DNA from: Shinella sp. CPCC 101442
GTDB lineage: Bacteria > Pseudomonadota > Alphaproteobacteria > Rhizobiales > Rhizobiaceae
Direction: 5' to 3'
Assembly: GCF_024704725.1 (NCBI RefSeq)
Contig: NZ_JALIQS010000001.1
Location: 1,054,001-1,118,000, forward strand
Length of the DNA stretch: 64,000 nt
The translations under genes and the position numbers were made by a program. Under the pieces are notes generated by a model that worked only from the letters and a program-made list of their open reading frames with translations, was not told the DNA's origin and made no database searches. This document shows positions 1-64,000 of this stretch, in pieces. Each line of letters starts with the position of its first letter. Positions within the stretch are counted from its first letter, which is position 1.

Positions 1-469
1 TCGTTCTGGCGCGAACGTCCGCCGGGCCCTCGTCATAGCCGAACCGCATGAACATGCGGCTGATCGCTTCCATTCTCGTCCGGTCGGCTGCATGCACTTC
101 CGCCTGAATTTCCGGCGATTGCAGGGCCCAGCTGCGCACAGCGAACTCGAACTGAGAATCGAACACATCCTTGTTCAGCCAGCAGTCGAAGACGTTCAGC
201 ATCGCTTCGGCGACAGTTTCCGCATAGGCCTCGGACTGCCGCACGAGGTTGCCCGTGTTCTTGTCTCTCCAGCGCGCGATCAGCACGCTCAGCAGTTCCT
301 CCCGATCCTTGAAGAACCAGTAGAAGCTGGTTCGTGAAAGATTGAGTCGCTTGGCAAGCGGCAGGATCTTCACCGATTCCACGCCGGATTCGAGCAGAGC
401 CTCGTAGGCAGCCTCCAGCCATCCCTCCTGGGAGCCGCGCCAGCCGCTGTCACTCGTCGCCTGTTCCAT
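1..469 (-). CDS. TetR/AcrR-family transcriptional regulator (3' part outside window)
   Basis: Reading leftward from the ATG at 469, the frame stays open to the window edge (156 codons), so the C-terminus is missing. The N-terminus carries a TetR-type helix-turn-helix: a helix around 'WLEAAYEALLESG', then 'VKILPLAKRLNLSRTSFYWFF', i.e. the SRTSFYWFF recognition-helix signature, at about residues 35-52. The rest should be the helical ligand-binding domain. It is divergent from the flavin oxidoreductase/cupin operon at 616-3248 with 146 bp between starts. That space carries two inverted TGTACA-containing half-sites, so local control of the operon is the natural inference. The ligand is unknown. 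Confidence 0.85.
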   Translation of the reverse strand, partial: MEQATSDSGWRGSQEGWLEAAYEALLESGVESVKILPLAKRLNLSRTSFYWFFKDREELLSVLIARWRDKNTGNLVRQSEAYAETVAEAMLNVFDCWLNKDVFDSQFEFAVRSWALQSPEIQAEVHAADRTRMEAISRMFMRFGYDEGPADVRART

Positions 470-510
470 GATGTCCTCCTAACAAATCCGCCTTGCCCTC
501 GCAAGCGAAA

Positions 511-569
511 TGTACACCTATGTCGATATTCCGGACTATACTGTTTTTGATCATTGACACATATGTACA
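511..569. promoter_or_regulatory. Candidate TetR operator pair in divergent promoter
   Basis: Two 14-bp elements face each other: TGTACACCTATGTC (511-524) and GACACATATGTACA (556-569). They share TGTACA outer ends and GTC/GAC inner ends. The second also contains the palindrome ACATATGT. They sit in the AT-richer intergenic stretch between the TetR gene and the flavin oxidoreductase gene. The role as the TetR binding site is inferred from position and symmetry. Confidence 0.5.
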
Positions 570-615
570 CCCTGCTTACCGTGGCGTGGAAATCCCATAA
601 ACCGGAGCCCGGCGC

Positions 616-2652
616 ATGTCGAACGATCCCCTGCTGCAGCCCTATCAGCTGAAGCATCTGACCCTCCGCAACCGCATCATCGTCACCTCGCACGAGCCGG
701 CCTACCCGGAGGACGGCATGCCGAAGGGTCGCTATCGCGCCTATACGGTCGAGCGGGCGAGAGGCGGCGTGGCGATGACCATGACGGCGGGTTCCGCCGC
801 CGTCTCCAAGGACAGCCCACCGGTCTTCAACAACCTGCTCGCCTACAAGGACGAGATCGTTCCGTGGATCCGGGAAATGACGGATGCCGTGCACGAAGAG
901 GGCGCGGCGATCATGATCCAGCTCACCCATCTCGGCCGGCGCACGCGCTGGGACAAGGGCGACTGGCTGCCCGTCGTCGCCCCGTCGCATCATCGCGAAG
1001 CCGCACACCGGGCCTTCCCGAAAAAGCTCGAGGATTGGGATATCGAGCGCATCATCAAGGATTTCGCCGATGCGGCCGAACGCATGAAGGCTGGCGGCAT
1101 GGACGGTGTCGAGCTGGAGGCCTATGGCCATCTCATCGACCAGTTCACCTCGCCGCTCACCAACGAGCTGGACGGCCCCTATGGCGGCTCGCTCGACAAC
1201 CGTATGCGCTTCTGTTTCGACGTGTTCAGGGCGATGCGAAAACGGGTCGGCGACGACTTCATTCTCGGCGTGCGCTACACGGCCGACGAATGTCTTCCCG
1301 GCGGGACCGGAAAGGCCGAGGGCCTGGAAATCTCCCGTCGTCTCAAGGAAAGCGGTCTCATCGACTATCTCAACGTCATCCGCGGCCACATCGATACGGA
1401 TCCGGGTCTGACGGACGTCATTCCGATCCAGGGCATGGCCAGCGCGCCGCATCTTGATTTCGCGGGCGACGTGCGTGCCGCGACCAAATTCCCGACTTTC
1501 CATGCGGCGAAAATCCAGGATGTCGCGACCGCGCGTCACGCCATCGCCGCCGGCAAGGTCGACATGATCGGCATGACGCGCGCCCACATGACCGATCCGC
1601 ACATCCTGCGCAAGATCATCGAAAAGCGCGAGGACGATATCCGCCCCTGCGTCGGCGCCAACTACTGTCTCGACCGTATCTACCAGGGCGGTCTTGCCTT
1701 CTGTATCCACAATGCGGCGACCGGCCGTGAAGAGACGATGCCGCACAGTATTCCGAAGGCGGATGTGCGCCGGAAGATCGTGATCGTCGGCGCCGGTCCA
1801 GCCGGCCTGGAGGCGGCTCGGGTCTCTGCCGAGCGCGGCCATGAGGTCGTTGTCTTCGAGGCGGCGAACAATCCCGGCGGCCAGATCCGCCTGACGGCGC
1901 AGAGCGAGCGCCGGCGCGAAATGATCAGCATCATCGAGTGGCGCATGAGCCAGTGCGAAAAACGCGGTGTGACCTTCCATTTCAACACCTGGGCGGATGC
2001 CGGCACGATCAGCGCGGAAAACCCCGATGTCGTGATCATCGCCACGGGCGGCCTGCCGCATACGGATGTGCTCACCAAGGGGAACGACCTGGTCGTCTCG
2101 TCCTGGGACATTATTTCGGGCGACGTTAAGCCGGGCACCAACGTGCTCATCTATGACGATGCCGGCGACCATGCCGGCCTGCAGGCCGCCGAGTTCATCG
2201 CCAAGGCGGGCGGCAAGGTCGAGATCATGACGCCGGATCGGTCTTTCGCGCCGGAAGTCATGGCCATGAACCTCGTGCCCTATATGCGCTCGCTGCAGAA
2301 GCTCGATACGACCTTTACCGTCACCTACAAGCTGGAAGCGGCGGAAAAGAGCGGCAACCAGCTTATCGCCCATGTCGGCAGCGACTACGGCGGCGTCTCC
2401 AGGCAGCGGACGGTCGATCAGATCGTCGTCAACCACGGCACTATCCCGCTGGACGATCTCTATTTCGAGCTGAAGCCTTTCTCGAAGAACCTTGGCGAAG
2501 TCTCCTACGACGAACTGCTGTCCGGCGCGCCGCAGACCGTCGAGCGCAATCCGGATGGCGCGTACCAGCTCTTCCGTATCGGCGACGCGGTAGCCGCACG
2601 CAACACGCATGCGGCCATCTACGACGCGCTGCGTCTCGCGAAGGATCTCTGA
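616..2652 (+). CDS. Old-yellow-enzyme family flavin/FAD oxidoreductase, N-methylproline/betaine demethylase-like
   Basis: 678 aa. Residues about 5-370 are an FMN-binding TIM barrel of the NADH:flavin oxidoreductase family (HLGRRTRW, 'TSPLTNELDGPYGGSLDNR', active-site region near H171). Residues about 385-678 are an FAD/NAD(P)-binding module beginning 'VIVGAGPAGLEAARV'. This is the two-domain layout of 2,4-dienoyl-CoA reductase, trimethylamine dehydrogenase and rhizobial N-methylproline (stachydrine) demethylase, which it resembles most closely by motif. The Fe-S segment is 'CVGANYCLDRIYQGGLAFC' (C345, C351, C363); the second Cys of the usual CxxC is replaced by Ala. The stop is 2 bp before the DddQ-like cupin gene, so the two are translationally coupled. 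Oxidative demethylation of a methylated osmolyte is the family-based guess; the substrate is not determined. Confidence 0.8.
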   Translation: MSNDPLLQPYQLKHLTLRNRIIVTSHEPAYPEDGMPKGRYRAYTVERARGGVAMTMTAGSAAVSKDSPPVFNNLLAYKDEIVPWIREMTDAVHEEGAAIMIQLTHLGRRTRWDKGDWLPVVAPSHHREAAHRAFPKKLEDWDIERIIKDFADAAERMKAGGMDGVELEAYGHLIDQFTSPLTNELDGPYGGSLDNRMRFCFDVFRAMRKRVGDDFILGVRYTADECLPGGTGKAEGLEISRRLKESGLIDYLNVIRGHIDTDPGLTDVIPIQGMASAPHLDFAGDVRAATKFPTFHAAKIQDVATARHAIAAGKVDMIGMTRAHMTDPHILRKIIEKREDDIRPCVGANYCLDRIYQGGLAFCIHNAATGREETMPHSIPKADVRRKIVIVGAGPAGLEAARVSAERGHEVVVFEAANNPGGQIRLTAQSERRREMISIIEWRMSQCEKRGVTFHFNTWADAGTISAENPDVVIIATGGLPHTDVLTKGNDLVVSSWDIISGDVKPGTNVLIYDDAGDHAGLQAAEFIAKAGGKVEIMTPDRSFAPEVMAMNLVPYMRSLQKLDTTFTVTYKLEAAEKSGNQLIAHVGSDYGGVSRQRTVDQIVVNHGTIPLDDLYFELKPFSKNLGEVSYDELLSGAPQTVERNPDGAYQLFRIGDAVAARNTHAAIYDALRLAKDL

Positions 2653-2654
2653 TC

Positions 2655-3248
2655 ATGGCGCGCGATGCGGCTCTTCAGGGGTTTCTGGATGCGGCAATCG
2701 CCGCGTTCGGCCGGGTTTCGCCCGGCCAGGAGGCGCGTCGCTCGGTTGACCGTATTACGATCCTGCTCGACGCGCCGCAGCCGGCGCGGCGGGATATCGG
2801 CAAGCGTCTGCCGGTTTGCGATCATCTTGAGGAGGCGCTGTCGAATGGCGCAAACGAGCCGGCGCTCGCCGTGCTGCTCTACCGCTTCCGGGCAATCGAG
2901 CCACGGCTGGAATGGACGGTGCGCTCGAACAACGACGGATCGGCGAGCGAGAATTTTGCCGCGGGACATGCCAATGCGCTGATCGTCGGTCCGGGCGGGC
3001 TCGAGGATCGTCGAGACGTCTGGTTTGGCGCCTCGCTGCTTGCCCCGCATGTGCGCTACCCCGACCACGATCATCCGCCCGAAGAGACCTACCTCGTTCT
3101 CTCCGAAGGTGAATTCATGCATGGCGATTCCGGCTGGTTTTCGCCCGGTATCGGCGGCTCGTTCTACAACACGCCCGGCATCCGCCATGCCATGCGCTCC
3201 GTCGACAAACCGCTCTTCGCCTTCTGGGCTCTGCTGCCCGAACATTGA
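2655..3248 (+). CDS. Cupin of the DMSP-lyase family (DddQ-like)
   Basis: 197 aa. An N-terminal helical segment (1-100) is followed by a small cupin barrel (about 105-195) with 'YPDHDHPPEETYLVL' and 'YNTPGIRHAMRS'. Y135, H138, H140, E144, Y146 and H178 are present. From memory of the Ruegeria DddQ structure (Y120, H123, H125, E129, Y131, H163), these match with a constant +15 offset, i.e. the metal ligands and the catalytic Tyr. The family cleaves dimethylsulfoniopropionate to dimethyl sulfide and acrylate. Activity on DMSP here is inference: a related betaine-like or sulfonium substrate is possible, because the gene is coupled (2 bp) to a demethylase-type flavoprotein. The ATG at 2655 is the natural coupled start. 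Confidence 0.8.
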   Translation: MARDAALQGFLDAAIAAFGRVSPGQEARRSVDRITILLDAPQPARRDIGKRLPVCDHLEEALSNGANEPALAVLLYRFRAIEPRLEWTVRSNNDGSASENFAAGHANALIVGPGGLEDRRDVWFGASLLAPHVRYPDHDHPPEETYLVLSEGEFMHGDSGWFSPGIGGSFYNTPGIRHAMRSVDKPLFAFWALLPEH

Positions 3249-3284
3249 GGAAAGTGCGCCGTCCTCATCGGCAGAGGGCGGACA

Positions 3285-4565
3285 TCACACCCTTTCGGTA
3301 ACGCCGCACCAATCCGCGGTGAAAAGGGCAAGGGTCTTTGTGACGCGCTTCAGGGAAGAGAGGCTGACACGCTCGTCGATGCCGTGAATGTTTTCCGAGA
3401 TGGGACCATAGACGAGCGAGGGGATGTTGCCGTGAACAGAGAAGACGGCCGCGTCGAGATAGCAGGCCATGACATAGGCGCTGAGGTTCGCGCCGGCATG
3501 GGTGGCGGCGTGAGCACTACGCAATGCCTCTTCGGCGGCGGTGCCTTCCGCAAGCTCGTAGCCCGCATGCATCACGCCGACCCAGGTGAGGGTGACGAGG
3601 CGCTCGCCGGCGAAGGCCGGGTCTTCGGTTTGTATCCGTTCCAGAAATGCTTCGACTTCGGCCGCACGGGCCTTCGGGTCCTCGCCGGGATAGAAACCTA
3701 TCCGCCCTTCAGCGACGCAGTCGCTCGGGATCGAGGCGATCCAGTCGCCGCCTGAAATCGTGCCGATCGTCAGTGCGACAGGGTTGGCGAGGTCCTCGAA
3801 CCAGCGCTTGCCTTTCCGTTCGGCGATCCACTGACCTTCGAGTGTCCGCAGGTGGCCGATGAGGCGGACCATCAAATCGATGGCGCTCTGGCCGGATTCG
3901 GGTTCGCGCGGATGGGCGGGGCGCCCGCGTGTTTCCAGCCGGAACTTGATGACGCCGGCATTGGCGCGTACGAGCTGTTCGTCGGTCGGCTCGGGGCTGA
4001 GTACCGCGTCCGCGGTGAAGCCGAGGGAGAAAGCCGTAGCGGCGCCGTTGCCGGTGATTTCCTCTTCGACGACGGATTGGACCTGAACATCGCCAAGCAG
4101 GAACAGACCGGCTTGCGCAATGGCGTCGAGGGCGAAGATCGACGCGACGAGCCCCGCCTTCATGTCGCCCGCGCCGCGCCCGTAAAGCCAGTCGCCATCC
4201 CGTCGCGGTTCGAAAGGCTTGGATGTCCACCGGTATTCGCTTCCGGCCGGAACGACATCGACATGGGAATTGAAGGCAAGCGAGCGTCCCCCGCTCGCAC
4301 CGGGCTTGCGACCAACGACGTTCCAGCTTTCGTCATAACCGACCGTCGCCGGCGAAAAGGCCGGATGCCGGCCGATCTGGGCGGCATCGGTGCGGAAGCG
4401 GCTGACGTCGAAGCCGCGTTCCTTCAGCGCCGCCTCGATGAAATCCTGCGCGCCGGTCTCCTCGTTGCGCAGGGATTTGAAGCGAACCAATCTTTCCAGA
4501 AACAGGACCTGATCGTCGAAAAGCCGATCGACGGCGTTGAGAATACGGTCGTGCGCGGATGTCAT
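3285..4565 (-). CDS. M20-family metallohydrolase (ArgE/DapE-type deacylase)
   Basis: 426 aa, normal for ArgE/DapE/ACY1-like enzymes. Metal-site motifs are in order: 'FNSHVDVVPAG' (H101, D103), 'GRGAGDMKAG' (D134), 'SVVEEEITGNG' (catalytic/ligand Glu 167-169) and a C-terminal 'ENIHGIDERV' His. The family hydrolyses N-acyl amino acids or small peptides. It is the last gene of the leftward doeX-doeC-doeD unit, 73 bp after doeD. A role in processing an N-acetylated diaminobutyrate isomer from ectoine breakdown is therefore plausible, even though the dedicated deacetylase EutE is also encoded nearby. It converges on the cupin gene with only 36 bp between. Confidence 0.8.
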   Translation of the reverse strand: MTSAHDRILNAVDRLFDDQVLFLERLVRFKSLRNEETGAQDFIEAALKERGFDVSRFRTDAAQIGRHPAFSPATVGYDESWNVVGRKPGASGGRSLAFNSHVDVVPAGSEYRWTSKPFEPRRDGDWLYGRGAGDMKAGLVASIFALDAIAQAGLFLLGDVQVQSVVEEEITGNGAATAFSLGFTADAVLSPEPTDEQLVRANAGVIKFRLETRGRPAHPREPESGQSAIDLMVRLIGHLRTLEGQWIAERKGKRWFEDLANPVALTIGTISGGDWIASIPSDCVAEGRIGFYPGEDPKARAAEVEAFLERIQTEDPAFAGERLVTLTWVGVMHAGYELAEGTAAEEALRSAHAATHAGANLSAYVMACYLDAAVFSVHGNIPSLVYGPISENIHGIDERVSLSSLKRVTKTLALFTADWCGVTERV

Positions 4566-4638
4566 GGCGGGCCTTGGATGGAATTGCAGGATATTGGCTG
4601 ACGGGGCAACCTAGCCGCTGCCCCGTCCGTTTCAAGTC

Positions 4639-6012
4639 TCAGCCGAGAACGGCCTTCACGGCGTCCGCCGCTGCCTTCACGACGATGTCGGCCTCTTCGC
4701 GGGTGAGGCAGAGCGGCGGTGCGAAACCGAGAATGTCGCCCTGCGGCATGGCGCGGCCGATGACGCCGCGCTCGAGGAGGGCGGCCGATACCTGCGGGCC
4801 GATCTTCCTTGCAGGATCGAAGAAGGCACGGTCGTCCTTGTCTTCGACAAATTCGACGGCCGCCATCAGGCCATCGCCGCGCACGTCGCCGACATGTTTG
4901 TGATCGCCGAGCGCCTTGGCCAGTTCGCCACGAAAATAGGCCCCCGTCGACCCGGCGTTCTCCACGAGACCGAGTTCGTCGATGAGCTCGAGATTGGCGA
5001 CACCGGCGGCGGCGCAGATCGGATGTGACGAATAGGTCCAGCCGTGGCCGATGGCGCCAAGTTCATCGGAACCCTGCACCAGCACCTGCCAGACCTTGTC
5101 GGAAACGACGGTGCCGGAAAGCGGCGCATAGGCGGAGGTGAGGCCCTTGGCGATGGTGATCAGCGCCGGTTTCATGCCGTAATGGTCCGATCCGAACATC
5201 GTGCCGAGGCGGCCGAAGCCGGTGACGACCTCGTCGGCGACGAGCAGGATGTCGTATTTGTCGAGCACGGCCTGGATCTTCTGCCAATAACCCTTGGGCG
5301 GCGGCACGATGCCGCCCGTGCCCAGGATCGGCTCGCCGATGAAGGCTGCGACCGTCTCCGGCCCTTCGGCAAGGATCATGTCCTCCAGCTTGTCGGCGCA
5401 ATATTGCGAGAACTGCTCCTCGTCCATGGAGCGATCCGGGCGGCGGAAGAAGTAGGGCGCTTCCGTATGCAGGATCGGTGTGCGCGGCAGGTCGAAGGCG
5501 TTGTGGAAGAGGTGGAGACCGGTCAGCGATCCCGTCATGACCCCCGAACCATGATAGCCGCGCCAGCGCGAGATGATCTTCTTCTTTTCCGGCCGGCCGA
5601 GCACGTTGTTGTAGTACCAGATCAGCTTGATGTTCGTCTCGTTGGCATCCGAGCCGGAGAGGCCGAAATAGACGCGGCTCATGCCTTCGGGCGCACGGTC
5701 GATGATCATCTTGGACAGAGTGATCGAGGCTTCCGTGCCGTGGCCGACATAGGCGTGGTAATAGGCGAGATTTTTCGCCTGCTCGGCGATCGCATCGGCA
5801 ATCTTCTGGCGACCGTAGCCGACATTGACGCAATAGAGCCCGGCAAAGGCGTCGAGGCTCGTCTTGCCGGTCGTGTCGGTGATGTAGACCCCTTCGCCAC
5901 CGCCGATGACGCGCGTCGGCGTCTCGCCGCGGGCGTGCATGCCCATATGGGTGGAGGGGTGGAAGAAGTGGTCGCGGTCCCAGGCGGTGAGTTCGTTGTT
6001 TCCGTCGGACAT
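4639..6012 (-). CDS. doeD: L-2,4-diaminobutyrate aminotransferase of ectoine catabolism (class III PLP aminotransferase)
   Basis: 457 aa class-III aminotransferase. PLP signatures: 'SGSDANETNIKL' (about 119-130), 'LLVADEVVTGFGR' with D260, and the Schiff-base lysine K289 in 'ITIAKGLTSAYAPLSG'. In the characterised ectoine pathway, DoeD/Atf converts L-2,4-diaminobutyrate to aspartate beta-semialdehyde. By sequence alone it could be any omega-amino-acid:pyruvate transaminase. The assignment rests on being downstream of doeX-doeC and back to back with enuR-ehu-eut. It lies 34 bp behind doeC and is probably cotranscribed. Confidence 0.8.
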   Translation of the reverse strand: MSDGNNELTAWDRDHFFHPSTHMGMHARGETPTRVIGGGEGVYITDTTGKTSLDAFAGLYCVNVGYGRQKIADAIAEQAKNLAYYHAYVGHGTEASITLSKMIIDRAPEGMSRVYFGLSGSDANETNIKLIWYYNNVLGRPEKKKIISRWRGYHGSGVMTGSLTGLHLFHNAFDLPRTPILHTEAPYFFRRPDRSMDEEQFSQYCADKLEDMILAEGPETVAAFIGEPILGTGGIVPPPKGYWQKIQAVLDKYDILLVADEVVTGFGRLGTMFGSDHYGMKPALITIAKGLTSAYAPLSGTVVSDKVWQVLVQGSDELGAIGHGWTYSSHPICAAAGVANLELIDELGLVENAGSTGAYFRGELAKALGDHKHVGDVRGDGLMAAVEFVEDKDDRAFFDPARKIGPQVSAALLERGVIGRAMPQGDILGFAPPLCLTREEADIVVKAAADAVKAVLG

Positions 6013-6046
6013 GGTCTTTCCTTTCGCGTGTTCGTTGGCGCCGGAA

Positions 6047-7543
6047 TCAGGCTGCCGTATCGATGCAGAGATATTTGAGTTCGGTGAAGGCCTCCATGCC
6101 GTGGCGCGAGCCCTCGCGGCCGAGGCCGGATTGTTTCCAGCCGCCGAAGGGGATCGGGCCGCCGGTGATCTTCACGCGGTTGACTGCCACCATGCCGTAT
6201 TCCAGCGCCCGGGCAAGACGCATCTGGCGTGCACCATTTTCGGTGACGACATAGGCGACGAGGCCGTATTCCGTGTCGTTGGCGCGGCTGACCACCTCCG
6301 CCTCGCTGTCGAAGACAGCTATGGCCGCGACCGGGCCGAAGGTCTCTTCACGCATAATCAGCGCATCGTCGGAAACATCTGTCAGCAGTGTCGGCTCGAA
6401 GAAGAGCGACCCGGCCTTGTGGCGCTTGCCACCGGTCAGAAGCTTCGCCCCGTGCCCTAGCGCGTCGGCGACCTGTTCCTCCACCTTGGCGATGGCGCGT
6501 TCATGCATCAGCGGGCCGATCTCGACGCCGGCCTCCAGCCCGGCGCCAACCTTCAGGGCTTCGATGCGAGCCTTGAATGCCTTTGTGAAGGCCGCGAGGG
6601 CGGGGCGTTCGACATAGATGCGATTGGCGGCGAGGCAATCCTGGCCTGATGTCGCAAACTTGGCGTTGACGGCAATATCGGCCGCCTTGTCGATATCAGC
6701 ATCGGCAAAGACGATCAGCGGCGCGTGGCCGCCGAGCTCCATGACGAGCCGCTTCATGGTGGGGGCGCACTGGGCGGCAATCAATTTGCCGATCTCCGTC
6801 GAGCCGGTGAAGCTCATGGCGCGGATGCGTGCATCGGCATTCATGCGGCCGACGATGGTTGCTGCATCGCCGGTCACGACGTTGAACACTCCGGCGGGAA
6901 GGCCGGCGCGCTCACCGAGTTCGGCAAGCGCCAAAGCCGAAAGCGGCGTCTCGCTGGAAGGATGAGCGACGACGGTGCAGCCGGCGGCGAGTGCCGCAGC
7001 GGCCTTGCGGGTGATCATGGCGCAGGGGAAATTCCAAGGCGTGACGATGCCCACGACGCCGAGCGCCTCGCGGCGCACGATCATTTCAGCTCCGGGCAGG
7101 TGGCTGGTGACGCTCTCGGCGTTGAGGCGCTTTCCTTCCTCGGCATACCACTCGATGAAGGAGGCAGCGTAGTCGATCTCGCCGCGGGATTCGGCAAGCG
7201 GCTTGCCCTGTTCCAGCGTCATCAGCAGCGCGAGATCCTCGCGATGCTCCAGCATCAGGCCGTGCCATTTGCGCAGGATCGCGCCGCGCTGTTGCGGCAG
7301 CATATCCCGCCAGGCGGGAAAGGCCTCGCTTGCGGCCGAGATGGCCTCGCCCGTCTGCTCGGCATCGAGGGATGCGACCCAGGCGAGCGCGGCATTCGAC
7401 GCGGGGTCCTTGACCTCGAAACTCGCACCATCCTGGCCGGCGATCCAGCGACCGCCGGCATAGGAGAGTTCGCGCAGCAGGTGCGGGTCGGCAAGGCGGG
7501 CAAGCGCGTCGTGAAAAGTCGTGCGGGCAAATAGAGCGGTCAT
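6047..7543 (-). CDS. doeC: Aspartate-semialdehyde dehydrogenase of ectoine catabolism (SSADH-like ALDH)
   Basis: 498 aa aldehyde dehydrogenase with the full fold: 'TPWNFPCAM' (N171), 'FTGSTEIGK' (about 245-253), 'MELGGHAP' (E269) and the catalytic cysteine C303 in 'SGQDCLAANR'. Generic annotation would be succinate-semialdehyde dehydrogenase. Its place between doeX and doeD argues for DoeC/Ssd, which oxidises aspartate beta-semialdehyde to aspartate. The cofactor-site segment reads 'VVAHPSSETP', with His where most ALDHs have Lys (KPSE); this may affect NAD/NADP preference. Translation starts at the ATG at 7543, and 116 bp separate it from doeX. Confidence 0.8.
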   Translation of the reverse strand: MTALFARTTFHDALARLADPHLLRELSYAGGRWIAGQDGASFEVKDPASNAALAWVASLDAEQTGEAISAASEAFPAWRDMLPQQRGAILRKWHGLMLEHREDLALLMTLEQGKPLAESRGEIDYAASFIEWYAEEGKRLNAESVTSHLPGAEMIVRREALGVVGIVTPWNFPCAMITRKAAAALAAGCTVVAHPSSETPLSALALAELGERAGLPAGVFNVVTGDAATIVGRMNADARIRAMSFTGSTEIGKLIAAQCAPTMKRLVMELGGHAPLIVFADADIDKAADIAVNAKFATSGQDCLAANRIYVERPALAAFTKAFKARIEALKVGAGLEAGVEIGPLMHERAIAKVEEQVADALGHGAKLLTGGKRHKAGSLFFEPTLLTDVSDDALIMREETFGPVAAIAVFDSEAEVVSRANDTEYGLVAYVVTENGARQMRLARALEYGMVAVNRVKITGGPIPFGGWKQSGLGREGSRHGMEAFTELKYLCIDTAA

Positions 7544-7659
7544 GTCGGCCTCCTCTGGGATGGGGAGGAGTTTGTCAGAGGACGGGCGGCAGATTCTCTA
7601 TTGCAGCGGCTGAGGGCAGAGATTTTGACCAAAGGTGCCGGCGGCCGTAGACAATCTCT

Positions 7660-8142
7660 CTATCCTGCGGTGGGAAGCAGGCTTGCAAGCGGCAGGACCG
7701 TTTCCTCCTTCACCGTCTTGGTGACGATGTAGGTGAAGTAGCGGTCGATGCCGAGCTCGCGGTCGAGCAGGCTGTCGACGAGGCGCTGATAGGCGTCGAT
7801 ATCGGCCGTCATGATCTTCAGAATGTAATCGACGCCGCCGCCGACCGACCAACAGGCGACGATTTCCGGCGTTGCCGCGACCGCGCGTTCAAATCGCTCG
7901 AAATCCGCCTGACGGTGGTTGGCGAGCGTCACCTCCATCATCACGCTTGCGACCGGCGCCAGGCGCCGCACCGCGACCCTTGCATGATAGCCCGAGACGA
8001 TGCCCGCCTTTTCCAGCTTGCGCAGGCGCAGCCAGCAAGGCGTCGGCGACAGGCCCGCCTTTTCCGCCAGCGCCAGCTTCGTGATGCGCCCGTTCTCCTG
8101 GATGGCTTCCAGGATGCGCAGGTCTATGGCGTCGAGTTTCAT
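7660..8142 (-). CDS. doeX: Lrp/AsnC-family regulator of the ectoine catabolic genes
   Basis: 160 aa with the standard Lrp layout: an N-terminal winged helix ('DAIDLRILEAIQENGRITK', 'LALAEKAGLSPTPCWLRLRKL') and a C-terminal RAM effector domain. In ectoine degraders an asnC/doeX gene accompanies enuR and the doe genes; this one sits between enuR (divergent, 102 bp away) and doeC (same strand). It probably tunes the two arms in response to a pathway amino acid. That effector role is inferred. Confidence 0.8.
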   Translation of the reverse strand: MKLDAIDLRILEAIQENGRITKLALAEKAGLSPTPCWLRLRKLEKAGIVSGYHARVAVRRLAPVASVMMEVTLANHRQADFERFERAVAATPEIVACWSVGGGVDYILKIMTADIDAYQRLVDSLLDRELGIDRYFTYIVTKTVKEETVLPLASLLPTAG

Positions 8143-8244
8143 GCGGTCGCCCTCCGGGCGGATATCATGTCAAATGAGGGAAAAAGACAATGGAAAGGCA
8201 TTTTTGCGTTGTCAATTGAACTGAATTTGAGCACTGTCGAAATC

Positions 8245-9630
8245 ATGACAAATTGGCGTCCCGATATATCCCAATTGCGCCGGCCGGCCTACCTCTCCCT
8301 CGCCGAGCAGATCGCCCGCGCCATCCAGGAAGGGCTGTTGCCGAACGGTACACGCCTCCTGCCACATCGCAAGCTCGCCGACGACCTCAAACTCTCCGTG
8401 CAGACCGTGAGCCGCGCCTATGACGAGCTGATCCGCCGCGGCCTCATCTCCGGCGAAATCGGCCGTGGCTCCTTCGTGCAGACCCGGCCGAAGGAGCCGG
8501 AGCCGCCCTATCTCCCCGAGCGTCTCGGGGAACTGGTCGACCTGTCGATCCTGAAGCCCGTCTGCGAGCAGCTCCATCTGGAGCGCATGCGCGAGGCCTT
8601 CGGGTGGCTTGCGGAAAACCTGCCGTCGAGTTCGGCGCTTTCCTTCCGGCCGAACATGGTTTTCCCGCGCCACAAGGCCGTTGCAGCCGAATGGCTGGCC
8701 CGCTGCGGCCTCGATATTTCACCGCTCAACATCAACCTCACCAATGGCGCGACCTCTGGCATGACGGTCGCCCTGATGAGCGTAGCGCCCCCCGGCTCCA
8801 CCGTCGCGACGGAGGCGATCAGCCATCACACGCTGGTGCCGCTCTCCACCTATCTCGGCCTGCATCTCCAAGGCCTGCCGATCGACCACGACGGCATGAT
8901 CCCCGAAGCACTGGACGAAGCCTGCCGCACGGGCGTCATTCGCGCGGTCTTTCTGCAGCCTTCCGTCATCAATCCGACCGCCACGCTGATGAGCGCGGAG
9001 CGCCGGCAGGCACTGGCCGATGTCGCTCGGCGGCATGACATCGCGATCATCGAGAACGATATTCTGGGGCCGCTCGTGGAGCGCGAGGCGCCTCCGCTTG
9101 CCGCCTATGCGCCGGAGCGCACGCTCTACATCACCAGCTTCACCAAGATCACGGTGCCGGGCCTTCGCATCGGCTATCTCGCCGCTCCCGACCGCTATGT
9201 CGCGGCCGTCGCCAACCGCCACCTCGTCTCCAACTGGATGGCGACGCCGTCGATCGCCGAAATCGCCACGCGCTGGGTCAGCGACGGCACGGCCATGGAA
9301 CTCGTGAACTGGCAGCGCCGGGCGCTGGCCGTGCGCCACGCCATCGCGGAGGAGGCATTTGCCGGCCTGCCCTGTCACGCGCATCCGCAGAGCCTTCATG
9401 TCTGGCTGCCGCTGCCGGAGGGCCATACGGAGGAGGGCTTCGTTTCGCAGGCCCGGCTGCGCGGCGTCGCGATCGCCCCCGGCTCGTCGTTCCGCACCTG
9501 CGATCAGCCCTGGCATCCGGCAGTGCGGATTTCGCTCGGCTCGACCACCGAGCAGGAACTTCGCACGGGGCTGGGCATTCTGGCCTCGCTGGCCAGCGGA
9601 AATCCCGAAGCACTGCTGCTTGCGATTTGA
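8245..9630 (+). CDS. enuR: MocR/GntR-type PLP-binding repressor of ectoine utilization
   Basis: 461 aa fusion. An N-terminal GntR winged helix (about 14-80, 'LPHRKLADDLKLSVQTVSRAY') is joined to a class-I aminotransferase-like domain. The PLP lysine is K301 in 'ITSFTKITVPGLRIGYL', within one residue of the reported PLP lysine (K302) of Ruegeria pomeroyi EnuR. EnuR represses the import/catabolism operon until PLP binds a pathway intermediate (alpha-N-acetyl-diaminobutyrate or diaminobutyrate). The ATG at 8245 was chosen because the conserved N-terminus begins there; the in-frame ATG at 8167 would add 26 non-conserved residues. The gene lies directly upstream of ehuA, with a large dyad in between. 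Confidence 0.9.
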   Translation: MTNWRPDISQLRRPAYLSLAEQIARAIQEGLLPNGTRLLPHRKLADDLKLSVQTVSRAYDELIRRGLISGEIGRGSFVQTRPKEPEPPYLPERLGELVDLSILKPVCEQLHLERMREAFGWLAENLPSSSALSFRPNMVFPRHKAVAAEWLARCGLDISPLNINLTNGATSGMTVALMSVAPPGSTVATEAISHHTLVPLSTYLGLHLQGLPIDHDGMIPEALDEACRTGVIRAVFLQPSVINPTATLMSAERRQALADVARRHDIAIIENDILGPLVEREAPPLAAYAPERTLYITSFTKITVPGLRIGYLAAPDRYVAAVANRHLVSNWMATPSIAEIATRWVSDGTAMELVNWQRRALAVRHAIAEEAFAGLPCHAHPQSLHVWLPLPEGHTEEGFVSQARLRGVAIAPGSSFRTCDQPWHPAVRISLGSTTEQELRTGLGILASLASGNPEALLLAI

Positions 9631-9654
9631 TGGAAATGCTCGCCAATTGGGCGC

Positions 9655-9687
9655 CCGAAGAATAATTGTACTGATATTATTATTCGG
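9655..9687. promoter_or_regulatory. Candidate EnuR operator/promoter of ehu-eut operon
   Basis: Inverted repeat with 12-bp arms, CCGAAGAATAAT (9655-9666) and ATTATTATTCGG (9676-9687). The arms match at 11 of 12 positions around a 9-bp spacer. A TTGACA -35-like hexamer follows at 9689-9694. It lies 66 bp upstream of the ehuA start, in the only gap between enuR and ehuA. The symmetry suits a dimeric MocR regulator. Binding is inferred. Confidence 0.55.
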
Positions 9688-9752
9688 ATTGACATGATTT
9701 CTATCGCCGCGCATCGTTAGGCCATCACTTGTCTCAACAGGGAGAGACATGC

Positions 9753-10538
9753 ATGGCCGCACCCATCATTCGCATTGACAACATCACGAAGCGCTACGGC
9801 CCGCTGACCGTGCTCGACGGGTTGTCGATGGAGGTGCTGCCGGGCGAAAAGCTCGCGCTCATCGGCCCATCCGGCTCGGGCAAGACGACGATCCTGCGCA
9901 TTTTGATGACGCTGGAGGCGATCAGCGGCGGCCATATCGAGGTCGAGGGCGACCAGCTCTACCATATGCCCAAGAACGGGGGCCTTGTGCCGGCGGACGA
10001 CCGCCACCTGCACCGGATGCGCGAGAAGATCGGCATGGTCTTTCAGCACTTCAATCTGTTTCCGCACAAATGCGTGCTCGACAATGTCACGCTCGCACCG
10101 ATGCTGACCAAGGGCGTACCGAAGGCCGAGGCGCAGAAGCGGGCGATGGAGCTTCTCGACATGGTGGGCCTCGCCAACAAGGCGAAGAGCATGCCCGCCC
10201 AGCTGTCCGGCGGACAGAAGCAGCGTGTAGCCATCGCCCGCGCGCTCGCGCTTTCGCCGAAAATCATGCTGTTCGATGAGGTGACCTCGGCGCTTGACCC
10301 GGAACTGGTCGAGGAGGTGCTGAACGTCATGCGCAAGCTCGCCGCCGAGACCGACATGACCATGCTGCTGGTCACCCACGAAATGGGCTTCGCCCACGAC
10401 TTTGCCGACCGCATCCTGTTCTTCGACCGCGGCAGGATCGTCGAGGAAGGCAAGCCGGACGAGATTTTCCGCAATCCCAAACAGGAACGAACACAGACGT
10501 TCCTGCGCAAGATCATCGCGGCCGGGCACCGCGTCTGA
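9753..10538 (+). CDS. ehuA: Ectoine/hydroxyectoine ABC transporter, ATP-binding protein
   Basis: 261 aa polar-amino-acid-type ATPase: Walker A 'GPSGSGKTT', signature 'LSGGQKQRVAIARAL', Walker B 'IMLFDEVTSALDPE', and an H-loop in 'LLVTHEMGFAHD'. It energises uptake of ectoine and hydroxyectoine with EhuB, EhuC and EhuD, encoded immediately downstream. An AGGGAGAG ribosome-binding site 8 bp before the ATG at 9753 supports this start over a TTG at 9729. First gene of the long ehu-eut operon. Confidence 0.92.
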   Translation: MAAPIIRIDNITKRYGPLTVLDGLSMEVLPGEKLALIGPSGSGKTTILRILMTLEAISGGHIEVEGDQLYHMPKNGGLVPADDRHLHRMREKIGMVFQHFNLFPHKCVLDNVTLAPMLTKGVPKAEAQKRAMELLDMVGLANKAKSMPAQLSGGQKQRVAIARALALSPKIMLFDEVTSALDPELVEEVLNVMRKLAAETDMTMLLVTHEMGFAHDFADRILFFDRGRIVEEGKPDEIFRNPKQERTQTFLRKIIAAGHRV

Positions 10539-10601
10539 AGGGCTTCCTTCGGAAACCTGCTCCAAGCAACAACCAGGGAACAGCCAGAGGAGTTCGCAAC
10601 A

Positions 10602-11453
10602 ATGAGCATCAGGACAATTTTGACCATGGCCGCCGGCGCGACCGCGCTGATGGCAGCAATCGCCGCCACACCCGCTTTCGCCGATGACGCGAAGCTGGAA
10701 GAACTGAAGGCGCAGGGATTTGCGCGTGTCGCCATCGCCAACGAGCCGCCCTTCACGGCGGTTGCCGCAGACGGCAAGGTGTCGGGTGCGGCACCCGATG
10801 TCGCCCGCGAAGTGTTCAAGCGCCTCGGCGTCGCCGACATCGTCGCATCGATCTCGGAATACGGCGCGATGATCCCCGGCCTTCAGGCCGGTCGTCACGA
10901 CGTCATCACCGCCGGCCTCTTCATGAAGCCGGAGCGCTGCGCGGCTGTCGCCTATTCCGAGCCGATCCTCTGCGACGCCGAGGCGTTTGCACTGAAGAAG
11001 GGCAATCCGTTGAAGCTCAAGAGCTACAAGGACATCGCCGACAATCCGGATGCCAAGATCGGCGCGCCGGGCGGCGGTACGGAAGAAAAGCTGGCGCTCG
11101 AGGCCGGCGTACCCCGCGACCGCGTCATCGTCGTGCCCGATGGCCAGAGTGGCCTGAAAATGCTGCAGGATGGCCGCATCGATGCCTATTCGCTGCCGGT
11201 TCTCTCGATCAACGACCTCGTCGCCAAGGCGAACGATCCTGAAATCGAAGTCGTCGCTCCCGTCGAGGGGGCTCCCGTCTACTGCGATGGCGCGGCCTTC
11301 AGGAAGGGTGACGAGGCGCTGCGTGACGCCTTCGACGTGGAACTCGCCAAGCTGAAGGAGAGCGGCGAGTTCGCCAAGATCATCGAGCCCTACGGTTTTT
11401 CCGCCAAGGCTGCGATGTCGACGAGCCGCGACAAGCTCTGCGCTGCCAAATAG
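10602..11453 (+). CDS. ehuB: Ectoine/hydroxyectoine ABC transporter, periplasmic binding protein
   Basis: 283 aa with a Sec signal peptide ('ILTMAAGATALMAAIAATPAFA', cut near residue 27) and a family-3 solute-binding domain ('GFARVAIANEPPF', 'GAAPDVAREV', 'GLQAGRHDVITAGLFMKPER'). The order ATPase - binding protein - two permeases - eutA is that of the characterised rhizobial ehu cluster. An AGAGGAG ribosome-binding site precedes the ATG. A GC-rich hairpin follows the stop codon at 11471-11497 and may set its expression above the permeases. Confidence 0.92.
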   Translation: MSIRTILTMAAGATALMAAIAATPAFADDAKLEELKAQGFARVAIANEPPFTAVAADGKVSGAAPDVAREVFKRLGVADIVASISEYGAMIPGLQAGRHDVITAGLFMKPERCAAVAYSEPILCDAEAFALKKGNPLKLKSYKDIADNPDAKIGAPGGGTEEKLALEAGVPRDRVIVVPDGQSGLKMLQDGRIDAYSLPVLSINDLVAKANDPEIEVVAPVEGAPVYCDGAAFRKGDEALRDAFDVELAKLKESGEFAKIIEPYGFSAKAAMSTSRDKLCAAK

Positions 11454-11470
11454 GCGCCGCACCGCAAACC

Positions 11471-11497
11471 GTCCTCTCCCCGGTGCGGGGAGGGGAC
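11471..11497 (+). promoter_or_regulatory. Intercistronic stem-loop after ehuB
   Basis: GTCCTCTCCCC (11471-11481) pairs with GGGGAGGGGAC (11487-11497) at 10 of 11 positions around a 5-nt loop, 18 nt after the ehuB stop. There is no U-run, so it is more likely an mRNA-stabilising or partial attenuation element than a full terminator. Comparable hairpins follow the other two binding-protein genes of this window. Confidence 0.65.
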
Positions 11498-11525
11498 AGC
11501 CAATCCTTTTGCACACGGAAACACC

Positions 11526-12185
11526 ATGACCGACTGGTCCGGCTACATAGGGTTGATACTGCAAGGCGCGCTCGTGACGTTGCAGCTCACCGTCATGGGT
11601 TCGGTGCTCGCCGTCATCATGGCGTTTCTCGCCGGTCTCGGCCGCGTCAGCCGCTTCACGGCGGTCCGGGTGCTGGCCACGACCTATATCGAATTCTTCC
11701 GGGGCACCTCGATCTTCGTCCAGCTCTTCTGGGTCTATTTCGTGCTGCCCTTTGCCGGTGTCACGCTGTCGCCGTTGCAGGCCGGCGTGCTGGCCCTGGG
11801 GCTGAATGTCGGCGCATACGGCGCCGAGGTCGTGCGCGGCGCGGTCAAGGCAATCGGCCGCGAGCAGCGCGAGGCGTGCATCGCGCTCAACCTGACGCGT
11901 GGGCAGGCGATGCGCCACGTCATCCTGCCCCAGGCGCTGCCGCTGATGCTGCCGACCTTCGGCAACAATGCAATCGAACTGCTGAAAGGCACGGCCGTCG
12001 TCTCGCTGATCTCGCTGACCGACATGACGTTCCAGGCGCAGGTGGTGCGCGCGCAGACTGGCAGCACGCTGATCCCCTTCGCCGTCATCCTCATGCTCTA
12101 CTTCCTGATGGCACTCGCCATTTCCCATGGCATGCGCTGGCTGGAGCGCCGGGTCACCCGCGGTCTCGATGGTGTGAGGAGCTGA
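11526..12185 (+). CDS. ehuC: Ectoine/hydroxyectoine ABC transporter permease
   Basis: 219 aa integral membrane protein of the His/Glu/Gln/Arg-permease family. Hydrophobic segments occur near 11-35, 55-80 and 185-205. The EAA loop that contacts the ATPase reads 'EQREACIALNLTRGQAMRHVILPQALP'-like at about 116-142. It forms the channel with EhuD. The stop at 12183-12185 is 2 bp before the ehuD ATG, indicating coupled translation. Confidence 0.9.
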   Translation: MTDWSGYIGLILQGALVTLQLTVMGSVLAVIMAFLAGLGRVSRFTAVRVLATTYIEFFRGTSIFVQLFWVYFVLPFAGVTLSPLQAGVLALGLNVGAYGAEVVRGAVKAIGREQREACIALNLTRGQAMRHVILPQALPLMLPTFGNNAIELLKGTAVVSLISLTDMTFQAQVVRAQTGSTLIPFAVILMLYFLMALAISHGMRWLERRVTRGLDGVRS

Positions 12186-12187
12186 CG

Positions 12188-12850
12188 ATGGAATGGGACT
12201 GGAATTTCGTCTGGCAGATCATGCCGACCCTCATCGACGGGCTGAAGATCACCATTCTGGCGACCGTGCTCGGAGCCGCAGTCGCAGCGGTCGTCGGCCT
12301 TCTCTTCGCCATCCTGCGCATGACCGCGCCGAAGCCGATCGCGAGGGTAACGAGCTTCATCGTGGAGTTCATTCGCGGCACGCCGCTGCTGGTGCAGCTC
12401 TATTTCATCTTCTACGTGCTGCCCGACATCGGCATCCGCCTGCCGGCACTGCTTGCCGGCGTCATCGGGCTCGGCCTGCACTACGGCACCTATGCGGCGG
12501 AAGTCTACCGCGCCGGCATCGAGAACGTGCCGCGCGGACAGTGGGAAGCCGCCAAGGCGACGAACCTCACCGGCCGGCAGACCTGGATCCACGTCATCCT
12601 GCCACAGGCGATCCCGCCGATGATCCCCGCGCTCGCCAACTATCTCATCGCCATGTTCAAGGAGACGCCCTTGCTCTCGGCTATTACCGTGCTGGAACTG
12701 ATGAACCAGGCGAAGAGCGTCGCCAACAGCAGCTACCGCTACATCGAGCCGATGACGCTGGTCGGGGTGTTCTTCCTGGTCATGAGCCTGATTTCCGTCG
12801 TCTTCCTGCGCTGGCTGGAGGAACGATACGCCCGAATGGAGGAACGCTGA
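12188..12850 (+). CDS. ehuD: Ectoine/hydroxyectoine ABC transporter permease
   Basis: 220 aa, homologous to EhuC. Membrane segments lie at about 10-40, 55-95 and 180-210, and the EAA loop is 'GQWEAAKATNLTGRQTW'. The ATG at 12188 directly follows the ehuC stop. Its own TGA overlaps the eutA ATG (ATGA at 12848-12852 region), so transport and catabolic genes are physically coupled. Second half of the ectoine channel. Confidence 0.9.
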   Translation: MEWDWNFVWQIMPTLIDGLKITILATVLGAAVAAVVGLLFAILRMTAPKPIARVTSFIVEFIRGTPLLVQLYFIFYVLPDIGIRLPALLAGVIGLGLHYGTYAAEVYRAGIENVPRGQWEAAKATNLTGRQTWIHVILPQAIPPMIPALANYLIAMFKETPLLSAITVLELMNQAKSVANSSYRYIEPMTLVGVFFLVMSLISVVFLRWLEERYARMEER

Positions 12851-13626
12851 TGCAGACGCTCGATCTTACGCTGGCCTCGCATGCGCCAAAACTGGACGAC
12901 CGGCCGCTGGCAAAGCGTATCGGCCTGATCATTCTTGCGACCGACCATACGACGGAAGTGGATTTTCATCGCATGGTGGCAAGCGACAGGATCGGCGTCT
13001 ACGCGACCCGTATCCCCTATGCCAACCCGGTGACGCCAGAAAATTTGCGTGCGATGCAGCCGTCGCTGACATCCGGTGCCGCGCTCATCCTGCCGGATGA
13101 GCCGCTCGATGTCGTCATGTATTCCTGCACGTCCGCCTCCGTTGTGATCGGCGATGCCGAGGTCAAGGCCGCGGTCAGGGCGGCAAAGCCCACCGCCACG
13201 GTCGTGACGCCCACCGCCGCCGCCGTTTCTGGCCTCAAGGCATTCGGCGCGAAACGCATATCGGTTCTCACGCCCTACACGATCGAAACCAGCAAGCCGA
13301 TGGCCGATTACTTCCTGGCGCTCGGCTTCGACATCGCCCGCTTCACCTGCCTTGGCCTAACGGATGATCGCGAGATGGCGCGGATTTCTCCGCAAGAGAT
13401 CGTCGCGTTTGCGAAGGAGGCGACCGCACCTGACAGCGATGCGTTGTTCATTTCCTGCACCGCGGTACGGGCAGCAGGTGTGGCGGCGGAGATCGAGGCC
13501 GCCATCGGCAAGCCCGTCGTCACCAGCAACCTCGCAACGGCCTGGATATGCCTGCGCCTGTGCGGCGACCAGGCTGTCCGGCCGGAGCTTGGCCGGCTGA
13601 TGACGCTTGCCTATTCGGGGCGCTAA
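12850..13626 (+). CDS. eutA: Ectoine utilization protein EutA (maleate isomerase/Asp-Glu racemase-like)
   Basis: 258 aa member of the Asp/Glu racemase-maleate isomerase superfamily. The two symmetrical active-site cysteines are C93 ('VMYSCTSASVV') and C203 ('LFISCTAVRAAG'). With EutB and EutC it is proposed to convert 5-hydroxyectoine to ectoine. It starts inside the ehuD stop codon and ends 3 bp before eutB. The family is certain; the reaction is from pathway literature and context. Confidence 0.88.
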   Translation: MQTLDLTLASHAPKLDDRPLAKRIGLIILATDHTTEVDFHRMVASDRIGVYATRIPYANPVTPENLRAMQPSLTSGAALILPDEPLDVVMYSCTSASVVIGDAEVKAAVRAAKPTATVVTPTAAAVSGLKAFGAKRISVLTPYTIETSKPMADYFLALGFDIARFTCLGLTDDREMARISPQEIVAFAKEATAPDSDALFISCTAVRAAGVAAEIEAAIGKPVVTSNLATAWICLRLCGDQAVRPELGRLMTLAYSGR

Positions 13627-13629
13627 ATC

Positions 13630-14631
13630 ATGATCGACCTTCCCGTCACATTGCCTGACATCGAGCGCGCGGCCCGGCGCATCGAAGGGCGCGTGCTGCG
13701 CACGCCTTTCGTGCTTTCGGCTGTGCTCACCGAGCGCTGCGGCGTGCCCGTCGGCCTCAAGCTAGAACATCACCAGACGACCGGCAGCTTCAAGCTGCGC
13801 GGGGCCACAAACGTCGTGCTTTCGCTTTCGCCGGAAGAGCGTCTGCGGGGTGTCGTGGCCGCCTCCACGGGTAATCACGGCCGGGCGCTCACCCATGCCG
13901 CCAGGGCCGAAGGTTCGGTCGCGACGATCTGCATGTCGACGCTCGTACCCGAAAACAAGGTGGCCGAAATCCGCCGACTGGGCGCTGACGTCCGCATCGT
14001 CGGCGGGTCGCAGGATGAGGCGCAGACGGAAGTCGAGCGGTTGGTCGCGGAAGACGGCCTCGTCATGGTGCCGCCCTTCGACGATGTCGCCATCGTCGCC
14101 GGACAGGGCACGCTCGGGCTGGAGATTTTCGAGGCCATGCCTGACGTGGCGACGGTGCTTGTGCCGCTCTCGGGCGGCGGGCTCGCGGCGGGTGTCGCTG
14201 CGGCGGTGAAGGGACGAGCGCCCAGGACGCGCGTCATCGGTCTCACCATGGAACGCGGCGCGGCGATGAAGGCGAGCCTCGATGCCGGTAGGCCGGTTCA
14301 GGTCGAGGAGGTCGCAAGCCTCGCCGATTCCCTGGGCGGTGGCATCGGCCTTGGCAATGCCGTGACCTTTGCGATTTGCCATGCCCTGCTCGACGACGTG
14401 ATCCTGCTCTCCGAAGCCGAGATCGCGGCCGGCATGCGGCACGCCTATTGCGAAGAGCGCGAGGTGATCGAGGGGGCGGGGGCGGTCGGCATCGCCGCCT
14501 TGCTTTCGGGCCGCCTTGGCCGGCTGGACGGCCCCGTGGCCGTAGTCCTCTCCGGCCGCAACGTGGACATGGCGCAACATCTGCGGGTCATCAATGGGAA
14601 CGCCGATCCGTTCCGGGAGGAGGCGGCATGA
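13630..14631 (+). CDS. eutB: Ectoine utilization protein EutB (threonine dehydratase-like)
   Basis: 333 aa PLP fold-type II enzyme resembling threonine/serine dehydratases. PLP lysine K55 is in 'TTGSFKLRGATN', followed by the phosphate loop 'VPLSGGGLAAGVA' and 'ASTGNHGRA'. It lacks the C-terminal ACT regulatory domain of biosynthetic IlvA, matching its catabolic role in hydroxyectoine dehydroxylation with EutA and EutC. The stop overlaps the eutC ATG (ATGA, 14628-14631). Confidence 0.88.
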   Translation: MIDLPVTLPDIERAARRIEGRVLRTPFVLSAVLTERCGVPVGLKLEHHQTTGSFKLRGATNVVLSLSPEERLRGVVAASTGNHGRALTHAARAEGSVATICMSTLVPENKVAEIRRLGADVRIVGGSQDEAQTEVERLVAEDGLVMVPPFDDVAIVAGQGTLGLEIFEAMPDVATVLVPLSGGGLAAGVAAAVKGRAPRTRVIGLTMERGAAMKASLDAGRPVQVEEVASLADSLGGGIGLGNAVTFAICHALLDDVILLSEAEIAAGMRHAYCEEREVIEGAGAVGIAALLSGRLGRLDGPVAVVLSGRNVDMAQHLRVINGNADPFREEAA

Positions 14632-15620
14632 CGAGGATGAAGATACTGACCGAGGCGGAGTTGCGGCGCATCGTTCCGCTCGACCTCGAAGCCATCGCCT
14701 GCGTGGAGGAGGCGTTTCATGCGCTTGCCACCAAGGCCGTGGTCATGCCGCCGATCCTGCGGCTCGACATGCCCGAGCAACGCGCCGAGGTGGATGTGAA
14801 AACCGCCTATGTGCCCGGTCTCGACGGCTTCGCCATAAAGATCAGCCCCGGCTTCTTCGACAATCCGAAGCTCGGCTTGCCAAGCACCAATGGCTTGATG
14901 GTGCTGTTTTCCACGAAGACCGGCCTCGTGCAGGCAGTGCTGCTCGACAACGGTTATCTGACGGATGTGCGCACGGCCGCGGCCGGCGCCGTCGCCGCGC
15001 GATACCTTTCGCGCCCGGACGCCTCGGTCGCCACTATCTTCGGCGCAGGCATGCAGGCAAAATTGCAGCTCGAGGCCCTGAGCCTCGTGCGCTCCATCCG
15101 TGAAGCCCGCATCTGGGCACGTGAATTGGCGAAGGCCGAGGCGATTGCGGCGGAATTGACGGTAAAGCTGGGCTTCCCGGTAGGGGCCGAGGCCGATGGC
15201 AAGGCTGCGGTCGATGGTGCCGACATCATCGTCACCACTACACCGTCGGAAACGCCGGTGCTCAAGGCCGAATGGCTTCAGCCCGGCCAGCACGTCACCG
15301 CGATGGGCTCGGATGCCGAGCACAAGAACGAGATCGAGCCGGCCGTCATCACCGGTGCCGGCCTCTATGTCGCCGACAGCCTGAAACAGACCCGTCGTCT
15401 CGGCGAACTGCACCATGCCATCGAAGCTGGCCTGGTGACGGACGGCGCGGTCTTCCCCGAACTCGGCGAGATCGTCGCCGGGCGTAAACCGGGCCGTAGC
15501 GGCCCCGATCAGATCACCGTGGCGGACCTTACCGGCACGGGCATCCAGGACACGGCCATCGCAACGCTCGCTGCCGCCCGGGCGGCAGCGGCGGGCGCCG
15601 GCACGACCTTCGAGAGTTGA
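14628..15620 (+). CDS. eutC: Ectoine utilization protein EutC (ornithine cyclodeaminase/mu-crystallin family)
   Basis: 330 aa with the ornithine cyclodeaminase layout: substrate-side 'VKTAYVPGLDGFAIKISPGF', Rossmann 'TIFGAGMQAKLQLEAL' (about 141-156), and 'MGSDAEHKNEIEP' towards the C-terminus. It is the third enzyme of the EutABC module acting on 5-hydroxyectoine. The start ATG overlaps the eutB stop. Reaction is from context; fold assignment is firm. Confidence 0.88.
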   Translation: MTRMKILTEAELRRIVPLDLEAIACVEEAFHALATKAVVMPPILRLDMPEQRAEVDVKTAYVPGLDGFAIKISPGFFDNPKLGLPSTNGLMVLFSTKTGLVQAVLLDNGYLTDVRTAAAGAVAARYLSRPDASVATIFGAGMQAKLQLEALSLVRSIREARIWARELAKAEAIAAELTVKLGFPVGAEADGKAAVDGADIIVTTTPSETPVLKAEWLQPGQHVTAMGSDAEHKNEIEPAVITGAGLYVADSLKQTRRLGELHHAIEAGLVTDGAVFPELGEIVAGRKPGRSGPDQITVADLTGTGIQDTAIATLAAARAAAAGAGTTFES

Positions 15621-15654
15621 GACCGGCTTTTCGCCGGGTACAGAGGAAAAACCG

Positions 15655-16836
15655 ATGAAACAAGCGAACCTGAAGTTCTCACTTCCGGAGTATGAAACGC
15701 GTCTGCAAAAAACGCGGAAAGCCATGGAGGCCAAGGGCATCGATGTGCTGATCGTCAGCGATCCCTCGAACATGAACTGGCTGACGGGCTACGATGGCTG
15801 GTCCTTCTACGTGCACCAGTGTGTGGTGGTGCCGCCGACGGGCGAACCGATCTGGTACGGTCGCGGTCAGGACGCCAGCGGCGCAAAGTTCACCGCCTAT
15901 CTGAAGCACGAGAACATCATCGGCTATCCCGACCATTATGTGCAGTCCACCGAGCGGCACCCGATGGACTACCTTTCGGCAAAGCTCTCGGAGCGGGGTC
16001 TCGACACGCTGACGATCGGCGTGGAAATGGACAATTACTGGTTTTCCGCCGCCGCCTTCGCCGCACTCGTCAAACACCTGCCGAATGCCCGCTTCGTCGA
16101 TGCCACCGCGCTCGTCAACTGGCAGCGCGCCATCAAGAGCGAGACGGAAATCAAATACATGCGCAATGCCGCGAGGATTGTCGAAAAGATGCACGAGCGC
16201 ATCTTCGACACGATCGAGGTGGGCATGCGCAAATGCGATCTCGTCGCAGAAATCTACGATGCCGGCACGCGCGGTGTCGATGGTATCGGCGGCGACTATC
16301 CGGCGATCGTACCGCTGCTCCCCTCCGGTGTCGAGGCGTCCGCACCGCATCTCACCTGGGACGACCGGCCGATGAAGTCAGGCGAAGGCACCTTCTTCGA
16401 GATCGCCGGCTGCTATCATCGCTATCACGTGCCGCTGTCGCGCACCGTCTTTCTCGGCAAGCCGACGCAGGCCTTTCTCGATGCGGAAAAGGCCACGCTC
16501 GAAGGCATGGAGGCCGGTCTCGAAAAGGCGCGGCCCGGCAATACCTGCGAGGATATCGCCAATGCCTTCTTCGCGGTGCTCAGGAAATACGGCATCGTGA
16601 AGGACAACCGCACGGGCTACGGCATCGGCGTTTCCTATCCGCCGGATTGGGGCGAGCGCACGATGAGCCTGCGCCCCGGCGACCGGAGCGAGCTGAAGCC
16701 GGGCATGACCTTCCACTTCATGACGGGCCTCTGGCTCGAGGACATGGGCTTCGAGACGACGGAGAGCATCCTGATCACCGAAACCGGCGTCGAGTGCCTT
16801 GCCAACGTACCGCGCAAGCTTTTCGTGAAGGATTGA
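15655..16836 (+). CDS. eutD: Ectoine hydrolase (M24 metallopeptidase fold)
   Basis: 393 aa, close in length to Halomonas DoeA. An N-terminal creatinase domain (about 1-160, 'VSDPSNMNWLTGYDGWSFY') is followed by the pita-bread M24 domain. Known role: opening the ectoine ring to N-acetyl-L-2,4-diaminobutyrate; also named DoeA. An AGAGGA ribosome-binding site precedes the ATG, and there is a 34-bp gap after eutC. The stop is 3 bp before eutE, the next enzyme in the pathway. Confidence 0.92.
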   Translation: MKQANLKFSLPEYETRLQKTRKAMEAKGIDVLIVSDPSNMNWLTGYDGWSFYVHQCVVVPPTGEPIWYGRGQDASGAKFTAYLKHENIIGYPDHYVQSTERHPMDYLSAKLSERGLDTLTIGVEMDNYWFSAAAFAALVKHLPNARFVDATALVNWQRAIKSETEIKYMRNAARIVEKMHERIFDTIEVGMRKCDLVAEIYDAGTRGVDGIGGDYPAIVPLLPSGVEASAPHLTWDDRPMKSGEGTFFEIAGCYHRYHVPLSRTVFLGKPTQAFLDAEKATLEGMEAGLEKARPGNTCEDIANAFFAVLRKYGIVKDNRTGYGIGVSYPPDWGERTMSLRPGDRSELKPGMTFHFMTGLWLEDMGFETTESILITETGVECLANVPRKLFVKD

Positions 16837-16839
16837 GCC

Positions 16840-17835
16840 ATGCGTGTCTCTCCCATCAGCCCGACGGTCGATTTTTCGGCCGAGGGCGTGCAGCACGGCT
16901 TTTTGCGCCTGCCCTACAGCCGGGACGATTCCGCCTGGGGCTCGGTGATGATCCCGGTGACGACGGTGAAAAACGGGGAGGGGCCGACGGCCCTTCTCAC
17001 CGGCGGCAACCACGGCGACGAATATGAGGGACCGATCGCGCTCTTCGACCTCGCCCGGACGCTGAAGCCGGAGGACGTGACGGGCCGCGTCATCATCGTG
17101 CCGGCGATGAACTATCCGGCCTTCCTTGCCGGCACGCGCACCTCGCCGATCGACAGGGGCAATATGAACCGCAGTTTTCCCGGCGCGCCGGACGGTACGG
17201 TCACGCAAAAGATCGCCGACTACTTCCAGCGCACGCTGCTGCCGCTCGCCGATATCGTTCTCGACTTTCATTCGGGCGGCAAGACGCTGGATTTCCTGCC
17301 CTTCTGCGCCGCCCACATTCTGCCGGACAAGAAGCAGGAGGCAAAGGCCTTCGAACTCGTCAGCGCCTTCGGCGCCCCCTGGTCGATGAAGATGCTGGAG
17401 ATCGATGCAGTCGGCATGTACGACACGGCGGCCGAGGAAATGGGTAAGGTCTTCGTCACCACCGAACTCGGCGGCGGCGGCACGGCGACAGCCAGGAGCG
17501 CCGGCATCGCCAAGACAGGCGTTGCGAATGTCTTGAAGGCCGCGGGTATCCTGAAGGGTGCCGTGGAGGGCGCGCAAACCACGTGGCTCGACATGCCCGA
17601 CGGAAACTGCTTTTCCTTCGCCGAGGACGGCGGCCTGATCGAGCCTCTCTTCGATCTCGGCGACGCGGTGAGGAACGGTGACGCCGTCGCCCGTATCCAT
17701 CCCGTCGGACGCACCGGTGCGGAGCCGCTGGATATCAAGGCGAAGATGGATGGTATCCTTGTTGCCCGCCACTTCCCGGGTCTCGTGAAATCCGGTGACT
17801 GCGTCAGCGTGCTCGCGACGATCGTTACGGAATGA
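16840..17835 (+). CDS. eutE: N-alpha-acetyl-L-2,4-diaminobutyrate deacetylase
   Basis: 331 aa of the succinylglutamate desuccinylase/aspartoacylase zinc family. Zn motif 'GGNHGDEYEGP' (H58, E61), third ligand H144 in 'VLDFHSGGKTLDF', and a C-terminal barrel with 'LDIKAKMDGILVARHFPG'. It deacetylates the EutD product to diaminobutyrate, the substrate of DoeD; also named DoeB. Last gene of the ehu-eut operon; 177 bp without recognised genes follow before the RTX gene. Confidence 0.92.
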   Translation: MRVSPISPTVDFSAEGVQHGFLRLPYSRDDSAWGSVMIPVTTVKNGEGPTALLTGGNHGDEYEGPIALFDLARTLKPEDVTGRVIIVPAMNYPAFLAGTRTSPIDRGNMNRSFPGAPDGTVTQKIADYFQRTLLPLADIVLDFHSGGKTLDFLPFCAAHILPDKKQEAKAFELVSAFGAPWSMKMLEIDAVGMYDTAAEEMGKVFVTTELGGGGTATARSAGIAKTGVANVLKAAGILKGAVEGAQTTWLDMPDGNCFSFAEDGGLIEPLFDLGDAVRNGDAVARIHPVGRTGAEPLDIKAKMDGILVARHFPGLVKSGDCVSVLATIVTE

Positions 17836-18012
17836 ACCCTTGGTGTAGCCGCACGGTTTCGGCTCGTCCCATTCGATGTTTACTGAAACAACTGAAACAA
17901 TTTCGCACTCGAATCGAACTCGAACAGAAACAAAAACGAACGATAACCCTCCCATCCGATCGGCGTGAACCGACATGCGGATCTTCGAAACCAATGGGAA
18001 GGAGAATTTCAG

Positions 18013-19884
18013 ATGGGTCAGTATCAAATCAAACTGGGATCCGGCGACAACAAGTGGGAAGCACCGGACGACGACAACTATTACATTGAAGGGGAGGGCG
18101 GAAACGACACGATCACCACCGGTAACGGCGACGATTACATCTATGGCGGCATCGGCAATGACATCATCAAATCCGGCGACGGCTATGACAGGGTCTATGG
18201 CGGCGATGGCAACGACGACATCCAGATTGGTGACTACGCATATTTCTTCCCGGCCGGGCAGGGTATCGTCTATGCGGGCAACGGCGACGACACCATCACC
18301 AACAACACCGACAGCAGCGCCAAGCTCTACGGCGAGGGTGGCAATGACAAGTTCATTCTCGGCGGCTACGGCAAGGCCTATGGCGGTGACGGCAACGACA
18401 GGTTCGACGTTGCTGACGTGAGCAGCAACTTCGCCATGGACCTCTATGGCGGTGCCGGCGACGACTACTACATCGACGTCGGCGGCGACTTCACCACCCA
18501 TATCCACGAGGACGCCAATGGCGGCACCGACACCGTGCGCGTGCTGCTGGGCGTCGACTACAAGCTCGGCGCCAATGTCGAGAACCTCGAGGTAGACGGC
18601 TACGTCTACGAGGAAACCACGATGACGCTCGTCGATTTCGAAACGCCGGATGGCGGCGGCGAGCTGAAGGGCAACGATCTCGCGAACCGCATGACGGGTG
18701 CCGGACGCAGCGAGACCTTCCGTGGTGCTGGCGGCAATGACTACATCAGCGGCAAGGACGGACACGACAACCTTTTCGGAGACAGCGGCAACGACACGCT
18801 CCTGGGTGACGACGGCAAAGACAATCTCTATGGCGGCGCCGGCAACGACCACCTCAACGGAGGGCGCGATGCCGACCGTATCGACGGCGGCGATGGCAGC
18901 GACATCATCGACGGCGGCAGCGGCGCGGATACGATGTGGGGCGGCCTCGGCAACGACACCTATGTCATCGATACCCTCTCGGACAAGGCAATCGAAAACG
19001 GCGGCGGCGGTAGCGACAGGATCATCTCCAAGGTGGCGAGCTACACGATCGGCGACTATATCGAAAATCTCTCGCTTGGCGGTACCGGCGACCAGAGCGG
19101 CTACGGCAATCGCTACGACAACAGCCTCTCCGGCGGCAATGGCAACAACTACATCGACGGCCGTGCCGGCAACGACACGATCTTCGGCATCGGCGGCAAC
19201 GATATGCTGCACGGCGGCGACGGCAACGACGGTATCGGTGGCGGCACCGGCGACGACATGATCTACGGCGAAAACGGCGACGATGCCCTCTATGGCCAGG
19301 ACGGCGTCGATTTCATCTGGGGCGGCACCGGCAACGACAAGATCGACGGCGGTGCCGGCGGTGACGTCCTCAACGGCGAAAACGGCTATGACGAAGTATA
19401 CGGTGGCGCTGGCAACGATTTCGTCAATGGCGGCGTCGGCATCGACCAACTCTGGGGCGGCGACGGAAACGACAAGATCGAGGGCGGTGCCGACATCGAC
19501 GCCCTGCACGGTGACGCGGGCAACGACACGCTGGTCGGCGGTGCGCTCGGCGACAGCCTCTGGGGCGGCACCGGTGCCGACACGTTCAAGTTCAAATCCG
19601 TCTCCGACAGTGCGACCAGCGGATGGGACACGATCAAGGACTTCGAACGCGGCTTGGACAAGATCGACCTCTCTTCGATCGATGCCAACCTCACCGTCGC
19701 GGGCAACAACGCCTTCAGCTTCACGGCAGCCAAACCGGCAGACGCTTCCGCCGGCTCCCTGTGGACGACCAAGGCAAACGGCAACACGACGGTCTTCGGT
19801 GACCTCAACGGCGACGGTACGGCCGACTTCCGGATCGACCTGATCGGCATCAACGGCGTCTCCAGCTCGGATTTCCTGCTTTAA
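18013..19884 (+). CDS. RTX calcium-binding repeat protein (623 aa)
   Basis: Almost the whole protein is hemolysin-type GGxGxDxUx nonapeptide repeats (e.g. 'GGIGNDIIKSGDGYDRVYGG', 'GGAGNDHLNGGRDADRIDGG'). Two non-repeat interruptions of the type 'TYVIDTLSDKAIENGGGGSD' / 'IENLSLGGTG' occur. The C-terminal about 100 residues form the typical RTX tail ('GADTFKFKS', 'TIKDFERGLDKIDLSSID', ending 'SSDFLL'), which normally carries the type I secretion signal. There is no N-terminal signal peptide. A strong GGAAGGAG site at about 17998-18005 fixes the start at 18013. Likely exported and Ca-folded outside the cell; no enzymatic domain is visible. No type I exporter is encoded nearby. Confidence 0.9.
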   Translation: MGQYQIKLGSGDNKWEAPDDDNYYIEGEGGNDTITTGNGDDYIYGGIGNDIIKSGDGYDRVYGGDGNDDIQIGDYAYFFPAGQGIVYAGNGDDTITNNTDSSAKLYGEGGNDKFILGGYGKAYGGDGNDRFDVADVSSNFAMDLYGGAGDDYYIDVGGDFTTHIHEDANGGTDTVRVLLGVDYKLGANVENLEVDGYVYEETTMTLVDFETPDGGGELKGNDLANRMTGAGRSETFRGAGGNDYISGKDGHDNLFGDSGNDTLLGDDGKDNLYGGAGNDHLNGGRDADRIDGGDGSDIIDGGSGADTMWGGLGNDTYVIDTLSDKAIENGGGGSDRIISKVASYTIGDYIENLSLGGTGDQSGYGNRYDNSLSGGNGNNYIDGRAGNDTIFGIGGNDMLHGGDGNDGIGGGTGDDMIYGENGDDALYGQDGVDFIWGGTGNDKIDGGAGGDVLNGENGYDEVYGGAGNDFVNGGVGIDQLWGGDGNDKIEGGADIDALHGDAGNDTLVGGALGDSLWGGTGADTFKFKSVSDSATSGWDTIKDFERGLDKIDLSSIDANLTVAGNNAFSFTAAKPADASAGSLWTTKANGNTTVFGDLNGDGTADFRIDLIGINGVSSSDFLL

Positions 19885-19912
19885 GGCCGCCTAACGCGGC
19901 ATCGACGAAGAA

Positions 19913-19942
19913 GCCCCCCGCCGTGCGATCGCGGCGGGGGCT
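19913..19942 (+). terminator. Stem-loop terminator after RTX gene
   Basis: CCCCCGCCG (19915-19923) pairs perfectly with CGGCGGGGG (19932-19940) around an 8-nt loop, 30 nt past the RTX stop. The T-run is poor, so efficiency is uncertain. The remaining stretch to 20167 holds no gene that I recognise. Confidence 0.6.
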
Positions 19943-20167
19943 GAGGGCAACCCGGCCCAAGGTCACAATCGTCATTCGCGGGCGCTCGAAGCTGCCTTCG
20001 ACGTTTGCGTCACGCGCCAAATCCACTTTCTCGAAGGGCTCCTGCGCGGGAATCATGGACTCGATCATCGAGATCTATCGCGCGCTGCCTCGCCACCGTT
20101 GCCGGTACCGATCTCATCGTCGATGACGGTTCGATTGACTTGTCGCGATGCGACCGGGTGATGCGTG

Positions 20168-20626
20168 TCAGAACCGCCGGGCCTTGATCGTATTCATCAC
20201 AAAGCTGGTCTCGATGGTATCGACGCATTTCAGCTTGGCGATCTTGTCTTTGATGAAGCGCTCATAGTGATCGAGCCCGGCACTCATGACGGTCAGTACA
20301 TAGTCGCGCGAGCCGGTGACGAGCCGGCATTCCAGCACCTCATCCCAACCCTGAACGGCCTCCTCGAACATGCGAATCTCGTCCTCATGCTGGCGGCTAA
20401 GACGGATCGAGGCGATGGCGGTCATCGTCCAGCCATCGACGGCAGGGTCGATGATGGCGGCGTAACCGCGGATGATGTTGCTCTCCTCGAGACGTCGCAG
20501 GCGACGAAGGCAGGCCGAGGCGGAAAGGCCGACGCGTTCGGCCAGTTCATTGTTGGTGATACGTGCGTCGCAGGACAGTTCCCGCAGGATGCGGCGGTCG
20601 ATTTCGTCTGCAATTTTCTGCGGCAT
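20168..20626 (-). CDS. Lrp/AsnC-family transcriptional regulator
   Basis: 152 aa: helix-turn-helix 'DEIDRRILRELSCDARITN' plus 'ELAERVGLSASACLRRLRRLE', then a RAM domain ('AIIDPAVDGWTMTAIASI', 'VTGSRDYVLTVMSAGLDHYERF'). It is divergent from the cystathionine-gamma-synthase-family gene at 20755, with 128 bp between. In rhizobia such pairs are usually a local activator and the amino-acid lyase it controls. The effector is probably a sulfur or other amino acid (inferred). Distinct from DoeX. Confidence 0.85.
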   Translation of the reverse strand: MPQKIADEIDRRILRELSCDARITNNELAERVGLSASACLRRLRRLEESNIIRGYAAIIDPAVDGWTMTAIASIRLSRQHEDEIRMFEEAVQGWDEVLECRLVTGSRDYVLTVMSAGLDHYERFIKDKIAKLKCVDTIETSFVMNTIKARRF

Positions 20627-20754
20627 TTATGGCTTCGCTCCGCAATAATTTGTCATTAGACAACGTCATGGCGGGGTAGATTGCAAGAACACGCCGCGAA
20701 TATTGATATAAATTGCGGTCACGCATTCGCGCCATTCAGCAAGGGAGATACCCG

Positions 20755-22038
20755 ATGACCGCACCGCATCCGCCGAGAACCCATATCGGCAATCATGCCC
20801 TGCACCCCGAAACGCAGATGCTGAACTATGGTTACGACCCCGAGCTTTCCGAGGGCGCCGTCAAGCCGCCGGTCTTCCTGACCTCGACCTTCGTCTTCAA
20901 GTCGGCGGAAGACGGCCGGGATTTCTTCGACTATGTGTCGGGCCGCAAGGAGCCGCCGGAAGGCCGTGGCGCCGGTCTCGTCTATTCTCGCTTCAACCAT
21001 CCGAACAGCGAGATCGTCGAGGATCGCCTGGCCGTCTACGAGCGGACGGAAAGCTGCGCGCTGTTTTCCTCGGGCATGTCGGCGATCGCCACGACGCTGC
21101 TCGCCTTCGTGCGGCCGGGCGATGCGGTGCTGCACTCCCAGCCGCTCTACGGCGGCAGCGAAACCCTGCTGGCGAAGACCTTCCTCAATCTCGGTGTTTC
21201 CGCCGTCGGATTTGCCGATGGCACCAACCAGGCCTCGATAGAGGCCGCGGCCGACGTCGCCATGCAGAAGGGCCGCGTGTCCGTCATCCTCATCGAAACG
21301 CCGGCAAACCCCACCAACAGCCTCGTCGATGTCGCGATGATCCGCCGGGTCGCCGATGCGATCGGGGAAAAGCAGGGCCATGTGCCGATCGTCGCCTGCG
21401 ACAACACGCTGCTCGGGCCGGTCTTCCAGCGGCCTATCGAGTTCGGCGCGGATATCTCGCTCTACTCGCTGACGAAGTATGTCGGCGGCCATTCCGACCT
21501 CATTGCCGGAGCCGCACTCGGCCGCAAGGCGGTCATGAAGCAGGTCAAGGCGCTGAGAGGCGCCATCGGCACGCAGCTCGATCCGCATTCCTGCTGGATG
21601 CTCGGGCGCTCGCTCGAAACGTTGCAGATCCGCATGGAACGGGCCAACAGCAATGCGGCGACCGTCGCGGAATTCCTGCGCGACCATGCGAAGGTCGAGC
21701 AGATCCACTATCTGCCCTTCAACGACCCGGAATCGCCCGCCGGCCGCACCTTTGCCGCCCAGTGCAGCGGTGCGGGCTCGACCTTCTCCTTCGACATCAA
21801 GGGTGGCCAGCCGGCCTCGTTCAAGTTCCTGAATGCCCTGAAGATTTTCAAACTCGCCGTCAGCCTCGGCGGAACGGAATCGCTGGCATCGCATCCCGCG
21901 ACGATGACGCATTCAGGAATCCCGGTCGACGTTCGCCAGCGCATCGGCGTGCTGGAATCCACCGTTCGCCTGTCGATCGGCATCGAGCATCCCGATGATC
22001 TGATTGCCGATTTGACTCTGGCGCTCGACGAGGCCTAG
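20755..22038 (+). CDS. Cystathionine gamma-synthase/methionine gamma-lyase family PLP enzyme
   Basis: 427 aa Cys/Met-metabolism PLP enzyme. Schiff-base lysine K241 in '[14 protein letters not shown]', phosphate-binding '[14 protein letters not shown]' (about 105-118), and C-terminal '[20 protein letters not shown]'. It belongs to the slightly longer subgroup with an insert '[16 protein letters not shown]', whose members are annotated as cystathionine gamma-synthase or methionine gamma-lyase without firm assignment. An AAGGGAG site before the ATG at 20755 fixes the start. The divergent Lrp gene and downstream B12-regulated metE suggest a methionine/sulfur amino acid role, either synthesis or gamma-elimination. 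Confidence 0.85.
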
Positions 22039-22049
22039 CCGCGGCGCGG

Positions 22050-22106
22050 CTTGTCGCCCAAGGCCGCGATTGCTCATTCGCGACATGAACCGGCCCTGGG
22101 CGCAAG
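22050..22106. repeat. Long inverted repeat downstream of the PLP lyase gene
   Basis: CTTGTCGCCCAAGGCC (22050-22065) pairs with GGCCCTGGGCGCAAG (22092-22106) with one bulge and one mismatch. A small inner GCGA/TCGC stem sits in the loop. It begins 11 nt after the stop codon at 22038, so it may be a factor-independent mRNA end without a U-run, or a protected 3' structure. Confidence 0.5.
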
Positions 22107-22159
22107 CCAGTAATTGACATCATCGATTAATCGAGGTGATTTCGCTCTCTTGTCGGCGG

Positions 22160-22210
22160 GCGGGCACCCATAAATACTGTGTTGCAGAAAAAGTATTTTA
22201 GGGTCCCCGC
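22160..22210 (+). promoter_or_regulatory. Leader hairpin abutting the Rieske oxygenase start codon
   Basis: An 18-nt arm at 22160-22177 (GCGGGCACCCATAAATAC) matches the complement of 22193-22210 at 15 of 18 positions, around a 15-nt loop. The 3' arm ends two bases before the ATG at 22213 and contains the only purine-rich AGGGT stretch available as ribosome-binding site. The folded RNA would hide the start. Upstream lie TTGACA (22114-22119) and the palindrome CGATTAATCG (22124-22133), a possible promoter/operator. Confidence 0.55.
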
Positions 22211-22212
22211 GC

Positions 22213-23442
22213 ATGGTACAGACGGCCGAATCCGTAATCGACATCTCAAATGACAGAATCGATCGCCTTGTTGGAGAGCACCGACCGGGTCACGGGCTTG
22301 CCCGATCATTCTACCAAGATGCGGATATCTACCGGCGCGACATGGAGCGTGTCTTCAGGCGGCACTGGCACTGCATCGCGCATGAGAGCGTGATCCCGAA
22401 CGCCAATGACTTCGAGGTCTTCCGTATCGACACCGAACAGGTGATCGTCACGCGTGCGCCGGACGGCTCGGTCCATGCCGTGCTCAATGTCTGTCGCCAT
22501 CGCGGCGCGGAGGTGTGCACCAAGCAGAAGGGCAATGCGCGCGTTTTCGTCTGTCCTTATCATGCCTGGACCTATGGCAATGACGGAAGCCTGCGTGCCG
22601 CGCGCCTGATGCCGAAGGATTTCAAGCGCGAGGACCATGGTCTGAAGACGCTGCATGTGCGCGTGGTCGAAGGCCTGATCTTCATCTGCTTCGCAGACCA
22701 GCCGCTGGATTTTTCCGAAGTGCAGAACCTGCTGCATGCGACCTGCGGCCAATATGGCTGGGCAAACGCCAAGGTCGCCTATCGCGAAACCTATCCGGTC
22801 GCGGCCAACTGGAAGCTGGCGGTGGAAAACTATGTCGAGTGTTATCACTGCGGCCCCGCGCACCCGGAATATTCGCAGACCCATGCACTGGAGCAGCCGC
22901 TGCACATGATCGAGGCGATGAATGCCGCGATGGAGCAGCGCACCTGCGAGCTCGGCATCGAAGTGGGCTCTGGCAACCATTGGCAGACCTCGCGCGAAGG
23001 GCGCGAGGCGATCCATGCCTTCCGCTACGCGCTCTATGAAGGCGTCGAGAGCGGCAGCGAGGACGGTAAGGCGGTCGCGCCGCTGATGGGCCGTTTCACC
23101 GATTTCGACGGCGGCGTCACCTCCATCCATCTCGGCGGCACGACCTTCCTCGTCTGCTACCCGGACCACGGCATGATCTACCGCTTCATTCCGAAGACGG
23201 CGGAGACCTGCGAGATGGAGCTGATCTGGCTCGTCGACGGCAAGGCGGAAGAGGGCACGGACTACGACCTCGAAAAGCTCACCTGGCTGTGGAAAGTCAC
23301 GACGGCGGAAGACAAGGCGATCATCGAGCACACGGCGCGCGGCGTGCAGTCGCACTATTTCGTGCCTGGCCCCATCGCGCCGATGGAGCACAACGAGCTT
23401 CGCTACATCGACTGGTATCTCGACGAAATCAGCCGGGCATGA
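22213..23442 (+). CDS. Rieske-type mononuclear iron oxygenase, alpha subunit (glycine betaine/stachydrine monooxygenase-like)
   Basis: 409 aa. The Rieske [2Fe-2S] motif is C94-R-H96 ... C114-PY-H117 ('VCRHRGAEVC', 'CPYHAWTYG'). The catalytic domain starts near 190, with mononuclear iron ligands in 'ENYVECYHCGPAHPEY' (H212, H217). The set 'NVCRHRGAEV / PYHAWTYGNDGSLR / VENYVECYHCGPAHP' is typical of the GbcA/stachydrine/carnitine oxygenase group acting on quaternary ammonium compounds, rather than aromatic dioxygenases. The usual reductase partner (GbcB-like) is not adjacent. The next features are a cobalamin riboswitch and metE, and an fdhA relic lies 3 kb on. Oxidative demethylation of a betaine-like compound is inferred. 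Confidence 0.82.
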   Translation: MVQTAESVIDISNDRIDRLVGEHRPGHGLARSFYQDADIYRRDMERVFRRHWHCIAHESVIPNANDFEVFRIDTEQVIVTRAPDGSVHAVLNVCRHRGAEVCTKQKGNARVFVCPYHAWTYGNDGSLRAARLMPKDFKREDHGLKTLHVRVVEGLIFICFADQPLDFSEVQNLLHATCGQYGWANAKVAYRETYPVAANWKLAVENYVECYHCGPAHPEYSQTHALEQPLHMIEAMNAAMEQRTCELGIEVGSGNHWQTSREGREAIHAFRYALYEGVESGSEDGKAVAPLMGRFTDFDGGVTSIHLGGTTFLVCYPDHGMIYRFIPKTAETCEMELIWLVDGKAEEGTDYDLEKLTWLWKVTTAEDKAIIEHTARGVQSHYFVPGPIAPMEHNELRYIDWYLDEISRA

Positions 23443-23480
23443 AAATAAAGATATAAACATTTCTTTATATCGCTTGACAT

Positions 23481-23705
23481 TGACGCTGTTGTGGGACGAA
23501 ATCCCAGCGTCATGGTTCCCTGGGGTGGTTTGCCGCTCCAGGGCTAAGAGGGAATCCGGTGCGTCGATCCGTCGGCAAAACCGGGGCTGCCCCCGCAACT
23601 GTAAGCGGCGAGTTGTTGTCCAGCGTGGTCACTGAGGCGAAAGCCTTGGGAAGACGGACAATAGCGACGACCCGCGAGCCAGGAGACCTGCCAGGACAAA
23701 ATAAC
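23481..23705 (+). promoter_or_regulatory. Cobalamin (B12) riboswitch upstream of metE
   Basis: A 5' hairpin (TGACGCTG at 23481-23488 with the complement at 23502-23512) is followed by the conserved aptamer blocks: GGTTCCC (23514), 'GAGGGAATCCGGTG', 'CCCCCGCAACTGTAAGCGG', and the B12 box AGCCAGGAGACCTGCC (23677-23692). Downstream to 23800 is the likely expression platform, with a CCACGGG.../...CCCGGTGG stem. Known for the family: B12 binding shuts off the B12-independent enzyme metE, which starts at 23811. Confidence 0.93.
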
Positions 23706-23810
23706 GTCCACGGGCGGGGTGTCCCGGTGGTTGCTGCAAGCCCGTCCATAATGGCGGCGTTCGCACGCGTCCGCTTTACCCATGCCCCCACAAACCAATG
23801 GGGTATGACA

Positions 23811-26144
23811 ATGTCCAAGCAAACTCTCCCGGTCGCCTCCCTCGGCTTCCCGCGCATCGGTCGCCACCGCGAATTGAAGTTCGCGCTCGAAGGCTTCTGG
23901 TCCGGCAAAATCGCGGAAAACGACCTCCTCGAAGCGGCAACGAAATTGCGTGCCGAAAACTGGGTACTCCAGCGTGATCAGGGTGTCACACGGATTCCCT
24001 CCAACGATTTCTCCCTCTACGACCATGTGCTCGACATGGCCGTCATGGTCGGCGCTATCCCTGCGGCCTACCGCTGGAAGGGCGGTGCGGTGCCGCTATC
24101 CATCTATTTTGCCATGGCACGCGGCAGCCAGGGGGACGGCCATGCCGATTGCGGCCATGCGCATCACGGCCACGGCGTTCCGGCGCTTGAGATGACGAAG
24201 TGGTTCGACACGAACTACCACTACATGGTTCCGGAGGTCACCGAGGACCAGGATTTCACCCTGACGTCGCAGAAGCCGGTCGATCATTTCCTCGAAGCCA
24301 AGGCGCTCGGCATCCACACGCGGCCGGTCGTGCTCGGCCCCGTCACTTTCCTCAAGCTCGCCAAGGCGCGACCGTCTACGTTCAAGCCGCTCGATCTCCT
24401 GGCGAAACTGCTGCCGGTCTATGAAGAGCTGTTCCGCCGGCTCGCGGCGGCGGGTGCCGATTGGGTTCAGGTCGACGAACCGATCCTCGCGCTCGACCTC
24501 ACCGAAGGCGAGCGCCATGCCTTCAAGGTCGCCTATGAAGCCCTCGACAAGGCCGCGCCCGGCCTCAAGGTGATGCTGGCGACCTATTTTGGCGCGCTGG
24601 CCGATAACCTCGCCGCCGTGACTGCCCTGCCGGTCGCCGGCCTGCATGTCGATCTGGCGCGCGCGCCGGACCAGCTCGACGTTGTCGTTCAGGCGGTGCG
24701 GGCCGATCAGATCCTGTCGATCGGCGTGATCGACGGGCGCAACGTCTGGCGGGCGGACCTCGCCGCCCTTCTCGAGCGGCTGGCGCCGGTTGTTTCCACA
24801 CGCGGCGCGGATGCGGTGGAAGTCGCGGCCTCGTGCTCCCTGTTGCATGTGCCGATCGACCTTGGACAAGAAACCGCACTCGACGCCGACCTCAAAAGCT
24901 GGCTTGCCTTCGCGACACAGAAGCTCGGCGAGCTTTCGACCCTCGGCAAGGCCCTTGCGCAGGGCAGGGATGCCGTGCAGGAGGCATTGAACGATGCCTC
25001 GCAGGCTGTCGCCGCCCGCGCCATCTCGCCGAAAGTGACCGACCCGCTCGTGCAGGGCCGCATTGCCGGCATCGACGAGAGCATGAAGGCACGCGCGAGC
25101 GCCTTCGACGCGCGCCGTACCGTTCAGGCGGAGGCGATCCGGCTGCCGCTCTTCCCGACCACGACGATCGGTTCCTTCCCGCAGACGGACGAGGTGCGCA
25201 AGGCACGTTCCGCCCACGCGAAGGGCACCTTAAGCTACGCGGACTATGAGGCCTTCCTGCAGGAGGAAACGAAGGCCGCCATCCGCTGGCAGGAAGAGAT
25301 CGGCCTCGACGTGCTGGTGCACGGCGAATTCGAGCGCAACGACATGGTGCAGTATTTCGGCGAGCAGCTTTCGGGTTTCGCCTTCACGCAGCATGCCTGG
25401 GTGCAGAGCTACGGCTCGCGTTACGTGCGCCCGCCGATCATCTTCGGCGACGTGTCACGGCCGAATCCGATGACCGTGCGCTGGTGGCAATATTCCCAGT
25501 CCCTCACCGACAAGCCTGTGAAGGGCATGCTCACAGGGCCGGTGACGATCCTCAACTGGTCGTTCGTGCGGGACGATATTCCGCGCAGCGAGACCTGCCG
25601 CCAGATCGCGCTTGCCATCCGCGACGAGGTTGCCGACCTCGAAAAGGCCGGTGCCAAGATGATCCAGATCGACGAAGCGGCCTTGCGCGAAGGCCTGCCG
25701 CTTCGCCACAAGGACTGGCGGCACTATCTCGACTGGGCGGTGGAATCCTTCCGGCTGTGCGCAAGTGGCGTGGCGGACGAGACCCAGATTCACACTCATA
25801 TGTGCTATTCGGAGTTCAACGACATCATCTCGGCGATTGCCGCGATGGATGCGGACGTCATCTCCATCGAGACGTCCCGCTCGAAGATGGAGCTGCTCGA
25901 TGCCTTCAGGAACTTCCAGTATCCGAACGAGATAGGCCCTGGAGTCTACGACATCCACTCGCCGCGCGTGCCTGAGGTCAAGGAGATGACCGACCTCCTG
26001 TCGCTCGCCCGGAAACGTCTTGACGACCGGCAGCTCTGGATCAATCCCGATTGCGGCCTGAAGACCCGCAAATGGGAGGAGGTCAGGCCGGCGCTCGTCA
26101 ACATGGTCGCCGCCGCCGGTGAACTGCGCCGGGCCGCGCAGTGA
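23811..26144 (+). CDS. metE: Cobalamin-independent methionine synthase
   Basis: 777 aa (E. coli MetE is 753). Double-barrel enzyme: the N-terminal half begins 'LGFPRIGRHRELKFALEGFW', and the catalytic C-terminal half starts near 'LPLFPTTTIGSFPQTDEVRK'. Zinc ligands are seen in 'HTHMCYSEFNDI' (His, Cys) and the last Cys in 'INPDCGLKTRKWEEV'. It transfers methyl from 5-methyl-tetrahydropteroyl-triglutamate to homocysteine. Control by the upstream B12 riboswitch implies that a B12-dependent MetH exists elsewhere in the genome. An ATG at 23805 in the same frame is an alternative start. Confidence 0.95.
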   Translation: MSKQTLPVASLGFPRIGRHRELKFALEGFWSGKIAENDLLEAATKLRAENWVLQRDQGVTRIPSNDFSLYDHVLDMAVMVGAIPAAYRWKGGAVPLSIYFAMARGSQGDGHADCGHAHHGHGVPALEMTKWFDTNYHYMVPEVTEDQDFTLTSQKPVDHFLEAKALGIHTRPVVLGPVTFLKLAKARPSTFKPLDLLAKLLPVYEELFRRLAAAGADWVQVDEPILALDLTEGERHAFKVAYEALDKAAPGLKVMLATYFGALADNLAAVTALPVAGLHVDLARAPDQLDVVVQAVRADQILSIGVIDGRNVWRADLAALLERLAPVVSTRGADAVEVAASCSLLHVPIDLGQETALDADLKSWLAFATQKLGELSTLGKALAQGRDAVQEALNDASQAVAARAISPKVTDPLVQGRIAGIDESMKARASAFDARRTVQAEAIRLPLFPTTTIGSFPQTDEVRKARSAHAKGTLSYADYEAFLQEETKAAIRWQEEIGLDVLVHGEFERNDMVQYFGEQLSGFAFTQHAWVQSYGSRYVRPPIIFGDVSRPNPMTVRWWQYSQSLTDKPVKGMLTGPVTILNWSFVRDDIPRSETCRQIALAIRDEVADLEKAGAKMIQIDEAALREGLPLRHKDWRHYLDWAVESFRLCASGVADETQIHTHMCYSEFNDIISAIAAMDADVISIETSRSKMELLDAFRNFQYPNEIGPGVYDIHSPRVPEVKEMTDLLSLARKRLDDRQLWINPDCGLKTRKWEEVRPALVNMVAAAGELRRAAQ

Positions 26145-26165
26145 GCTTTTCTGACGAAAGCAACA

Positions 26166-26191
26166 CGATGCCGGGAGAAATCCCGGCATCG
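26166..26191 (+). terminator. Perfect hairpin after metE / before second riboswitch
   Basis: CGATGCCGGGA (26166-26176) and TCCCGGCATCG (26181-26191) form a perfect 11-bp stem closed by a GAAA tetraloop, 21 nt after the metE stop. No U-run follows. Its core resembles the GGGA...GAAATCCC hairpin in front of the first riboswitch, so it may be part of a duplicated riboswitch leader rather than only the metE 3' end. Confidence 0.55.
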
Positions 26192-26193
26192 CC

Positions 26194-26340
26194 GAGGAGG
26201 GTAGTTGGGAAACCGGTCTAAATCCGATACTGCCCGCAACGGTAGGGGAACAACATCTCGACGCATGCCACTGGCCAAGGCCGGGAAGGCATCGAGGGCG
26301 TCCGGGAGTAGGCTCCGAAGTCAGGAGACCAGCCATCCTT
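26194..26340 (+). promoter_or_regulatory. Second, orphan cobalamin riboswitch
   Basis: Aptamer landmarks are intact: 'GTTGGGAAACCGGTCTAAAT' followed by 'CCG', 'ACTGCCCGCAACGGTA', and the B12 box GAAGTCAGGAGACCAGCC (26317-26334). No intact gene follows. Within about 40 nt the sequence runs into an N-terminally truncated, frameshifted fdhA remnant. The gene originally controlled has evidently been lost by deletion; the RNA may be non-functional or a relic. Confidence 0.85.
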
Positions 26341-26362
26341 CGTCACGAGACGTTTCACGGGT

Positions 26363-26957
26363 CGCCTCAGCGACGGGATCGGCGGACAGGCGCACTATGT
26401 CACGATCCCCTATGCTGACTTCAACCTGCTGAAGGTCCCGGATCACAACAAGGCGACGGCCAAGATCCGCGACCTCACCATGCCGCTCGATATCCTGCCG
26501 ACAGGCTTTCACGCCGTGCGTGCCGGTGTCGACGTCGGCTCAACAGTCTATGTGGCAGGTGCCGGCCCCGTCGACCTTGCGGCGGCGGCCTCCGCCCGCG
26601 CCCTTCGTGATGATCGGCGACTTCAACAAGGATCGTCTCGCCCGCGCGGCCCGGGTCGGTTTTGAGCCCATCGACCTTTCGAAGAGCGGCAGGCTGGGCG
26701 ACATGATCGCCGACGTCGTCGGCTTCGAGGCCACGGCCATGCGGGCGGCGAGCAACCAGCCATCGTGCTCGACCAGATGATGGAGATCAGCCGCGCGCCG
26801 GTCCGATCGGCATTCCGGCCTCTGCGCCACGGAAGATCCCGGTGTGGCTGATGTCGCGGCCAAACAGGGCAGCCTGTCGCTGCGCTTCGACCTCGGCTGC
26901 GCGAAGGCGCAGCTGCTCCATACCGGCCAAAATGCCGGCGCTCGGGGACAATCGGTA
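26363..26957 (+). pseudogene. Decayed fragment of glutathione-independent formaldehyde dehydrogenase (fdhA)
   Basis: Conceptual translation switching frames recovers the middle of FdhA: 'IGGQAHYVTIPYADFNLLK', 'KIRDLTMPLDILPTGFH', 'GSTVYVAGAGPVDLAAAASA', then after a shift 'MIGDFNKDRLARAARVGFEP' and 'IDLSKSGRLGDMIADVVGFE'. After another shift come 'GEQPAIVLDQMMEISRA' and finally 'TEDPGVADVAAKQGSLSLRF'. The N-terminal zinc-binding third and the C-terminus are missing, an internal piece before 'GFEA' is deleted, and at least three frameshifts occur. FdhA normally oxidises formaldehyde released by demethylation of betaine and sarcosine. Non-coding now. Confidence 0.85.
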
Positions 26958-26974
26958 GCGCGTGCAGCTGAGCG

Positions 26975-27115
26975 CAAGCCGATCCACATGCAGGGCCACA
27001 GCATGCTCTACCCTGCCATCCACCCGTCGTTCCTGCTGCGTCTGCCGGATCAGGTCGAGCGCCAGCGCCAGCTAGCGCTTTTTGTTGACGATTTGCGCCT
27101 GGCTCGACCGCTTGT
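26975..27115 (+). pseudogene. C-terminal remnant of a UdgX/uracil-DNA glycosylase family gene
   Basis: The frame reads 'MLYPAIHPSFLLRLPD' (from 27003) then 'ALFVDDLRLAR'. This resembles the C-terminal 'TVHPSxLLRLPD...FVADLR' block of UdgX/type-4 uracil-DNA glycosylases. Only about the last 45 residues survive, directly behind the fdhA relic, with no start. The following 200 nt up to the giant RTX gene contain nothing that I recognise. Confidence 0.55.
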
Positions 27116-27315
27116 CTCCAATGTGACGCAATGGATTTCGCTCAAACGTCATGCGGGGTCGGTCAAGGCAAATCAGGCCGTCTCGTCCGGCAGATTGTAC
27201 AGTCGGAACATGGTGTCCAGCATTGGCGGTGCAATCCGCCATGATTGCCATCACCGATGTCGCTCATCCCATATGATCCGACTGAGCCCGCGGACTACAA
27301 CGGCGCTGGCCGGCC

Positions 27316-30300
27316 TCAAAGAAGCGCGAAGTCGAGCGCGGCAAGGCTGGGCTTCGTATCGAGGATGGCAAAAAGCGTGGCTTTACCCGCCTTTGATCCA
27401 TCGGCATCGTAGTAGAGTTTGCCATCCGACGTGTCATAGACGATGCGGTCCTTGTCATCCGTCGCCACACCCTCGACATTCGCGACGAACTGGTCGGTGC
27501 TCAGGACCTTCGTCCCGGTGATCGCCGAGAAGACGCTCTTGTTGAGCTGAATCGTGTCATCGGCGGCAATGAAGGAGATCAACGTATCGATATTGCTGCT
27601 TCCGAGGGCGGTGGAGAAGACGAAGGTGTCGCGGCCTGTGCCGCCTTCGAGGAAATCGCTTCCCACGCCTCCGTCCAGAACATCGTTACCTGCCAGACCC
27701 TTGAGGCGGTCGATGCCGCCATTGCCTTTCAGCGTATCGGCTTCGACGGTGCCGGATTTGGTTTCGCCGCTGCTCAGTCCGTTGAAGGTGATGCCCTTGA
27801 TGTCAACAACCTTCACCGCAAGCGTCTGCTTGTCGACAAGGCCCTTGTCGTCCGTTGCCGACACGACCAGGTCGTAAATGTTGTTACCGCCCTTGTCGGT
27901 CGGCGTCTCGAAGTCCGGCGCGGATTTGAAGATGAGCTTGCCTGACGCCTTGTCGATCGAAAACAGTGCGGCATCCGTGCCGGAAATGGCATAGGCGAGC
28001 TTTGCCCCGGCGTCTTCATCCTTCGCGACGACCGTCGTGACCGCAGCGCCATTTTCCGCGACCGATATCGTTGCAGACTGTCCGCCGCCGTTCGAGGTGA
28101 TGACCGGTGCATCCGCAGCATTGGTGACGGTGACGTTGAAGGTCTGGTTGTCACTCGCGCCGAAACCGTCGACGGCTCTGACGACGACGCTGTAGACGTT
28201 ATCCTTGTTGGCGTCAGCCGGCTTTTCGAAGTTCGCGCCGGTCTTGAACTTCAAAGCACCGGTCGAGGCGTTGATGGAGAACAATGCCGAGTCGGCGCCG
28301 CTTAGCGCATAGGTGATCGGCTGGTTTTCCGGGTCGGTCGCCTTGACCGTAGCCAGCAGGGCCGTGCTGTTTTCCGTCGTGCTGAGCGCTACGCTCGCAG
28401 CGCCAGAATTCGAGGTGATCGTCGGCGCCGTATTGACGAAGCTTCCACCCGTCAGCGACTTCCAGCCGACGCCTGCGAGTGTCACTACGTTGCCGGTGGA
28501 GAGCGTGATGACGGTGTTCGCCAGGTCGGTCTTGTCGACCATGGTCAGCAGCTGGGCGAGGGACTTGATGGCCGCGAAACCCGAACCTGTCAGCTTGTCG
28601 ACGCCGAGCTGGAAGTCGGTGATCGTGTCCTTGCCGCTGGTATAGATGAACGTATCCGCCCCGCCGCCGCCCGAAAGACTATCGTCACCGCCGCCGCCGG
28701 AAAGCCTGTCGGCCCCGTCTCCCGTCCGAATGATGTCGTTGCCAGCCCCGAAAGTGACGTCAAATGTGTTGACGCCTGCGAAGTCGGCGCGGTTGAGGTT
28801 ACTGGCGTCACCGTAATAGGTGCGGAAGATGTTGCCGCTGTAGCCGGTCCCGTCGATCGCCTTGGTCAGGTTGAACACTTCCATGTTGTCGGAAATATTC
28901 GACCAGTCGATGACCAGCGTATCCGTACCAGCGCCCATGTCGACCACGTCTCGGCCGCCGGCGATCTTGACCGTATCATTGCCGTTGCCGGTCGTGAGGA
29001 TGTCCTCGAAGAAATCCCGGCGGGTGGTGATCGTGTCGCTGCCGGAGCCCGTTTTCAACGTCAGGGTCTCGATGCGGGTGATGGAGCCCGTGAGGCCTGC
29101 GATGACGTAGGTGGAGGACGTGGCGTTGAGATTGATCGTCATCGCCACAGTCGCGGCAGACTTGTCCGCTTCCCAGCGGTCCTGGCCGGCCGACCCGTCC
29201 GTTTCGTTGCCGCCATCGACGATATCGGCGCCGGCGCCGGTATTGATATAGTCGTTGCCGGCCTTGCCGATCACCCGGTCGTTGCCATCCCCGGTGCGGA
29301 TGATGTCGCTGCCGGAACCAAATGTCAGGTCGAAATGGTCGATGCCTGCAAAATCGAGCCGATTAAGCGAGGAGTTGTCGCCATAATATGTCCGAAAGAT
29401 ATTGCCGCTATAGCCCAGGCCGGCCGTCTTCGAGAGGTTGAAGATCTCCATGTTCTCAGTAACGCTGCCCCAGTCCAGCACCAGCGTATCGGAACCGCCG
29501 CCGGCATCGACCATGTCGCGGCCGCCCACGATCTTGATGCGGTCGTCGCCAAGGCCGGTTGTGATCTGATCTTCGAAGAACTGGCTGCGCGTGGTGATCA
29601 CGTCATTGCCGGAACCGGTTATCAGCGTCAGCATCTCGATGCCGGTCACGGAGCCCGTCCGTCCGGCCACCGTGTAGCTCGTTATCTTGGTGGTGTCGGT
29701 CAGATCGAGCGTGAAACCGCTCGTCATGGCGGACTGATCCGCCTTCCAGCGGTCGCTGCCCGCCCCGCCGACGACGATGTCGGCACCGGTGCCCGTGTCG
29801 ATGAAGTCGTTGCCGGCGCCGCTGGAAACCTTGTCGTCGCCGTCGCCGACGCGGATGATGTCGTCGCCGGAGCCAAAGGTGAGGTCAAACTTGTCGACGC
29901 CGGAGAAATCGGCGCGGTTCATGCTGGAATTATCGCCATAATAGGTGCGGAAGATATTGCCGCTGTAGCCTGTTCCGTCGCCCGCCTTCGACAGGTTGAA
30001 GATTTCCATATTCTCGGTGATGGCCGACCAGTTGATGATCAGCGTGTCGGTGCCCTTGCCCATGCTGACATTGTCGCGGCCACCGGCAATTTTCACCGTG
30101 TCGTTGCCGTCGCTGGTTTCAAGCACATCCTCCAGGAAGTCCGAGCGGGTGGTGATCACGTCGTTGCCGGACCCCGTCTTCAGGGTCAGGGCTTCGATAC
30201 GGGTGACCGAACCCGTGAGGCTGCCGATGACGTAGCTGGACGAGGAAGCCGTCAGGTTGATGGTCATCGCCAGCGTCGCGGCGGACTTGTCCGCCTCCCA

Positions 30301-33300
30301 GCGGTCAACACCTGCCGCACCGTCCGCCTCGTTGCCGCCATCGACGACATCGACGCCCTTGCCGGTATTGATGTAGTCGTTGCCGGCATTGCCGATCACA
30401 CGGTCGTTGCCGTCGCCGGTGCGGATAATGTCGCCGCCCGAGCCGAGGGTCATGTCGAAATGGTCGATGCCGGCGAAGTCTAGACGGTTCAGGCCGGAAT
30501 TGTCACCGTAATAGGTGCGGTAGATGTTGCCTGTGTAGCCGGTGCCGTCGGAAGCCTTGGCGAGATTGAAGACTTCCATGCTGTCGCCGATATTCGACCA
30601 GTCGAGGATCAGCTTGTCGTCGCCCGCGCCCATGTCGATTGAATCCCGACCGCCGGCGATTTTGATCGTGTCGGCACCGGCGCCGGTCTTGATCACATCC
30701 TCGAGGAAGTCCCGGCGGGTGGTGATCACGTCGTTGCCGGACCCCGTCTTCAGGGTCAGGGCTTCGATACGGGTGACCGTACCCGTGAGGCTGCCGATGA
30801 CGTAGCTGGACGAGGAAGCCGTCAGGTTGATGGTCATCGCCAACGTCGCGGCGGACTTGTCCGCCTCCCAGCGGTCGCTGCCTGTCGTGCCGTCGGTCTC
30901 GTTGCCGCCATCGACGACATCGACGCCCTTGCCGGTATTGATGTAGTCGTGGCCGGCATTGCCGATCACACGGTCGTTGCCGTCGCCGGTGCGGATAATG
31001 TCGCCGCCCGAGCCGAGGGTCATGTCGAAATGGTCGATGCCGGCGAAGTCGACACGGTTCAGGCTGGAATTGTCACCGTAATAGGTGCGGTAGATGTTGC
31101 CGGTATAGCCGGTGCCGTCGGAAGCCTTGGCGAAATTGAAGACCTCCATGCTGTCGCCGATGCCGGACCAGTCGAGCACCAGCGTATCGGCATCGCTGCC
31201 GCCATCGACCGTATCGCGTCCGTTGCCTATCACCAGCCGGTCGTTACCCCCGAGGCCGATCAGCGTATTCTCACGGTTGTTGCCGATCAGCGTGTTGGCC
31301 AGTCCGTTGCCGGTGATGTTGATCCGCCGGACATTGTCCTCGGCCGTGGCGTTCTCGACATTGGCGCCCCATGACGTGTCGAGCGAGAAAGTCAAAAGTG
31401 GGTCCGGATCCTGCTGGGTCGGCGTCACGAAATCCGTCGTGGCGATATGGACGGTATCAGTGCCTTCATTCGCCAGTTCCTCGACCCGATCGCCGGCGCT
31501 GTCGAACCAGTAGTGATCGCTGCCGCCCTTGCCGACGAGCGTGTCGCTGCCTTGCCTGCCGTCCAGTGTATCGTCGCCGCTCGTGCCCTCGATGCGGTTG
31601 GCTTGCCCGTTGCCGGTGCCGATGCGGGCCGAGCCGCTCAGCGAAAGATCCTCGACCGCCTCGTTGCCGACAAGCGAGTAGTTGATCGACGAAACGATCT
31701 TGTCGCGACCGGCGCCATCGGATGCGGAGCTTTCATCGACGATGTCGCTCAGTGAATCGACGTGGTAAGTGTCGTCACCAGCGCCACCGACCATCTTGTC
31801 GATGCCACCGTTGCCAAAAAAGGTGTCGTCGCCGGCAAGGCCGCGGAAATGGTCTGCCTGAGTCGTGCCGCGGAACACGTCGTTCTTGGTCGACCCTTCG
31901 ATGATCTCGACATCGGAACCGATGATGTCGCCCTGGGCTTCCCCACCGGCCTGCGACGTCAAGCTTCGGTCGATCGTGACGCCCACCGCGGAGTTGCGAT
32001 AGGTGACGGTATCGGTACCTGCGCCGCCGACGAAAATATCGGCTCCTCCACGGCCCTCGAGCGTATTGTTGCCCTTGTCGCCGGTCAGGATCTGGTTGAA
32101 TTCATTGCCGGTCAGGTCAATCGTTGTCGTGCCGTTGTCGTTCGACGTGGAAAGCAACTCGACATGCGCGCCGGCTGTCAGCACATAGTTGACGGATGCC
32201 CGCACCGTATCCGCGCCCTCGTCCTCCAGTTCGATGATCACATCGCCGGCATTATCGACAAGGTAAGTGTCGTTGTCGGCTCCGCCGCGCAAATCGTCGG
32301 CGCCGCTGCCACCGTCGAGCGTATCGTCACCGGCCTCGCCGTAAAGCGTGTCGGCCTGATCGCCACCGTCGAGCGTATCGGCGCCACCGCCACCGTGCAG
32401 TTCGTCGATGCCACCGAGCCCGTTCAGCGTGTCGCCGCCGCTCGTGCCCGTAATGAGGTTGGCAAGGCCGTTGCCGGAGCCGATGCGCGCCACGCCAAGC
32501 AGCGTGAGGTTTTCGATGTCCTGCCGGTCGGCGGCATCGAGCGTATAGTCGATACTGGCATAGATCAGGTCCGTGCCGCCGTCGGCGTTGACGGCGATTT
32601 CCTGCATCCGGTTTTCCTGCACAGCGTCGTCAAGGTCATCGACATAGTAGATGTCGTTGCCGAGCCCGCCGATCAGGATGTCCTGGCCGGCGCGACCGTC
32701 GAGCGTGTCGTTGCCGGCATTGCCGATCAGCACGTCGTTGCCATCGGTACCGGTCAGAACGTCGTTGCCGCCGAGACCCGCCAGCGTGTGCGCAACACCG
32801 GCGCCGGTGATCGTGTCACCGTGGCTCGATCCCTCGATGATCTCGACGTTGGAAATCGTGTCGCCGGCTGCGTCGCCGCCCGTATTGATGCCGGTCGTCA
32901 GGTTGATGACGATTGCGACGCTCGAATTGAAGTAGGAAACGATATCGTTGTCCGCCCCGCCATCAATCGTATCGCTGCCGGCCCCGCCAACCAGGATGTC
33001 GTCGCCGGCGCCGCCGAGCAGTTCGTCCTCGCCGCCGTTGCCTTCGAGGTAGTCACGTTCGCTGCCGCCGTCGAGACGGTCCCCGACGGCGCCACCGACC
33101 AGAACATCCTCGCCGGCACCACCGGAGAATTCCGCCCTGACGCCGCTGACATCATCTCCCATGACGATCTGGTCGCCAAGCAGGCCGCCGGCCGCGATGA
33201 TCGTGGTAATGCCCGAAAACGAATGCTGCTCGCCGAAGCCGAAGATGGTGACGCCGCCAGCACCGGCACCGATCTCGATGCTTTCAGCGCCGTCGGTCTT

Positions 33301-35361
33301 GTCGGAAAGCGCGCGCAGCGACGCCCGGTCACCGATATTGACCATCAGGTCGGCACCGATCTTCTCGCCCAGATCCGGCAGGACAGGCGGTGTCGTGGCG
33401 TCGTCCGTGGCCGGGTTGTCGAAGGAGAAGGAGCCGAGCGTGACGCGCGGCGAGGTATGCCGCCAGACCTCGCCCCAGAAAACCGTGGCATAGGCGGTGA
33501 AACCGCCGGTGATCTTGCCCGACGTCTCGAAGATCTGGAACGGGTTGCTGGACAGCAAGGCCGCCATTTCGTCGACATAGATGCGGCCCACCGTCGAACC
33601 GACATCGTCGGCGAGATCGAAATCCACCGTACCGGTGATGTCGCCGCCACCGTAAAGGCTGGCGATGAAGGCATCGAGGGCGACGCCGAGCGTTATAGAG
33701 GCCGAGAATGTAACTTCGGGGCCGGAACCGTCGATGATGTAGAAGCCGTCGATCGCCGAGCCGGTTTGCAGCAGGCCGCGTGTGTCATAGCCGAAAGCAA
33801 GGTCGAAACCGAGACCCACACCGCCGCCGAGCTTCACGTTGATTCCCGGGAAGATCGAGAATGTCAGCATGTTGGTGTTGGTGATGGAGAAATCGACGTC
33901 CGGCAGGTCGATTTCCATCAGGTCGGCATTGCCGCCGAGGATGAGTTTGATGATCTGGCTCGGGTCGGTGAGGATCGGCACGGAGAAGTCGCCGCCCTCG
34001 ATGATCGCCTCGAATATCTCCTTGCCGGTGTCGCCGCCGGAAGAGGTGTCACCCCAGCTGTCGCCCTGCAATCCGCCGACGAGCGTGCCGAGGTCGTCGA
34101 CGAAACCGCCGAACGTCGTGCTCGCCGAGCCGATCTGGAAGTTGAGGGCGCGAACATCGCCGTTGATGATGAAATCGCCGATCGTATAGGAATCCGCCCC
34201 GAAATCGGCATCGGCCAGGAATTCCGCCCAGTCGAGAACCTTCTGGGCGAGATCGATGAATTTCGTCAGCGGGGTCAGGTCGGCGCCGGGGTTGGCCAGC
34301 TTGATGAGGTCGACGAAGGTGACCTTGCCGTCTCCGGTCTTGTCAAACAACGTCTGCCATTCCGGAATCGACTTGAGGGCCTTGATCTCGGAATTGAGGA
34401 CGGCGAGCACCTGGTTGATCGGTTTCAGGATGGGTTCGAGCTGCTGCAGGGCAGGCTGCACGAAGTCCTTCATGAAGCTGCCAAGGTCCATATGGACGTC
34501 CTTGACCTTCACCTGGGGGACCAGGCCGAAACCGCTGTTGTCGTCGTTCGGATTGACGACGGTGCCGACATCGAAAGCCCAGTCGACCACCAGCGTCGCC
34601 GATATGCTCGGCAGGAGTTCACTCCCGCCATCCGCCGAAAGGGCGACCTCGATATGGCTGCTGCCGTTCACCGTCGCGTCGAGCAGGTCGTTGTCGAGCT
34701 CGGTCAGCCGGATCTTGCCATCGCCGTCCTTCAGATCGATGGCAAACAGGCTCGACAAATAGGAGCCTGCGTCGGTCGCGGCGAAGTTCAGGAAACCCAG
34801 CTCCGCCACCGCACTGATATCCGAGCCGCTGATGGTCAGCGACGCCTGGATTTCGTTGGCCTGTCCGGTCAAGACATAGAAGCCGTTCGCGTCGACACCG
34901 ACGGAAAGATTGATGGCGTAACCCATCGTGGCCGTCGCGGTGCCGCTCGTCTCGATGCCAAGACCGGCAATGCCGAGGTCGGAGGCAAGGGATATGCTGC
35001 CGCTGACGAACCTGTTCGTGGACAAGCTGAGCAGCACGTCGCCATTGTCGACCGTCGCGGAAATGCCGTTGCCGATAAAGCCGCTGTTTGCCAGCGCGTT
35101 GTTGATGGCGGCCGCCACGGCTGTATCGAGCCGCTCGCCAGCGGTATCTATGGCATTGAGCGCGGCGAACACACCGTCCTTCAGCGCCGTGATGCTCTTT
35201 ATCCAGGCCTGGCCCTGTTCATAGGCCGATTTCAACCCGGCCCCGACCAACGGCAGTTTTTCGGCATAGACCTGACTGGCTATGGCCTGCTCGATCTTGG
35301 TGAGGGCCTGGTTCAGCCCGTCCTTAAGCGCATCGATCTTCGCCTGCTCAATCTCGGCCAT
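27316..35361 (-). CDS. Giant RTX/cadherin-like secreted protein (2681 aa)
   Basis: Starts 'MAEIEQAKIDALKDGL' behind a GGGGAAAG site. The order is: residues 1-~740, a unique region with an amphipathic helical start and two EF-hand-like loops ('DLKDGDGKIRLTELD', 'FDKTGDGKVTFVDL'); ~745-1375, RTX nonapeptide blocks; ~1375-2220, five copies of a 190-aa module each containing 'NI[YF]RTYYGD' and 'GSGxDIIRxGDGxDR'; ~2305-2520, two cadherin-like domains ('ALFSINASTGALKFK', 'ALFSIDKASGKLIFK'); ~2525-2681, a terminal RTX block and secretion tail ending 'LAALDFALL'. There is no Sec signal. Likely a type-I-secreted adhesin or surface-layer-like protein stiffened by calcium. No catalytic domain was recognised, and no HlyB/HlyD/TolC genes are in the window. 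Confidence 0.9.
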   Translation of the reverse strand: MAEIEQAKIDALKDGLNQALTKIEQAIASQVYAEKLPLVGAGLKSAYEQGQAWIKSITALKDGVFAALNAIDTAGERLDTAVAAAINNALANSGFIGNGISATVDNGDVLLSLSTNRFVSGSISLASDLGIAGLGIETSGTATATMGYAINLSVGVDANGFYVLTGQANEIQASLTISGSDISAVAELGFLNFAATDAGSYLSSLFAIDLKDGDGKIRLTELDNDLLDATVNGSSHIEVALSADGGSELLPSISATLVVDWAFDVGTVVNPNDDNSGFGLVPQVKVKDVHMDLGSFMKDFVQPALQQLEPILKPINQVLAVLNSEIKALKSIPEWQTLFDKTGDGKVTFVDLIKLANPGADLTPLTKFIDLAQKVLDWAEFLADADFGADSYTIGDFIINGDVRALNFQIGSASTTFGGFVDDLGTLVGGLQGDSWGDTSSGGDTGKEIFEAIIEGGDFSVPILTDPSQIIKLILGGNADLMEIDLPDVDFSITNTNMLTFSIFPGINVKLGGGVGLGFDLAFGYDTRGLLQTGSAIDGFYIIDGSGPEVTFSASITLGVALDAFIASLYGGGDITGTVDFDLADDVGSTVGRIYVDEMAALLSSNPFQIFETSGKITGGFTAYATVFWGEVWRHTSPRVTLGSFSFDNPATDDATTPPVLPDLGEKIGADLMVNIGDRASLRALSDKTDGAESIEIGAGAGGVTIFGFGEQHSFSGITTIIAAGGLLGDQIVMGDDVSGVRAEFSGGAGEDVLVGGAVGDRLDGGSERDYLEGNGGEDELLGGAGDDILVGGAGSDTIDGGADNDIVSYFNSSVAIVINLTTGINTGGDAAGDTISNVEIIEGSSHGDTITGAGVAHTLAGLGGNDVLTGTDGNDVLIGNAGNDTLDGRAGQDILIGGLGNDIYYVDDLDDAVQENRMQEIAVNADGGTDLIYASIDYTLDAADRQDIENLTLLGVARIGSGNGLANLITGTSGGDTLNGLGGIDELHGGGGADTLDGGDQADTLYGEAGDDTLDGGSGADDLRGGADNDTYLVDNAGDVIIELEDEGADTVRASVNYVLTAGAHVELLSTSNDNGTTTIDLTGNEFNQILTGDKGNNTLEGRGGADIFVGGAGTDTVTYRNSAVGVTIDRSLTSQAGGEAQGDIIGSDVEIIEGSTKNDVFRGTTQADHFRGLAGDDTFFGNGGIDKMVGGAGDDTYHVDSLSDIVDESSASDGAGRDKIVSSINYSLVGNEAVEDLSLSGSARIGTGNGQANRIEGTSGDDTLDGRQGSDTLVGKGGSDHYWFDSAGDRVEELANEGTDTVHIATTDFVTPTQQDPDPLLTFSLDTSWGANVENATAEDNVRRINITGNGLANTLIGNNRENTLIGLGGNDRLVIGNGRDTVDGGSDADTLVLDWSGIGDSMEVFNFAKASDGTGYTGNIYRTYYGDNSSLNRVDFAGIDHFDMTLGSGGDIIRTGDGNDRVIGNAGHDYINTGKGVDVVDGGNETDGTTGSDRWEADKSAATLAMTINLTASSSSYVIGSLTGTVTRIEALTLKTGSGNDVITTRRDFLEDVIKTGAGADTIKIAGGRDSIDMGAGDDKLILDWSNIGDSMEVFNLAKASDGTGYTGNIYRTYYGDNSGLNRLDFAGIDHFDMTLGSGGDIIRTGDGNDRVIGNAGNDYINTGKGVDVVDGGNEADGAAGVDRWEADKSAATLAMTINLTASSSSYVIGSLTGSVTRIEALTLKTGSGNDVITTRSDFLEDVLETSDGNDTVKIAGGRDNVSMGKGTDTLIINWSAITENMEIFNLSKAGDGTGYSGNIFRTYYGDNSSMNRADFSGVDKFDLTFGSGDDIIRVGDGDDKVSSGAGNDFIDTGTGADIVVGGAGSDRWKADQSAMTSGFTLDLTDTTKITSYTVAGRTGSVTGIEMLTLITGSGNDVITTRSQFFEDQITTGLGDDRIKIVGGRDMVDAGGGSDTLVLDWGSVTENMEIFNLSKTAGLGYSGNIFRTYYGDNSSLNRLDFAGIDHFDLTFGSGSDIIRTGDGNDRVIGKAGNDYINTGAGADIVDGGNETDGSAGQDRWEADKSAATVAMTINLNATSSTYVIAGLTGSITRIETLTLKTGSGSDTITTRRDFFEDILTTGNGNDTVKIAGGRDVVDMGAGTDTLVIDWSNISDNMEVFNLTKAIDGTGYSGNIFRTYYGDASNLNRADFAGVNTFDVTFGAGNDIIRTGDGADRLSGGGGDDSLSGGGGADTFIYTSGKDTITDFQLGVDKLTGSGFAAIKSLAQLLTMVDKTDLANTVITLSTGNVVTLAGVGWKSLTGGSFVNTAPTITSNSGAASVALSTTENSTALLATVKATDPENQPITYALSGADSALFSINASTGALKFKTGANFEKPADANKDNVYSVVVRAVDGFGASDNQTFNVTVTNAADAPVITSNGGGQSATISVAENGAAVTTVVAKDEDAGAKLAYAISGTDAALFSIDKASGKLIFKSAPDFETPTDKGGNNIYDLVVSATDDKGLVDKQTLAVKVVDIKGITFNGLSSGETKSGTVEADTLKGNGGIDRLKGLAGNDVLDGGVGSDFLEGGTGRDTFVFSTALGSSNIDTLISFIAADDTIQLNKSVFSAITGTKVLSTDQFVANVEGVATDDKDRIVYDTSDGKLYYDADGSKAGKATLFAILDTKPSLAALDFALL
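28700..31230 (-). repeat. Five tandem 190-aa modules inside the giant RTX gene
   Basis: The anchor encoding 'RTYYGD' recurs at 31081, 30511, 29941, 29386 and 28816, i.e. spacings of 570, 570, 555 and 570 nt. Units share 'VFNLxKAxDGTGYxGNIxRT', 'WEADKSAAT' and 'TLKTGSGNDVITTR' type segments. The stretch 30144-30480 differs from 30714-31050 at only about a dozen positions by eye, including silent sites, so these two are recent copies or have been homogenised. The third unit's tail is five codons shorter. Confidence 0.85.
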
Positions 35362-35487
35362 GATCTTTCCCCACCCTGCGCCGCCTTTTGCAGCTCCAGT
35401 CGACGGAAGAATTCATGAACCATCGGTTGTGGTGGTGCAAGCCGTATATTAAAATATCATTAACTATAGAAATTCTGAAAGCGGGCT

Positions 35488-35541
35488 GTCGAAATGAAAG
35501 CCGCCGAACCATTGTGGCTTTCATTTCGACCAATCGGTTCG
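35488..35541. promoter_or_regulatory. Interleaved inverted repeats between CUT1 operon end and giant RTX start
   Basis: Arm A GTCGAAATGAAAGCC (35488-35502) is perfectly complementary to A' at 35516-35530 (15 bp, 13-nt loop). Inside the loop, B CGAACCATTG (35505-35514) complements B' CAATCGGTTCG (35531-35541) with one bulged base. The A-B-A'-B' order makes the two hairpins mutually exclusive. On the minus strand this is the 3' end of the ABC operon and the far upstream region of the RTX gene. Terminator/antiterminator or operator function is inferred. The AT-rich segment 35441-35477 may hold the RTX promoter. Confidence 0.6.
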
Positions 35542-35556
35542 TCGCGGCCCAAAGCG

Positions 35557-36561
35557 TTACGCAGGGGCGGGCGACACCCAATCGAAAGCGATGAAGGGCT
35601 CATCGATATGGCGCGCCATGATGTCCGCGTATAGGCGTTCCGGGTTTTCAGGCGTCGCGTGGTGCATGAGGCCATCGAGCGGTACGCGGCCTTCCGAGAG
35701 CCATTCGAGGGCGCGAGAAAAGCCACTGAAAATGGAATGCGGGGAATTGTTGTAGCCTTCCAGCAACTCCTCCCACAGGAAGCTGCGGCCGTGCATGGGG
35801 AGTTCCCACTCCCATCCCGACCGGAGCGTGACGTGTTTGAAGAAGACGGCATTCGTAATGTCGTGGGCGGTGAGGTCGGTGTATTTCCGCCAGGGCACGC
35901 CGACGAGAACGACCTCGCCCATCCGGCGAACGATGTTGCAGGCCTCCAACACCGCGCCTTCGTGGCCTGAACAATCAACGACCAGCGCGATCCGACCCTG
36001 CATCTCCGGATCGTCGAGCGGCATCGCCGCGCGGGTATCGGCGATGCCGCTTTGTTCAAGCTGTCTCCGCCGCAAGGCGTCGGGATCCACGACCGTCACG
36101 CGGTAACCGCCAATCCGGAACAGATGGGCGGCGAGGAAGCCCACGGGGCCTGCGCCTGTGACGACGACGCGATCGCCCGGTCGCGCCTTCGTTGTCATCA
36201 AGGTCGTCATCGAAACACCCATCAGGCGTGCGATGACGGCAGTTTCCGGTGCCATACCCTCCGGCAGGCGAAGCGTGTTCTCGGCCGTGTGCGTCTGCGT
36301 CGATCGATGGCATCCCATCGCAAAGCGTCGTTCGCCCCGCTTCACGCCCGTAACGCCCTCGCCAATCTCCTCGACTTCGAAGACCGCGGCATAGCCCGGC
36401 CGGATGGGGAAGGTGTCGCCATTGGCCCAGCCGATCTCCGTACCCTGGCTGATCAGCGTGCAGAGCGTTCGCCCGCGGATTTCGCCGCGTTGCAGCGGGA
36501 GGTCGTCGTAGGACTGGAGCGTGAAGGTCTGACGGGCGGGAATGATGATTTCTGACGGCAT
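35557..36561 (-). CDS. MDR-superfamily alcohol dehydrogenase-like protein
   Basis: 334 aa medium-chain dehydrogenase. The GroES-like half carries 'LISQGTEIGWANGDTFPIRP' and the Rossmann half 'VVTGAGPVGFLAAHLF'. Unlike the ADH at 49788 it lacks the CxxC structural-zinc lobe and the GHE catalytic-zinc motif, so it is probably zinc-independent, in the BchC-like MDR branch. The start at 36561 (MPSEII) was chosen because upstream in-frame residues overlap the ATPase gene; the latter's stop is 10 bp upstream. Last gene of the CUT1 transporter operon; likely oxidises or reduces the imported polyol or sugar. Exact reaction unknown. Confidence 0.75.
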   Translation of the reverse strand: MPSEIIIPARQTFTLQSYDDLPLQRGEIRGRTLCTLISQGTEIGWANGDTFPIRPGYAAVFEVEEIGEGVTGVKRGERRFAMGCHRSTQTHTAENTLRLPEGMAPETAVIARLMGVSMTTLMTTKARPGDRVVVTGAGPVGFLAAHLFRIGGYRVTVVDPDALRRRQLEQSGIADTRAAMPLDDPEMQGRIALVVDCSGHEGAVLEACNIVRRMGEVVLVGVPWRKYTDLTAHDITNAVFFKHVTLRSGWEWELPMHGRSFLWEELLEGYNNSPHSIFSGFSRALEWLSEGRVPLDGLMHHATPENPERLYADIMARHIDEPFIAFDWVSPAPA

Positions 36562-36571
36562 GGCAGAGCTT

Positions 36572-37645
36572 TCAGGAAAGGAGGGTGTTGCTGGTCGCCG
36601 CATCGAAAAGATGCAACCCGGCAGCATTGAAGGTGACGTGGATCGACGCGTCGTTCGCCGGCCGGCTGGCGGCAGGAACCTGGGCGATCAGTTCGTGGGG
36701 ACCGACCCTGAGGTCGAGAAGCGCGTCGTCGCCGAGATATTCGGTCACCTCGACGGTAGCGCGCAGGGCGCCTGCTGTATCCGATGCCGTCAGCGTGACG
36801 TCCGACGGCCGAATGCCGATGAGCACCGCCTGACCCTCGGTTGCGCGGCTGGCGAAACGGTCGGGCACGGGAAGAGTGAAGGCTTCCGCCTGCAGCTTGC
36901 CGCCCATCACGCGCGCCGGCACGAGGTTCATGGCCGGACTGCCGATGAATGTCGCGACGAAGGTATTGGCGGGGCGCGTGTAGACATCCTCGGGGCTGCC
37001 CACCTGCTCGACATGGCCATCGCGCATGATGACGATCTTGTCGGCCAGCGTCATGGCTTCCACCTGATCATGGGTGACATAGAGCACGGTGGTGCCAAGC
37101 CGCTTGTGCAGCTTGCCGATCTCCCAGCGCACCTGCGTGCGCAGTTTCGCGTCGAGGTTTGACAGGGGCTCGTCGAACAGGAAGACGTCGGGTGTCCGCA
37201 CCATCGCCCGGCCCATCGCAACACGCTGGCGCTGACCGCCTGACAGGGCAGAGGGTTTGCGTGCCAGAAGCGCATCGAGGCCGAGAATGGCGGCGGTCTC
37301 GCGGACGCGGCGGTCGACTTCGCCAGGCGCGAGTTTCAGGGGGCGCAAGGCGAATTCCATGTTCTGCCGCACGGTCATGTGCGGATAGAGCGCGTAATTC
37401 TGGAACACCATCGCGATGCCGCGATCCTTCGGGGCCACGTCGTTGACGACACGACCGCCGATCGAGAGTTTTCCGCCGGAGACGTCTTCCAGCCCGGCCA
37501 CCATGCGCAAGGTCGTGGTTTTTCCGCACCCCGAGGGGCCGAGAAGCACGACGAACTCTCCCTTGTCGATCGTCAGATCAATACCGTGCACGACTTCGAA
37601 CGCGCCGTAGCGCTTGACCACTTTTTCCAGTGCGATGGACGACAT
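36572..37645 (-). CDS. CUT1 sugar ABC transporter ATP-binding protein (UgpC/MsmK type)
   Basis: 357 aa: Walker A 'GPSGCGKTTT', Q-loop 'VFQNYALYPHMTV', signature 'LSGGQRQRVAMGRAM', Walker B 'VFLFDEPLSNLDAK', H-loop 'VTHDQVEA'. The C-terminal TOBE/OB regulatory domain (about 235-355, 'IGIRPSDVTL') is typical of carbohydrate (MalK-like) transporters. It powers the two permeases and binding protein encoded upstream. Confidence 0.9.
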   Translation of the reverse strand: MSSIALEKVVKRYGAFEVVHGIDLTIDKGEFVVLLGPSGCGKTTTLRMVAGLEDVSGGKLSIGGRVVNDVAPKDRGIAMVFQNYALYPHMTVRQNMEFALRPLKLAPGEVDRRVRETAAILGLDALLARKPSALSGGQRQRVAMGRAMVRTPDVFLFDEPLSNLDAKLRTQVRWEIGKLHKRLGTTVLYVTHDQVEAMTLADKIVIMRDGHVEQVGSPEDVYTRPANTFVATFIGSPAMNLVPARVMGGKLQAEAFTLPVPDRFASRATEGQAVLIGIRPSDVTLTASDTAGALRATVEVTEYLGDDALLDLRVGPHELIAQVPAASRPANDASIHVTFNAAGLHLFDAATSNTLLS

Positions 37646-37655
37646 GCGTCTCTCC

Positions 37656-38480
37656 TTACTTGACTGAGCCCATCGTCAGGCCGCGCACCAGCCAACGCTG
37701 GCAGGTCAGCACGAAAACGACGCCGGGAATGAGGATGATGAAGGAACCGGCCATGATGCGGCCCCACTGGACGGCATCGGACGACCAGAAGGACATGACG
37801 GCGACAGTGGCGGTCTGCGCCTTGGAACCCGTCAGCATCAGGGCGAAGAGGAACTCGTTCCAGGAGAAGATGAAGCAGAACACTGCCGAGACCGCGAGGC
37901 CGGGTGCCGCGAGCGGCAGTGTCACCCGCCAGAAGGTTTCGAGGATGCCATAGCCATCGACCATTGCCGCTTCTTCGAGGGCCGAGGGGACCTCGTCGAA
38001 GAACCCCTTCATCAGCCAGACGACCAGCGGGATGTTGGCGGTGGAATAGACGATGATCAGCGCCAGCGGCGTATCGAGCAGGCCGACGGTCTTGAAGATG
38101 ATGTAGTAGGGCACGACCACCGTGATCGGCGGAAACATGCGCAGCGACAGGATCCAGAAGGCGACATCGTTCATGCGCCGGTGCCTGATGCGGCTGATCG
38201 CATAGGCGGCGAGCGATCCGAAGACGAGGCTGATCGCTGTCGAACCAAGGGCAACGATCAGGCTGTTGGCGATAAATTTCAGGAACGGCCGCGCCGTGAA
38301 GAGCACGTGATAATGCTCCCAGGTCGGGGTGAAGAAGAAGGCAGGCGGCTTCTGGAACATGATCGGTGCGGGTTTCACCGACGAGGAGGCGACGAGATAG
38401 ATCGGCGTCAGGAAGACGATCAGCACGACCGCGAGAAGCAGATAGATGAGAATGGCCTGACGGGTGGAGGGCTTGTTCAT
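37656..38480 (-). CDS. CUT1 sugar ABC transporter permease (MalG-like)
   Basis: 274 aa with about six membrane segments (first at 8-30, 'AILIYLLLAVVLIVFLTPIY'). The cytoplasmic EAA loop is 'EVPSALEEAAMVDGYGILE', characteristic of MalG/LacG-type permeases. The stop is 10 bp before the ATPase gene. Partner of the MalF-like permease just upstream. Confidence 0.88.
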   Translation of the reverse strand: MNKPSTRQAILIYLLLAVVLIVFLTPIYLVASSSVKPAPIMFQKPPAFFFTPTWEHYHVLFTARPFLKFIANSLIVALGSTAISLVFGSLAAYAISRIRHRRMNDVAFWILSLRMFPPITVVVPYYIIFKTVGLLDTPLALIIVYSTANIPLVVWLMKGFFDEVPSALEEAAMVDGYGILETFWRVTLPLAAPGLAVSAVFCFIFSWNEFLFALMLTGSKAQTATVAVMSFWSSDAVQWGRIMAGSFIILIPGVVFVLTCQRWLVRGLTMGSVK

Positions 38481-38484
38481 GGGA

Positions 38485-39375
38485 CTACTCCACGGCCGCG
38501 CGGTCGCGGTTCAGCGACTTGAAGAAGAAGGTGACGAGGATGGTGATGATGGCGAGCGAGACGAAGGAGGCGGCAGCGCCCATGCCCATGCGCCAGAACG
38601 TGAAGGATTCTCGATAGATGAACATCGAAAGCACTTCGGTGGAATCGCCCGGCCCACCCTTCGTCAGCACGAAGATGATGTCGTAGATCTTGAAGGCGTC
38701 GATCGCGCGCAGGAACATCAGGCTGATGAGGACGGGCTTCAACTGGGGCAGCGTCACGCGCCAGAACACGTCCCATCGTGAATTGCCATCGATCATCGCG
38801 GCCTCGTAGGGCTCGGGCGACAGCGAATGCAGGGCAGCCGCGGTGCCCATCATGATGAAAGGCGTCCATTGCCAGATATCGGCAATGGCGATTGCCCAGA
38901 GCGCCCAGGTGGTGGTGGTGATCCAGCCGACGCCGGAAATGCCGACGAGGCTGAGGAAATAATTGAGGTAGCCGAGTTCCGGGAAATAAAGGAACAGCCA
39001 GACGAGCCCCACGATGACGGGCGAGATCATCATCGGGATCAGAAGAAGCGTTCGCGCAACGCCCATGCCGGGCAGGCGCTGCGTGACGAGAAGCGCGATG
39101 CCGACGCCGAGCACGAGCTGGATCGAGAGCGTCATCGCCATCAGCTTCAGCGTCGTCAAAAGCGCATGCAGGAACGTGCCGGAGGACAGGATCTCGGCAT
39201 AGTTCGCCCAGCCGACGAAGACACGCGGGATGAAGGGCTTGGCGAGGTCGTAGTTACGGAACGACAACCATCCCGCATAGAGCATCGGGTAGATCGTCGT
39301 GAGGAAAAGGACGGCGACGACGGGCAGCAGGAAAACAAGGAAGATGCGCCTGTTGCGCGTTGCTTGATAGGCCAT
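38485..39375 (-). CDS. CUT1 sugar ABC transporter permease (MalF-like)
   Basis: 296 aa membrane protein. The first hydrophobic segment is 'IFLVFLLPVVAVLFLTTIYP' (about 11-30), and the EAA loop is 'SPEPYEAAMIDGNSRWDVFW'. Gene order binding protein - MalF - MalG - ATPase is standard for CUT1 importers. The start is separated from the binding-protein stop by a perfect 12-bp hairpin. Confidence 0.88.
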   Translation of the reverse strand: MAYQATRNRRIFLVFLLPVVAVLFLTTIYPMLYAGWLSFRNYDLAKPFIPRVFVGWANYAEILSSGTFLHALLTTLKLMAMTLSIQLVLGVGIALLVTQRLPGMGVARTLLLIPMMISPVIVGLVWLFLYFPELGYLNYFLSLVGISGVGWITTTTWALWAIAIADIWQWTPFIMMGTAAALHSLSPEPYEAAMIDGNSRWDVFWRVTLPQLKPVLISLMFLRAIDAFKIYDIIFVLTKGGPGDSTEVLSMFIYRESFTFWRMGMGAAASFVSLAIITILVTFFFKSLNRDRAAVE

Positions 39376-39398
39376 GTCGGAACTCCGGCGGTCAGGGA

Positions 39399-39427
39399 GC
39401 GCCGCCCCTGGGAGGCAGGGGCGGCGC
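39399..39427 (-). promoter_or_regulatory. Intercistronic stem-loop after CUT1 binding-protein gene
   Basis: GCGCCGCCCCTG (39399-39410) and CAGGGGCGGCGC (39416-39427) form a perfect 12-bp stem with a 5-nt loop, in the 66-nt gap between binding-protein stop and permease start. There is no U-run, so it is probably an mRNA-stability or attenuation element that favours binding-protein expression. Confidence 0.7.
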
Positions 39428-39441
39428 GGCGAACGTGCGCG

Positions 39442-40851
39442 TCAGTCGGCAAGGACTTTCGCGGGCACGTCGTCGATCCAGCGCAGAAGCGTCTCTTTCG
39501 GGAACATCTTCAGACGGGAGTTGACCGCGTTGCAGGCCGTGGTCAGGGCCTCCTCGGCCGTTGCGGTTTCGCCCGCCATGAACTTGTTCAGTTCGACACC
39601 GAAGGTTTCTTCTACGTCCTGATAGAAGGGGTGGAAGATCCGGCGCTTGGCATTGACCTGGCTGTCGAGCAGGACCTTGTAGTAGGGATACTTCTGCTGC
39701 AGGTCGGGATCGGAGAGGATCGCCTTGCGGAACTGGCTGACGCCGTTGCCCTCGTCGGCGAAGCGTCGCATCAGCTCCTCACTCGTCGACCACTTGATGA
39801 AAGCCCAGGCGGCTTCCTTTTCCTTGTCCGAAACCTTGGCGTTGATGGCGAAGGAGAGGGCACCGGTATAGGTCGGCTCGGCCTTGCCGCCATCCGTCGG
39901 GTTGGCTGCAAAGCCGGCCTTGCCGATTTCCGCGAGCCTGGCTTCGGCGGGGTTGGTCAACCGCACCGACCGGACCGACCAGTAGGCGGCCTGTGCGGCC
40001 TCGCCGCGCTCCATGTAGCCGGACTGGATGTCCCACATCAGGCCGAGATAGTCCGGCGGGTTGAAGGGGATCAGCGATTTCATGTATTCGGCCGCCTTGA
40101 TATGCGGTTCACCCGTCATGGCGCAGAGGCCGGTCGCCGGATCCCAATAGTCGCCACCGAACGAACGCATGAACGGAAAGTAGTCATGCGTGATGGCGCC
40201 CTGCACGCGGCTGTAGGACTGGCTGACACCGTAGAGGTCGTTTTCCAACGGCTTGCCGCCGGCATTCGCGCCTTTCCTGCGGGTGAAGAATTCGGCAATG
40301 TCGCGGTATTGGTCCCAGGTCTTGGGCGCAGCAAGATCATAACCGTATTTCGCCTTGAACGCCGCCTGCTCTTCGGCGTTTTCGAAGAGGTCGGCGCGAT
40401 ACTGGTTAAGCCAGGTCATGCCGGACGCCGGGAAGGCGAGAAGCTGGCCCTGCCAGGTGTTTTCCTGCAGCTGGATGGGGATGATGTCGTCGAGTTTGAT
40501 TTCCGCCGCGTCACGCTTGGCGAAGTCTGTGAGATCGACGAGGGCGCCGGCCTCGCCGAGCATGCCAACCCAGGGGCTGTCGACCCAGAGCAACTGATAG
40601 GACGGCGAGTCGGAGCTCGCCTCGATGATGATCTTGTCGACAAGGCCCGGATAGGGAAGCATGTCGATCTGAACCTTCGCGCCGGTGAGGGCTTCGAATT
40701 CCCCGACGATCGGGGCAAGGCGGGTAACCGACGTGTCGCCGATGCCGAGCATCTTGAGCTCGACGCCTTCAAACGGTTTTTCTGCCATGGCCGAGCCCGA
40801 TGTCGCGATGCAAAGCGCTGTGGCATAGGCCAATGTTCGTATGCTTCTCAT
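39442..40851 (-). CDS. CUT1 sugar ABC transporter substrate-binding protein
   Basis: 469 aa, signal peptide 'TLAYATALCIATSGSAMA' (cleaved near 22), then an extracellular family-1 solute-binding fold ('GVELKMLGIGDTSVTRLAPIV', 'WVDSPWVGMLGEAGALVDLT'). The ATG at 40851 follows a GGAGGAAAG site. The LacI-type palindrome at 40878-40889 lies 27 bp upstream, so the longer frame to 40893 would run through the operator and is unlikely. Substrate unknown; family members bind sugars, polyols or glycerol derivatives. Confidence 0.9.
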   Translation of the reverse strand: MRSIRTLAYATALCIATSGSAMAEKPFEGVELKMLGIGDTSVTRLAPIVGEFEALTGAKVQIDMLPYPGLVDKIIIEASSDSPSYQLLWVDSPWVGMLGEAGALVDLTDFAKRDAAEIKLDDIIPIQLQENTWQGQLLAFPASGMTWLNQYRADLFENAEEQAAFKAKYGYDLAAPKTWDQYRDIAEFFTRRKGANAGGKPLENDLYGVSQSYSRVQGAITHDYFPFMRSFGGDYWDPATGLCAMTGEPHIKAAEYMKSLIPFNPPDYLGLMWDIQSGYMERGEAAQAAYWSVRSVRLTNPAEARLAEIGKAGFAANPTDGGKAEPTYTGALSFAINAKVSDKEKEAAWAFIKWSTSEELMRRFADEGNGVSQFRKAILSDPDLQQKYPYYKVLLDSQVNAKRRIFHPFYQDVEETFGVELNKFMAGETATAEEALTTACNAVNSRLKMFPKETLLRWIDDVPAKVLAD

Positions 40852-40877
40852 TCTTTCCTCCTCCGTTATCCCGCTGT

Positions 40878-40889
40878 TGAAACGTTTCA
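40878..40889. promoter_or_regulatory. LacI-family operator (CUT1 operon)
   Basis: TGAAACGTTTCA, a perfect 12-bp palindrome with the central CG typical of LacI/GalR operators, 27 bp before the binding-protein ATG. The same core recurs at 43142-43153 and, weaker, at 45127-45138. Likely bound by the LacI-family regulator encoded at 43201-44208. Confidence 0.7.
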
Positions 40890-40934
40890 CCAATCAGCAA
40901 AACGGCATGCGGTGCGGGGCCGCATGCGGCAATA

Positions 40935-41450
40935 TCAGTTGTTTGCGGGCGACCATTGTGCGGGACCACCTGCGCGCTCGGCACCCAGCGGTCCATCCAT
41001 GCTGACGATTTCCAGGAATTGCCCCCACGGTGCCTTCAGATAGCACCAGGTCAATCCCTCCATGGGACCGCCATCGACATAGGTCGGGCCATCAAGCACT
41101 TCGACGTTTTCAGCACGAAGCCGATCGGCCGCGGCGTTGCAATCGTCTACCTGGAAGGCGAGGTGATAGCCGCCGGGCTGGCTGTTCCGCTTCAGCGGCG
41201 CGTCGGGCTCCGCGTCGCCGGAATAGCGGAAGATTTCGAGGTTTGTCCCGTTACCGATGCGCAGCACCCGGATGTCCTCGATGCGCGTATTGCCCGCCAC
41301 GCCGAGACGGCGGCGCATGTAGTCGTCATCGACATCGACGAGGCCGGTCGACAGGCATTCGACCGCGCCGAACAGTTTCGTGAAAAACGCTACGGCTTCG
41401 TCAAGATCGGGCACCGTGAAGCCCACATGCTGCATTCCATAGACCTTCAT
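40935..41450 (-). CDS. VOC-family (glyoxalase-like) protein
   Basis: 171 aa with two beta-alpha-beta-beta-beta modules: 'MQHVGFTVPDLDEAVAFF' at the start and 'GYHLAFQVDDCNAAADRL' midway. Candidate metal ligands are H8, E in 'LEIFRYSG', H in 'YHLAF' and E in 'FLEIVSMDG'. VOC enzymes include glyoxalases, epimerases (methylmalonyl-CoA type), dioxygenases and isomerases; the reaction cannot be told here. An epimerase or isomerase step on a CoA ester or sugar acid would fit the cluster. 25 bp behind the GMC gene. Confidence 0.75.
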   Translation of the reverse strand: MKVYGMQHVGFTVPDLDEAVAFFTKLFGAVECLSTGLVDVDDDYMRRRLGVAGNTRIEDIRVLRIGNGTNLEIFRYSGDAEPDAPLKRNSQPGGYHLAFQVDDCNAAADRLRAENVEVLDGPTYVDGGPMEGLTWCYLKAPWGQFLEIVSMDGPLGAERAGGPAQWSPANN

Positions 41451-41475
41451 GAAGTCCTCCCATAGTTCAGAAAAA

Positions 41476-43110
41476 TCAGGCCATTTCCCGCTCGCGGCTT
41501 TGCTCCTCCCTCAGGTCGGCCGCAGGCAGGGATGGCAGACCGCGAATGAGATCGCTGGCCTTTTCACCGATCATGATCGTCGGCGCATTGGTGTTCGATG
41601 AATTGATGCGCGGCATGATCGAGGCATCGCAGACCCTGAGACCGGCAATGCCCCGCACACGCAGCTCAGGATCGACCACCGCCATGTCATCCGTTCCCAT
41701 GCGGCAGGTACCAACCGGATGGTGATCCGTCTTGGCCATGCGGCAGGCGTAGTCGAACAGCGCTTCCCGGTCCTTCACGGCATCTCCCGGCAGAACCTCG
41801 TGTCGAAGATACGGGCGCAGCGCAGGCTGGCGCAGAATCTCGCGTGCCATCTCCAGGCACCGCAACGACGTTTCGCGATCATAGGGATCGGACCAGTAGT
41901 TCGGGTCGATCAGAGGCGCGCCCAGCGGATCGGCCGAAGCAAGGCGCACGGTACCGCGCGAGCGCGGCCGCATGATTGCCGAGTTGAGGGTGATGCCCCA
42001 ACCGTTGATCGTGGCGATGCCCTTCTCGATGCCGGATCCCTGACCGAGATGAAACTGGATGTCTGGCCAGGTTGAATCGGGATCGGCATACCAGAAGCCA
42101 CCCGTCTCGAAGAGCGAAGAGGCGACCGGACCGGATTTCAGGGCCAGATATTGCAGACCGGCGGCAATCATCCGGTCGGGCCGCAGAACCCCGTCATAGG
42201 AATGGGGTCCGGTGCATTCGGCCAGCACGCAGATATCGATGTGGTCCTGCAGATTTTCGCCGACGCCCGGCAGGTGATGCCGAACCTCGATGCCGACACT
42301 GCGCAGATGATCGGCCGGTCCGATGCCCGACAGCATCAGGAGACGGGGCGAACCGATGGCACCGGCCGCCAGGATCACTTCCCGGCGCGCATGACGAACC
42401 GTCCCATCCATCATCTCGACGCCGGTCGCCCGGCCTTCGACTATGATGATCCGACGCACCTGGGATCCCGTCTCAACCTTCAGATTTCGGCGCGGCTCGG
42501 CGCCGCGAAGATAGGTTCCCGCAACGGAAGACCGTCGGGCATCCCGTTGCGTCAACTGATAGAAGCCGACGCCGGCCTGATTGCGCCCATTGAAATCGGG
42601 ATTATAGGGCATGCCCCATTGCTGCCCGGCGCGCACGAAGGCCTCGCAAATCGGCAGCGTGGCGCGTGGCATCGACACGCCGAGCGGACCCTCCGTGCCG
42701 TGAAATGGGTCGGCAAACCGCTCGTTTCCTTCGGCGCGTTTGAAGTAGGGCAGGACATCGCGGTATCCCCAACCAGCGCAACCGTGCTCCTCGGCCCAGC
42801 CATCATAATCGCGACGGTTCCCGCGGGTATAGATCTGGGCATTGATGCTCGAGCCACCGCCGATCACCTTTGCCTGGGTGAACCAGAGCACGCGATCCTG
42901 CAGATGCTTTTGCGGTACGGTGGACCAACCCCAGCTGGCGATGCCCTTCGTCATCTTCGCAAAGCCGGCCGGCCAATGGAACAGCACCGATCGGTCGCGC
43001 CCGCCGGCCTCCAGCAGGAGCGCCGTCGTGTCGGCGTCCTCCGTCAGCCGCGCGGCAATGACGCAACCCGCCGAACCGCCACCGACGATAATGTAATCCG
43101 TCTCCATCAT
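41476..43110 (-). CDS. GMC-family FAD-dependent alcohol oxidoreductase (copy 1)
   Basis: 544 aa. N-terminal ADP-binding 'DYIIVGGGSAGCVIAARL', second FAD motif 'VIGGGSSINAQIYTRGN', 'AAGAIGSPRLLMLSGIGP' (GMC signature 2), and the active-site pair His in 'KTDHHPVGTCRMG' and Asn in 'INSSNTNAPTIMIGEKASD'. Choline-dehydrogenase-like, but there is no N-terminal export signal. It oxidises a primary alcohol to an aldehyde by family inference. The promoter region upstream carries adjacent TetR-type and LacI-type palindromes. It is paralogous to the GMC gene at 52340. Confidence 0.88.
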   Translation of the reverse strand: MMETDYIIVGGGSAGCVIAARLTEDADTTALLLEAGGRDRSVLFHWPAGFAKMTKGIASWGWSTVPQKHLQDRVLWFTQAKVIGGGSSINAQIYTRGNRRDYDGWAEEHGCAGWGYRDVLPYFKRAEGNERFADPFHGTEGPLGVSMPRATLPICEAFVRAGQQWGMPYNPDFNGRNQAGVGFYQLTQRDARRSSVAGTYLRGAEPRRNLKVETGSQVRRIIIVEGRATGVEMMDGTVRHARREVILAAGAIGSPRLLMLSGIGPADHLRSVGIEVRHHLPGVGENLQDHIDICVLAECTGPHSYDGVLRPDRMIAAGLQYLALKSGPVASSLFETGGFWYADPDSTWPDIQFHLGQGSGIEKGIATINGWGITLNSAIMRPRSRGTVRLASADPLGAPLIDPNYWSDPYDRETSLRCLEMAREILRQPALRPYLRHEVLPGDAVKDREALFDYACRMAKTDHHPVGTCRMGTDDMAVVDPELRVRGIAGLRVCDASIMPRINSSNTNAPTIMIGEKASDLIRGLPSLPAADLREEQSREREMA

Positions 43111-43124
43111 TCGCTTCCTAGTAT

Positions 43125-43140
43125 GTAACTAGTTCGTTAC
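43125..43140. promoter_or_regulatory. TetR-type operator, site A
   Basis: GTAACTAGTTCGTTAC, 15 bp upstream of the GMC start. It has GTAAC/GTTAC ends and the perfect inner palindrome AACTAGTT. One of five related sites (A-E) in the promoters of region 5. The LacI-type palindrome starts 2 bp further upstream. Confidence 0.7.
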
Positions 43141-43141
43141 T

Positions 43142-43153
43142 TGAAACGTTTAA
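43142..43153. promoter_or_regulatory. LacI-family operator (GMC promoter)
   Basis: TGAAACGTTTAA matches 11 of 12 positions of the palindrome at 40878. It is flanked on the GMC side by TetR-type site A and on the other side by a minus-strand TTGACT (43169-43174), so the two operators lie within or just after the core promoter. Confidence 0.6.
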
Positions 43154-43200
43154 TCAAACGCGCTCCGCAGTCAAGGGGCTTGTGCAGGCGAATTTCAGAT

Positions 43201-44208
43201 TCAGGTGGAGATGACGGAGTTGCGGCGGACGAGCGAGGGCTCGAGCCTGTGCCGCGGGGCGGCTTCCCCAGCCGGCGACGCCTTGCGAAGGGCGATTTCC
43301 GCGGAGGTGCGACCGATGAGTGCCGGACGGATATCGACCGTCGTCAACTCCGGCTCGAGAATGCGGCTCTGCGGAATATTGTCGAAACCGACAACGGAGA
43401 TGTCGCGTCCCACGACAAGGCCCAGCTTGCGGGCCGCCCGGTAGGCTCCGGACGCTTGGTCGTCGTTGAAGCAGATTACCGCCTTCGGCAACATGCCCTG
43501 GGATGCCAAGAGAAGCATCTTCTCCTCGGCAAAGTCCGGATGCAGAAGGCCCGGCACCATTCGGCAGGCCGCTTCGGGTAGATTTCCATCGGCGAGGGCC
43601 TGACGAATGCCGGCGCAACGGCCATCCCATGTCGTGGTATGCTGATAGCCGCCGATGAAGACCATCGAGCGATGCCCTGCCGACAGCAGGCATTCGGCCG
43701 CGAGGTATCCGGACTTTTCGTCATCGACGCCGACGAAAGCCGCCTTGCTGCCGACGACGTCGCGGACGCAAACGACGAGCCGCAAGCCATGTGCGAGGAC
43801 CGGCGCCAGATCTTCGGCCGTGCTGCCGTGAACCGGGGAGAGGATGACGCTCCCGACACCTTGCGCCACCATGGAGGCGAGAAGCCGCTCCTGCCGGACG
43901 AGGTCGTTCTGGGCCGTCGCAAGAAGCGTCAAGCCGCCGGATTCGTAGACCGTCGCCTCCAGGGAGGCGACGAGTTCACTGAAAAACGGGTTGACGATAT
44001 TGTTGAGAATGACGCCGACGAGATTGGATTTGCCTGTGCGAAGACGGGCTGCCGAAGCGTCGCGAATAAAACCCAGCGCATCCGCCACTTCAAGCACACG
44101 CTTGCGCGTCGCCTCGGAAGACCGCCCGGTTCCAGACAGAACATAGGAGGCCGTCGCGACGGATACGCCGGCTGCGGCCGCGACTTCCTTGATGCCCGAT
44201 CGCTTCAT
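43201..44208 (-). CDS. LacI-family transcriptional regulator
   Basis: 335 aa. N-terminal LacI headpiece 'GIKEVAAAAGVSVATASYVL' with hinge helix about 45-58, then a periplasmic-binding-like core ('NLVGVILNNIVNPFFSEL', 'AVICFNDDQASGAYRAARKL', 'DISVVGFDNI'). It lies 24 bp behind the TetR gene on the same strand, so the two regulators are probably cotranscribed. TGAAACGTTTCA-like palindromes at the GMC, CUT1 and CUT2 promoters are its likely targets; the effector should be a sugar-like compound. Confidence 0.88.
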   Translation of the reverse strand: MKRSGIKEVAAAAGVSVATASYVLSGTGRSSEATRKRVLEVADALGFIRDASAARLRTGKSNLVGVILNNIVNPFFSELVASLEATVYESGGLTLLATAQNDLVRQERLLASMVAQGVGSVILSPVHGSTAEDLAPVLAHGLRLVVCVRDVVGSKAAFVGVDDEKSGYLAAECLLSAGHRSMVFIGGYQHTTTWDGRCAGIRQALADGNLPEAACRMVPGLLHPDFAEEKMLLLASQGMLPKAVICFNDDQASGAYRAARKLGLVVGRDISVVGFDNIPQSRILEPELTTVDIRPALIGRTSAEIALRKASPAGEAAPRHRLEPSLVRRNSVIST

Positions 44209-44232
44209 GGCGTGGCTTGCTGACAGATCATG

Positions 44233-44886
44233 TTAAACCGTGACGAGCCGCATGATCGTCTCGATATTGAACTGGATGCGCTGTTCAAGCGCGTCCTTCG
44301 CCATGAGATCACGCTCATAGATGATCGTACCGGTAAACCGGTTCGTCAGGTAGTAGTAGCCGACGGCCGCAATGGTGATGTTGAGCTGCACCGGATCGAC
44401 GCCATCGCGGAAAACGCCCGCTTTCACGCCACGCTCGAGAATGCTTGAAACCAGGTTGACGAGCTTGCGGCTCGAAACCTTGATGATCTCCGATTTCTTG
44501 AGATGTTTGGCGCGGTGCAGGTTCTCGCTGTTGACGAGTGTCAGGAATTCCGGGTTCTTCAGATAATATTCCCAGGTGAATCGCACCAGTTTTTCGAGCG
44601 CCGCCGTCGGGTCGAGATCTTCCAGATGCAGCTTCTGCTCAGCGCTGCGGATGTCGAGATAGGCGTCTTCGAGAACGGTCTGGAACAGGCCCTCCTTGCT
44701 CTCGAAATAGTGGTAGATCATGCGCTTGTTGGCCTTGGCCTTCTCGGCGATATCATCCACCCTTGCGCCACCTAAGCCATTCTTCGCAAATTCTTTTTTA
44801 GCGGCATCGAGGATGCGCGCCTTGGTGGCTTCGGCGTCGCGAATGCGGGGCTTGCGCGCCGGTTTTTCTGTCTGTTCGCCGGTCAT
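44233..44886 (-). CDS. TetR-family transcriptional regulator of the region-5 regulon
   Basis: 217 aa. HTH: 'ATKARILDAAKKEFAKNGL', 'GARVDDIAEKAKANKRMIYHYF'; C-terminal TetR-type dimerisation/ligand region 'YLKNPEFLTLVNSENLHRAK'. The ATG at 44886 (MTGEQT) is preferred over one 25 codons upstream because the domain begins soon after it. Site B (45029-45044) lies in its divergent promoter, and four further copies stand before other units of this catabolic region. This points to a local master repressor. Ligand unknown; an acyl-CoA or pathway acid is plausible. Confidence 0.85.
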   Translation of the reverse strand: MTGEQTEKPARKPRIRDAEATKARILDAAKKEFAKNGLGGARVDDIAEKAKANKRMIYHYFESKEGLFQTVLEDAYLDIRSAEQKLHLEDLDPTAALEKLVRFTWEYYLKNPEFLTLVNSENLHRAKHLKKSEIIKVSSRKLVNLVSSILERGVKAGVFRDGVDPVQLNITIAAVGYYYLTNRFTGTIIYERDLMAKDALEQRIQFNIETIMRLVTV

Positions 44887-45028
44887 GTTTTCAGCCCGTC
44901 CTCTGGCGCAGTCGTGATGTCTTTCCGGCAACTCATACACGCACGCATTGCCATCCGTCAAAGCCGACTGACGCGATTGCCTGTCGTCATCCTACTGAAA
45001 ACCACTTGACTTGGGTGAATTTAAAGAA

Positions 45029-45044
45029 GTAACTAGTTAGTGCG
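45029..45044. promoter_or_regulatory. TetR-type operator, site B
   Basis: GTAACTAGTTAGTGCG between the TetR gene and the CUT2 binding-protein gene. TTGACT at 45006-45011 with an 18-bp spacer puts a -10-like TAACTA (45030-45035) inside the site, so binding would block this promoter. Confidence 0.65.
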
Positions 45045-45126
45045 TTAAATGGTGAAACAGACACGCTGGAGCGTCCGGCCCGAGGGCAGGGCTCTCCTTT
45101 TCTGCAGTCGGGTCAGCGGTAGCGCG

Positions 45127-45138
45127 AGAAGCGTTTCA
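45127..45138. promoter_or_regulatory. Weak LacI-type operator before CUT2 operon
   Basis: AGAAGCGTTTCA keeps 10 of 12 bases of the TGAAACGTTTCA palindrome and lies 22 bp before the ATG at 45161. Possible third target of the LacI-family regulator. Confidence 0.4.
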
Positions 45139-45160
45139 ATCGGGGATTTGGGAGGAACCA

Positions 45161-46276
45161 ATGTCGACCTTTATCAAGGATTTCATCGAGCGGGAGACGC
45201 TCAGCCGTCGCAACTTTCTGTTTGCGACCGCAGCCGGCATCGGCGCGGCGGCCGTGCCCGGCCTGTTTGGCAGTGGTAGCGCCCGAGCCGCGCTGACGGA
45301 TCCGGCGATTGCCTGGAGCTACCGGGACCGCGCATCGGCCTACTGGAACTCGGTCGTATCCGGTGGTGAGGCCTTCGTGGAATCGCTCGGCAAGCCGAAG
45401 AGCGCACTGGTCAGCCTCATCAACGAGGGCTCGACCGAAAAATCGCTGGCCGACATCAAGGCCTTCCTTGCCAAGAACAATGGCAATTGCGCCATCGCCT
45501 GCGATCCCAATGACAGCCCGAATGCCCGTCCGGTCGTCGAGGCCGTTCAGGCCGCCGGTGCCTATATTTCGACGATCTGGAACAAGACCGACGACCTGCA
45601 TCCCTGGGATTTCGGCGACAACTACGTCTCGCACATGACCTGGTCGGACGAGAAGCCGGCGGAGCAGACCGCCCGCATCCTCTTCGAAGCCATGGGTGGC
45701 GAGGGCGGCGTGGTCCATCTCGGTGGTATTGCTGCCAACAACCCGGCCGTCGAGCGTCTTGCCGGCCTGATGAATGCGCTGAAAGATTTCCCGAAGATCG
45801 AACTGCTCGACGCGCAGCCGGCTGACTGGGACACCCAGAAGGGTGCGGCCCTGATGGCCTCGTTCCTCACGCGCCATGGCGACAAGATCAAGGGCGTGCA
45901 TTGCGCCAACGACAACATCGCCTATGGCGTGATCGAGGCGCTGCGCGCCGAGGGCATCGAGAACATGCCGATCGTTGCCTATGACGGCAATCCGGAAGCC
46001 GTGCAGATGGTCATGGACGGCCAACTTCTCGCCACCGTCTTCACCAATCCGCATTGGGGCGGCGGCATCAGTGCCTCCCTTGCCTACCATGCTGCCATCG
46101 GCACCTTCAAACCGTCCGAGGAGCCGAAGGAGCACCGCGAATTCTATGGCCCGACGGTCCTCGTCACCGCCAAGGACGCGGCGGAATTCAAGGCGAAGTA
46201 CCTTGATACCGTGCCAACCTACGATTGGAAGGACTTCTGGGGGCCGTCGAACGGCCAGATCCAGTATAGGTCCTGA
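45161..46276 (+). CDS. CUT2 (ribose-type) ABC transporter substrate-binding protein, Tat signal
   Basis: 371 aa. The twin-arginine leader 'SRRNFLFATAAGIGAAAVPG' (about 15-34) implies export in folded form. The periplasmic-binding type-1 domain follows ('GVHCANDNIAYGVIEAL', 'MPIVAYDGNPEAVQMVMDGQ'). A GGGAGG site precedes the ATG. First gene of an eight-gene-scale operon through 53938. The ligand is likely a sugar, cyclitol or polyol by family; not determinable from sequence. Confidence 0.9.
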   Translation: MSTFIKDFIERETLSRRNFLFATAAGIGAAAVPGLFGSGSARAALTDPAIAWSYRDRASAYWNSVVSGGEAFVESLGKPKSALVSLINEGSTEKSLADIKAFLAKNNGNCAIACDPNDSPNARPVVEAVQAAGAYISTIWNKTDDLHPWDFGDNYVSHMTWSDEKPAEQTARILFEAMGGEGGVVHLGGIAANNPAVERLAGLMNALKDFPKIELLDAQPADWDTQKGAALMASFLTRHGDKIKGVHCANDNIAYGVIEALRAEGIENMPIVAYDGNPEAVQMVMDGQLLATVFTNPHWGGGISASLAYHAAIGTFKPSEEPKEHREFYGPTVLVTAKDAAEFKAKYLDTVPTYDWKDFWGPSNGQIQYRS

Positions 46277-46286
46277 CCATAGGCAC

Positions 46287-46311
46287 GGCGGCAGCCGCAT
46301 GCGCTGCCGCC
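46287..46311 (+). promoter_or_regulatory. Intercistronic stem-loop after CUT2 binding-protein gene
   Basis: GGCGGCAGC (46287-46295) and GCTGCCGCC (46303-46311) form a perfect 9-bp stem with a 7-nt loop, 11 nt after the stop codon. Third example in this window of a GC-rich hairpin immediately after a binding-protein gene. Confidence 0.7.
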
Positions 46312-46348
46312 ACATCTCCTGCGAAATCTCATTAGAGGGGTGTCTGAC

Positions 46349-47314
46349 GTGACACGTCGCCTATCGCGCGAAACCTTGATCAAATGGGCGCCTCTTCTGG
46401 TGCTGATTGCGCTGGTGATCTTTTTCACTGCGCTCAACCCGACCTTCTTTTCGTCGCGGAACTTTGCCCGTATCGCGATGGCGGCAGCCCCCGCGCTCAT
46501 GGTCGCCGTCGGCGTCACCTTCATCATCGTCATGGGATCGATCGACCTTTCCATGGAAGGAACGGTTTCGCTCACGGCCGTCTCGTTCGCCTTCATTTTC
46601 GCCCAGCTGGGCGGATCGCTCGCAGGCTTCGGCTGGATCGCCATCCCGCTGGTTCTCGTCCTCGGTGGGCTGATCGGGCTTTTGAACGGGCTGGTGCATG
46701 TGAAACTGAAGATCCCGTCCTTCATGGCGAGCCTCGCCATGGGCTTCGTCGGCACGGGTGCGGCGATCCTGCTCACCGGCGGCGACATCGTGAAGGTTAG
46801 CGACCCCATCTTCCGCGGCCTGCTCACCGTGCGCTGGCTCGGCTTCCCGCTGATGATCTACGTCGCGGCCTTCTTCCTCTTCATCGGCTGGTTCATCCAG
46901 ACGCACACGACGCTCGGTCGCAATTTCTACGCAGTCGGCGGCGGTGAGGATCTCGCCCATGCGTCGGGTCTCAACGTCACCCGTGTGCGCGTCACCGGCT
47001 TTGCACTTGCCGGCGTCTTCTACGCCATCGCTGCGATCCTCGTCGTCGCCCGCATCGGGCAGGCGGAGTCCGTGACGGGCGCGAACTTCATGTTCGTCTC
47101 CATCACGTCCGTGGTGGTTGGTGGCGTGGCACTCTGGGGCGGCATCGGCGGTGTGTGGAACGCGCTCGTCGGCGTACTGATCGTCAATGTCATCGACAAC
47201 GGCATGGTCGTCATCGGTCTGCCCGATTTCCTCCAGGACGGTGTGCTCGGGCTCCTCGTCATTCTTGCAGTGGTGCTGTCCACCGACCGCAAGATGGTTT
47301 CCTTCGTGAAGTGA
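46349..47314 (+). CDS. CUT2 ABC transporter permease (RbsC family)
   Basis: 321 aa, about eight or nine hydrophobic segments, with RbsC hallmarks 'GVTFIIVMGSIDLSMEG' and 'NFYAVGGGEDLAHASGLNV'. The GTG at 46349 sits 9 nt after AGAGGG; an in-frame GTG at 46340 overlaps that site and is less likely. Forms a heterodimeric channel with the permease at 48837. The stop is 8 bp before the ATPase gene. Confidence 0.88.
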   Translation: MTRRLSRETLIKWAPLLVLIALVIFFTALNPTFFSSRNFARIAMAAAPALMVAVGVTFIIVMGSIDLSMEGTVSLTAVSFAFIFAQLGGSLAGFGWIAIPLVLVLGGLIGLLNGLVHVKLKIPSFMASLAMGFVGTGAAILLTGGDIVKVSDPIFRGLLTVRWLGFPLMIYVAAFFLFIGWFIQTHTTLGRNFYAVGGGEDLAHASGLNVTRVRVTGFALAGVFYAIAAILVVARIGQAESVTGANFMFVSITSVVVGGVALWGGIGGVWNALVGVLIVNVIDNGMVVIGLPDFLQDGVLGLLVILAVVLSTDRKMVSFVK

Positions 47315-47322
47315 GGCGCACC

Positions 47323-48828
47323 ATGTACGAGCTGAAATCCGTCGACAAGAAATTCCCCGGCGTCCACGCGCTGAAATCCATCAATTTCCATATCAAGCGC
47401 GGCGAGATCGTCGGGCTTGTGGGGGAGAACGGCGCCGGCAAATCCACCCTGATGAAGGTCATCTACGGCGCCTACCAGCCGGATGGCGGCCAGGTCCTGA
47501 TCAATGGCTCGGCCGTTCGCTTTTCCAATCCGCGCCAGGCGATGGAAAAGGGCATCGGGATGGTGTTTCAGGAGCAGTCCCTGATCCCCAACCTCACCAT
47601 CATGGAAAACATCTTCCTTGGCTACGAGCGCCAGTTCGTGCGCTTCGGCGTTGTTGACTGGAAGGCGATGGCGAATGCTGCCAGGGCGCAGCTCGCCAAG
47701 GTGAAGCTCGATATCGACCCAGCGACTGTCACGTCGAAACTGTCCTTCGTTCAGCGCCAGCTTGTTGAACTCGCGAAGGTCCTGACGCTTGAGGAGCGGG
47801 TGGAGGGCGACCTCGTCATCCTGCTCGACGAGCCGACCTCCGTTCTTTCCAAGGACGAGGTGCAACTGCTCTTCAAGCTCGTCCGCGAGCTGACGACCCG
47901 CGCGTCCTTCATCTTCGTCTCGCACCGTATGGACGAGGTGATGGAGCTGTCCGACCGCATCTACGTCATGAAGGACGGCGAGGTGGTCGACGTGGTCGAG
48001 CGCGGTGGCGCGACGGCGGAGGCGATCCAGCATAAGATGGTCGGTCGCAACGTCGACAAGCAATACTATCGCGAGCACCTGCAGACGCCGTTCGATCGTT
48101 CGAAAGTGCTGGTCGAGATGGCGGGCGTCGGCCTGCCGGGCCGCATTGAGGACATTTCGTTCACGGTGCATGCTGGCGAAGTTCTGTGTCTCGTCGGCAC
48201 GGAAGGATCCGGCCGCGAGGCGATCCTGCGCACGATCTATGGCATGCTGACGCCGGTGACCGGTCACCTCAGGATCAAGGGCGTGGATGCGAACGGCTAT
48301 TCGCCACGCCAGTCGGTCGCCAGCGGTGTCGGCTATGTACCGCGCGAGCGCAAGATCGAGGGCATTGTCGCCGGCATGAATGTCTACGAGAACATGACGC
48401 TCTCGCAGATGAAGAACCATTCCAGCAACGGCGTCCTGCGCGTCGCCGAAGAGCGGGCGCTAGCGCGCGACTGGATCAAGAAACTCTCGATCAAGGCGCA
48501 TTCGGAATTTGCCGATTGCGGCAATCTCTCGGGCGGCAACCAGCAGAAGGTCGTGCTCGCCAAGTGGCGTTCCGGCGGCTCCGATATCATGCTTCTCGAC
48601 CACCCGACACGCGGCCTCGACATCGGCGCGAAGGAAGACGTCTACGACATGATCCGCGCGATGAGTGCGGCGGGCGTCGGCATCGTGCTCGTCGCCGATA
48701 CGCTGGAAGAGGCGATCGGCCTGTCGCACACCATCATCGTCGTCAAGGACGGGCGCATGCAGAAAGAATTTGCCTGCGAGCCGGGCGCCAAGCCCACGCC
48801 CTTCGACCTGTTGCACTACATGATCTGA
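47323..48828 (+). CDS. CUT2 ABC transporter ATP-binding protein (RbsA family, two ATPase domains)
   Basis: 501 aa tandem ATPase. Domain 1: Walker A 'GENGAGKST', Walker B 'VILLDEPTSVL', with the signature drifted to 'LSFVQRQLVELAK'. Domain 2: degenerate Walker A 'GTEGSGREA' as usual in RbsA/MglA, signature 'LSGGNQQKVVLAKW', but Walker B reads 'MLLDHPTRGLD', with His in place of the catalytic Glu. Domain 2 is thus expected to be catalytically weak. Placed between the two permease genes of the CUT2 system. Confidence 0.9.
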   Translation: MYELKSVDKKFPGVHALKSINFHIKRGEIVGLVGENGAGKSTLMKVIYGAYQPDGGQVLINGSAVRFSNPRQAMEKGIGMVFQEQSLIPNLTIMENIFLGYERQFVRFGVVDWKAMANAARAQLAKVKLDIDPATVTSKLSFVQRQLVELAKVLTLEERVEGDLVILLDEPTSVLSKDEVQLLFKLVRELTTRASFIFVSHRMDEVMELSDRIYVMKDGEVVDVVERGGATAEAIQHKMVGRNVDKQYYREHLQTPFDRSKVLVEMAGVGLPGRIEDISFTVHAGEVLCLVGTEGSGREAILRTIYGMLTPVTGHLRIKGVDANGYSPRQSVASGVGYVPRERKIEGIVAGMNVYENMTLSQMKNHSSNGVLRVAEERALARDWIKKLSIKAHSEFADCGNLSGGNQQKVVLAKWRSGGSDIMLLDHPTRGLDIGAKEDVYDMIRAMSAAGVGIVLVADTLEEAIGLSHTIIVVKDGRMQKEFACEPGAKPTPFDLLHYMI

Positions 48829-48836
48829 GGGACAAG

Positions 48837-49778
48837 ATGGATATTCAGCGCCTTAAACCGCACCTGCCCTGGATCACGCTCGCCGTGCTCGTCGCGATCG
48901 TCGGCATCAACGATCCGGGCTTCCTGCGCCCTTCGAACCTGCTCGGCATTGCCGGCGATATCGTGCCGCTGTTCATCATGGCGCTCGGGCTCACCTTCGC
49001 CATCTATATCGGCGGCATCGACCTTTCGGCCCAGTCCATGGCGAACATGGTGACGGTCGTCGCCTCGGTCTATCTTGCGTCGATGGGGGCGTGGGTCGCC
49101 GTGCTCTGCGTGCTCGCGGGCTTCCTGCTTGGCATGCTCTCCGGCTATGTCACAACGCGCCTTTTCGTGCCGTCCTTCATCTCGACGCTCGCGGTCGGCG
49201 GCGTCGCCTTCTCGATCGCGCAATGGCTTTCCGGCCAGCGGGCGCTCAACATGGATGCGACGCAGCGCAACGAGACTTTTGGCTGGATGATCGGTCGCGC
49301 CTGGGGCGTGCCGCATGAACTGCTGATTGCCGCCGTGCTTGTCGCGATCTGCCTGTTCATCGAACGACGAACGACACTTGGCCGTGCCTTGAAGGCGGTC
49401 GGCGCCGGCGAGCTTGCCGCCGCCGCCTCGGGTCTCAACGTCGCGCGTTACAAGATCCTCGCCTTTGCGATTTCCGGTGCGCTCGCCGCCATTGCCGGCC
49501 TGCTCTTCGCGGTAAAACTTTCGGGCGGTGCGCCGACGATTGCCAACGGTTTCCTTTTGCCGGCCATCGTTGCCGTTCTTGTCGGCGGTACGCCGCTGAC
49601 GGGTGGGGTGGGCGGCGTGGTCAATACGGTGATCGGCACGCTTATCGTCGCCGTCATCCGCGCGTCGATGCTCTATTTCGAGATTGACGCGACACGCCAG
49701 CAGATCGTGTTCGGCATCGTGCTGATCGTCGCCATCGCGCTCACCATCGACCGCGCCAAGCTGCGCACCGTGAAGTGA
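48837..49778 (+). CDS. CUT2 ABC transporter permease (RbsC family)
   Basis: 313 aa, multi-spanning, with 'GLTFAIYIGGIDLSAQSMAN' and 'ALKAVGAGELAAAASGLNVARYK', homologous to the permease at 46349. The ATG at 48837 is 8 bp after the ATPase stop. The 3' end touches the dehydrogenase gene, so uptake and the first oxidation are cotranscribed. Confidence 0.88.
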   Translation: MDIQRLKPHLPWITLAVLVAIVGINDPGFLRPSNLLGIAGDIVPLFIMALGLTFAIYIGGIDLSAQSMANMVTVVASVYLASMGAWVAVLCVLAGFLLGMLSGYVTTRLFVPSFISTLAVGGVAFSIAQWLSGQRALNMDATQRNETFGWMIGRAWGVPHELLIAAVLVAICLFIERRTTLGRALKAVGAGELAAAASGLNVARYKILAFAISGALAAIAGLLFAVKLSGGAPTIANGFLLPAIVAVLVGGTPLTGGVGGVVNTVIGTLIVAVIRASMLYFEIDATRQQIVFGIVLIVAIALTIDRAKLRTVK

Positions 49779-49787
49779 GGGATGGCG

Positions 49788-50822
49788 ATGAACACCATGC
49801 GCGCTGCCGTTCTGATCGCGCCGAAGCGCTTCGAACTCCGTGACGTTCCAGTCCCGGCCATCGGGCCGGAGGATGTCCTGGTGCGGGTAACGCGCACCGG
49901 CATCTGCGGCACGGACATTCACATCTTCAACGGTCACTACGCCGCCGACAAACTGCCGCTGATCCCCGGTCATGAGTTTTGCGGAACGATCGCAGAGTGC
50001 GGCGCCAATGTCCGGCATCTGGCCGTCGGCGCGCGCGTCGTTGTCGACATCAATATCGGCTGCGGCACCTGCTTCTGGTGCCGTCGCAATGAGGTGCTGA
50101 ACTGCACCGAAGTCACCCAGGTCGGCATTGGCCGGGACGGCGGCTTTGCCGAGTTCGTCGCCGTGCCCGCGCGGCTTGCGATCCCCGTCGAGGCCGATAT
50201 CCCTGACGATATCCTGGCCCTCACCGAGCCGGTCGCCTGCGTCGTTCGCGCCGCGCGCAAGGCGAAGGTGACGTTCGGCCAGTCCGTGGTCATCTTCGGC
50301 GCCGGGCCGATCGGCAATCTGCATGTGCAGATGATGCGGCTCGTCGGTGCAGCGCCCATCATCGTCGCCGATCTCTCAGCCGATCGCTGCCGCATGGCGC
50401 TCGAAGCGGGGGCGGATGCTGCGGTATCCGATCCGGCGGAGCTGAAGGCCACCGTGCTTCGGATGACCGGCGGGCGCGGTGCGGATTTCATCATCGAAAG
50501 CGTCGGAAATCGAAAACTCTACGAGCAGGCCTTTGACCTGGCGCGTCGCGGCGGACATGTCGCTTTCTTCGGCATCACCCCACCGGGCGAAACGGTCCCC
50601 GTCGATATCCTCCGCACGGTTCTCGAGGAGGGCAGCCTCAAGGGGTCCGTTGCCGGCATGGGGGAGGATATGCACGACGCACTGACTTTGCTGTCGCATG
50701 GCCGTTTCCGCACGGATGATTTCACCAGGGCAAGCTATTGCCTGGAGAATATCCAGGAGGCTTTCGAAACTCTCGGCGACCGGCCGCAGGACCTGAAGAC
50801 ACAGATCGCCATTGCGGCGTAA
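49788..50822 (+). CDS. Zinc-dependent MDR alcohol/polyol dehydrogenase
   Basis: About 344 aa. Catalytic zinc motifs 'GICGTDIHIF' and 'PGHEFCGTI'; structural-zinc lobe 'CGTCFWCRRNEVLNC' (four Cys); NAD site 'VIFGAGPIGNLHVQMM'. Sorbitol/threonine-dehydrogenase type, so oxidation of a secondary alcohol of a polyol or sugar is likely. The ATG at 49788 has GAGGG at proper distance; ATG 49782 in frame is nearly as good. Follows the CUT2 genes directly. Confidence 0.88.
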   Translation: MNTMRAAVLIAPKRFELRDVPVPAIGPEDVLVRVTRTGICGTDIHIFNGHYAADKLPLIPGHEFCGTIAECGANVRHLAVGARVVVDINIGCGTCFWCRRNEVLNCTEVTQVGIGRDGGFAEFVAVPARLAIPVEADIPDDILALTEPVACVVRAARKAKVTFGQSVVIFGAGPIGNLHVQMMRLVGAAPIIVADLSADRCRMALEAGADAAVSDPAELKATVLRMTGGRGADFIIESVGNRKLYEQAFDLARRGGHVAFFGITPPGETVPVDILRTVLEEGSLKGSVAGMGEDMHDALTLLSHGRFRTDDFTRASYCLENIQEAFETLGDRPQDLKTQIAIAA

Positions 50823-50846
50823 GACCTATTGAAGTGGAGGTATCCC

Positions 50847-52343
50847 ATGGACCAGAAGAACCAGTTCCTTTCTGCCCCGACCGCAGCGCGCGCCTTCGGC
50901 TTTTTTGTCGACGGAGAGTGGAAGGACGGCGCGGAGCACTTCGAGCGTAGCTCGCCGGGTCATGGTACGCCGGTCACGCGCACGGTTCGCTGCACGGTCG
51001 ATGACCTGAATTCCGCCGTCGCTGCAGCCCGCCACGCCTTCGAGGATCGTCGCTGGGCTGGCCTTTCTGGCGCCGCGCGTGGAAGCGTCCTGCTACGCGT
51101 CGCCGAAATCCTGCGTCGCCGTCGTGATGAGATCGCGTATTGGGAAGCCTTGGAAAACGGCAAGCCCATTTCCCAAGCGCGTGGCGAGATCGATCACTGC
51201 ATCGCCTGCTTTGAAGTCGGCGCCGGTGCGGCGCGCATGCTGCATGGCGACAGCTTTAATTCGCTTGGCGACGATCTCTTCGGCATGGTGCTGCGCGAGC
51301 CGATCGGCGTCGTCGGCCTCATCACGCCCTGGAACTTCCCGTTCCTGATCCTCTGCGAGCGCGTGCCCTTCATCCTCGCCTCGGGTTGCACGATGGTCGT
51401 GAAACCCTCAGAGGTCACCGCCGCGACGACGCTGTTGCTCGCCGAAGTTTTGGCCGAAGCGGGCCTGCCGGCGGGTGTCTACAACGTCGTCACCGGCTCC
51501 GGCCGCACGATCGGTCAGGCGCTGTCCGAGCACCCGGATGTCGACATGCTGTCCTTCACCGGCTCGACGGCCGTCGGCCGCTCCTGCGTCCACGCGGCCG
51601 CAGACAGCAATTTCAAGAAGCTCGGCCTGGAACTTGGCGGCAAGAACCCGATCATTGTCTTCGCCGATTCCGATCTCGAAGACGCCGCCGATGGCGCGGC
51701 CTTCGGCATCAGCTTCAACACCGGGCAGTGCTGCGTTTCTTCTTCGCGCCTGATCGTCGAGCGCTCGGTTGCCGAGAAATTCGAAAAGCTGCTCGTCGAA
51801 AAGATGAAGAAGATCCGCGTCGGCGATCCGCTCGATGAGCGCACACAGGTCGGCGCCATCACCACCGAAGCGCAGAACGCCACGATCCTCGACTATATCG
51901 CTCAGGGCAAGGCGGCCGGCGCCAAGCTGCTCACTGGAGGCGAGGCGATCGATCTCGGCCGCGGCCAGTACATTGCGCCAACGCTTTTCTCCGATGTTTC
52001 CCGCGACATGGCGATTGCCCGAGACGAGATTTTCGGCCCCGTTCTGTGCTCCATGCATTTCGAGACGGTGGAAGAAGCCATTCAGCTTGCCAATGACACC
52101 GTCTATGGACTTGCGGCGAGCGTCTGGACGAAGAATATCGACAAGGCGCTGACGGTGAGCCGCCGGGTGCGTGCCGGGCGCTTCTGGGTCAACACGATCA
52201 TGGCGGGCGGTCCTGAAATGCCGCTTGGCGGGTTCAAGCAATCCGGCTGGGGCCGCGAGGCCGGCATGTATGGGGTGGAGGAGTATACGCAGGTGAAGTC
52301 CGTTCATGTCGAGATCGGCAAGCGCACGCATTGGATCGCATGA
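50847..52343 (+). CDS. NAD(P)-dependent aldehyde dehydrogenase
   Basis: 498 aa with all ALDH landmarks: 'ITPWNFPFLILCER', 'CTMVVKPSEVTAAT', 'LSFTGSTAVGR', 'LELGGKNPIIVFADSDLED', and catalytic Cys in 'FNTGQCCVSSSRL'. Betaine-aldehyde/aldose-type class. It should oxidise the aldehyde formed by the GMC enzymes to a carboxylate. A GGAGG site 6 bp before the ATG defines the start. The stop overlaps the GMC start (ATGA), an apt pairing of alcohol and aldehyde oxidation. Confidence 0.9.
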   Translation: MDQKNQFLSAPTAARAFGFFVDGEWKDGAEHFERSSPGHGTPVTRTVRCTVDDLNSAVAAARHAFEDRRWAGLSGAARGSVLLRVAEILRRRRDEIAYWEALENGKPISQARGEIDHCIACFEVGAGAARMLHGDSFNSLGDDLFGMVLREPIGVVGLITPWNFPFLILCERVPFILASGCTMVVKPSEVTAATTLLLAEVLAEAGLPAGVYNVVTGSGRTIGQALSEHPDVDMLSFTGSTAVGRSCVHAAADSNFKKLGLELGGKNPIIVFADSDLEDAADGAAFGISFNTGQCCVSSSRLIVERSVAEKFEKLLVEKMKKIRVGDPLDERTQVGAITTEAQNATILDYIAQGKAAGAKLLTGGEAIDLGRGQYIAPTLFSDVSRDMAIARDEIFGPVLCSMHFETVEEAIQLANDTVYGLAASVWTKNIDKALTVSRRVRAGRFWVNTIMAGGPEMPLGGFKQSGWGREAGMYGVEEYTQVKSVHVEIGKRTHWIA

Positions 52344-53938
52344 TGTCCGCCGGCTATGACTATGTGATCGTCGGCGGCGGCTCCTCCGGCTGCGTGCTGG
52401 CGGCACGGCTTTCGGAAAATCCGTCCGCCCGGGTCTGCCTCGTCGAGGCGGGCGGACGCGACACAAATCCGCTCATCCACATGCCCGTCGGCTTCGCCAA
52501 GATGACGACGGGGCCGTTGACCTGGGGCCTGAAGACCGCGCCCCAGAAACACGCTAACAACCGCGAGATCCTGTACGCGCAGGCGAAGGTGCTCGGTGGC
52601 GGTTCATCGATCAATGCGGAGGTTTTCACCCGCGGCGTGCCTAGCGATTATGACCGCTGGGTGGAAGAGGGTGCCGAGGGTTGGGGCTTCAAGGACATCC
52701 AGAAGTATTTCCTGCGTTCGGAGGGCAATTCGATCCTCTCCGGCGCCTGGCATGGCACGGACGGCCCACTCGGCGTCTCGAACATTCCTGAGCCACAACG
52801 CATGACGCGCGCCTTCGTGCAGAGCTGCCAGGAGTTCGGTATTCCCTACAATCCGGATTTCAACGGTCCGGTGCAGGAAGGTGCCGGCGTCTACCAGACG
52901 ACGACACGCAACAATCGGCGCTGCTCGGCGGCCGTCGGCTATCTGCGGCCGGCCCTGAACCGTCCGAACCTGACGGTCGTCACGGGCGCGCTTGTCCTGC
53001 GCGTCGTCTTCGAAGGACGCCGGGCTGTCGGCGTGGAATATGAAGTCGGCGGTAATCGCACGGTCGCACGGGCGGAAAGCGAAGTTCTCCTCACGTCCGG
53101 TGCCATTGGCACGCCGAAGCTGATGATGCTTTCGGGCATCGGGCCGGCGGATGCGTTGAGACACCACGGCATCGATGTCGTGCAGGATATGGCCGGTGTC
53201 GGGCAGAACCTGCAGGACCACTTTGGCGTCGACATCGTTGCGGAGTTGAAGAACCACGACAGTCTCGACAAGTACAACAAACTGCACTGGTCGATCTGGG
53301 CGGGTATTCAGTACACGCTGTTCAACTCCGGTCCCATCACGTCAAACGTCGTGGAGGGTGGCGCATTCTGGTATGGCGACAAGGCAAACCCGACGCCGGA
53401 CCTGCAGTTCCATTTCCTAGCAGGCGCCGGCGCGGAAGCCGGCGTTCCCGGCGTGCCTAAGGGCTCGTCCGGCATCACGCTGAATTCCTACACGCTGCGG
53501 CCGAAGTCGCGCGGGACCGTGAGCCTGCGCTCGGCCGATCCGCGCGCCCTGCCGGTCATCGATCCGAACTTCCTTGCCGATCCCGACGACGTAAAAATCT
53601 CGGTCGAGGGTGTGAAGATCAGCCAGGAAATTTTTGCGCAGGCTTCGCTGCAAAAATACATCAAGGCGCTGCATTTCCCCGATCGCAATGTGCGGACGGA
53701 AGCGGACTACGTGGCCTATGCGCGCCAGTACGGGCGCACCTCCTATCACCCGACTTGCACCTGCAAGATGGGGCGTGATGAGATGTCGGTGGTCGATCCG
53801 CAACTGCGGGTGCATGGCCTCGATGGCATCCGCATCTGCGACAGTTCTACGATGCCGAGCCTCGTCGGCTCCAACACCAATGCGGCGACGATCATGATCG
53901 GGGAAAAGGCATCGGACATGATCCGCGGCAACGCCTGA
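52340..53938 (+). CDS. GMC-family FAD-dependent alcohol oxidoreductase (copy 2)
   Basis: 532 aa, paralogous to the enzyme at 41476: 'DYVIVGGGSSGCVLAARL', 'VLGGGSSINAEVFTRGVPSD', 'TSGAIGTPKLMMLSGIGPAD', active-site 'RTSYHPTCTCKMG' (His) and 'VGSNTNAATIMIGEKASDMI' (Asn). Residues after FAD motif 2 differ enough to suggest another substrate or stereoisomer. The ATG at 52340 overlaps the ALDH stop (a second ATG is at 52343). Last gene before a strong terminator. Confidence 0.88.
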   Translation: MMSAGYDYVIVGGGSSGCVLAARLSENPSARVCLVEAGGRDTNPLIHMPVGFAKMTTGPLTWGLKTAPQKHANNREILYAQAKVLGGGSSINAEVFTRGVPSDYDRWVEEGAEGWGFKDIQKYFLRSEGNSILSGAWHGTDGPLGVSNIPEPQRMTRAFVQSCQEFGIPYNPDFNGPVQEGAGVYQTTTRNNRRCSAAVGYLRPALNRPNLTVVTGALVLRVVFEGRRAVGVEYEVGGNRTVARAESEVLLTSGAIGTPKLMMLSGIGPADALRHHGIDVVQDMAGVGQNLQDHFGVDIVAELKNHDSLDKYNKLHWSIWAGIQYTLFNSGPITSNVVEGGAFWYGDKANPTPDLQFHFLAGAGAEAGVPGVPKGSSGITLNSYTLRPKSRGTVSLRSADPRALPVIDPNFLADPDDVKISVEGVKISQEIFAQASLQKYIKALHFPDRNVRTEADYVAYARQYGRTSYHPTCTCKMGRDEMSVVDPQLRVHGLDGIRICDSSTMPSLVGSNTNAATIMIGEKASDMIRGNA

Positions 53939-53961
53939 TCGATCGGCAGCCTGTAAGCGAG

Positions 53962-53989
53962 AAGGGCGGCCTTGCGGCCGCCCTTTTTT
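53962..53989. terminator. Bidirectional-looking rho-independent terminator
   Basis: AAGGGCGGC (53962-53970) and GCCGCCCTT (53977-53985) form a perfect 9-bp stem followed by a T6 run (53984-53989). It lies between the convergent GMC (ends 53938) and aldo/keto reductase (ends 53992) genes. Best terminator in the window. Confidence 0.9.
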
Positions 53990-53991
53990 CG

Positions 53992-54810
53992 TTAATCCCA
54001 TTCGGGAACCCAGGGCAGCTGCCCCGGCTTGATGATGCGGTAGCCGGTGGCGTTCAAGGCGTCGATCCTGTCCATGTCGATCGACGATAACGTGAAATCC
54101 ATGATGTCGAAATTTGCCCGGATGTTTTCCGGTTTCGTCGACATCGTGTTCAGCGGCACGCCCTTCTGCAGAATCCAGCGCAACACGACCTGCGCGGCCG
54201 ACTTGCCGTAGGTTTTGCCGATCTCGGCAAAGAGGCCATGTTTGAACACTTCGCCGCGGGCGATCGACGCATAGGATGAAAGCGGAATGCCCGTCTCCGA
54301 TGCGGCGGCGAGAAGTTTTTGCTGATCGACCAGCGGATGAAACTCCACCTGGTTGGTGACGAGTGGCCCATCGACCACAGTGCGTGCCACATGCATCATG
54401 CGGGCCGTGTAGTTCGAGACGCCGATAGTGTCTGCAAAGCCGCGGTCCTTGGCCGTCTGCAACAGGCGCAGGGACGGTGCCACGTCGCCACCGACGGGCG
54501 GCCAGTGCAGCAGAAGTGCGTCGACGCGATCGACCTGCAGCGCCTTCAGGCTGGCCTCGACCGAGGGCAGGAACTTCTCCTCCGAATAGTGGTCGGGGTG
54601 GACCTTCGTGGTGATGCAGAGGTCTTTGCGTGCGACGCCGCAGGCGGCGAGTGCCGCACCTGTATCGGCCTCGTTACCATACATCTGCGCGGTGTCGAAC
54701 GCCCGGTATCCGGCGTCGACGGCGGCATCGATGGCGTTTCTCAGGTCGTCCGCTTTGAGCGGATAGGTGCCGAAACCCCGCTGAAAACTCTTCTGGAAAT
54801 AGATGTTCAT
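53992..54810 (-). CDS. Aldo/keto reductase (2,5-diketo-D-gluconate reductase-like)
   Basis: 272 aa. AKR tetrad seen as Asp and Tyr in 'AFDTAQMYGNEADTG', Lys in 'ITTKVHPDHY', His in 'ALLLHWPPVGGD'; 'GVSNYTARMM' and 'TNQVEFHPLVDQ' follow. NADPH-dependent carbonyl reduction of a sugar-like ketone or aldehyde is expected. The ATG at 54810 has a GGAGGAGG site. It is divergent from the CoA-transferase operon, and TetR-type site C lies between them. Confidence 0.85.
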   Translation of the reverse strand: MNIYFQKSFQRGFGTYPLKADDLRNAIDAAVDAGYRAFDTAQMYGNEADTGAALAACGVARKDLCITTKVHPDHYSEEKFLPSVEASLKALQVDRVDALLLHWPPVGGDVAPSLRLLQTAKDRGFADTIGVSNYTARMMHVARTVVDGPLVTNQVEFHPLVDQQKLLAAASETGIPLSSYASIARGEVFKHGLFAEIGKTYGKSAAQVVLRWILQKGVPLNTMSTKPENIRANFDIMDFTLSSIDMDRIDALNATGYRIIKPGQLPWVPEWD

Positions 54811-54902
54811 GCCTCCTCCTTTGCGGGCTGATGTGCCGGCATCGCGATTGCCATTCAACGCGAAAATCTCACTTGCCGGATTGTCCTGGCTGTGATTAAT
54901 GT

Positions 54903-54918
54903 ATAACTAGTTAGTTAC
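54903..54918. promoter_or_regulatory. TetR-type operator, site C
   Basis: ATAACTAGTTAGTTAC, 30 bp before the CoA-transferase ATG (54949) and in the shared region with the divergent aldo/keto reductase. A TTGTCC (54881-54886) / TATAAC (54902-54907)-like promoter overlaps it. Closest to the consensus of all five sites. Confidence 0.7.
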
Positions 54919-54948
54919 TTAATGCAATCGGGAACGGAGATTTCGGCG

Positions 54949-56520
54949 ATGAAGAAGGTGAAGACTGCACAGGAGGCTGCCCAGCTCGTCAGGGACGGAG
55001 CCGTCGTTGCCGTCAACTCTTCCTCCGGCCTTTGCTGCCCCGACGCGGTGCTGAAAGCACTTGGCGAGCGCTTCGACAACGAAGGCCATCCGCGTGGCCT
55101 TACCTCCATCCACCCGATCGCCGCCGGCGACTTTTTCGGCACGCGGGGTGTCGACCACATCGCCAAGCCGGGCATGCTGGTGAAGATCATCGGCGGCTCC
55201 TATCCCTCCGGGCCGAGCAATGCCGAGCCGCCGCTCATCTGGCAGATGATCCTCAAGGAGGAACTCGCAGCCTGGAATGTACCCTCCGGCATCGTCTTCG
55301 ACATGCTGCGCGAAGGCGCGGCCAAGCGCCCCGGCGTGCTGACCAAGGTCGGCATGGAAACCTTCGTCGATCCCGATCAGGACGGCTGTGCGATGAATGC
55401 CAGCGCGCGCGCCGCGCCGCTCGTCAAGCGCGTTGCCTTCGAGGGCGAGGACTGGCTGCATTTCCCGGCGATCCGCCCTGATGTCGCGATCATCCGTGCA
55501 ACGACCGCGGACGAGAAGGGCAACCTGACCTTCGAACAGGAGGGCGCGACTCTCGGTGCGATGGAAATGGCGCTTGCGGCGCGCAATTCCGGCGGCCTCG
55601 TCATCGCGCAGGTCAAGCGCGTGGCGGCGAGCGGAACATTGCGCCCGCATGACGTGCGTGTGCCCGGTATTCTCGTGGACGTCATCGTGGAAGCGCCCGA
55701 CCAGTTGCAGACGACAGCAACACCCTATGATCCGGCGATCTCGGGCGAACTCTTCCGCCCGTTGGAAACGTTCCGCCTGCCCGGGCTCGATGTCGGCAAG
55801 GTCATCGCCCGCCGCGTGGCGCAGGAACTGAAGGCCGACTGGGCCGTCAATATCGGCTTCGGCATTTCGGCTAATGTGCCGCGCATCCTCATCGAGGAAG
55901 GGTTGCATGGCAAGGTCACCTGGGTGATCGAGCAGGGTGCAGTCGGCGGCGTGCCACTCCTCGATTTCAAATTCGGCTGCGCCTCCAATGCGGAGGCCTT
56001 CGTCGCCTCGCCGCACCAGTTCTGTTACTTCCAGGCAGGCGGTTTCGACTGCTCGCTCCTGTCCTTCCTCGAGATCGATGCCGAGGGATCAGTCAATGTC
56101 AGCCGCCTCGCGGCAACGCCGCACCGCACCGCTGGCGCCGGTGGATTCGTGGACATCACCTCGCGCGCGAAAAAGATCGTCTTCTCGGGCAATTTCAATG
56201 CAGGCGCAAAGATGCATGTCGAGGATGGCCGCCTGGTGATCGACAAGGAGGGCCGTATCGCCAAGTTCGTGCCGAAGGTCGATCAGGTCAGCTTCTCCGG
56301 CAAGCGCGCCCGTGCGCAGGGGCAGGAGATCACCTATGTGACCGAGCGCTGCGTGATCGAACTCGAAGCCGACGGGCTCGTCGTCACCGAGATCGCGCCC
56401 GGCCTTGATCTCCAGCGCGATGTTCTCGATCAGGCCGCGACGCCGCTGCGGGTCTCGAAGACGCTCAAGGTGATGGAGGATGCGCTGTTTCGCGCCGAAG
56501 CCATGGGGCTGGCGCTGTGA
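54949..56520 (+). CDS. Acyl-CoA:acetate/3-ketoacid CoA-transferase (fused alpha-beta)
   Basis: 523 aa, both family-I CoA-transferase domains in one chain: alpha part 'VRDGAVVAVNSSSGLCCPDA' (start), beta part with catalytic Glu in 'TWVIEQGAVGGVPLLDF' (about 330). 'GSYPSGPSNAEPPLIWQMI' is typical of the acetate/propionate CoA-transferase group. It would activate the pathway carboxylate by taking CoA from acetyl- or succinyl-CoA. The ATG at 54949 follows GGAACGGAG; the upstream ATG at 54922 would lack a ribosome-binding site. The stop overlaps the hydratase start. Confidence 0.88.
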   Translation: MKKVKTAQEAAQLVRDGAVVAVNSSSGLCCPDAVLKALGERFDNEGHPRGLTSIHPIAAGDFFGTRGVDHIAKPGMLVKIIGGSYPSGPSNAEPPLIWQMILKEELAAWNVPSGIVFDMLREGAAKRPGVLTKVGMETFVDPDQDGCAMNASARAAPLVKRVAFEGEDWLHFPAIRPDVAIIRATTADEKGNLTFEQEGATLGAMEMALAARNSGGLVIAQVKRVAASGTLRPHDVRVPGILVDVIVEAPDQLQTTATPYDPAISGELFRPLETFRLPGLDVGKVIARRVAQELKADWAVNIGFGISANVPRILIEEGLHGKVTWVIEQGAVGGVPLLDFKFGCASNAEAFVASPHQFCYFQAGGFDCSLLSFLEIDAEGSVNVSRLAATPHRTAGAGGFVDITSRAKKIVFSGNFNAGAKMHVEDGRLVIDKEGRIAKFVPKVDQVSFSGKRARAQGQEITYVTERCVIELEADGLVVTEIAPGLDLQRDVLDQAATPLRVSKTLKVMEDALFRAEAMGLAL

Positions 56521-57290
56521 GCGATCCGCGCGTCGGACTTTCCATCGAGGACTGCGTTGCACGGATTACCCTGCGTCGTCCGGAAAAGCTGAACGCGATC
56601 GACGAGGATATGATCGACGCCCTGTTGCAGGCGTGTCGCATCATCGAACGCTCGGATGCCCGGGTCGCCATCCTTGCCGGCGAGGGCGGAAAATCCTTCT
56701 GTGCGGGCGGTGATATCGATGCGTGGAGCAATCTTGACGCGGACACCTTCTCACGCCGCTGGTTGCGCGACGGGCATGGCGCTTTCGACGCATTGGCGCG
56801 TCTTACGGTTCCGCTGATCGCGGTGCTGAACGGCCATGCGCTCGGCGGCGGGCTGGAGCTTGCTGCCTGCGCGGACCTGCGTATCGCCGAGGCGCATGTG
56901 AAGATCGGCCAGCCGGAGCCCGGCCTCGGCATCATCCCTGGCTGGTCCGGCACGCAGCGCGCTTCACGCCGTTTCGGCACGCAACTTGTTCGCCGCATGG
57001 CGCTTTTCGGCGAGGTTTATGCGGCGCAGGAGGCCCTTGCGCTGGGTCTTGTCGATCAGGTCGTGGCGACGGGTGAGGGCGCTGCTGCCGCAGACGCTGC
57101 TGCGGCGCGCGTGCTGAAACGCTCGCCACGAGCGACGGAGTTGACGAAGATGCTGATCAACGCCGCCGAGGGCGAGGAAAACGAGCGGGTCGTCGAGGCT
57201 TTGGCCGGGGCCGTTGCGGCTGCATCAGAGGATCTGACGGAAGGGCTTGCTGCCTACCGGCAGAAGCGACCCGCCCATTTCGGCAAGTAG
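56517..57290 (+). CDS. Enoyl-CoA hydratase/isomerase family protein
   Basis: 257 aa crotonase fold. The oxyanion-hole segments are 'SFCAGGDIDAW' and 'NGHALGGGLELAACADLRIA'; the catalytic region is 'IGQPEPGLGIIPGWSGTQR', with Glu kept in 'QPEPGLG' and Ser in place of the common Gly in 'GxGGTQR'. The GTG start at 56517 overlaps the CoA-transferase TGA (GTGA). Works on the CoA ester made by the preceding enzyme: hydration, or retro-aldol-type cleavage as in some crotonase homologues. Confidence 0.86.
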   Translation: MSDPRVGLSIEDCVARITLRRPEKLNAIDEDMIDALLQACRIIERSDARVAILAGEGGKSFCAGGDIDAWSNLDADTFSRRWLRDGHGAFDALARLTVPLIAVLNGHALGGGLELAACADLRIAEAHVKIGQPEPGLGIIPGWSGTQRASRRFGTQLVRRMALFGEVYAAQEALALGLVDQVVATGEGAAAADAAAARVLKRSPRATELTKMLINAAEGEENERVVEALAGAVAAASEDLTEGLAAYRQKRPAHFGK

Positions 57291-57324
57291 CCCCGTTTCA
57301 ACACCCGATATCCATGGCGGCCTC

Positions 57325-58584
57325 ATGAAGCCCGAAGACAAAGACTTTCTCGCAGAGCTTTTTCGTGCCGCGGTCGAGGCTGCGGATCCGGAAAAAGCCG
57401 TGAGCGCGTATCTGCCGCCCCGGCCCAAGGGGCGAACCGTCGTGATTGGCGCCGGCAAAGGCGCCGCGCAGCTTGCCGCAGCTTTCGAAAAGCTGTGGGA
57501 GGGGCCGCTGGAAGGTGTTGTGGTGACGCGCTACGGCTATGCCGCGCCCTGCCGGCGCATCCGTGTGCTCGAGGCGGCCCATCCCGTACCCGATGCGGCG
57601 GGGCTTGCGGCATCGCAGGCACTTTTCGACGCCGTAACGGGGCTTACCGAGGACGATCTCGTCGTCGCGCTGATATGCGGCGGCGGTTCCGCGCTTCTTC
57701 CCGCTCCACCTGGCAATCTGACGCTGGAGGATGAGGCTGCACTGAACAGCGCGCTCCTTTCAAGCGGCGCGCCGATTTCCGTCATGAACGTCCTTCGCAA
57801 GCAGGTCTCCGGCATCAAGGGCGGGCGGCTTGCTGCGGCCTGTCATCCTGCGAAGGTCGTAACGCTCGTCGTCTCCGATGTCCCGGGCGACGATCCGGCG
57901 CAGGTCGCAAGCGGGCCGACGGTGCCGGATGCAAGCGATCGTGAAGACGCACGCTCGCTGGTCAAGACATGGGGTATCAAGCTGCCCGAGCGGATCGAGG
58001 CGTGGCTCGGCGGACATGAGGGAGAGCCGCCGTCGGCGGATGACCCGGTCTTTGCCGCGCATGAGGTTCATGTCGTCGCTTCCGCCCGCCTCTCCCTGGA
58101 GGCTGCCGCACAACGGGCGGAGGCCCTTGGCGTGCCTGCCGTCATCCTGTCGGATTGCATCGAGGGCGAGGCGCGCGAAGTCGGGCGCGTTCATTCCGCG
58201 ATTGCGCGTGAAGTCGCCAGTCGCGACCGCCCATTTTCGCGCCCGGTCGTTATCCTCTCGGGCGGGGAGACGACGGTGACTGTCAGGGGGCGTGGCAAGG
58301 GCGGACGCAATACGGAGTTCCTGCTGTCGCTTGCGCTCGCAGGCGAGGGCGTTCCCTTCGCGGCGCTTGCTGCCGACACGGATGGTATCGACGGCTCGGA
58401 GGACAATGCGGGTGCGTTTGCCGATGGCGCCAGCATGAGGCGTTTGCGCGAGCTGGGGACGGATCCCTCAGCCCTGCTCGCCGGCAACGATGCCTGGACG
58501 GCGTTTTACCGTTTGGAAGATCTGTTCGTGCCCGGCCCGACAGGAACCAACGTCAATGACTTCAGGGCAATCCTGATCCGCTAA
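57325..58584 (+). CDS. Glycerate 2-kinase (DUF4147/TtuD family)
   Basis: 419 aa. An N-terminal MOFRL-associated Rossmann-like domain ('VVIGAGKGAAQLAAAFEKLW', 'VALICGGGSALLPAPPGNLT') and a C-terminal MOFRL domain ('RGKGGRNTEFLLSLAL', 'AALAADTDGIDGSEDNAGAF'). Once annotated hydroxypyruvate reductase, the family phosphorylates D-glycerate to 2-phosphoglycerate. Its presence implies that the pathway releases glycerate or hydroxypyruvate/tartronate semialdehyde. The ATG at 57325 gives the usual family N-terminus; 34 bp after the hydratase. Confidence 0.88.
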   Translation: MKPEDKDFLAELFRAAVEAADPEKAVSAYLPPRPKGRTVVIGAGKGAAQLAAAFEKLWEGPLEGVVVTRYGYAAPCRRIRVLEAAHPVPDAAGLAASQALFDAVTGLTEDDLVVALICGGGSALLPAPPGNLTLEDEAALNSALLSSGAPISVMNVLRKQVSGIKGGRLAAACHPAKVVTLVVSDVPGDDPAQVASGPTVPDASDREDARSLVKTWGIKLPERIEAWLGGHEGEPPSADDPVFAAHEVHVVASARLSLEAAAQRAEALGVPAVILSDCIEGEAREVGRVHSAIAREVASRDRPFSRPVVILSGGETTVTVRGRGKGGRNTEFLLSLALAGEGVPFAALAADTDGIDGSEDNAGAFADGASMRRLRELGTDPSALLAGNDAWTAFYRLEDLFVPGPTGTNVNDFRAILIR

Positions 58585-58587
58585 AAT

Positions 58588-58615
58588 TGCCCGCGCCGCC
58601 TTCGCAGCGCGGGCA
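58588..58615. terminator. Bidirectional terminator between convergent genes
   Basis: TGCCCGCGC (58588-58596) and GCGCGGGCA (58607-58615) make a perfect 9-bp stem, 10-nt loop, in the 39-bp gap between glycerate kinase and aldo/keto reductase ends. On the minus strand it is followed by AATTTTAG, a short U-run. Confidence 0.7.
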
Positions 58616-58623
58616 GGCGCGGT

Positions 58624-59640
58624 TCACGCCGGAACGGGCGCATCCTCGCGCAACAGGCCCTTTTTCTTCAGATCCGCCCAGAAGTCGGCTGGGATCGGAT
58701 GGGCGAACCACGCAAGGTTCTGGTCCAGCTGTTCGATCGTGCGCGTGCCTGCCATGAAGGACGGGACAGCGGGGTGGGCTACGACGAACTGCAGGGCCGC
58801 TGCTGCAAGCGGCACGCCATGTTCGGCGCAGACGGCCTCGATCTTCGCGACCTTTTCCATGATCTCCCGTGGTGCGGGAGCATAGTTGTACTTCGCGCCT
58901 TCCTTTGCCCCGGTGGCAAGGATGCCCGAATTGAAGCCACCGCCGACGACCACTGCCGCACGGCGCGCCTCGCAGAGCGGCAGGAAGGTGTCCAGCGCTT
59001 CCTGTTCGAGCAGGGTATAGCGCCCTGCCAGCAGGAAGCAGTCGAAATCGTGGCGTAGCAGCGCTTCGTGGCAGACCTGCCATTCGTTGACGCCGACGCC
59101 GATCGCCTTCACGAGCTTTTCCGAGCGCAGCTGCTCCAGTGCCCGCCAGGCGCCGTCCATTGCCTGCTCGAACACCTCCGGCTGTTCGCTCCCGCGCGTG
59201 AAAACGTCGATGTCGTGGATGAAGCACATATCCATCCGCTCCAGCCCAAGCCTCTGCAAGCTGTCCTCGAAGGCGCGCATCGTACCATCGTAGCTGTAGT
59301 CGAAATGCATGGTGAACGGCGCGGCATTCGTCCAGGGCGCGAAGTCGATCGTATCGCGCCGCGCCGGGCGCAGCAGGCGCCCAACCTTGGAGGCGAGCAC
59401 GAAGTCATCCCGGTTCTTCCAGCGCAGCGCATGGCTGGTCCGCAGTTCGGCGAGGCCATGGCCATACATCGGGGCGGTGTCGAAGAATCGCACGCCAGCC
59501 TCCCAGGCACGCGCGAACATTTCCTGCGACGTCTCCTCGTCTATCTCGCGAAAAATGTTGCCGAGTGGGGCGGTGCCGAAGCCGAAGGCGGTCACGTCGA
59601 GGTCCGTTCGACCGAATTTCCGCTTTTCTCCTGGATGCAT
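58624..59640 (-). CDS. Aldo/keto reductase (D-threo-aldose/L-fucose dehydrogenase-like)
   Basis: 338 aa, longer AKR class. Start 'KRKFGRTDLDVTAFGFGTAP', tetrad Asp/Tyr in 'FFDTAPMYGHGLAE', Lys in 'LASKVGRLLRP', His in 'DMCFIHDIDVF'; 'GVGVNEWQVCHEALL' follows. Relatives oxidise L-fucose/D-threo-aldoses or pyridoxal with NAD(P). The ATG at 59640 has a GGAGGA site. TetR-type site D lies just upstream, so it belongs to the regulon although transcribed leftward alone. Confidence 0.85.
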   Translation of the reverse strand: MHPGEKRKFGRTDLDVTAFGFGTAPLGNIFREIDEETSQEMFARAWEAGVRFFDTAPMYGHGLAELRTSHALRWKNRDDFVLASKVGRLLRPARRDTIDFAPWTNAAPFTMHFDYSYDGTMRAFEDSLQRLGLERMDMCFIHDIDVFTRGSEQPEVFEQAMDGAWRALEQLRSEKLVKAIGVGVNEWQVCHEALLRHDFDCFLLAGRYTLLEQEALDTFLPLCEARRAAVVVGGGFNSGILATGAKEGAKYNYAPAPREIMEKVAKIEAVCAEHGVPLAAAALQFVVAHPAVPSFMAGTRTIEQLDQNLAWFAHPIPADFWADLKKKGLLREDAPVPA

Positions 59641-59654
59641 TTCGTCCTCCTTAA

Positions 59655-59670
59655 GTAACTGATTAGTGAA
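59655..59670. promoter_or_regulatory. TetR-type operator, site D
   Basis: GTAACTGATTAGTGAA, the weakest match (right half degenerate), 15 bp before the aldo/keto reductase ATG at 59640 and overlapping a minus-strand TATTAT -10-like element. Confidence 0.5.
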
Positions 59671-59761
59671 TAATATGCACGGGGCCAAACGACTGTGCAA
59701 GCAGCTACATTTGCGGCGCACGAATTTTTCCATCTTGACGTTCACCGAAGGTCGAATGTAT

Positions 59762-59777
59762 GTAACCAGATAGTTAC
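59762..59777. promoter_or_regulatory. TetR-type operator, site E
   Basis: GTAACCAGATAGTTAC, 20 bp before the acyl-CoA dehydrogenase ATG, with both GTAAC/GTTAC ends intact. TTGACG at 59735-59740 and TATGTA (59759-59764) form a plausible promoter that the site overlaps. Confidence 0.65.
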
Positions 59778-59796
59778 TAGATGGGAGGCGAGGCAG

Positions 59797-60939
59797 ATGT
59801 ATCTCACCGAAACACAGGAGCAGGTGCGCGAGATGGCGCGCGCTTTTGCTGACGAAACGATCCGCCCTCTGGCCGAGGAACTCGACCGCGAGGAGCGCTT
59901 CCCCGCGGATCTCTACGAGGAGATGGCAAAGCTCGGCCTCTTCGGCATCGGCGTGCCGGAAGCGCTCGGTGGGCCGGGTTTCGATACGCTCACCTATGCG
60001 CTTGTCATGGAGGAGTTGAGCCGTGGTTATGCTTCTGTCGCCGACCAGTGCGGCCTGATCGAACTCATCTCGAGCCTCCTCGTGCGCCATGGCACGGAAA
60101 GCCAGCAGGCTCTTCTGCCTGAGATCCTCGGCATGCGTTCGAAGGTTGCCTATTGCATCACCGAGCCGGAGGCAGGCACCGATGTTTCGGGCATCCGCAC
60201 CACGGCAACACGCGACGGAAACGGCTGGCGGCTGAACGGCGGCAAGATCTGGATCCACAATGCACCGGTCGCCGACTACGGTTTCGTGCTGGCGCGCACG
60301 GACAAGGAAGCCGGCAACCGCGGCATGTCGATCTTCATCGTCGACCTGCATTCGGCCGGCGTCGAAAGAGGGCCGAAGGAACACAAGATGGGGCAGCGCG
60401 CCAGCCAGGTCGGCGCGCTGAACTTCACGGATGTGCGCCTGCCGGTCGATGCCCTGCTCGGCACGGAAGGCCGCGGCTTCCACATGATGATGTCGGTGCT
60501 CGACAAGGGGCGTGTCGGCATTGCTTCGCTTGCGGTCGGCATCGCCCAGGCCGGCCTCGAGGCAGCACTCGACTATGCCGGGACGCGCAAGCAGTTCGGC
60601 AAGGCGATTTCCGATTTCCAGGGTGTGCAATGGCTGCTCGCCGACATGGCGAAGGACATCGAGGCCGCGCGCCTGCTCGTCCACTCCGCCGCCTCGAAGA
60701 TCGACAGTGGGGCGGATGCAACGAAAGCCTGCTCCATTGCAAAATGTTTTGCCGGCGACATGGCCGTGCAACGCACCGCCGATGCCGTGCAGGTCTTTGG
60801 CGGCTCCGGCTACATCCGCGGTTTCGAGGTCGAGCGTCTCTACCGCGATGCGAAAATCACCCAGATCTATGAAGGCACCAACCAGATCCAGCGCATGATC
60901 ATCGCGCGCGAACTCCTGAAGAAGGGCGCACGGGCATGA
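59797..60939 (+). CDS. Acyl-CoA dehydrogenase
   Basis: 380 aa, full family length. 'GLFGIGVPEALGGPGFDTLT' (N-terminal helical domain), FAD/substrate loop 'CITEPEAGTDVSGIRTTA', C-terminal 'AVQVFGGSGYIRGFEVERLY', and catalytic Glu in 'ITQIYEGTNQIQRMIIAREL'. It introduces a 2,3 double bond into the CoA ester and passes electrons to ETF, whose beta subunit gene starts at 63751 in the same operon. The ATG at 59797 is preceded by GGGAGGCGAGG. The stop overlaps the SDR start. Confidence 0.92.
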   Translation: MYLTETQEQVREMARAFADETIRPLAEELDREERFPADLYEEMAKLGLFGIGVPEALGGPGFDTLTYALVMEELSRGYASVADQCGLIELISSLLVRHGTESQQALLPEILGMRSKVAYCITEPEAGTDVSGIRTTATRDGNGWRLNGGKIWIHNAPVADYGFVLARTDKEAGNRGMSIFIVDLHSAGVERGPKEHKMGQRASQVGALNFTDVRLPVDALLGTEGRGFHMMMSVLDKGRVGIASLAVGIAQAGLEAALDYAGTRKQFGKAISDFQGVQWLLADMAKDIEAARLLVHSAASKIDSGADATKACSIAKCFAGDMAVQRTADAVQVFGGSGYIRGFEVERLYRDAKITQIYEGTNQIQRMIIARELLKKGARA

Positions 60940-61715
60940 GCGCCGCGTCTGCCCGGCCGGCGGCACTCGTCACGGGCTCTTCACGCGGCATCGGGCTTGC
61001 CGTTGCCGAGGCCTTGGCGCGGGAGGGCTTTGCGGTCGCGATTAACGCGCCGGTCGAGGATGCCGAGCTTGCCGCCGCCGTCGCCCGCATCGCGGCCTAT
61101 GGCGTTCCGGTGGTCGCCGCCCCGTTCGATGTCGCCGCGATCGGCGGCCACGAGGCGGCGCTCGGTGCGGTCGAGGAAAAGCTCGGGCCGCTCACCACGC
61201 TGGTCAACAATGCCGGTGTCGGCGTGCTAAAGCGCGGCGACATGCTGGAGGTCTCGGAAGAGAGCTGGGACCGCTGCTTTGCCGTCAACACGAAGGCCCT
61301 GTTCTTCCTGAGCCAGGCCTTCGCCCGCCGCCTTCTTGCACGCGCCCGGCCATCGCTCTTCCATTCGATCGTCAACGTCACCTCGTCGAATGCCGTCGCC
61401 GTAGCGGAGCAGCGTTCGGAATACTGCTCCTCGAAGGCCGCAGCCGCCATGGTTTCCAAGACGCTCGCCGTTCGGCTCGGGCGGGAGAACATTGCCGTTT
61501 ATGACGTCCAGCCCGGCCTGATCGCCACCGAGATGACCGCGCCTGTCATCGAGGCTTATCGCGAACGGGCGTCGCAGGGGCTTACGCTCTTCCCACGCGT
61601 CGGCGAGCCGGACGAAGTCGGCACGTTGATCGCATCCCTTGCGACCGGCCGGCTTCCTTACACAACCGGACTGTCGATCCCGGCCGATGCCGGCATGCTC
61701 GTCCCGCGCTTCTGA
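60936..61715 (+). CDS. Short-chain dehydrogenase/reductase (3-oxoacyl reductase-like)
   Basis: 259 aa classical SDR. NAD(P) motif 'TGSSRGIGLAVAEALA' (about 13-28), 'VNNAGVGVLK', active-site Ser in 'IVNVTSSNAVAV', Tyr/Lys in 'SEYCSSKAAAAM', 'VQPGLIATEM'. It probably oxidises the 3-hydroxyacyl intermediate or a sugar hydroxyl. The ATGA overlap with the acyl-CoA dehydrogenase gene indicates coupling. Confidence 0.88.
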   Translation: MSAASARPAALVTGSSRGIGLAVAEALAREGFAVAINAPVEDAELAAAVARIAAYGVPVVAAPFDVAAIGGHEAALGAVEEKLGPLTTLVNNAGVGVLKRGDMLEVSEESWDRCFAVNTKALFFLSQAFARRLLARARPSLFHSIVNVTSSNAVAVAEQRSEYCSSKAAAAMVSKTLAVRLGRENIAVYDVQPGLIATEMTAPVIEAYRERASQGLTLFPRVGEPDEVGTLIASLATGRLPYTTGLSIPADAGMLVPRF

Positions 61716-61725
61716 GGTCACTTCC

Positions 61726-62874
61726 ATGAAAATTGCCCTTCCCGATACCGCCGGTCGCCGCACCGACTACGCCCTGACCGGAACACCGATCGCGGCTGCG
61801 ACGCTCGGTAAAAACCCGGCGCGTGTGGTCTATTCTGCCGCTCATGTCGTCGCCGATCCTTTCACAGCGAACGATCCCTCGGGTCGCGCTACGGTGGACT
61901 GGTCGAAGACGATGGAGTTTCGCCGCTACCTCGCCGGCCTTGGCCTCGGCATTGCCGAGGCGATGGATACGGCGCAGCGCGGCATGGGGCTCGATTGGCC
62001 AGGCGCGCTCGAACTGATCCGCCGCACGCGCGAGGAGCTTCCGGATGCGCTCGTCGCCAACGGTTGCGGCACGGATCATCTCGACCCCGCGACGGTGACG
62101 AGCCTGGACGATGTGCGCCGGGCCTATCTGGAACAGGCGGGAGCGATCCAGAAACTCGGTGGCCGCCTCATCCTCATGGCCTCCCGCGCGCTGGTGCGCG
62201 TCGCGAAAGGGCCGGAAGACTACCTCAAGGTCTATTCCGATGTGCTCGCCGCGTGCGATGAGCCGGTGATCCTGCATTGGCTCGGCGATATGTTCGACCC
62301 ACAACTTGCCGGCTATTGGGGCGATGCGGCGTTTGAACCTGCCATGCAGACGGCGCTCGCGGTTATCGAAGCGAACACGGCGAAGGTCGACGGCATCAAG
62401 ATCTCCCTCCTCGACAAGGAGAAAGAGATCGTCATGCGCCGCCTCCTCCCGGCCGGCGTGAAAATGTACACTGGCGACGACTTCAACTATCCCGAACTCA
62501 TCGAGGGCGACAGCGAGGGGTTCTCCCATGCTCTGCTCGGCATCTTCGACCCGCTCGCGCCTGCCGCGGCCTATGCGGTGGAGCGGCTGGGCGAGGGTGA
62601 CAAAGCAGCCTTCCGCGCAACACTCGACCCCACCGTGCCGCTCGCCCGTCTGATCTTTCGCGCGCCCACGCAATACTACAAGACCGGCGTCGTCTTCCTC
62701 GCCTGGCTGAATGGTTTCCAGGATCACTTCGTGATGCTGAATGGCGCCCATGCCATGCGGCCGCTCCCCTATTTCGTCGAGGTCTTCCGTCTTGCCGACC
62801 AGTGCGGCCTGTTGCGGAATCCGGAGCTTGCAGTCGAGCGCATGAAGAAGCTGCTCGCCCTCTACGGCGCATGA
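61726..62874 (+). CDS. DUF993 family protein (dihydrodipicolinate-synthase-like aldolase fold)
   Basis: 382 aa. Segments 'GLGIAEAMDTAQRGMGLDW', 'GRLILMASRALVRVAKGPED' and 'VILHWLGDMFDPQLAGYWGD' resemble the DUF993 group, remote relatives of class-I aldolases of the DHDPS/NAL type. A candidate Schiff-base lysine is in 'KVDGIKISLLDKEKE'. No reaction is established for the family to my knowledge. It is coupled (ATGA at 62871) to the TIM-barrel epimerase-like gene, so the pair likely acts on one sugar-derived intermediate, e.g. retro-aldol cleavage. Confidence 0.75.
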   Translation: MKIALPDTAGRRTDYALTGTPIAAATLGKNPARVVYSAAHVVADPFTANDPSGRATVDWSKTMEFRRYLAGLGLGIAEAMDTAQRGMGLDWPGALELIRRTREELPDALVANGCGTDHLDPATVTSLDDVRRAYLEQAGAIQKLGGRLILMASRALVRVAKGPEDYLKVYSDVLAACDEPVILHWLGDMFDPQLAGYWGDAAFEPAMQTALAVIEANTAKVDGIKISLLDKEKEIVMRRLLPAGVKMYTGDDFNYPELIEGDSEGFSHALLGIFDPLAPAAAYAVERLGEGDKAAFRATLDPTVPLARLIFRAPTQYYKTGVVFLAWLNGFQDHFVMLNGAHAMRPLPYFVEVFRLADQCGLLRNPELAVERMKKLLALYGA

Positions 62875-63734
62875 CGATGCGCGATTTTTCGAGCGACCAT
62901 TCGGCCTTGGCACTGAACACAGCCAGCCTCGGGCACAACCTCGAAGGCCATGGAGCGGGATGGGAGCCCGAGCGGGTGATAGATGCCTGCGCCGCGCGCG
63001 GTTTCGGCTCGATCGTCTTCTGGCGTCGGGAAATCGGTGCACGGGCCATCGAGATTGGGGACCGGGCGCGGGCAGCGGGCCTGTCCGTGGCCGGGCTTTG
63101 CCGCACCCCGTTTCTCGTCGGCACGGAGGCCATCGACAAGGCTGCGGTTCTCGACGAGGCGAAGGCCTCCATCGACATGGCCGCCGGCCTCGGGGCGACC
63201 GTGCTGACGATTGTGGTGGGAGGTGTGCATCGCGGCACCAAGGGCACGGCCGAGAGCCTCAAGATCGTGGCCGACCGTGTCGCCGACCTCGCACCCTATG
63301 CGGCGGAATGCAATGTCAAGCTGGCGCTCGAACCGCTCAATCCCGTCTATGCCGGCAACCGCTCCTGCCTGACGACCGTGCGGGATGCTCTCGACATCTG
63401 CGACGCGGTCGACGCACCAAACCTCGGCGTTGCCGTCGATGTCTATCATGTCTGGTGGGACAGCGACCTCGATACCCAGCTGATACGTGCCGGCAAGGCC
63501 CGGATCTTCGGCTATCATCTCTGCGACTGGCTCGCCGATACGCGCGATGTCCTGCTCGATCGCGGCATGATGGGCGATGGTGTCGCCGATCTCAAGGCGA
63601 TCCGCAAAGGCGTCGAGGGCGCGGGCTACGCCGGGCCGTGCGAAGTCGAGATTTTTTCTGCGAACAACTGGTGGAAGCGCGACCCCGGCGAGGTTCTCGA
63701 CGTGATGGTCGACCGATTCCGCACCCTCTGCTGA
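62871..63734 (+). CDS. Sugar phosphate isomerase/epimerase-like TIM-barrel protein
   Basis: 287 aa, AP-endonuclease-2/xylose-isomerase-like barrel. Metal-ligand pattern: Glu in '[16 protein letters not shown]', Asp/His in '[13 protein letters not shown]', His in '[14 protein letters not shown]', Glu in '[12 protein letters not shown]'. Family members isomerise or epimerise sugars or keto-acids (inosose isomerase, hydroxypyruvate isomerase, tagatose epimerase). The start overlaps the DUF993 stop; a second ATG at 62877 is possible. Confidence 0.8.
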
Positions 63735-63750
63735 CGACAAGGAGAATTCC

Positions 63751-64000
63751 ATGAAACTGCTCGTTCCGATCAAGCGGGTCGTAGATTACAACGTCAAAAT
63801 TCGCGTCAAGTCTGACGGCTCGGGCGTCGAGCTAGCGAATGTGAAGATGTCGATGAACCCGTTCGACGAGATTTCCGTCGAGGAAGCGTTGCGGCTGAAG
63901 GAAGCCGGCAAGGCAGAGGAAGTGATCGTCGTGTCGATCGGTCCCGCCAAGGCCGAAGAGACGCTGCGCACAGCACTCGCCATGGGTGCCGACCGCGCCG
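63751..64000 (+). CDS. etfB: Electron transfer flavoprotein beta subunit (5' part)
   Basis: The first 83 residues are in the window: '[20 protein letters not shown]', '[20 protein letters not shown]', '[20 protein letters not shown]'. This is the typical EtfB start. It accepts electrons from acyl-CoA dehydrogenase; etfA is expected just outside. A dedicated ETF copy within the operon supports the idea that the pathway depends on the acyl-CoA dehydrogenase step. AAGGAG lies before the ATG; 16 bp behind the epimerase-like gene. Confidence 0.93.

Follow-up and report, generated by a model that had tools for sequence, protein, structure and literature searches.

A candidate CoA-linked catabolic regulon for a pyranose-like polyol in Shinella sp. 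CPCC 101442

Gene content of the block

The window, a stretch of 64,000 nucleotides from the soil bacterium Shinella sp. CPCC 101442, carries a block of about 25 genes at positions 35557-64000, and variants of this block occur in many other bacteria. Scanning the 25 called genes against Pfam recovers every family named in the initial annotation: CUT1 and CUT2 importers, GMC, MDR and aldehyde dehydrogenases (ALDH), a CoA-transferase, an enoyl-CoA hydratase (ECH_1), an acyl-CoA dehydrogenase (ACAD), an SDR, a MOFRL glycerate kinase, DUF993 and an AP_endonuc_2 barrel. There are two GMC and two MDR genes. The second GMC, two aldo/keto reductases, a VOC protein and the TetR and LacI regulators had not been listed there.

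The left part of the block lies on the minus strand. A TetR-family regulator (44233-44886; PF00440/PF17938) and a LacI-family regulator (43201-44208; PF00356/PF13377) are followed by gmc1, a GMC FAD alcohol dehydrogenase (41476-43110; PF00732/PF05199), and a VOC/glyoxalase-fold protein (40935-41450; PF13669, PF00903). The CUT1 importer (36572-40851) consists of the SBP_bac_1 binding protein sbp1 (39442-40851; PF01547), two BPD_transp_1 permeases (38485-39375 and 37656-38480; PF00528) and a MalK-type ATPase (36572-37645; PF00005, OB_MalK, TOBE). The closest solved chain to sbp1 is 5iai (E 1.5e-43), whose ligand we take to be ribitol. The unit ends with mdr0, a medium-chain dehydrogenase (35557-36561; PF00107) in which Pfam detects no ADH_N domain.

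On the plus strand, the CUT2 importer (45161-49778) comprises the Peripla_BP_4 binding protein sbp2 (45161-46276; PF13407; closest solved chain 2rjo, E 3e-80), an ATP-binding protein with two ABC domains (47323-48828; PF00005 in two stretches) and two BPD_transp_2 permeases (46340-47314 and 48837-49778; PF02653). Downstream lie a threonine/polyol-dehydrogenase-like MDR (49782-50822; PF08240/PF00107), which stays under the cut-off of all 24 NCBIfam models listed, the ALDH (50847-52343; PF00171; top model BADH, 474 bits, cut-off 669) and gmc2, a choline-dehydrogenase-like GMC alcohol dehydrogenase (52340-53938; PF00732/PF05199; NF002550, 553 bits, cut-off 605). The single-chain, YdiF-like CoA-transferase coaT (54949-56520; PF01144; 2ahu YdiF, E 5e-100) precedes the crotonase ech (56517-57290; PF00378) and a glycerate 2-kinase with DUF4147 and MOFRL domains (57325-58584; PF13660/PF05161). 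The last group begins with acad, of the short-chain acryloyl/caffeyl-CoA type (59797-60939; PF00441/02770/02771; 6fah, E 5e-94), and the SDR (60936-61715), which exceeds the cut-off of NF009386 (PRK12745; 332 bits against 250). Two aldo/keto reductases (PF00248) are encoded on the minus strand in between: the DkgB-like akr1 (53992-54810; NF008377, 218 bits, cut-off 327) and the L-galactose-dehydrogenase-like akr2 (58624-59640; 7lh6, E 1.4e-27).

The DUF993 protein (61726-62874, plus strand; PF06187, E 1e-177), a candidate C-C lyase, matches its family over the full length (residues 3-381, 591 bits, curated cut-off 24), and its closest solved chain, 4dnh, is titled 'Uncharacterized protein'. 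It is followed on the same strand by iso, a xylose-isomerase-like TIM barrel and candidate isomerase/epimerase (62871-63734; PF01261; 3ju2 'SMc04130', E 5e-72). Only the 5' part of etfB (63751-64000, plus strand; PF01012), its first 83 codons, falls in the window, as the contig has just 38 more bases. The dedicated ETF proposed earlier is thus truncated here; in S. meliloti, Paracoccus and strain XES5 the ETF genes after the barrel gene are complete. The Paracoccus alpha subunit is annotated 'FAD-binding protein'.

Residues E114 and E134 of ECH and E359 of ACAD are conserved in at least 97% of 58 and 42 alignment rows, respectively, and E328 of the CoA-transferase is conserved in relatives; we take these to be catalytic residues. 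K225 of the DUF993 protein is conserved in at least 97% of 81 rows, and our guess is that it is catalytic as well. The Pfam scans find no thiolase family, no beta-keto acid cleavage enzyme (DUF849) and no CoA synthetase among the 25 genes.

Shared operators of the block

An 8-2-8 inverted repeat, GTAACTA-NN-TAGTTAC, occurs at five sites upstream of block units, against 0.06 expected, a count reached in 0 of 100 shuffles. At up to three mismatches, the 6.1-Mb genome holds 12 such places and 61 for the reversed control. Since the pattern is rarer than its control genome-wide, the signal is the clustering of the best sites in the block, which contains all three genome sites with at most one mismatch and five of the 12.

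The sites lie 5' of gmc1 (43125-43140, one mismatch), in the tetR-sbp2 gap (45029-45044, three), in the akr1-coaT gap (54903-54918, one) and on the akr2 and acad sides of the akr2-acad gap (59655-59670, three; 59762-59777, one). The akr1-coaT gap has a site in 39 of 44 relatives and the akr2-acad gap in 36 of 38. The site in the tetR-sbp2 gap is also found in L125, L128, L129, L131 and L057 and is absent from L130; that of gmc1 recurs with two mismatches in L191-L193. No operator at up to three mismatches is present in the type-I-like loci L181, L184 and L185. The adjacent TetR is the presumed owner of the repeat, and loci of types I and III contain relatives of this TetR together with the operator. 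These sites and their conservation bear out the earlier suggestion of one regulon under shared operators, as far as sequence can.

A second, LacI-type operator is represented by two perfect 17-mers, the only ones in the genome: one 5' of sbp1 (40877-40893), conserved in L191-L193, and one 5' of gmc1 (43141-43157), with one mismatch there. We infer that TetR would repress four transcription blocks through the repeat at their promoters: gmc1-VOC-CUT1-mdr0; CUT2-mdr-aldh-gmc2; coaT-ech-glyK, with akr1 opposite; and acad-sdr-DUF993-iso-etf, with akr2 opposite. LacI may add a second layer of control on the gmc1/CUT1 unit. In a promoter scan, a consensus sigma-70 match touches the operator at one site only (59699-59670).

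Recurrence in other genomes

The core of CoA-transferase, crotonase, SDR, DUF993 and barrel is spread across Alphaproteobacteria and also occurs in one actinobacterium. Among 48 loci found with coaT, with contig ends limiting the counts, 45 have ech, 42 gmc2, 41 sdr, 40 acad, 39 DUF993 and 39 iso. Where acad, sdr and DUF993 occur together, iso is present in 38 of 38 loci, and coaT with ech in 37. No ACAD lies within the stretches covered of L133, L152, L184 and L181. In the laboratory strain S. meliloti 1021, an 87% identical CoA-transferase is encoded on pSymA, and the whole block is found in S. meliloti strain ml47. The gmc1/CUT1/mdr0 unit stands beside tetR also in L191, L192 and L193, and mdr0 (69% identity) with an annotated VOC gene adjoins tetR in S. 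meliloti L057.

Two loci have exchanged the sugar importers. Both carry an importer of the acid type instead, L038 a TRAP importer (PF03480, PF04290) and L181 an MFS importer, whose top model is a D-galactonate transporter (231 bits, under the cut-off of 395); neither has a GMC or ALDH gene within the 14 and 19 kb covered, respectively. The swap supports the order proposed in the initial annotation, in which an alcohol would become an acid, then a CoA ester, and then be cleaved.

Proposed pathway and closest known systems

Our main reading, with a probability of about 0.6, is that the block forms a single regulon that serves to catabolise a pyranose-like polyol. The substrate would enter through CUT2 (and CUT1), GMC and ALDH would convert a primary alcohol to a carboxylate, and the CoA-transferase would form the CoA ester. 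ACAD, crotonase and SDR may then act in a beta-oxidation-like sequence, with ACAD electrons passing to quinone through ETF (and ETF-QO where present), while the MDR and the two aldo/keto reductases might adjust other carbons. Because the block has no thiolase, DUF993 and the barrel are likely to provide C-C cleavage and isomerisation in its place. A DHDPS-type class I aldolase assignment for DUF993 was unsupported: hhalign comparisons, made with shallow profiles, gave E 0.42 and 0.14, and Pfam lists no DHDPS match at E up to 10. Glycerate would be a product, phosphorylated where the kinase gene exists. The glycerate exit suggested earlier fits this scheme, but the kinase is optional: 17 of 37 testable loci have it (22 of the 48 coaT loci overall).

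We found no description of this gene set in the open-licence literature searched. The earlier statement that no named pathway fits holds to that extent, but CoA-linked sugar-acid oxidation with a glycerate kinase is already known from deoxyribonate catabolism in Klebsiella michiganensis (PMC6365646). That set comprises a CoA synthetase, beta-hydroxyacyl-CoA dehydrogenase, thiolase, CoA-transferase and glycerate kinase, and proceeds through a CoA ester, dehydrogenation, cleavage and glycerate phosphorylation. Of its markers, the Shinella block has the glycerate kinase and the CoA-transferase, the latter as the only activating enzyme seen. Unlike the Klebsiella set, it lacks thiolase and CoA synthetase and adds ACAD, ETF, crotonase, DUF993, a TIM barrel, ABC sugar importers and upstream GMC/ALDH.

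Type III clusters, of the S. meliloti SMc04130/SMc04132 kind, also contain DUF993 (presumably SMc04132) and the same type of barrel (40-47% identical, 25 of 26 loci), with a 40-55% identical TetR in 18 of 26 loci and the same operator in 10 of 20. In contrast to the block, they have Gfo/Idh dehydrogenases and other importers (CUT1, TTT and others), and the stretches covered show nothing that matches CoA-transferase, ECH or ACAD, except one 27% ACAD match in L190. The order ACAD, crotonase, dehydrogenase is that of cyclohexanecarboxylate degradation and classical beta-oxidation, from which the block differs by its presumed polyol-derived acid, its sugar importers and the missing thiolase.

Sister cluster and candidate substrate

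The same genome holds a sister cluster, C9, with six enzyme families in common with the block: CoA-transferase (69% identical), GMC (64% to gmc1, 52% to gmc2), ECH (57%), DUF993 (56%), ALDH (51%) and SDR (38%). It encodes an orthologue of 1,5-anhydro-D-fructose reductase (match to 4koa/2glx, 564 bits). In L119 (Enemella) and in L120 and L121 (Rhodobacter), window-type enzymes are followed by the sister cluster's four importer genes (60-78% identical), and in L133 a sister-type importer (71-84%) adjoins gmc2-coaT-ech-sdr-DUF993-iso. A divergent lacI lies between the enzymes and the importer genes in L119.

The reductase and these four relatives lead us to favour 1,5-anhydrohexitols, or a close analogue, as substrate class, tentatively and at less than even odds. 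This class was not among the substrates proposed earlier, of which a glycol ether gained no support. Against it, the window block has no 1,5-anhydro-D-fructose reductase; at E 1e-40, 10 of 30 block-carrying genomes have the enzyme, seven at 61-88% and three at 50-54% identity, and 20 lack it. The beta carbon of a 1,5-anhydrohexitol-derived acid already bears a hydroxyl, and ACAD is hard to place. According to a review, Sinorhizobium morelense uses a different aerobic route, in which 1,5-anhydrofructose is reduced and then hydroxylated by a P450-like enzyme to mannose (PMC12441222). As published, this anhydromannitol-to-mannose scheme is CoA-free. It is possible, if doubtful, that block and sister cluster form the missing aerobic pathway for 1,5-anhydroglucitol and 1,5-anhydromannitol, in which C6 would become a carboxylate, thioester-assisted elimination and hydration would open the ether ring after CoA activation, and DUF993 would release glycerate and a C2/C3 unit.

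Alternative explanations

The ACAD problem would vanish with a deoxy-sugar or deoxy-polyol, whose acid has no beta-hydroxyl: ACAD and ECH would give a 3-hydroxyacyl-CoA, SDR a 3-keto ester, and cleavage acetyl-CoA and glycerate. An ACAD with its own ETF requires a CH-CH alpha/beta pair, and glycerate kinase in 22 of 48 loci and the Klebsiella precedent (PMC6365646) fit. We nevertheless regard this as unlikely, given that thiolase, CoA synthetase and DUF849 are all absent among the 25 genes and that variants without ACAD in the stretch covered retain the remaining genes. More improbable is a hydroxymethyl cyclitol, a carba-sugar or cyclohexane polyol whose CH2OH would be oxidised to COOH and activated before ring desaturation, hydration, oxidation and opening by DUF993, as in cyclohexanecarboxylate degradation. 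The second-best NCBIfam models of ACAD and MDR are cyclohexane-1-carbonyl-CoA dehydrogenase (315 bits, cut-off 650) and scyllo-inosose 3-dehydrogenase IolM (200 bits, cut-off 450), and the solved relatives of the binding proteins presumably have hexose-type ligands. Both models are far under cut-off with another scoring higher each time, and hydroxymethyl cyclitols are rare in nature whereas the block is widespread. For the myo-inositol (IolM/IolO) pathway, MDR and epimerase do not reach equivalog level, with IolM at 200 of 450 bits and IolO at 42 of 300.

A different kind of alternative is that one regulator governs two pathways, the CUT1/gmc1 polyol-uptake unit and the CUT2/CoA block serving different substrates. 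In its favour, none of the 48 loci, the majority of which stop at sbp2, shows the unit's CUT1 genes, and L125 and L128-L131 lack them on the flank that carries tetR; the two binding proteins, sbp1 and sbp2, are also from separate families. Against it, both the window and L191-L193 have the TetR operator 5' of gmc1, and L194, whose related unit sits at another place in the genome, has it 5' of VOC. Moreover, sbp1 is present in five of 21 Shinella genomes, all among the nine with ACAD (hypergeometric 0.006; 0.014 without the window's own genome). This split is rather unlikely in our view: the unit carries the TetR operator and therefore belongs to the regulon, although few genomes have it.

Implications

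The one-regulon reading assigns DUF993, solved but uncharacterised in 4dnh, a role that experiments can probe, and the regulon is defined by an operator with which further genomes can be screened. According to a 2025 review, an oxidative 1,5-anhydroglucitol pathway is undescribed, and a probiotic lowering 1,5-anhydroglucitol uptake, which bears on the neutropenia seen in GSDIb and in G6PC3 deficiency, would need an aerobic 1,5-anhydroglucitol-metabolising enzyme (PMC12441222). If the substrate lead is true, the block and its sister cluster would be direct candidates for aerobic 1,5-anhydroglucitol metabolism.

Gene content of the block and its ETF end

Pfam-type family scans over the 25 genes of the block (35557..64000) recovered every gene family listed in the initial annotation. 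The left arm runs on the minus strand in the order mdr0, the CUT1 ATPase, two permeases, the binding protein gene sbp1, VOC, gmc1, lacI (43201..44208) and tetR (44233..44886). The right arm begins with sbp2, CUT2 permease, ATPase, permease, mdr, aldh, gmc2 and, on the opposite strand, the aldo/keto reductase gene akr1. Its second half contains coaT (CoA-transferase), ech (crotonase), glyK (glycerate 2-kinase), akr2 (a second aldo/keto reductase, opposite strand), acad (acyl-CoA dehydrogenase), sdr, DUF993, iso (a xylose-isomerase-like TIM barrel) and the 5' part of etfB. The CoA-transferase shares 98% identity with its S. kummerowiae counterpart.

The contig ends 38 bases beyond the window. 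In relatives, etfB, etfA and sometimes ETF-QO lie immediately 3' of iso, and in 9 of 39 of their loci with iso the contig ends at most 260 bases past it. A second N-terminal etfB, near-identical to the window copy, breaks off at the end of another contig of the same genome (C6, L178). The copies at the end of the window's contig C1 (63751-64000) and of C6 match strain XES5 at 94 and 96% over 96 aa. Since two near-identical etfB starts stand at contig ends, the remainder common to both is probably a collapsed repeat in the assembly. Another ETF in these genomes is probably the near-identical counterpart of the block's own.

Adjoining the regulon, of which it is not a member, is a gene for a 2681-aa protein (27316-35361) in which RTX calcium-binding repeats are numerous (PF00353, 15 stretches). 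The gap between this gene and mdr0 contains a perfect 15-nt inverted repeat (35488-35530).

Distribution of the block in relatives

With the CoA-transferase as seed, a neighbourhood scan recovered 48 loci, which belong to Rhizobiales, Rhodobacterales, Geminicoccaceae and one actinobacterium, Enemella. With contig ends limiting every presence count, ech was found in 45 loci, akr1 in 44, gmc2 in 42, sdr in 41, acad and aldh in 40 each, DUF993 and iso in 39 each, akr2 and mdr in 38 each, and the CUT2 genes in 37-38. The glycerate kinase gene occurs in 22 of the 48, and in 17 of the 37 where both ech and akr2 are present. The gmc1 count (40/48) was left unused because of cross-matching with gmc2. 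A Dabb-domain protein is present in 24/48 loci and a MaoC-like protein in six as called, one of them confirmed by Pfam.

The block is located on pSymA in S. meliloti ml47 and is plasmid-borne in Paracoccus kondratievae; pSymA of S. meliloti strain 1021 also has the CoA-transferase. In ml47, a ParDE-type toxin-antitoxin pair sits between gmc2 and akr1 (L057 12354-12960), and another ParDE pair lies 3' of the ETF genes in XES5. The XES5 plasmid, NZ_CP084753 of 'Roseateles sp. XES5' (L058 / L192; 895,176 bases), is flagged UNVERIFIED_ORG.

A probable TetR operator shared across the block

By comparing intergenic gaps, we found an 8-2-8 inverted repeat around GTAACTA-NN-TAGTTAC. With up to three mismatches it occurs five times in the window, against 0.06 expected, and five was reached in 0 of 100 shuffles. 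The sites lie 5' of gmc1, in the tetR-sbp2 gap, in the akr1-coaT gap and, as a pair, in the akr2-acad gap. Genome-wide, sites with no more than one mismatch number three, all inside the block. Allowing up to three mismatches gives 12 places, of which 5 are in the block, and the reversed control gave 61, so the genome-wide count is not evidence by itself.

The same gaps carry the operator in relatives with at most two mismatches, in 39 of 44 testable loci for akr1-coaT and in 36 of 38 for akr2-acad. We counted 96 sites over the 48 loci; 20 permuted palindromes averaged 1.75, two of them giving 16 and 14 and the others at most 2. The shared operators proposed initially are thus present, as far as sequence can tell, at five places of the block, and they recur in relatives.

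We group DUF993 neighbourhoods into types I, II and III, type I being the window kind. Sites with at most two mismatches number 107 in 59 type I loci, which partly overlap, 0 in 15 type II loci and 11 in 20 type III loci, where they are spread over 10. Among 12 loci added later, a site turned up in L190 (type III) alone when up to three mismatches were allowed; the type-I-like loci L181, L184 and L185 have none at that threshold. We infer that TetR owns the operator, because tetR adjoins it and because a TetR is present in types I and III. Visual inspection places the operators on or just 3' of -10-like sequences, which fits repression; a consensus sigma-70 promoter scan does not decide for or against it.

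The CUT1 unit

The CUT1 importer had also been placed under the shared operators, and the operator 5' of gmc1 agrees with this. L191, L192 and L193 conserve the order tetR-lacI-gmc1-voc-sbp1-perm-perm-malK-mdr0, together with that operator. L194 has a related unit (62-77%) elsewhere in the genome, with a TetR site of 2 mismatches 5' of VOC. No CUT1 unit was found beside tetR in L125 or L128-L131. The sbp1 gene occurs in 5 of 21 Shinella genomes, all five among the nine with ACAD (hypergeometric, 0.006; 0.014 leaving out the window's own genome). We accordingly count the CUT1 unit as part of the regulon.

Genome-wide, perfect copies of a LacI-type 17-mer occur twice, 5' of sbp1 and 5' of gmc1. 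A looser 14-mer exceeds chance expectation only slightly in the window (4 vs 1.1), with 4 reached in 3/100 shuffles.

Three types of DUF993 neighbourhood

The type II cluster of the same genome (C9:60000-83114; L005, L006) encodes LacI, a Gfo/Idh protein, CoA-transferase, ECH, ALDH and DUF993, as well as a CUT1 importer, two GMC proteins, SDR and Dabb. The 26 loci of type III combine Gfo/Idh with DUF993, and with the iso barrel in 25/26; a TetR 40-55% identical to that of the window is found in 18/26. Their importers include CUT1, TTT (TctA and TctC in L091) and others. In the DUF993 tree (83 rows), all 40 type I rows fall in one set of 42 (100/98), which also includes the unclassified L181 and L185. 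The 14 type II rows group together with one exception (100/96), and their position next to type I is weakly supported (91/62); type III rows split over more than one group.

In L103 (12628-13908) and similar type III clusters, the binding protein is nearest to solved proteins of the YesO type (4r6k, 5z6b), which are linked to pectin; CoA-free clusters of this kind may act on uronic-acid-like compounds. Only in L091 does a type III protein of about 470 residues exceed the cut-off of MR_MLE_C (31.8 vs 29.4 bits); it is below it in L136 and unmatched in L103 and L101, so no conclusion is built on enolase-superfamily identity. The L136 importer was ruled out as a branched-chain amino-acid type, its Pfam match being BPD_transp_1. 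PMC12542648 reports SMc04132, 4133, 4135, 4138, 4139 and 4390-4392 as lower in an S. meliloti phbC phaR mutant in TY medium.

Proposed route and candidate substrates

In the window kind, GMC and ALDH would turn an alcohol into the carboxylate that feeds the CoA core. At least 97% of rows retain ECH E114 and E134 (58 rows), ACAD E359 (42 rows) and CoA-transferase E328 (61 rows), which we take to be catalytic residues, and also DUF993 K225 (81 rows), for which a role can only be guessed. None of the 25 genes is a thiolase gene, so the best candidates to carry out cleavage and isomerisation are DUF993 and iso. A DHDPS-type aldolase identity for DUF993 was prompted by annotation labels and a by-eye 'GIKxS' motif only, and was dropped as profile comparison gave nothing. 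The glycerate kinase, also present in type II loci L138 and L186-L188, marks glycerate, which it would phosphorylate, as a putative exit of the pathway.

Two loci bear on the entry point. L038 has the CoA core with a TRAP (acid-type) importer, and L181 with an MFS importer nearest D-galactonate transporters, below cut-off, its ECH and CoA-transferase being only 38% identical. Neither GMC nor ALDH is found in the 14 kb (L038) and 19 kb (L181) examined, and they may lie elsewhere in the genome. Acid-type importers without these enzymes indicate that the core probably begins with a carboxylate, and the order alcohol, acid, CoA ester of the initial annotation probably fits.

For the substrate, 1,5-anhydrohexitols are the tentatively favoured class. 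The Gfo/Idh protein of the C9 cluster matches 1,5-anhydro-D-fructose reductase (4koa, 2glx; 564 bits), and its binding protein matches 4r2b (770 bits), the ligand of which is presumably glucose. Of the 19 type II loci, nine (counting that of the query itself) have a reductase orthologue (at least 76%) within the stretch fetched, and the other ten show none there. Type II importer genes come directly after the type I enzymes in Rhodobacter MAGs (L120, L121), come after them across a divergent lacI in Enemella (L119), and stand next to gmc2-coaT-ech-sdr-DUF993-iso in L133, which suggests that types I and II act on related substrates. Against this, the reductase is present in only 10/30 genomes with type I, and ACAD is hard to place with a 1,5-anhydrohexitol-type substrate. 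L133 also has a Rieske-type-oxygenase-like gene (by eye; 12542-13705) beside its ACAD-free variant of the core.

Among known routes, we set aside plain fatty-acid beta-oxidation, which disagrees with the sugar importers and the missing thiolase, and the myo-inositol route, whose models score far below cut-off. Glycol ether, with nothing pointing to it, was also set aside, as was the plain deoxyribonate route, since the block has neither thiolase nor DUF849. In Klebsiella michiganensis that route uses a thiolase and a CoA synthetase (PMC6365646); the term 'acyl-CoA dehydrogenase' is absent from the text of the paper. A 2025 review (PMC12441222) has Sinorhizobium morelense degrade 1,5-anhydrofructose aerobically via 1,5-anhydromannitol, with a P450-like enzyme yet to be identified, and states that no oxidative pathway for 1,5-AG has been described.

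Open-licence PMC papers yielded no description of the gene set or of an anhydroglucitol route, and no functional study of DUF993 or the S. meliloti locus tags. As the pSymA record has no gene annotation, we guessed its tags (SMa136x-141x) from the map; the S. meliloti tags searched are all absent from the text of PMC9007349. The initial view that no named pathway has this gene set therefore holds for these papers, with the reservation that the deoxyribonate route of PMC6365646 is comparable. From its sequence, we read the block as one regulon, which likely encodes a catabolic pathway.
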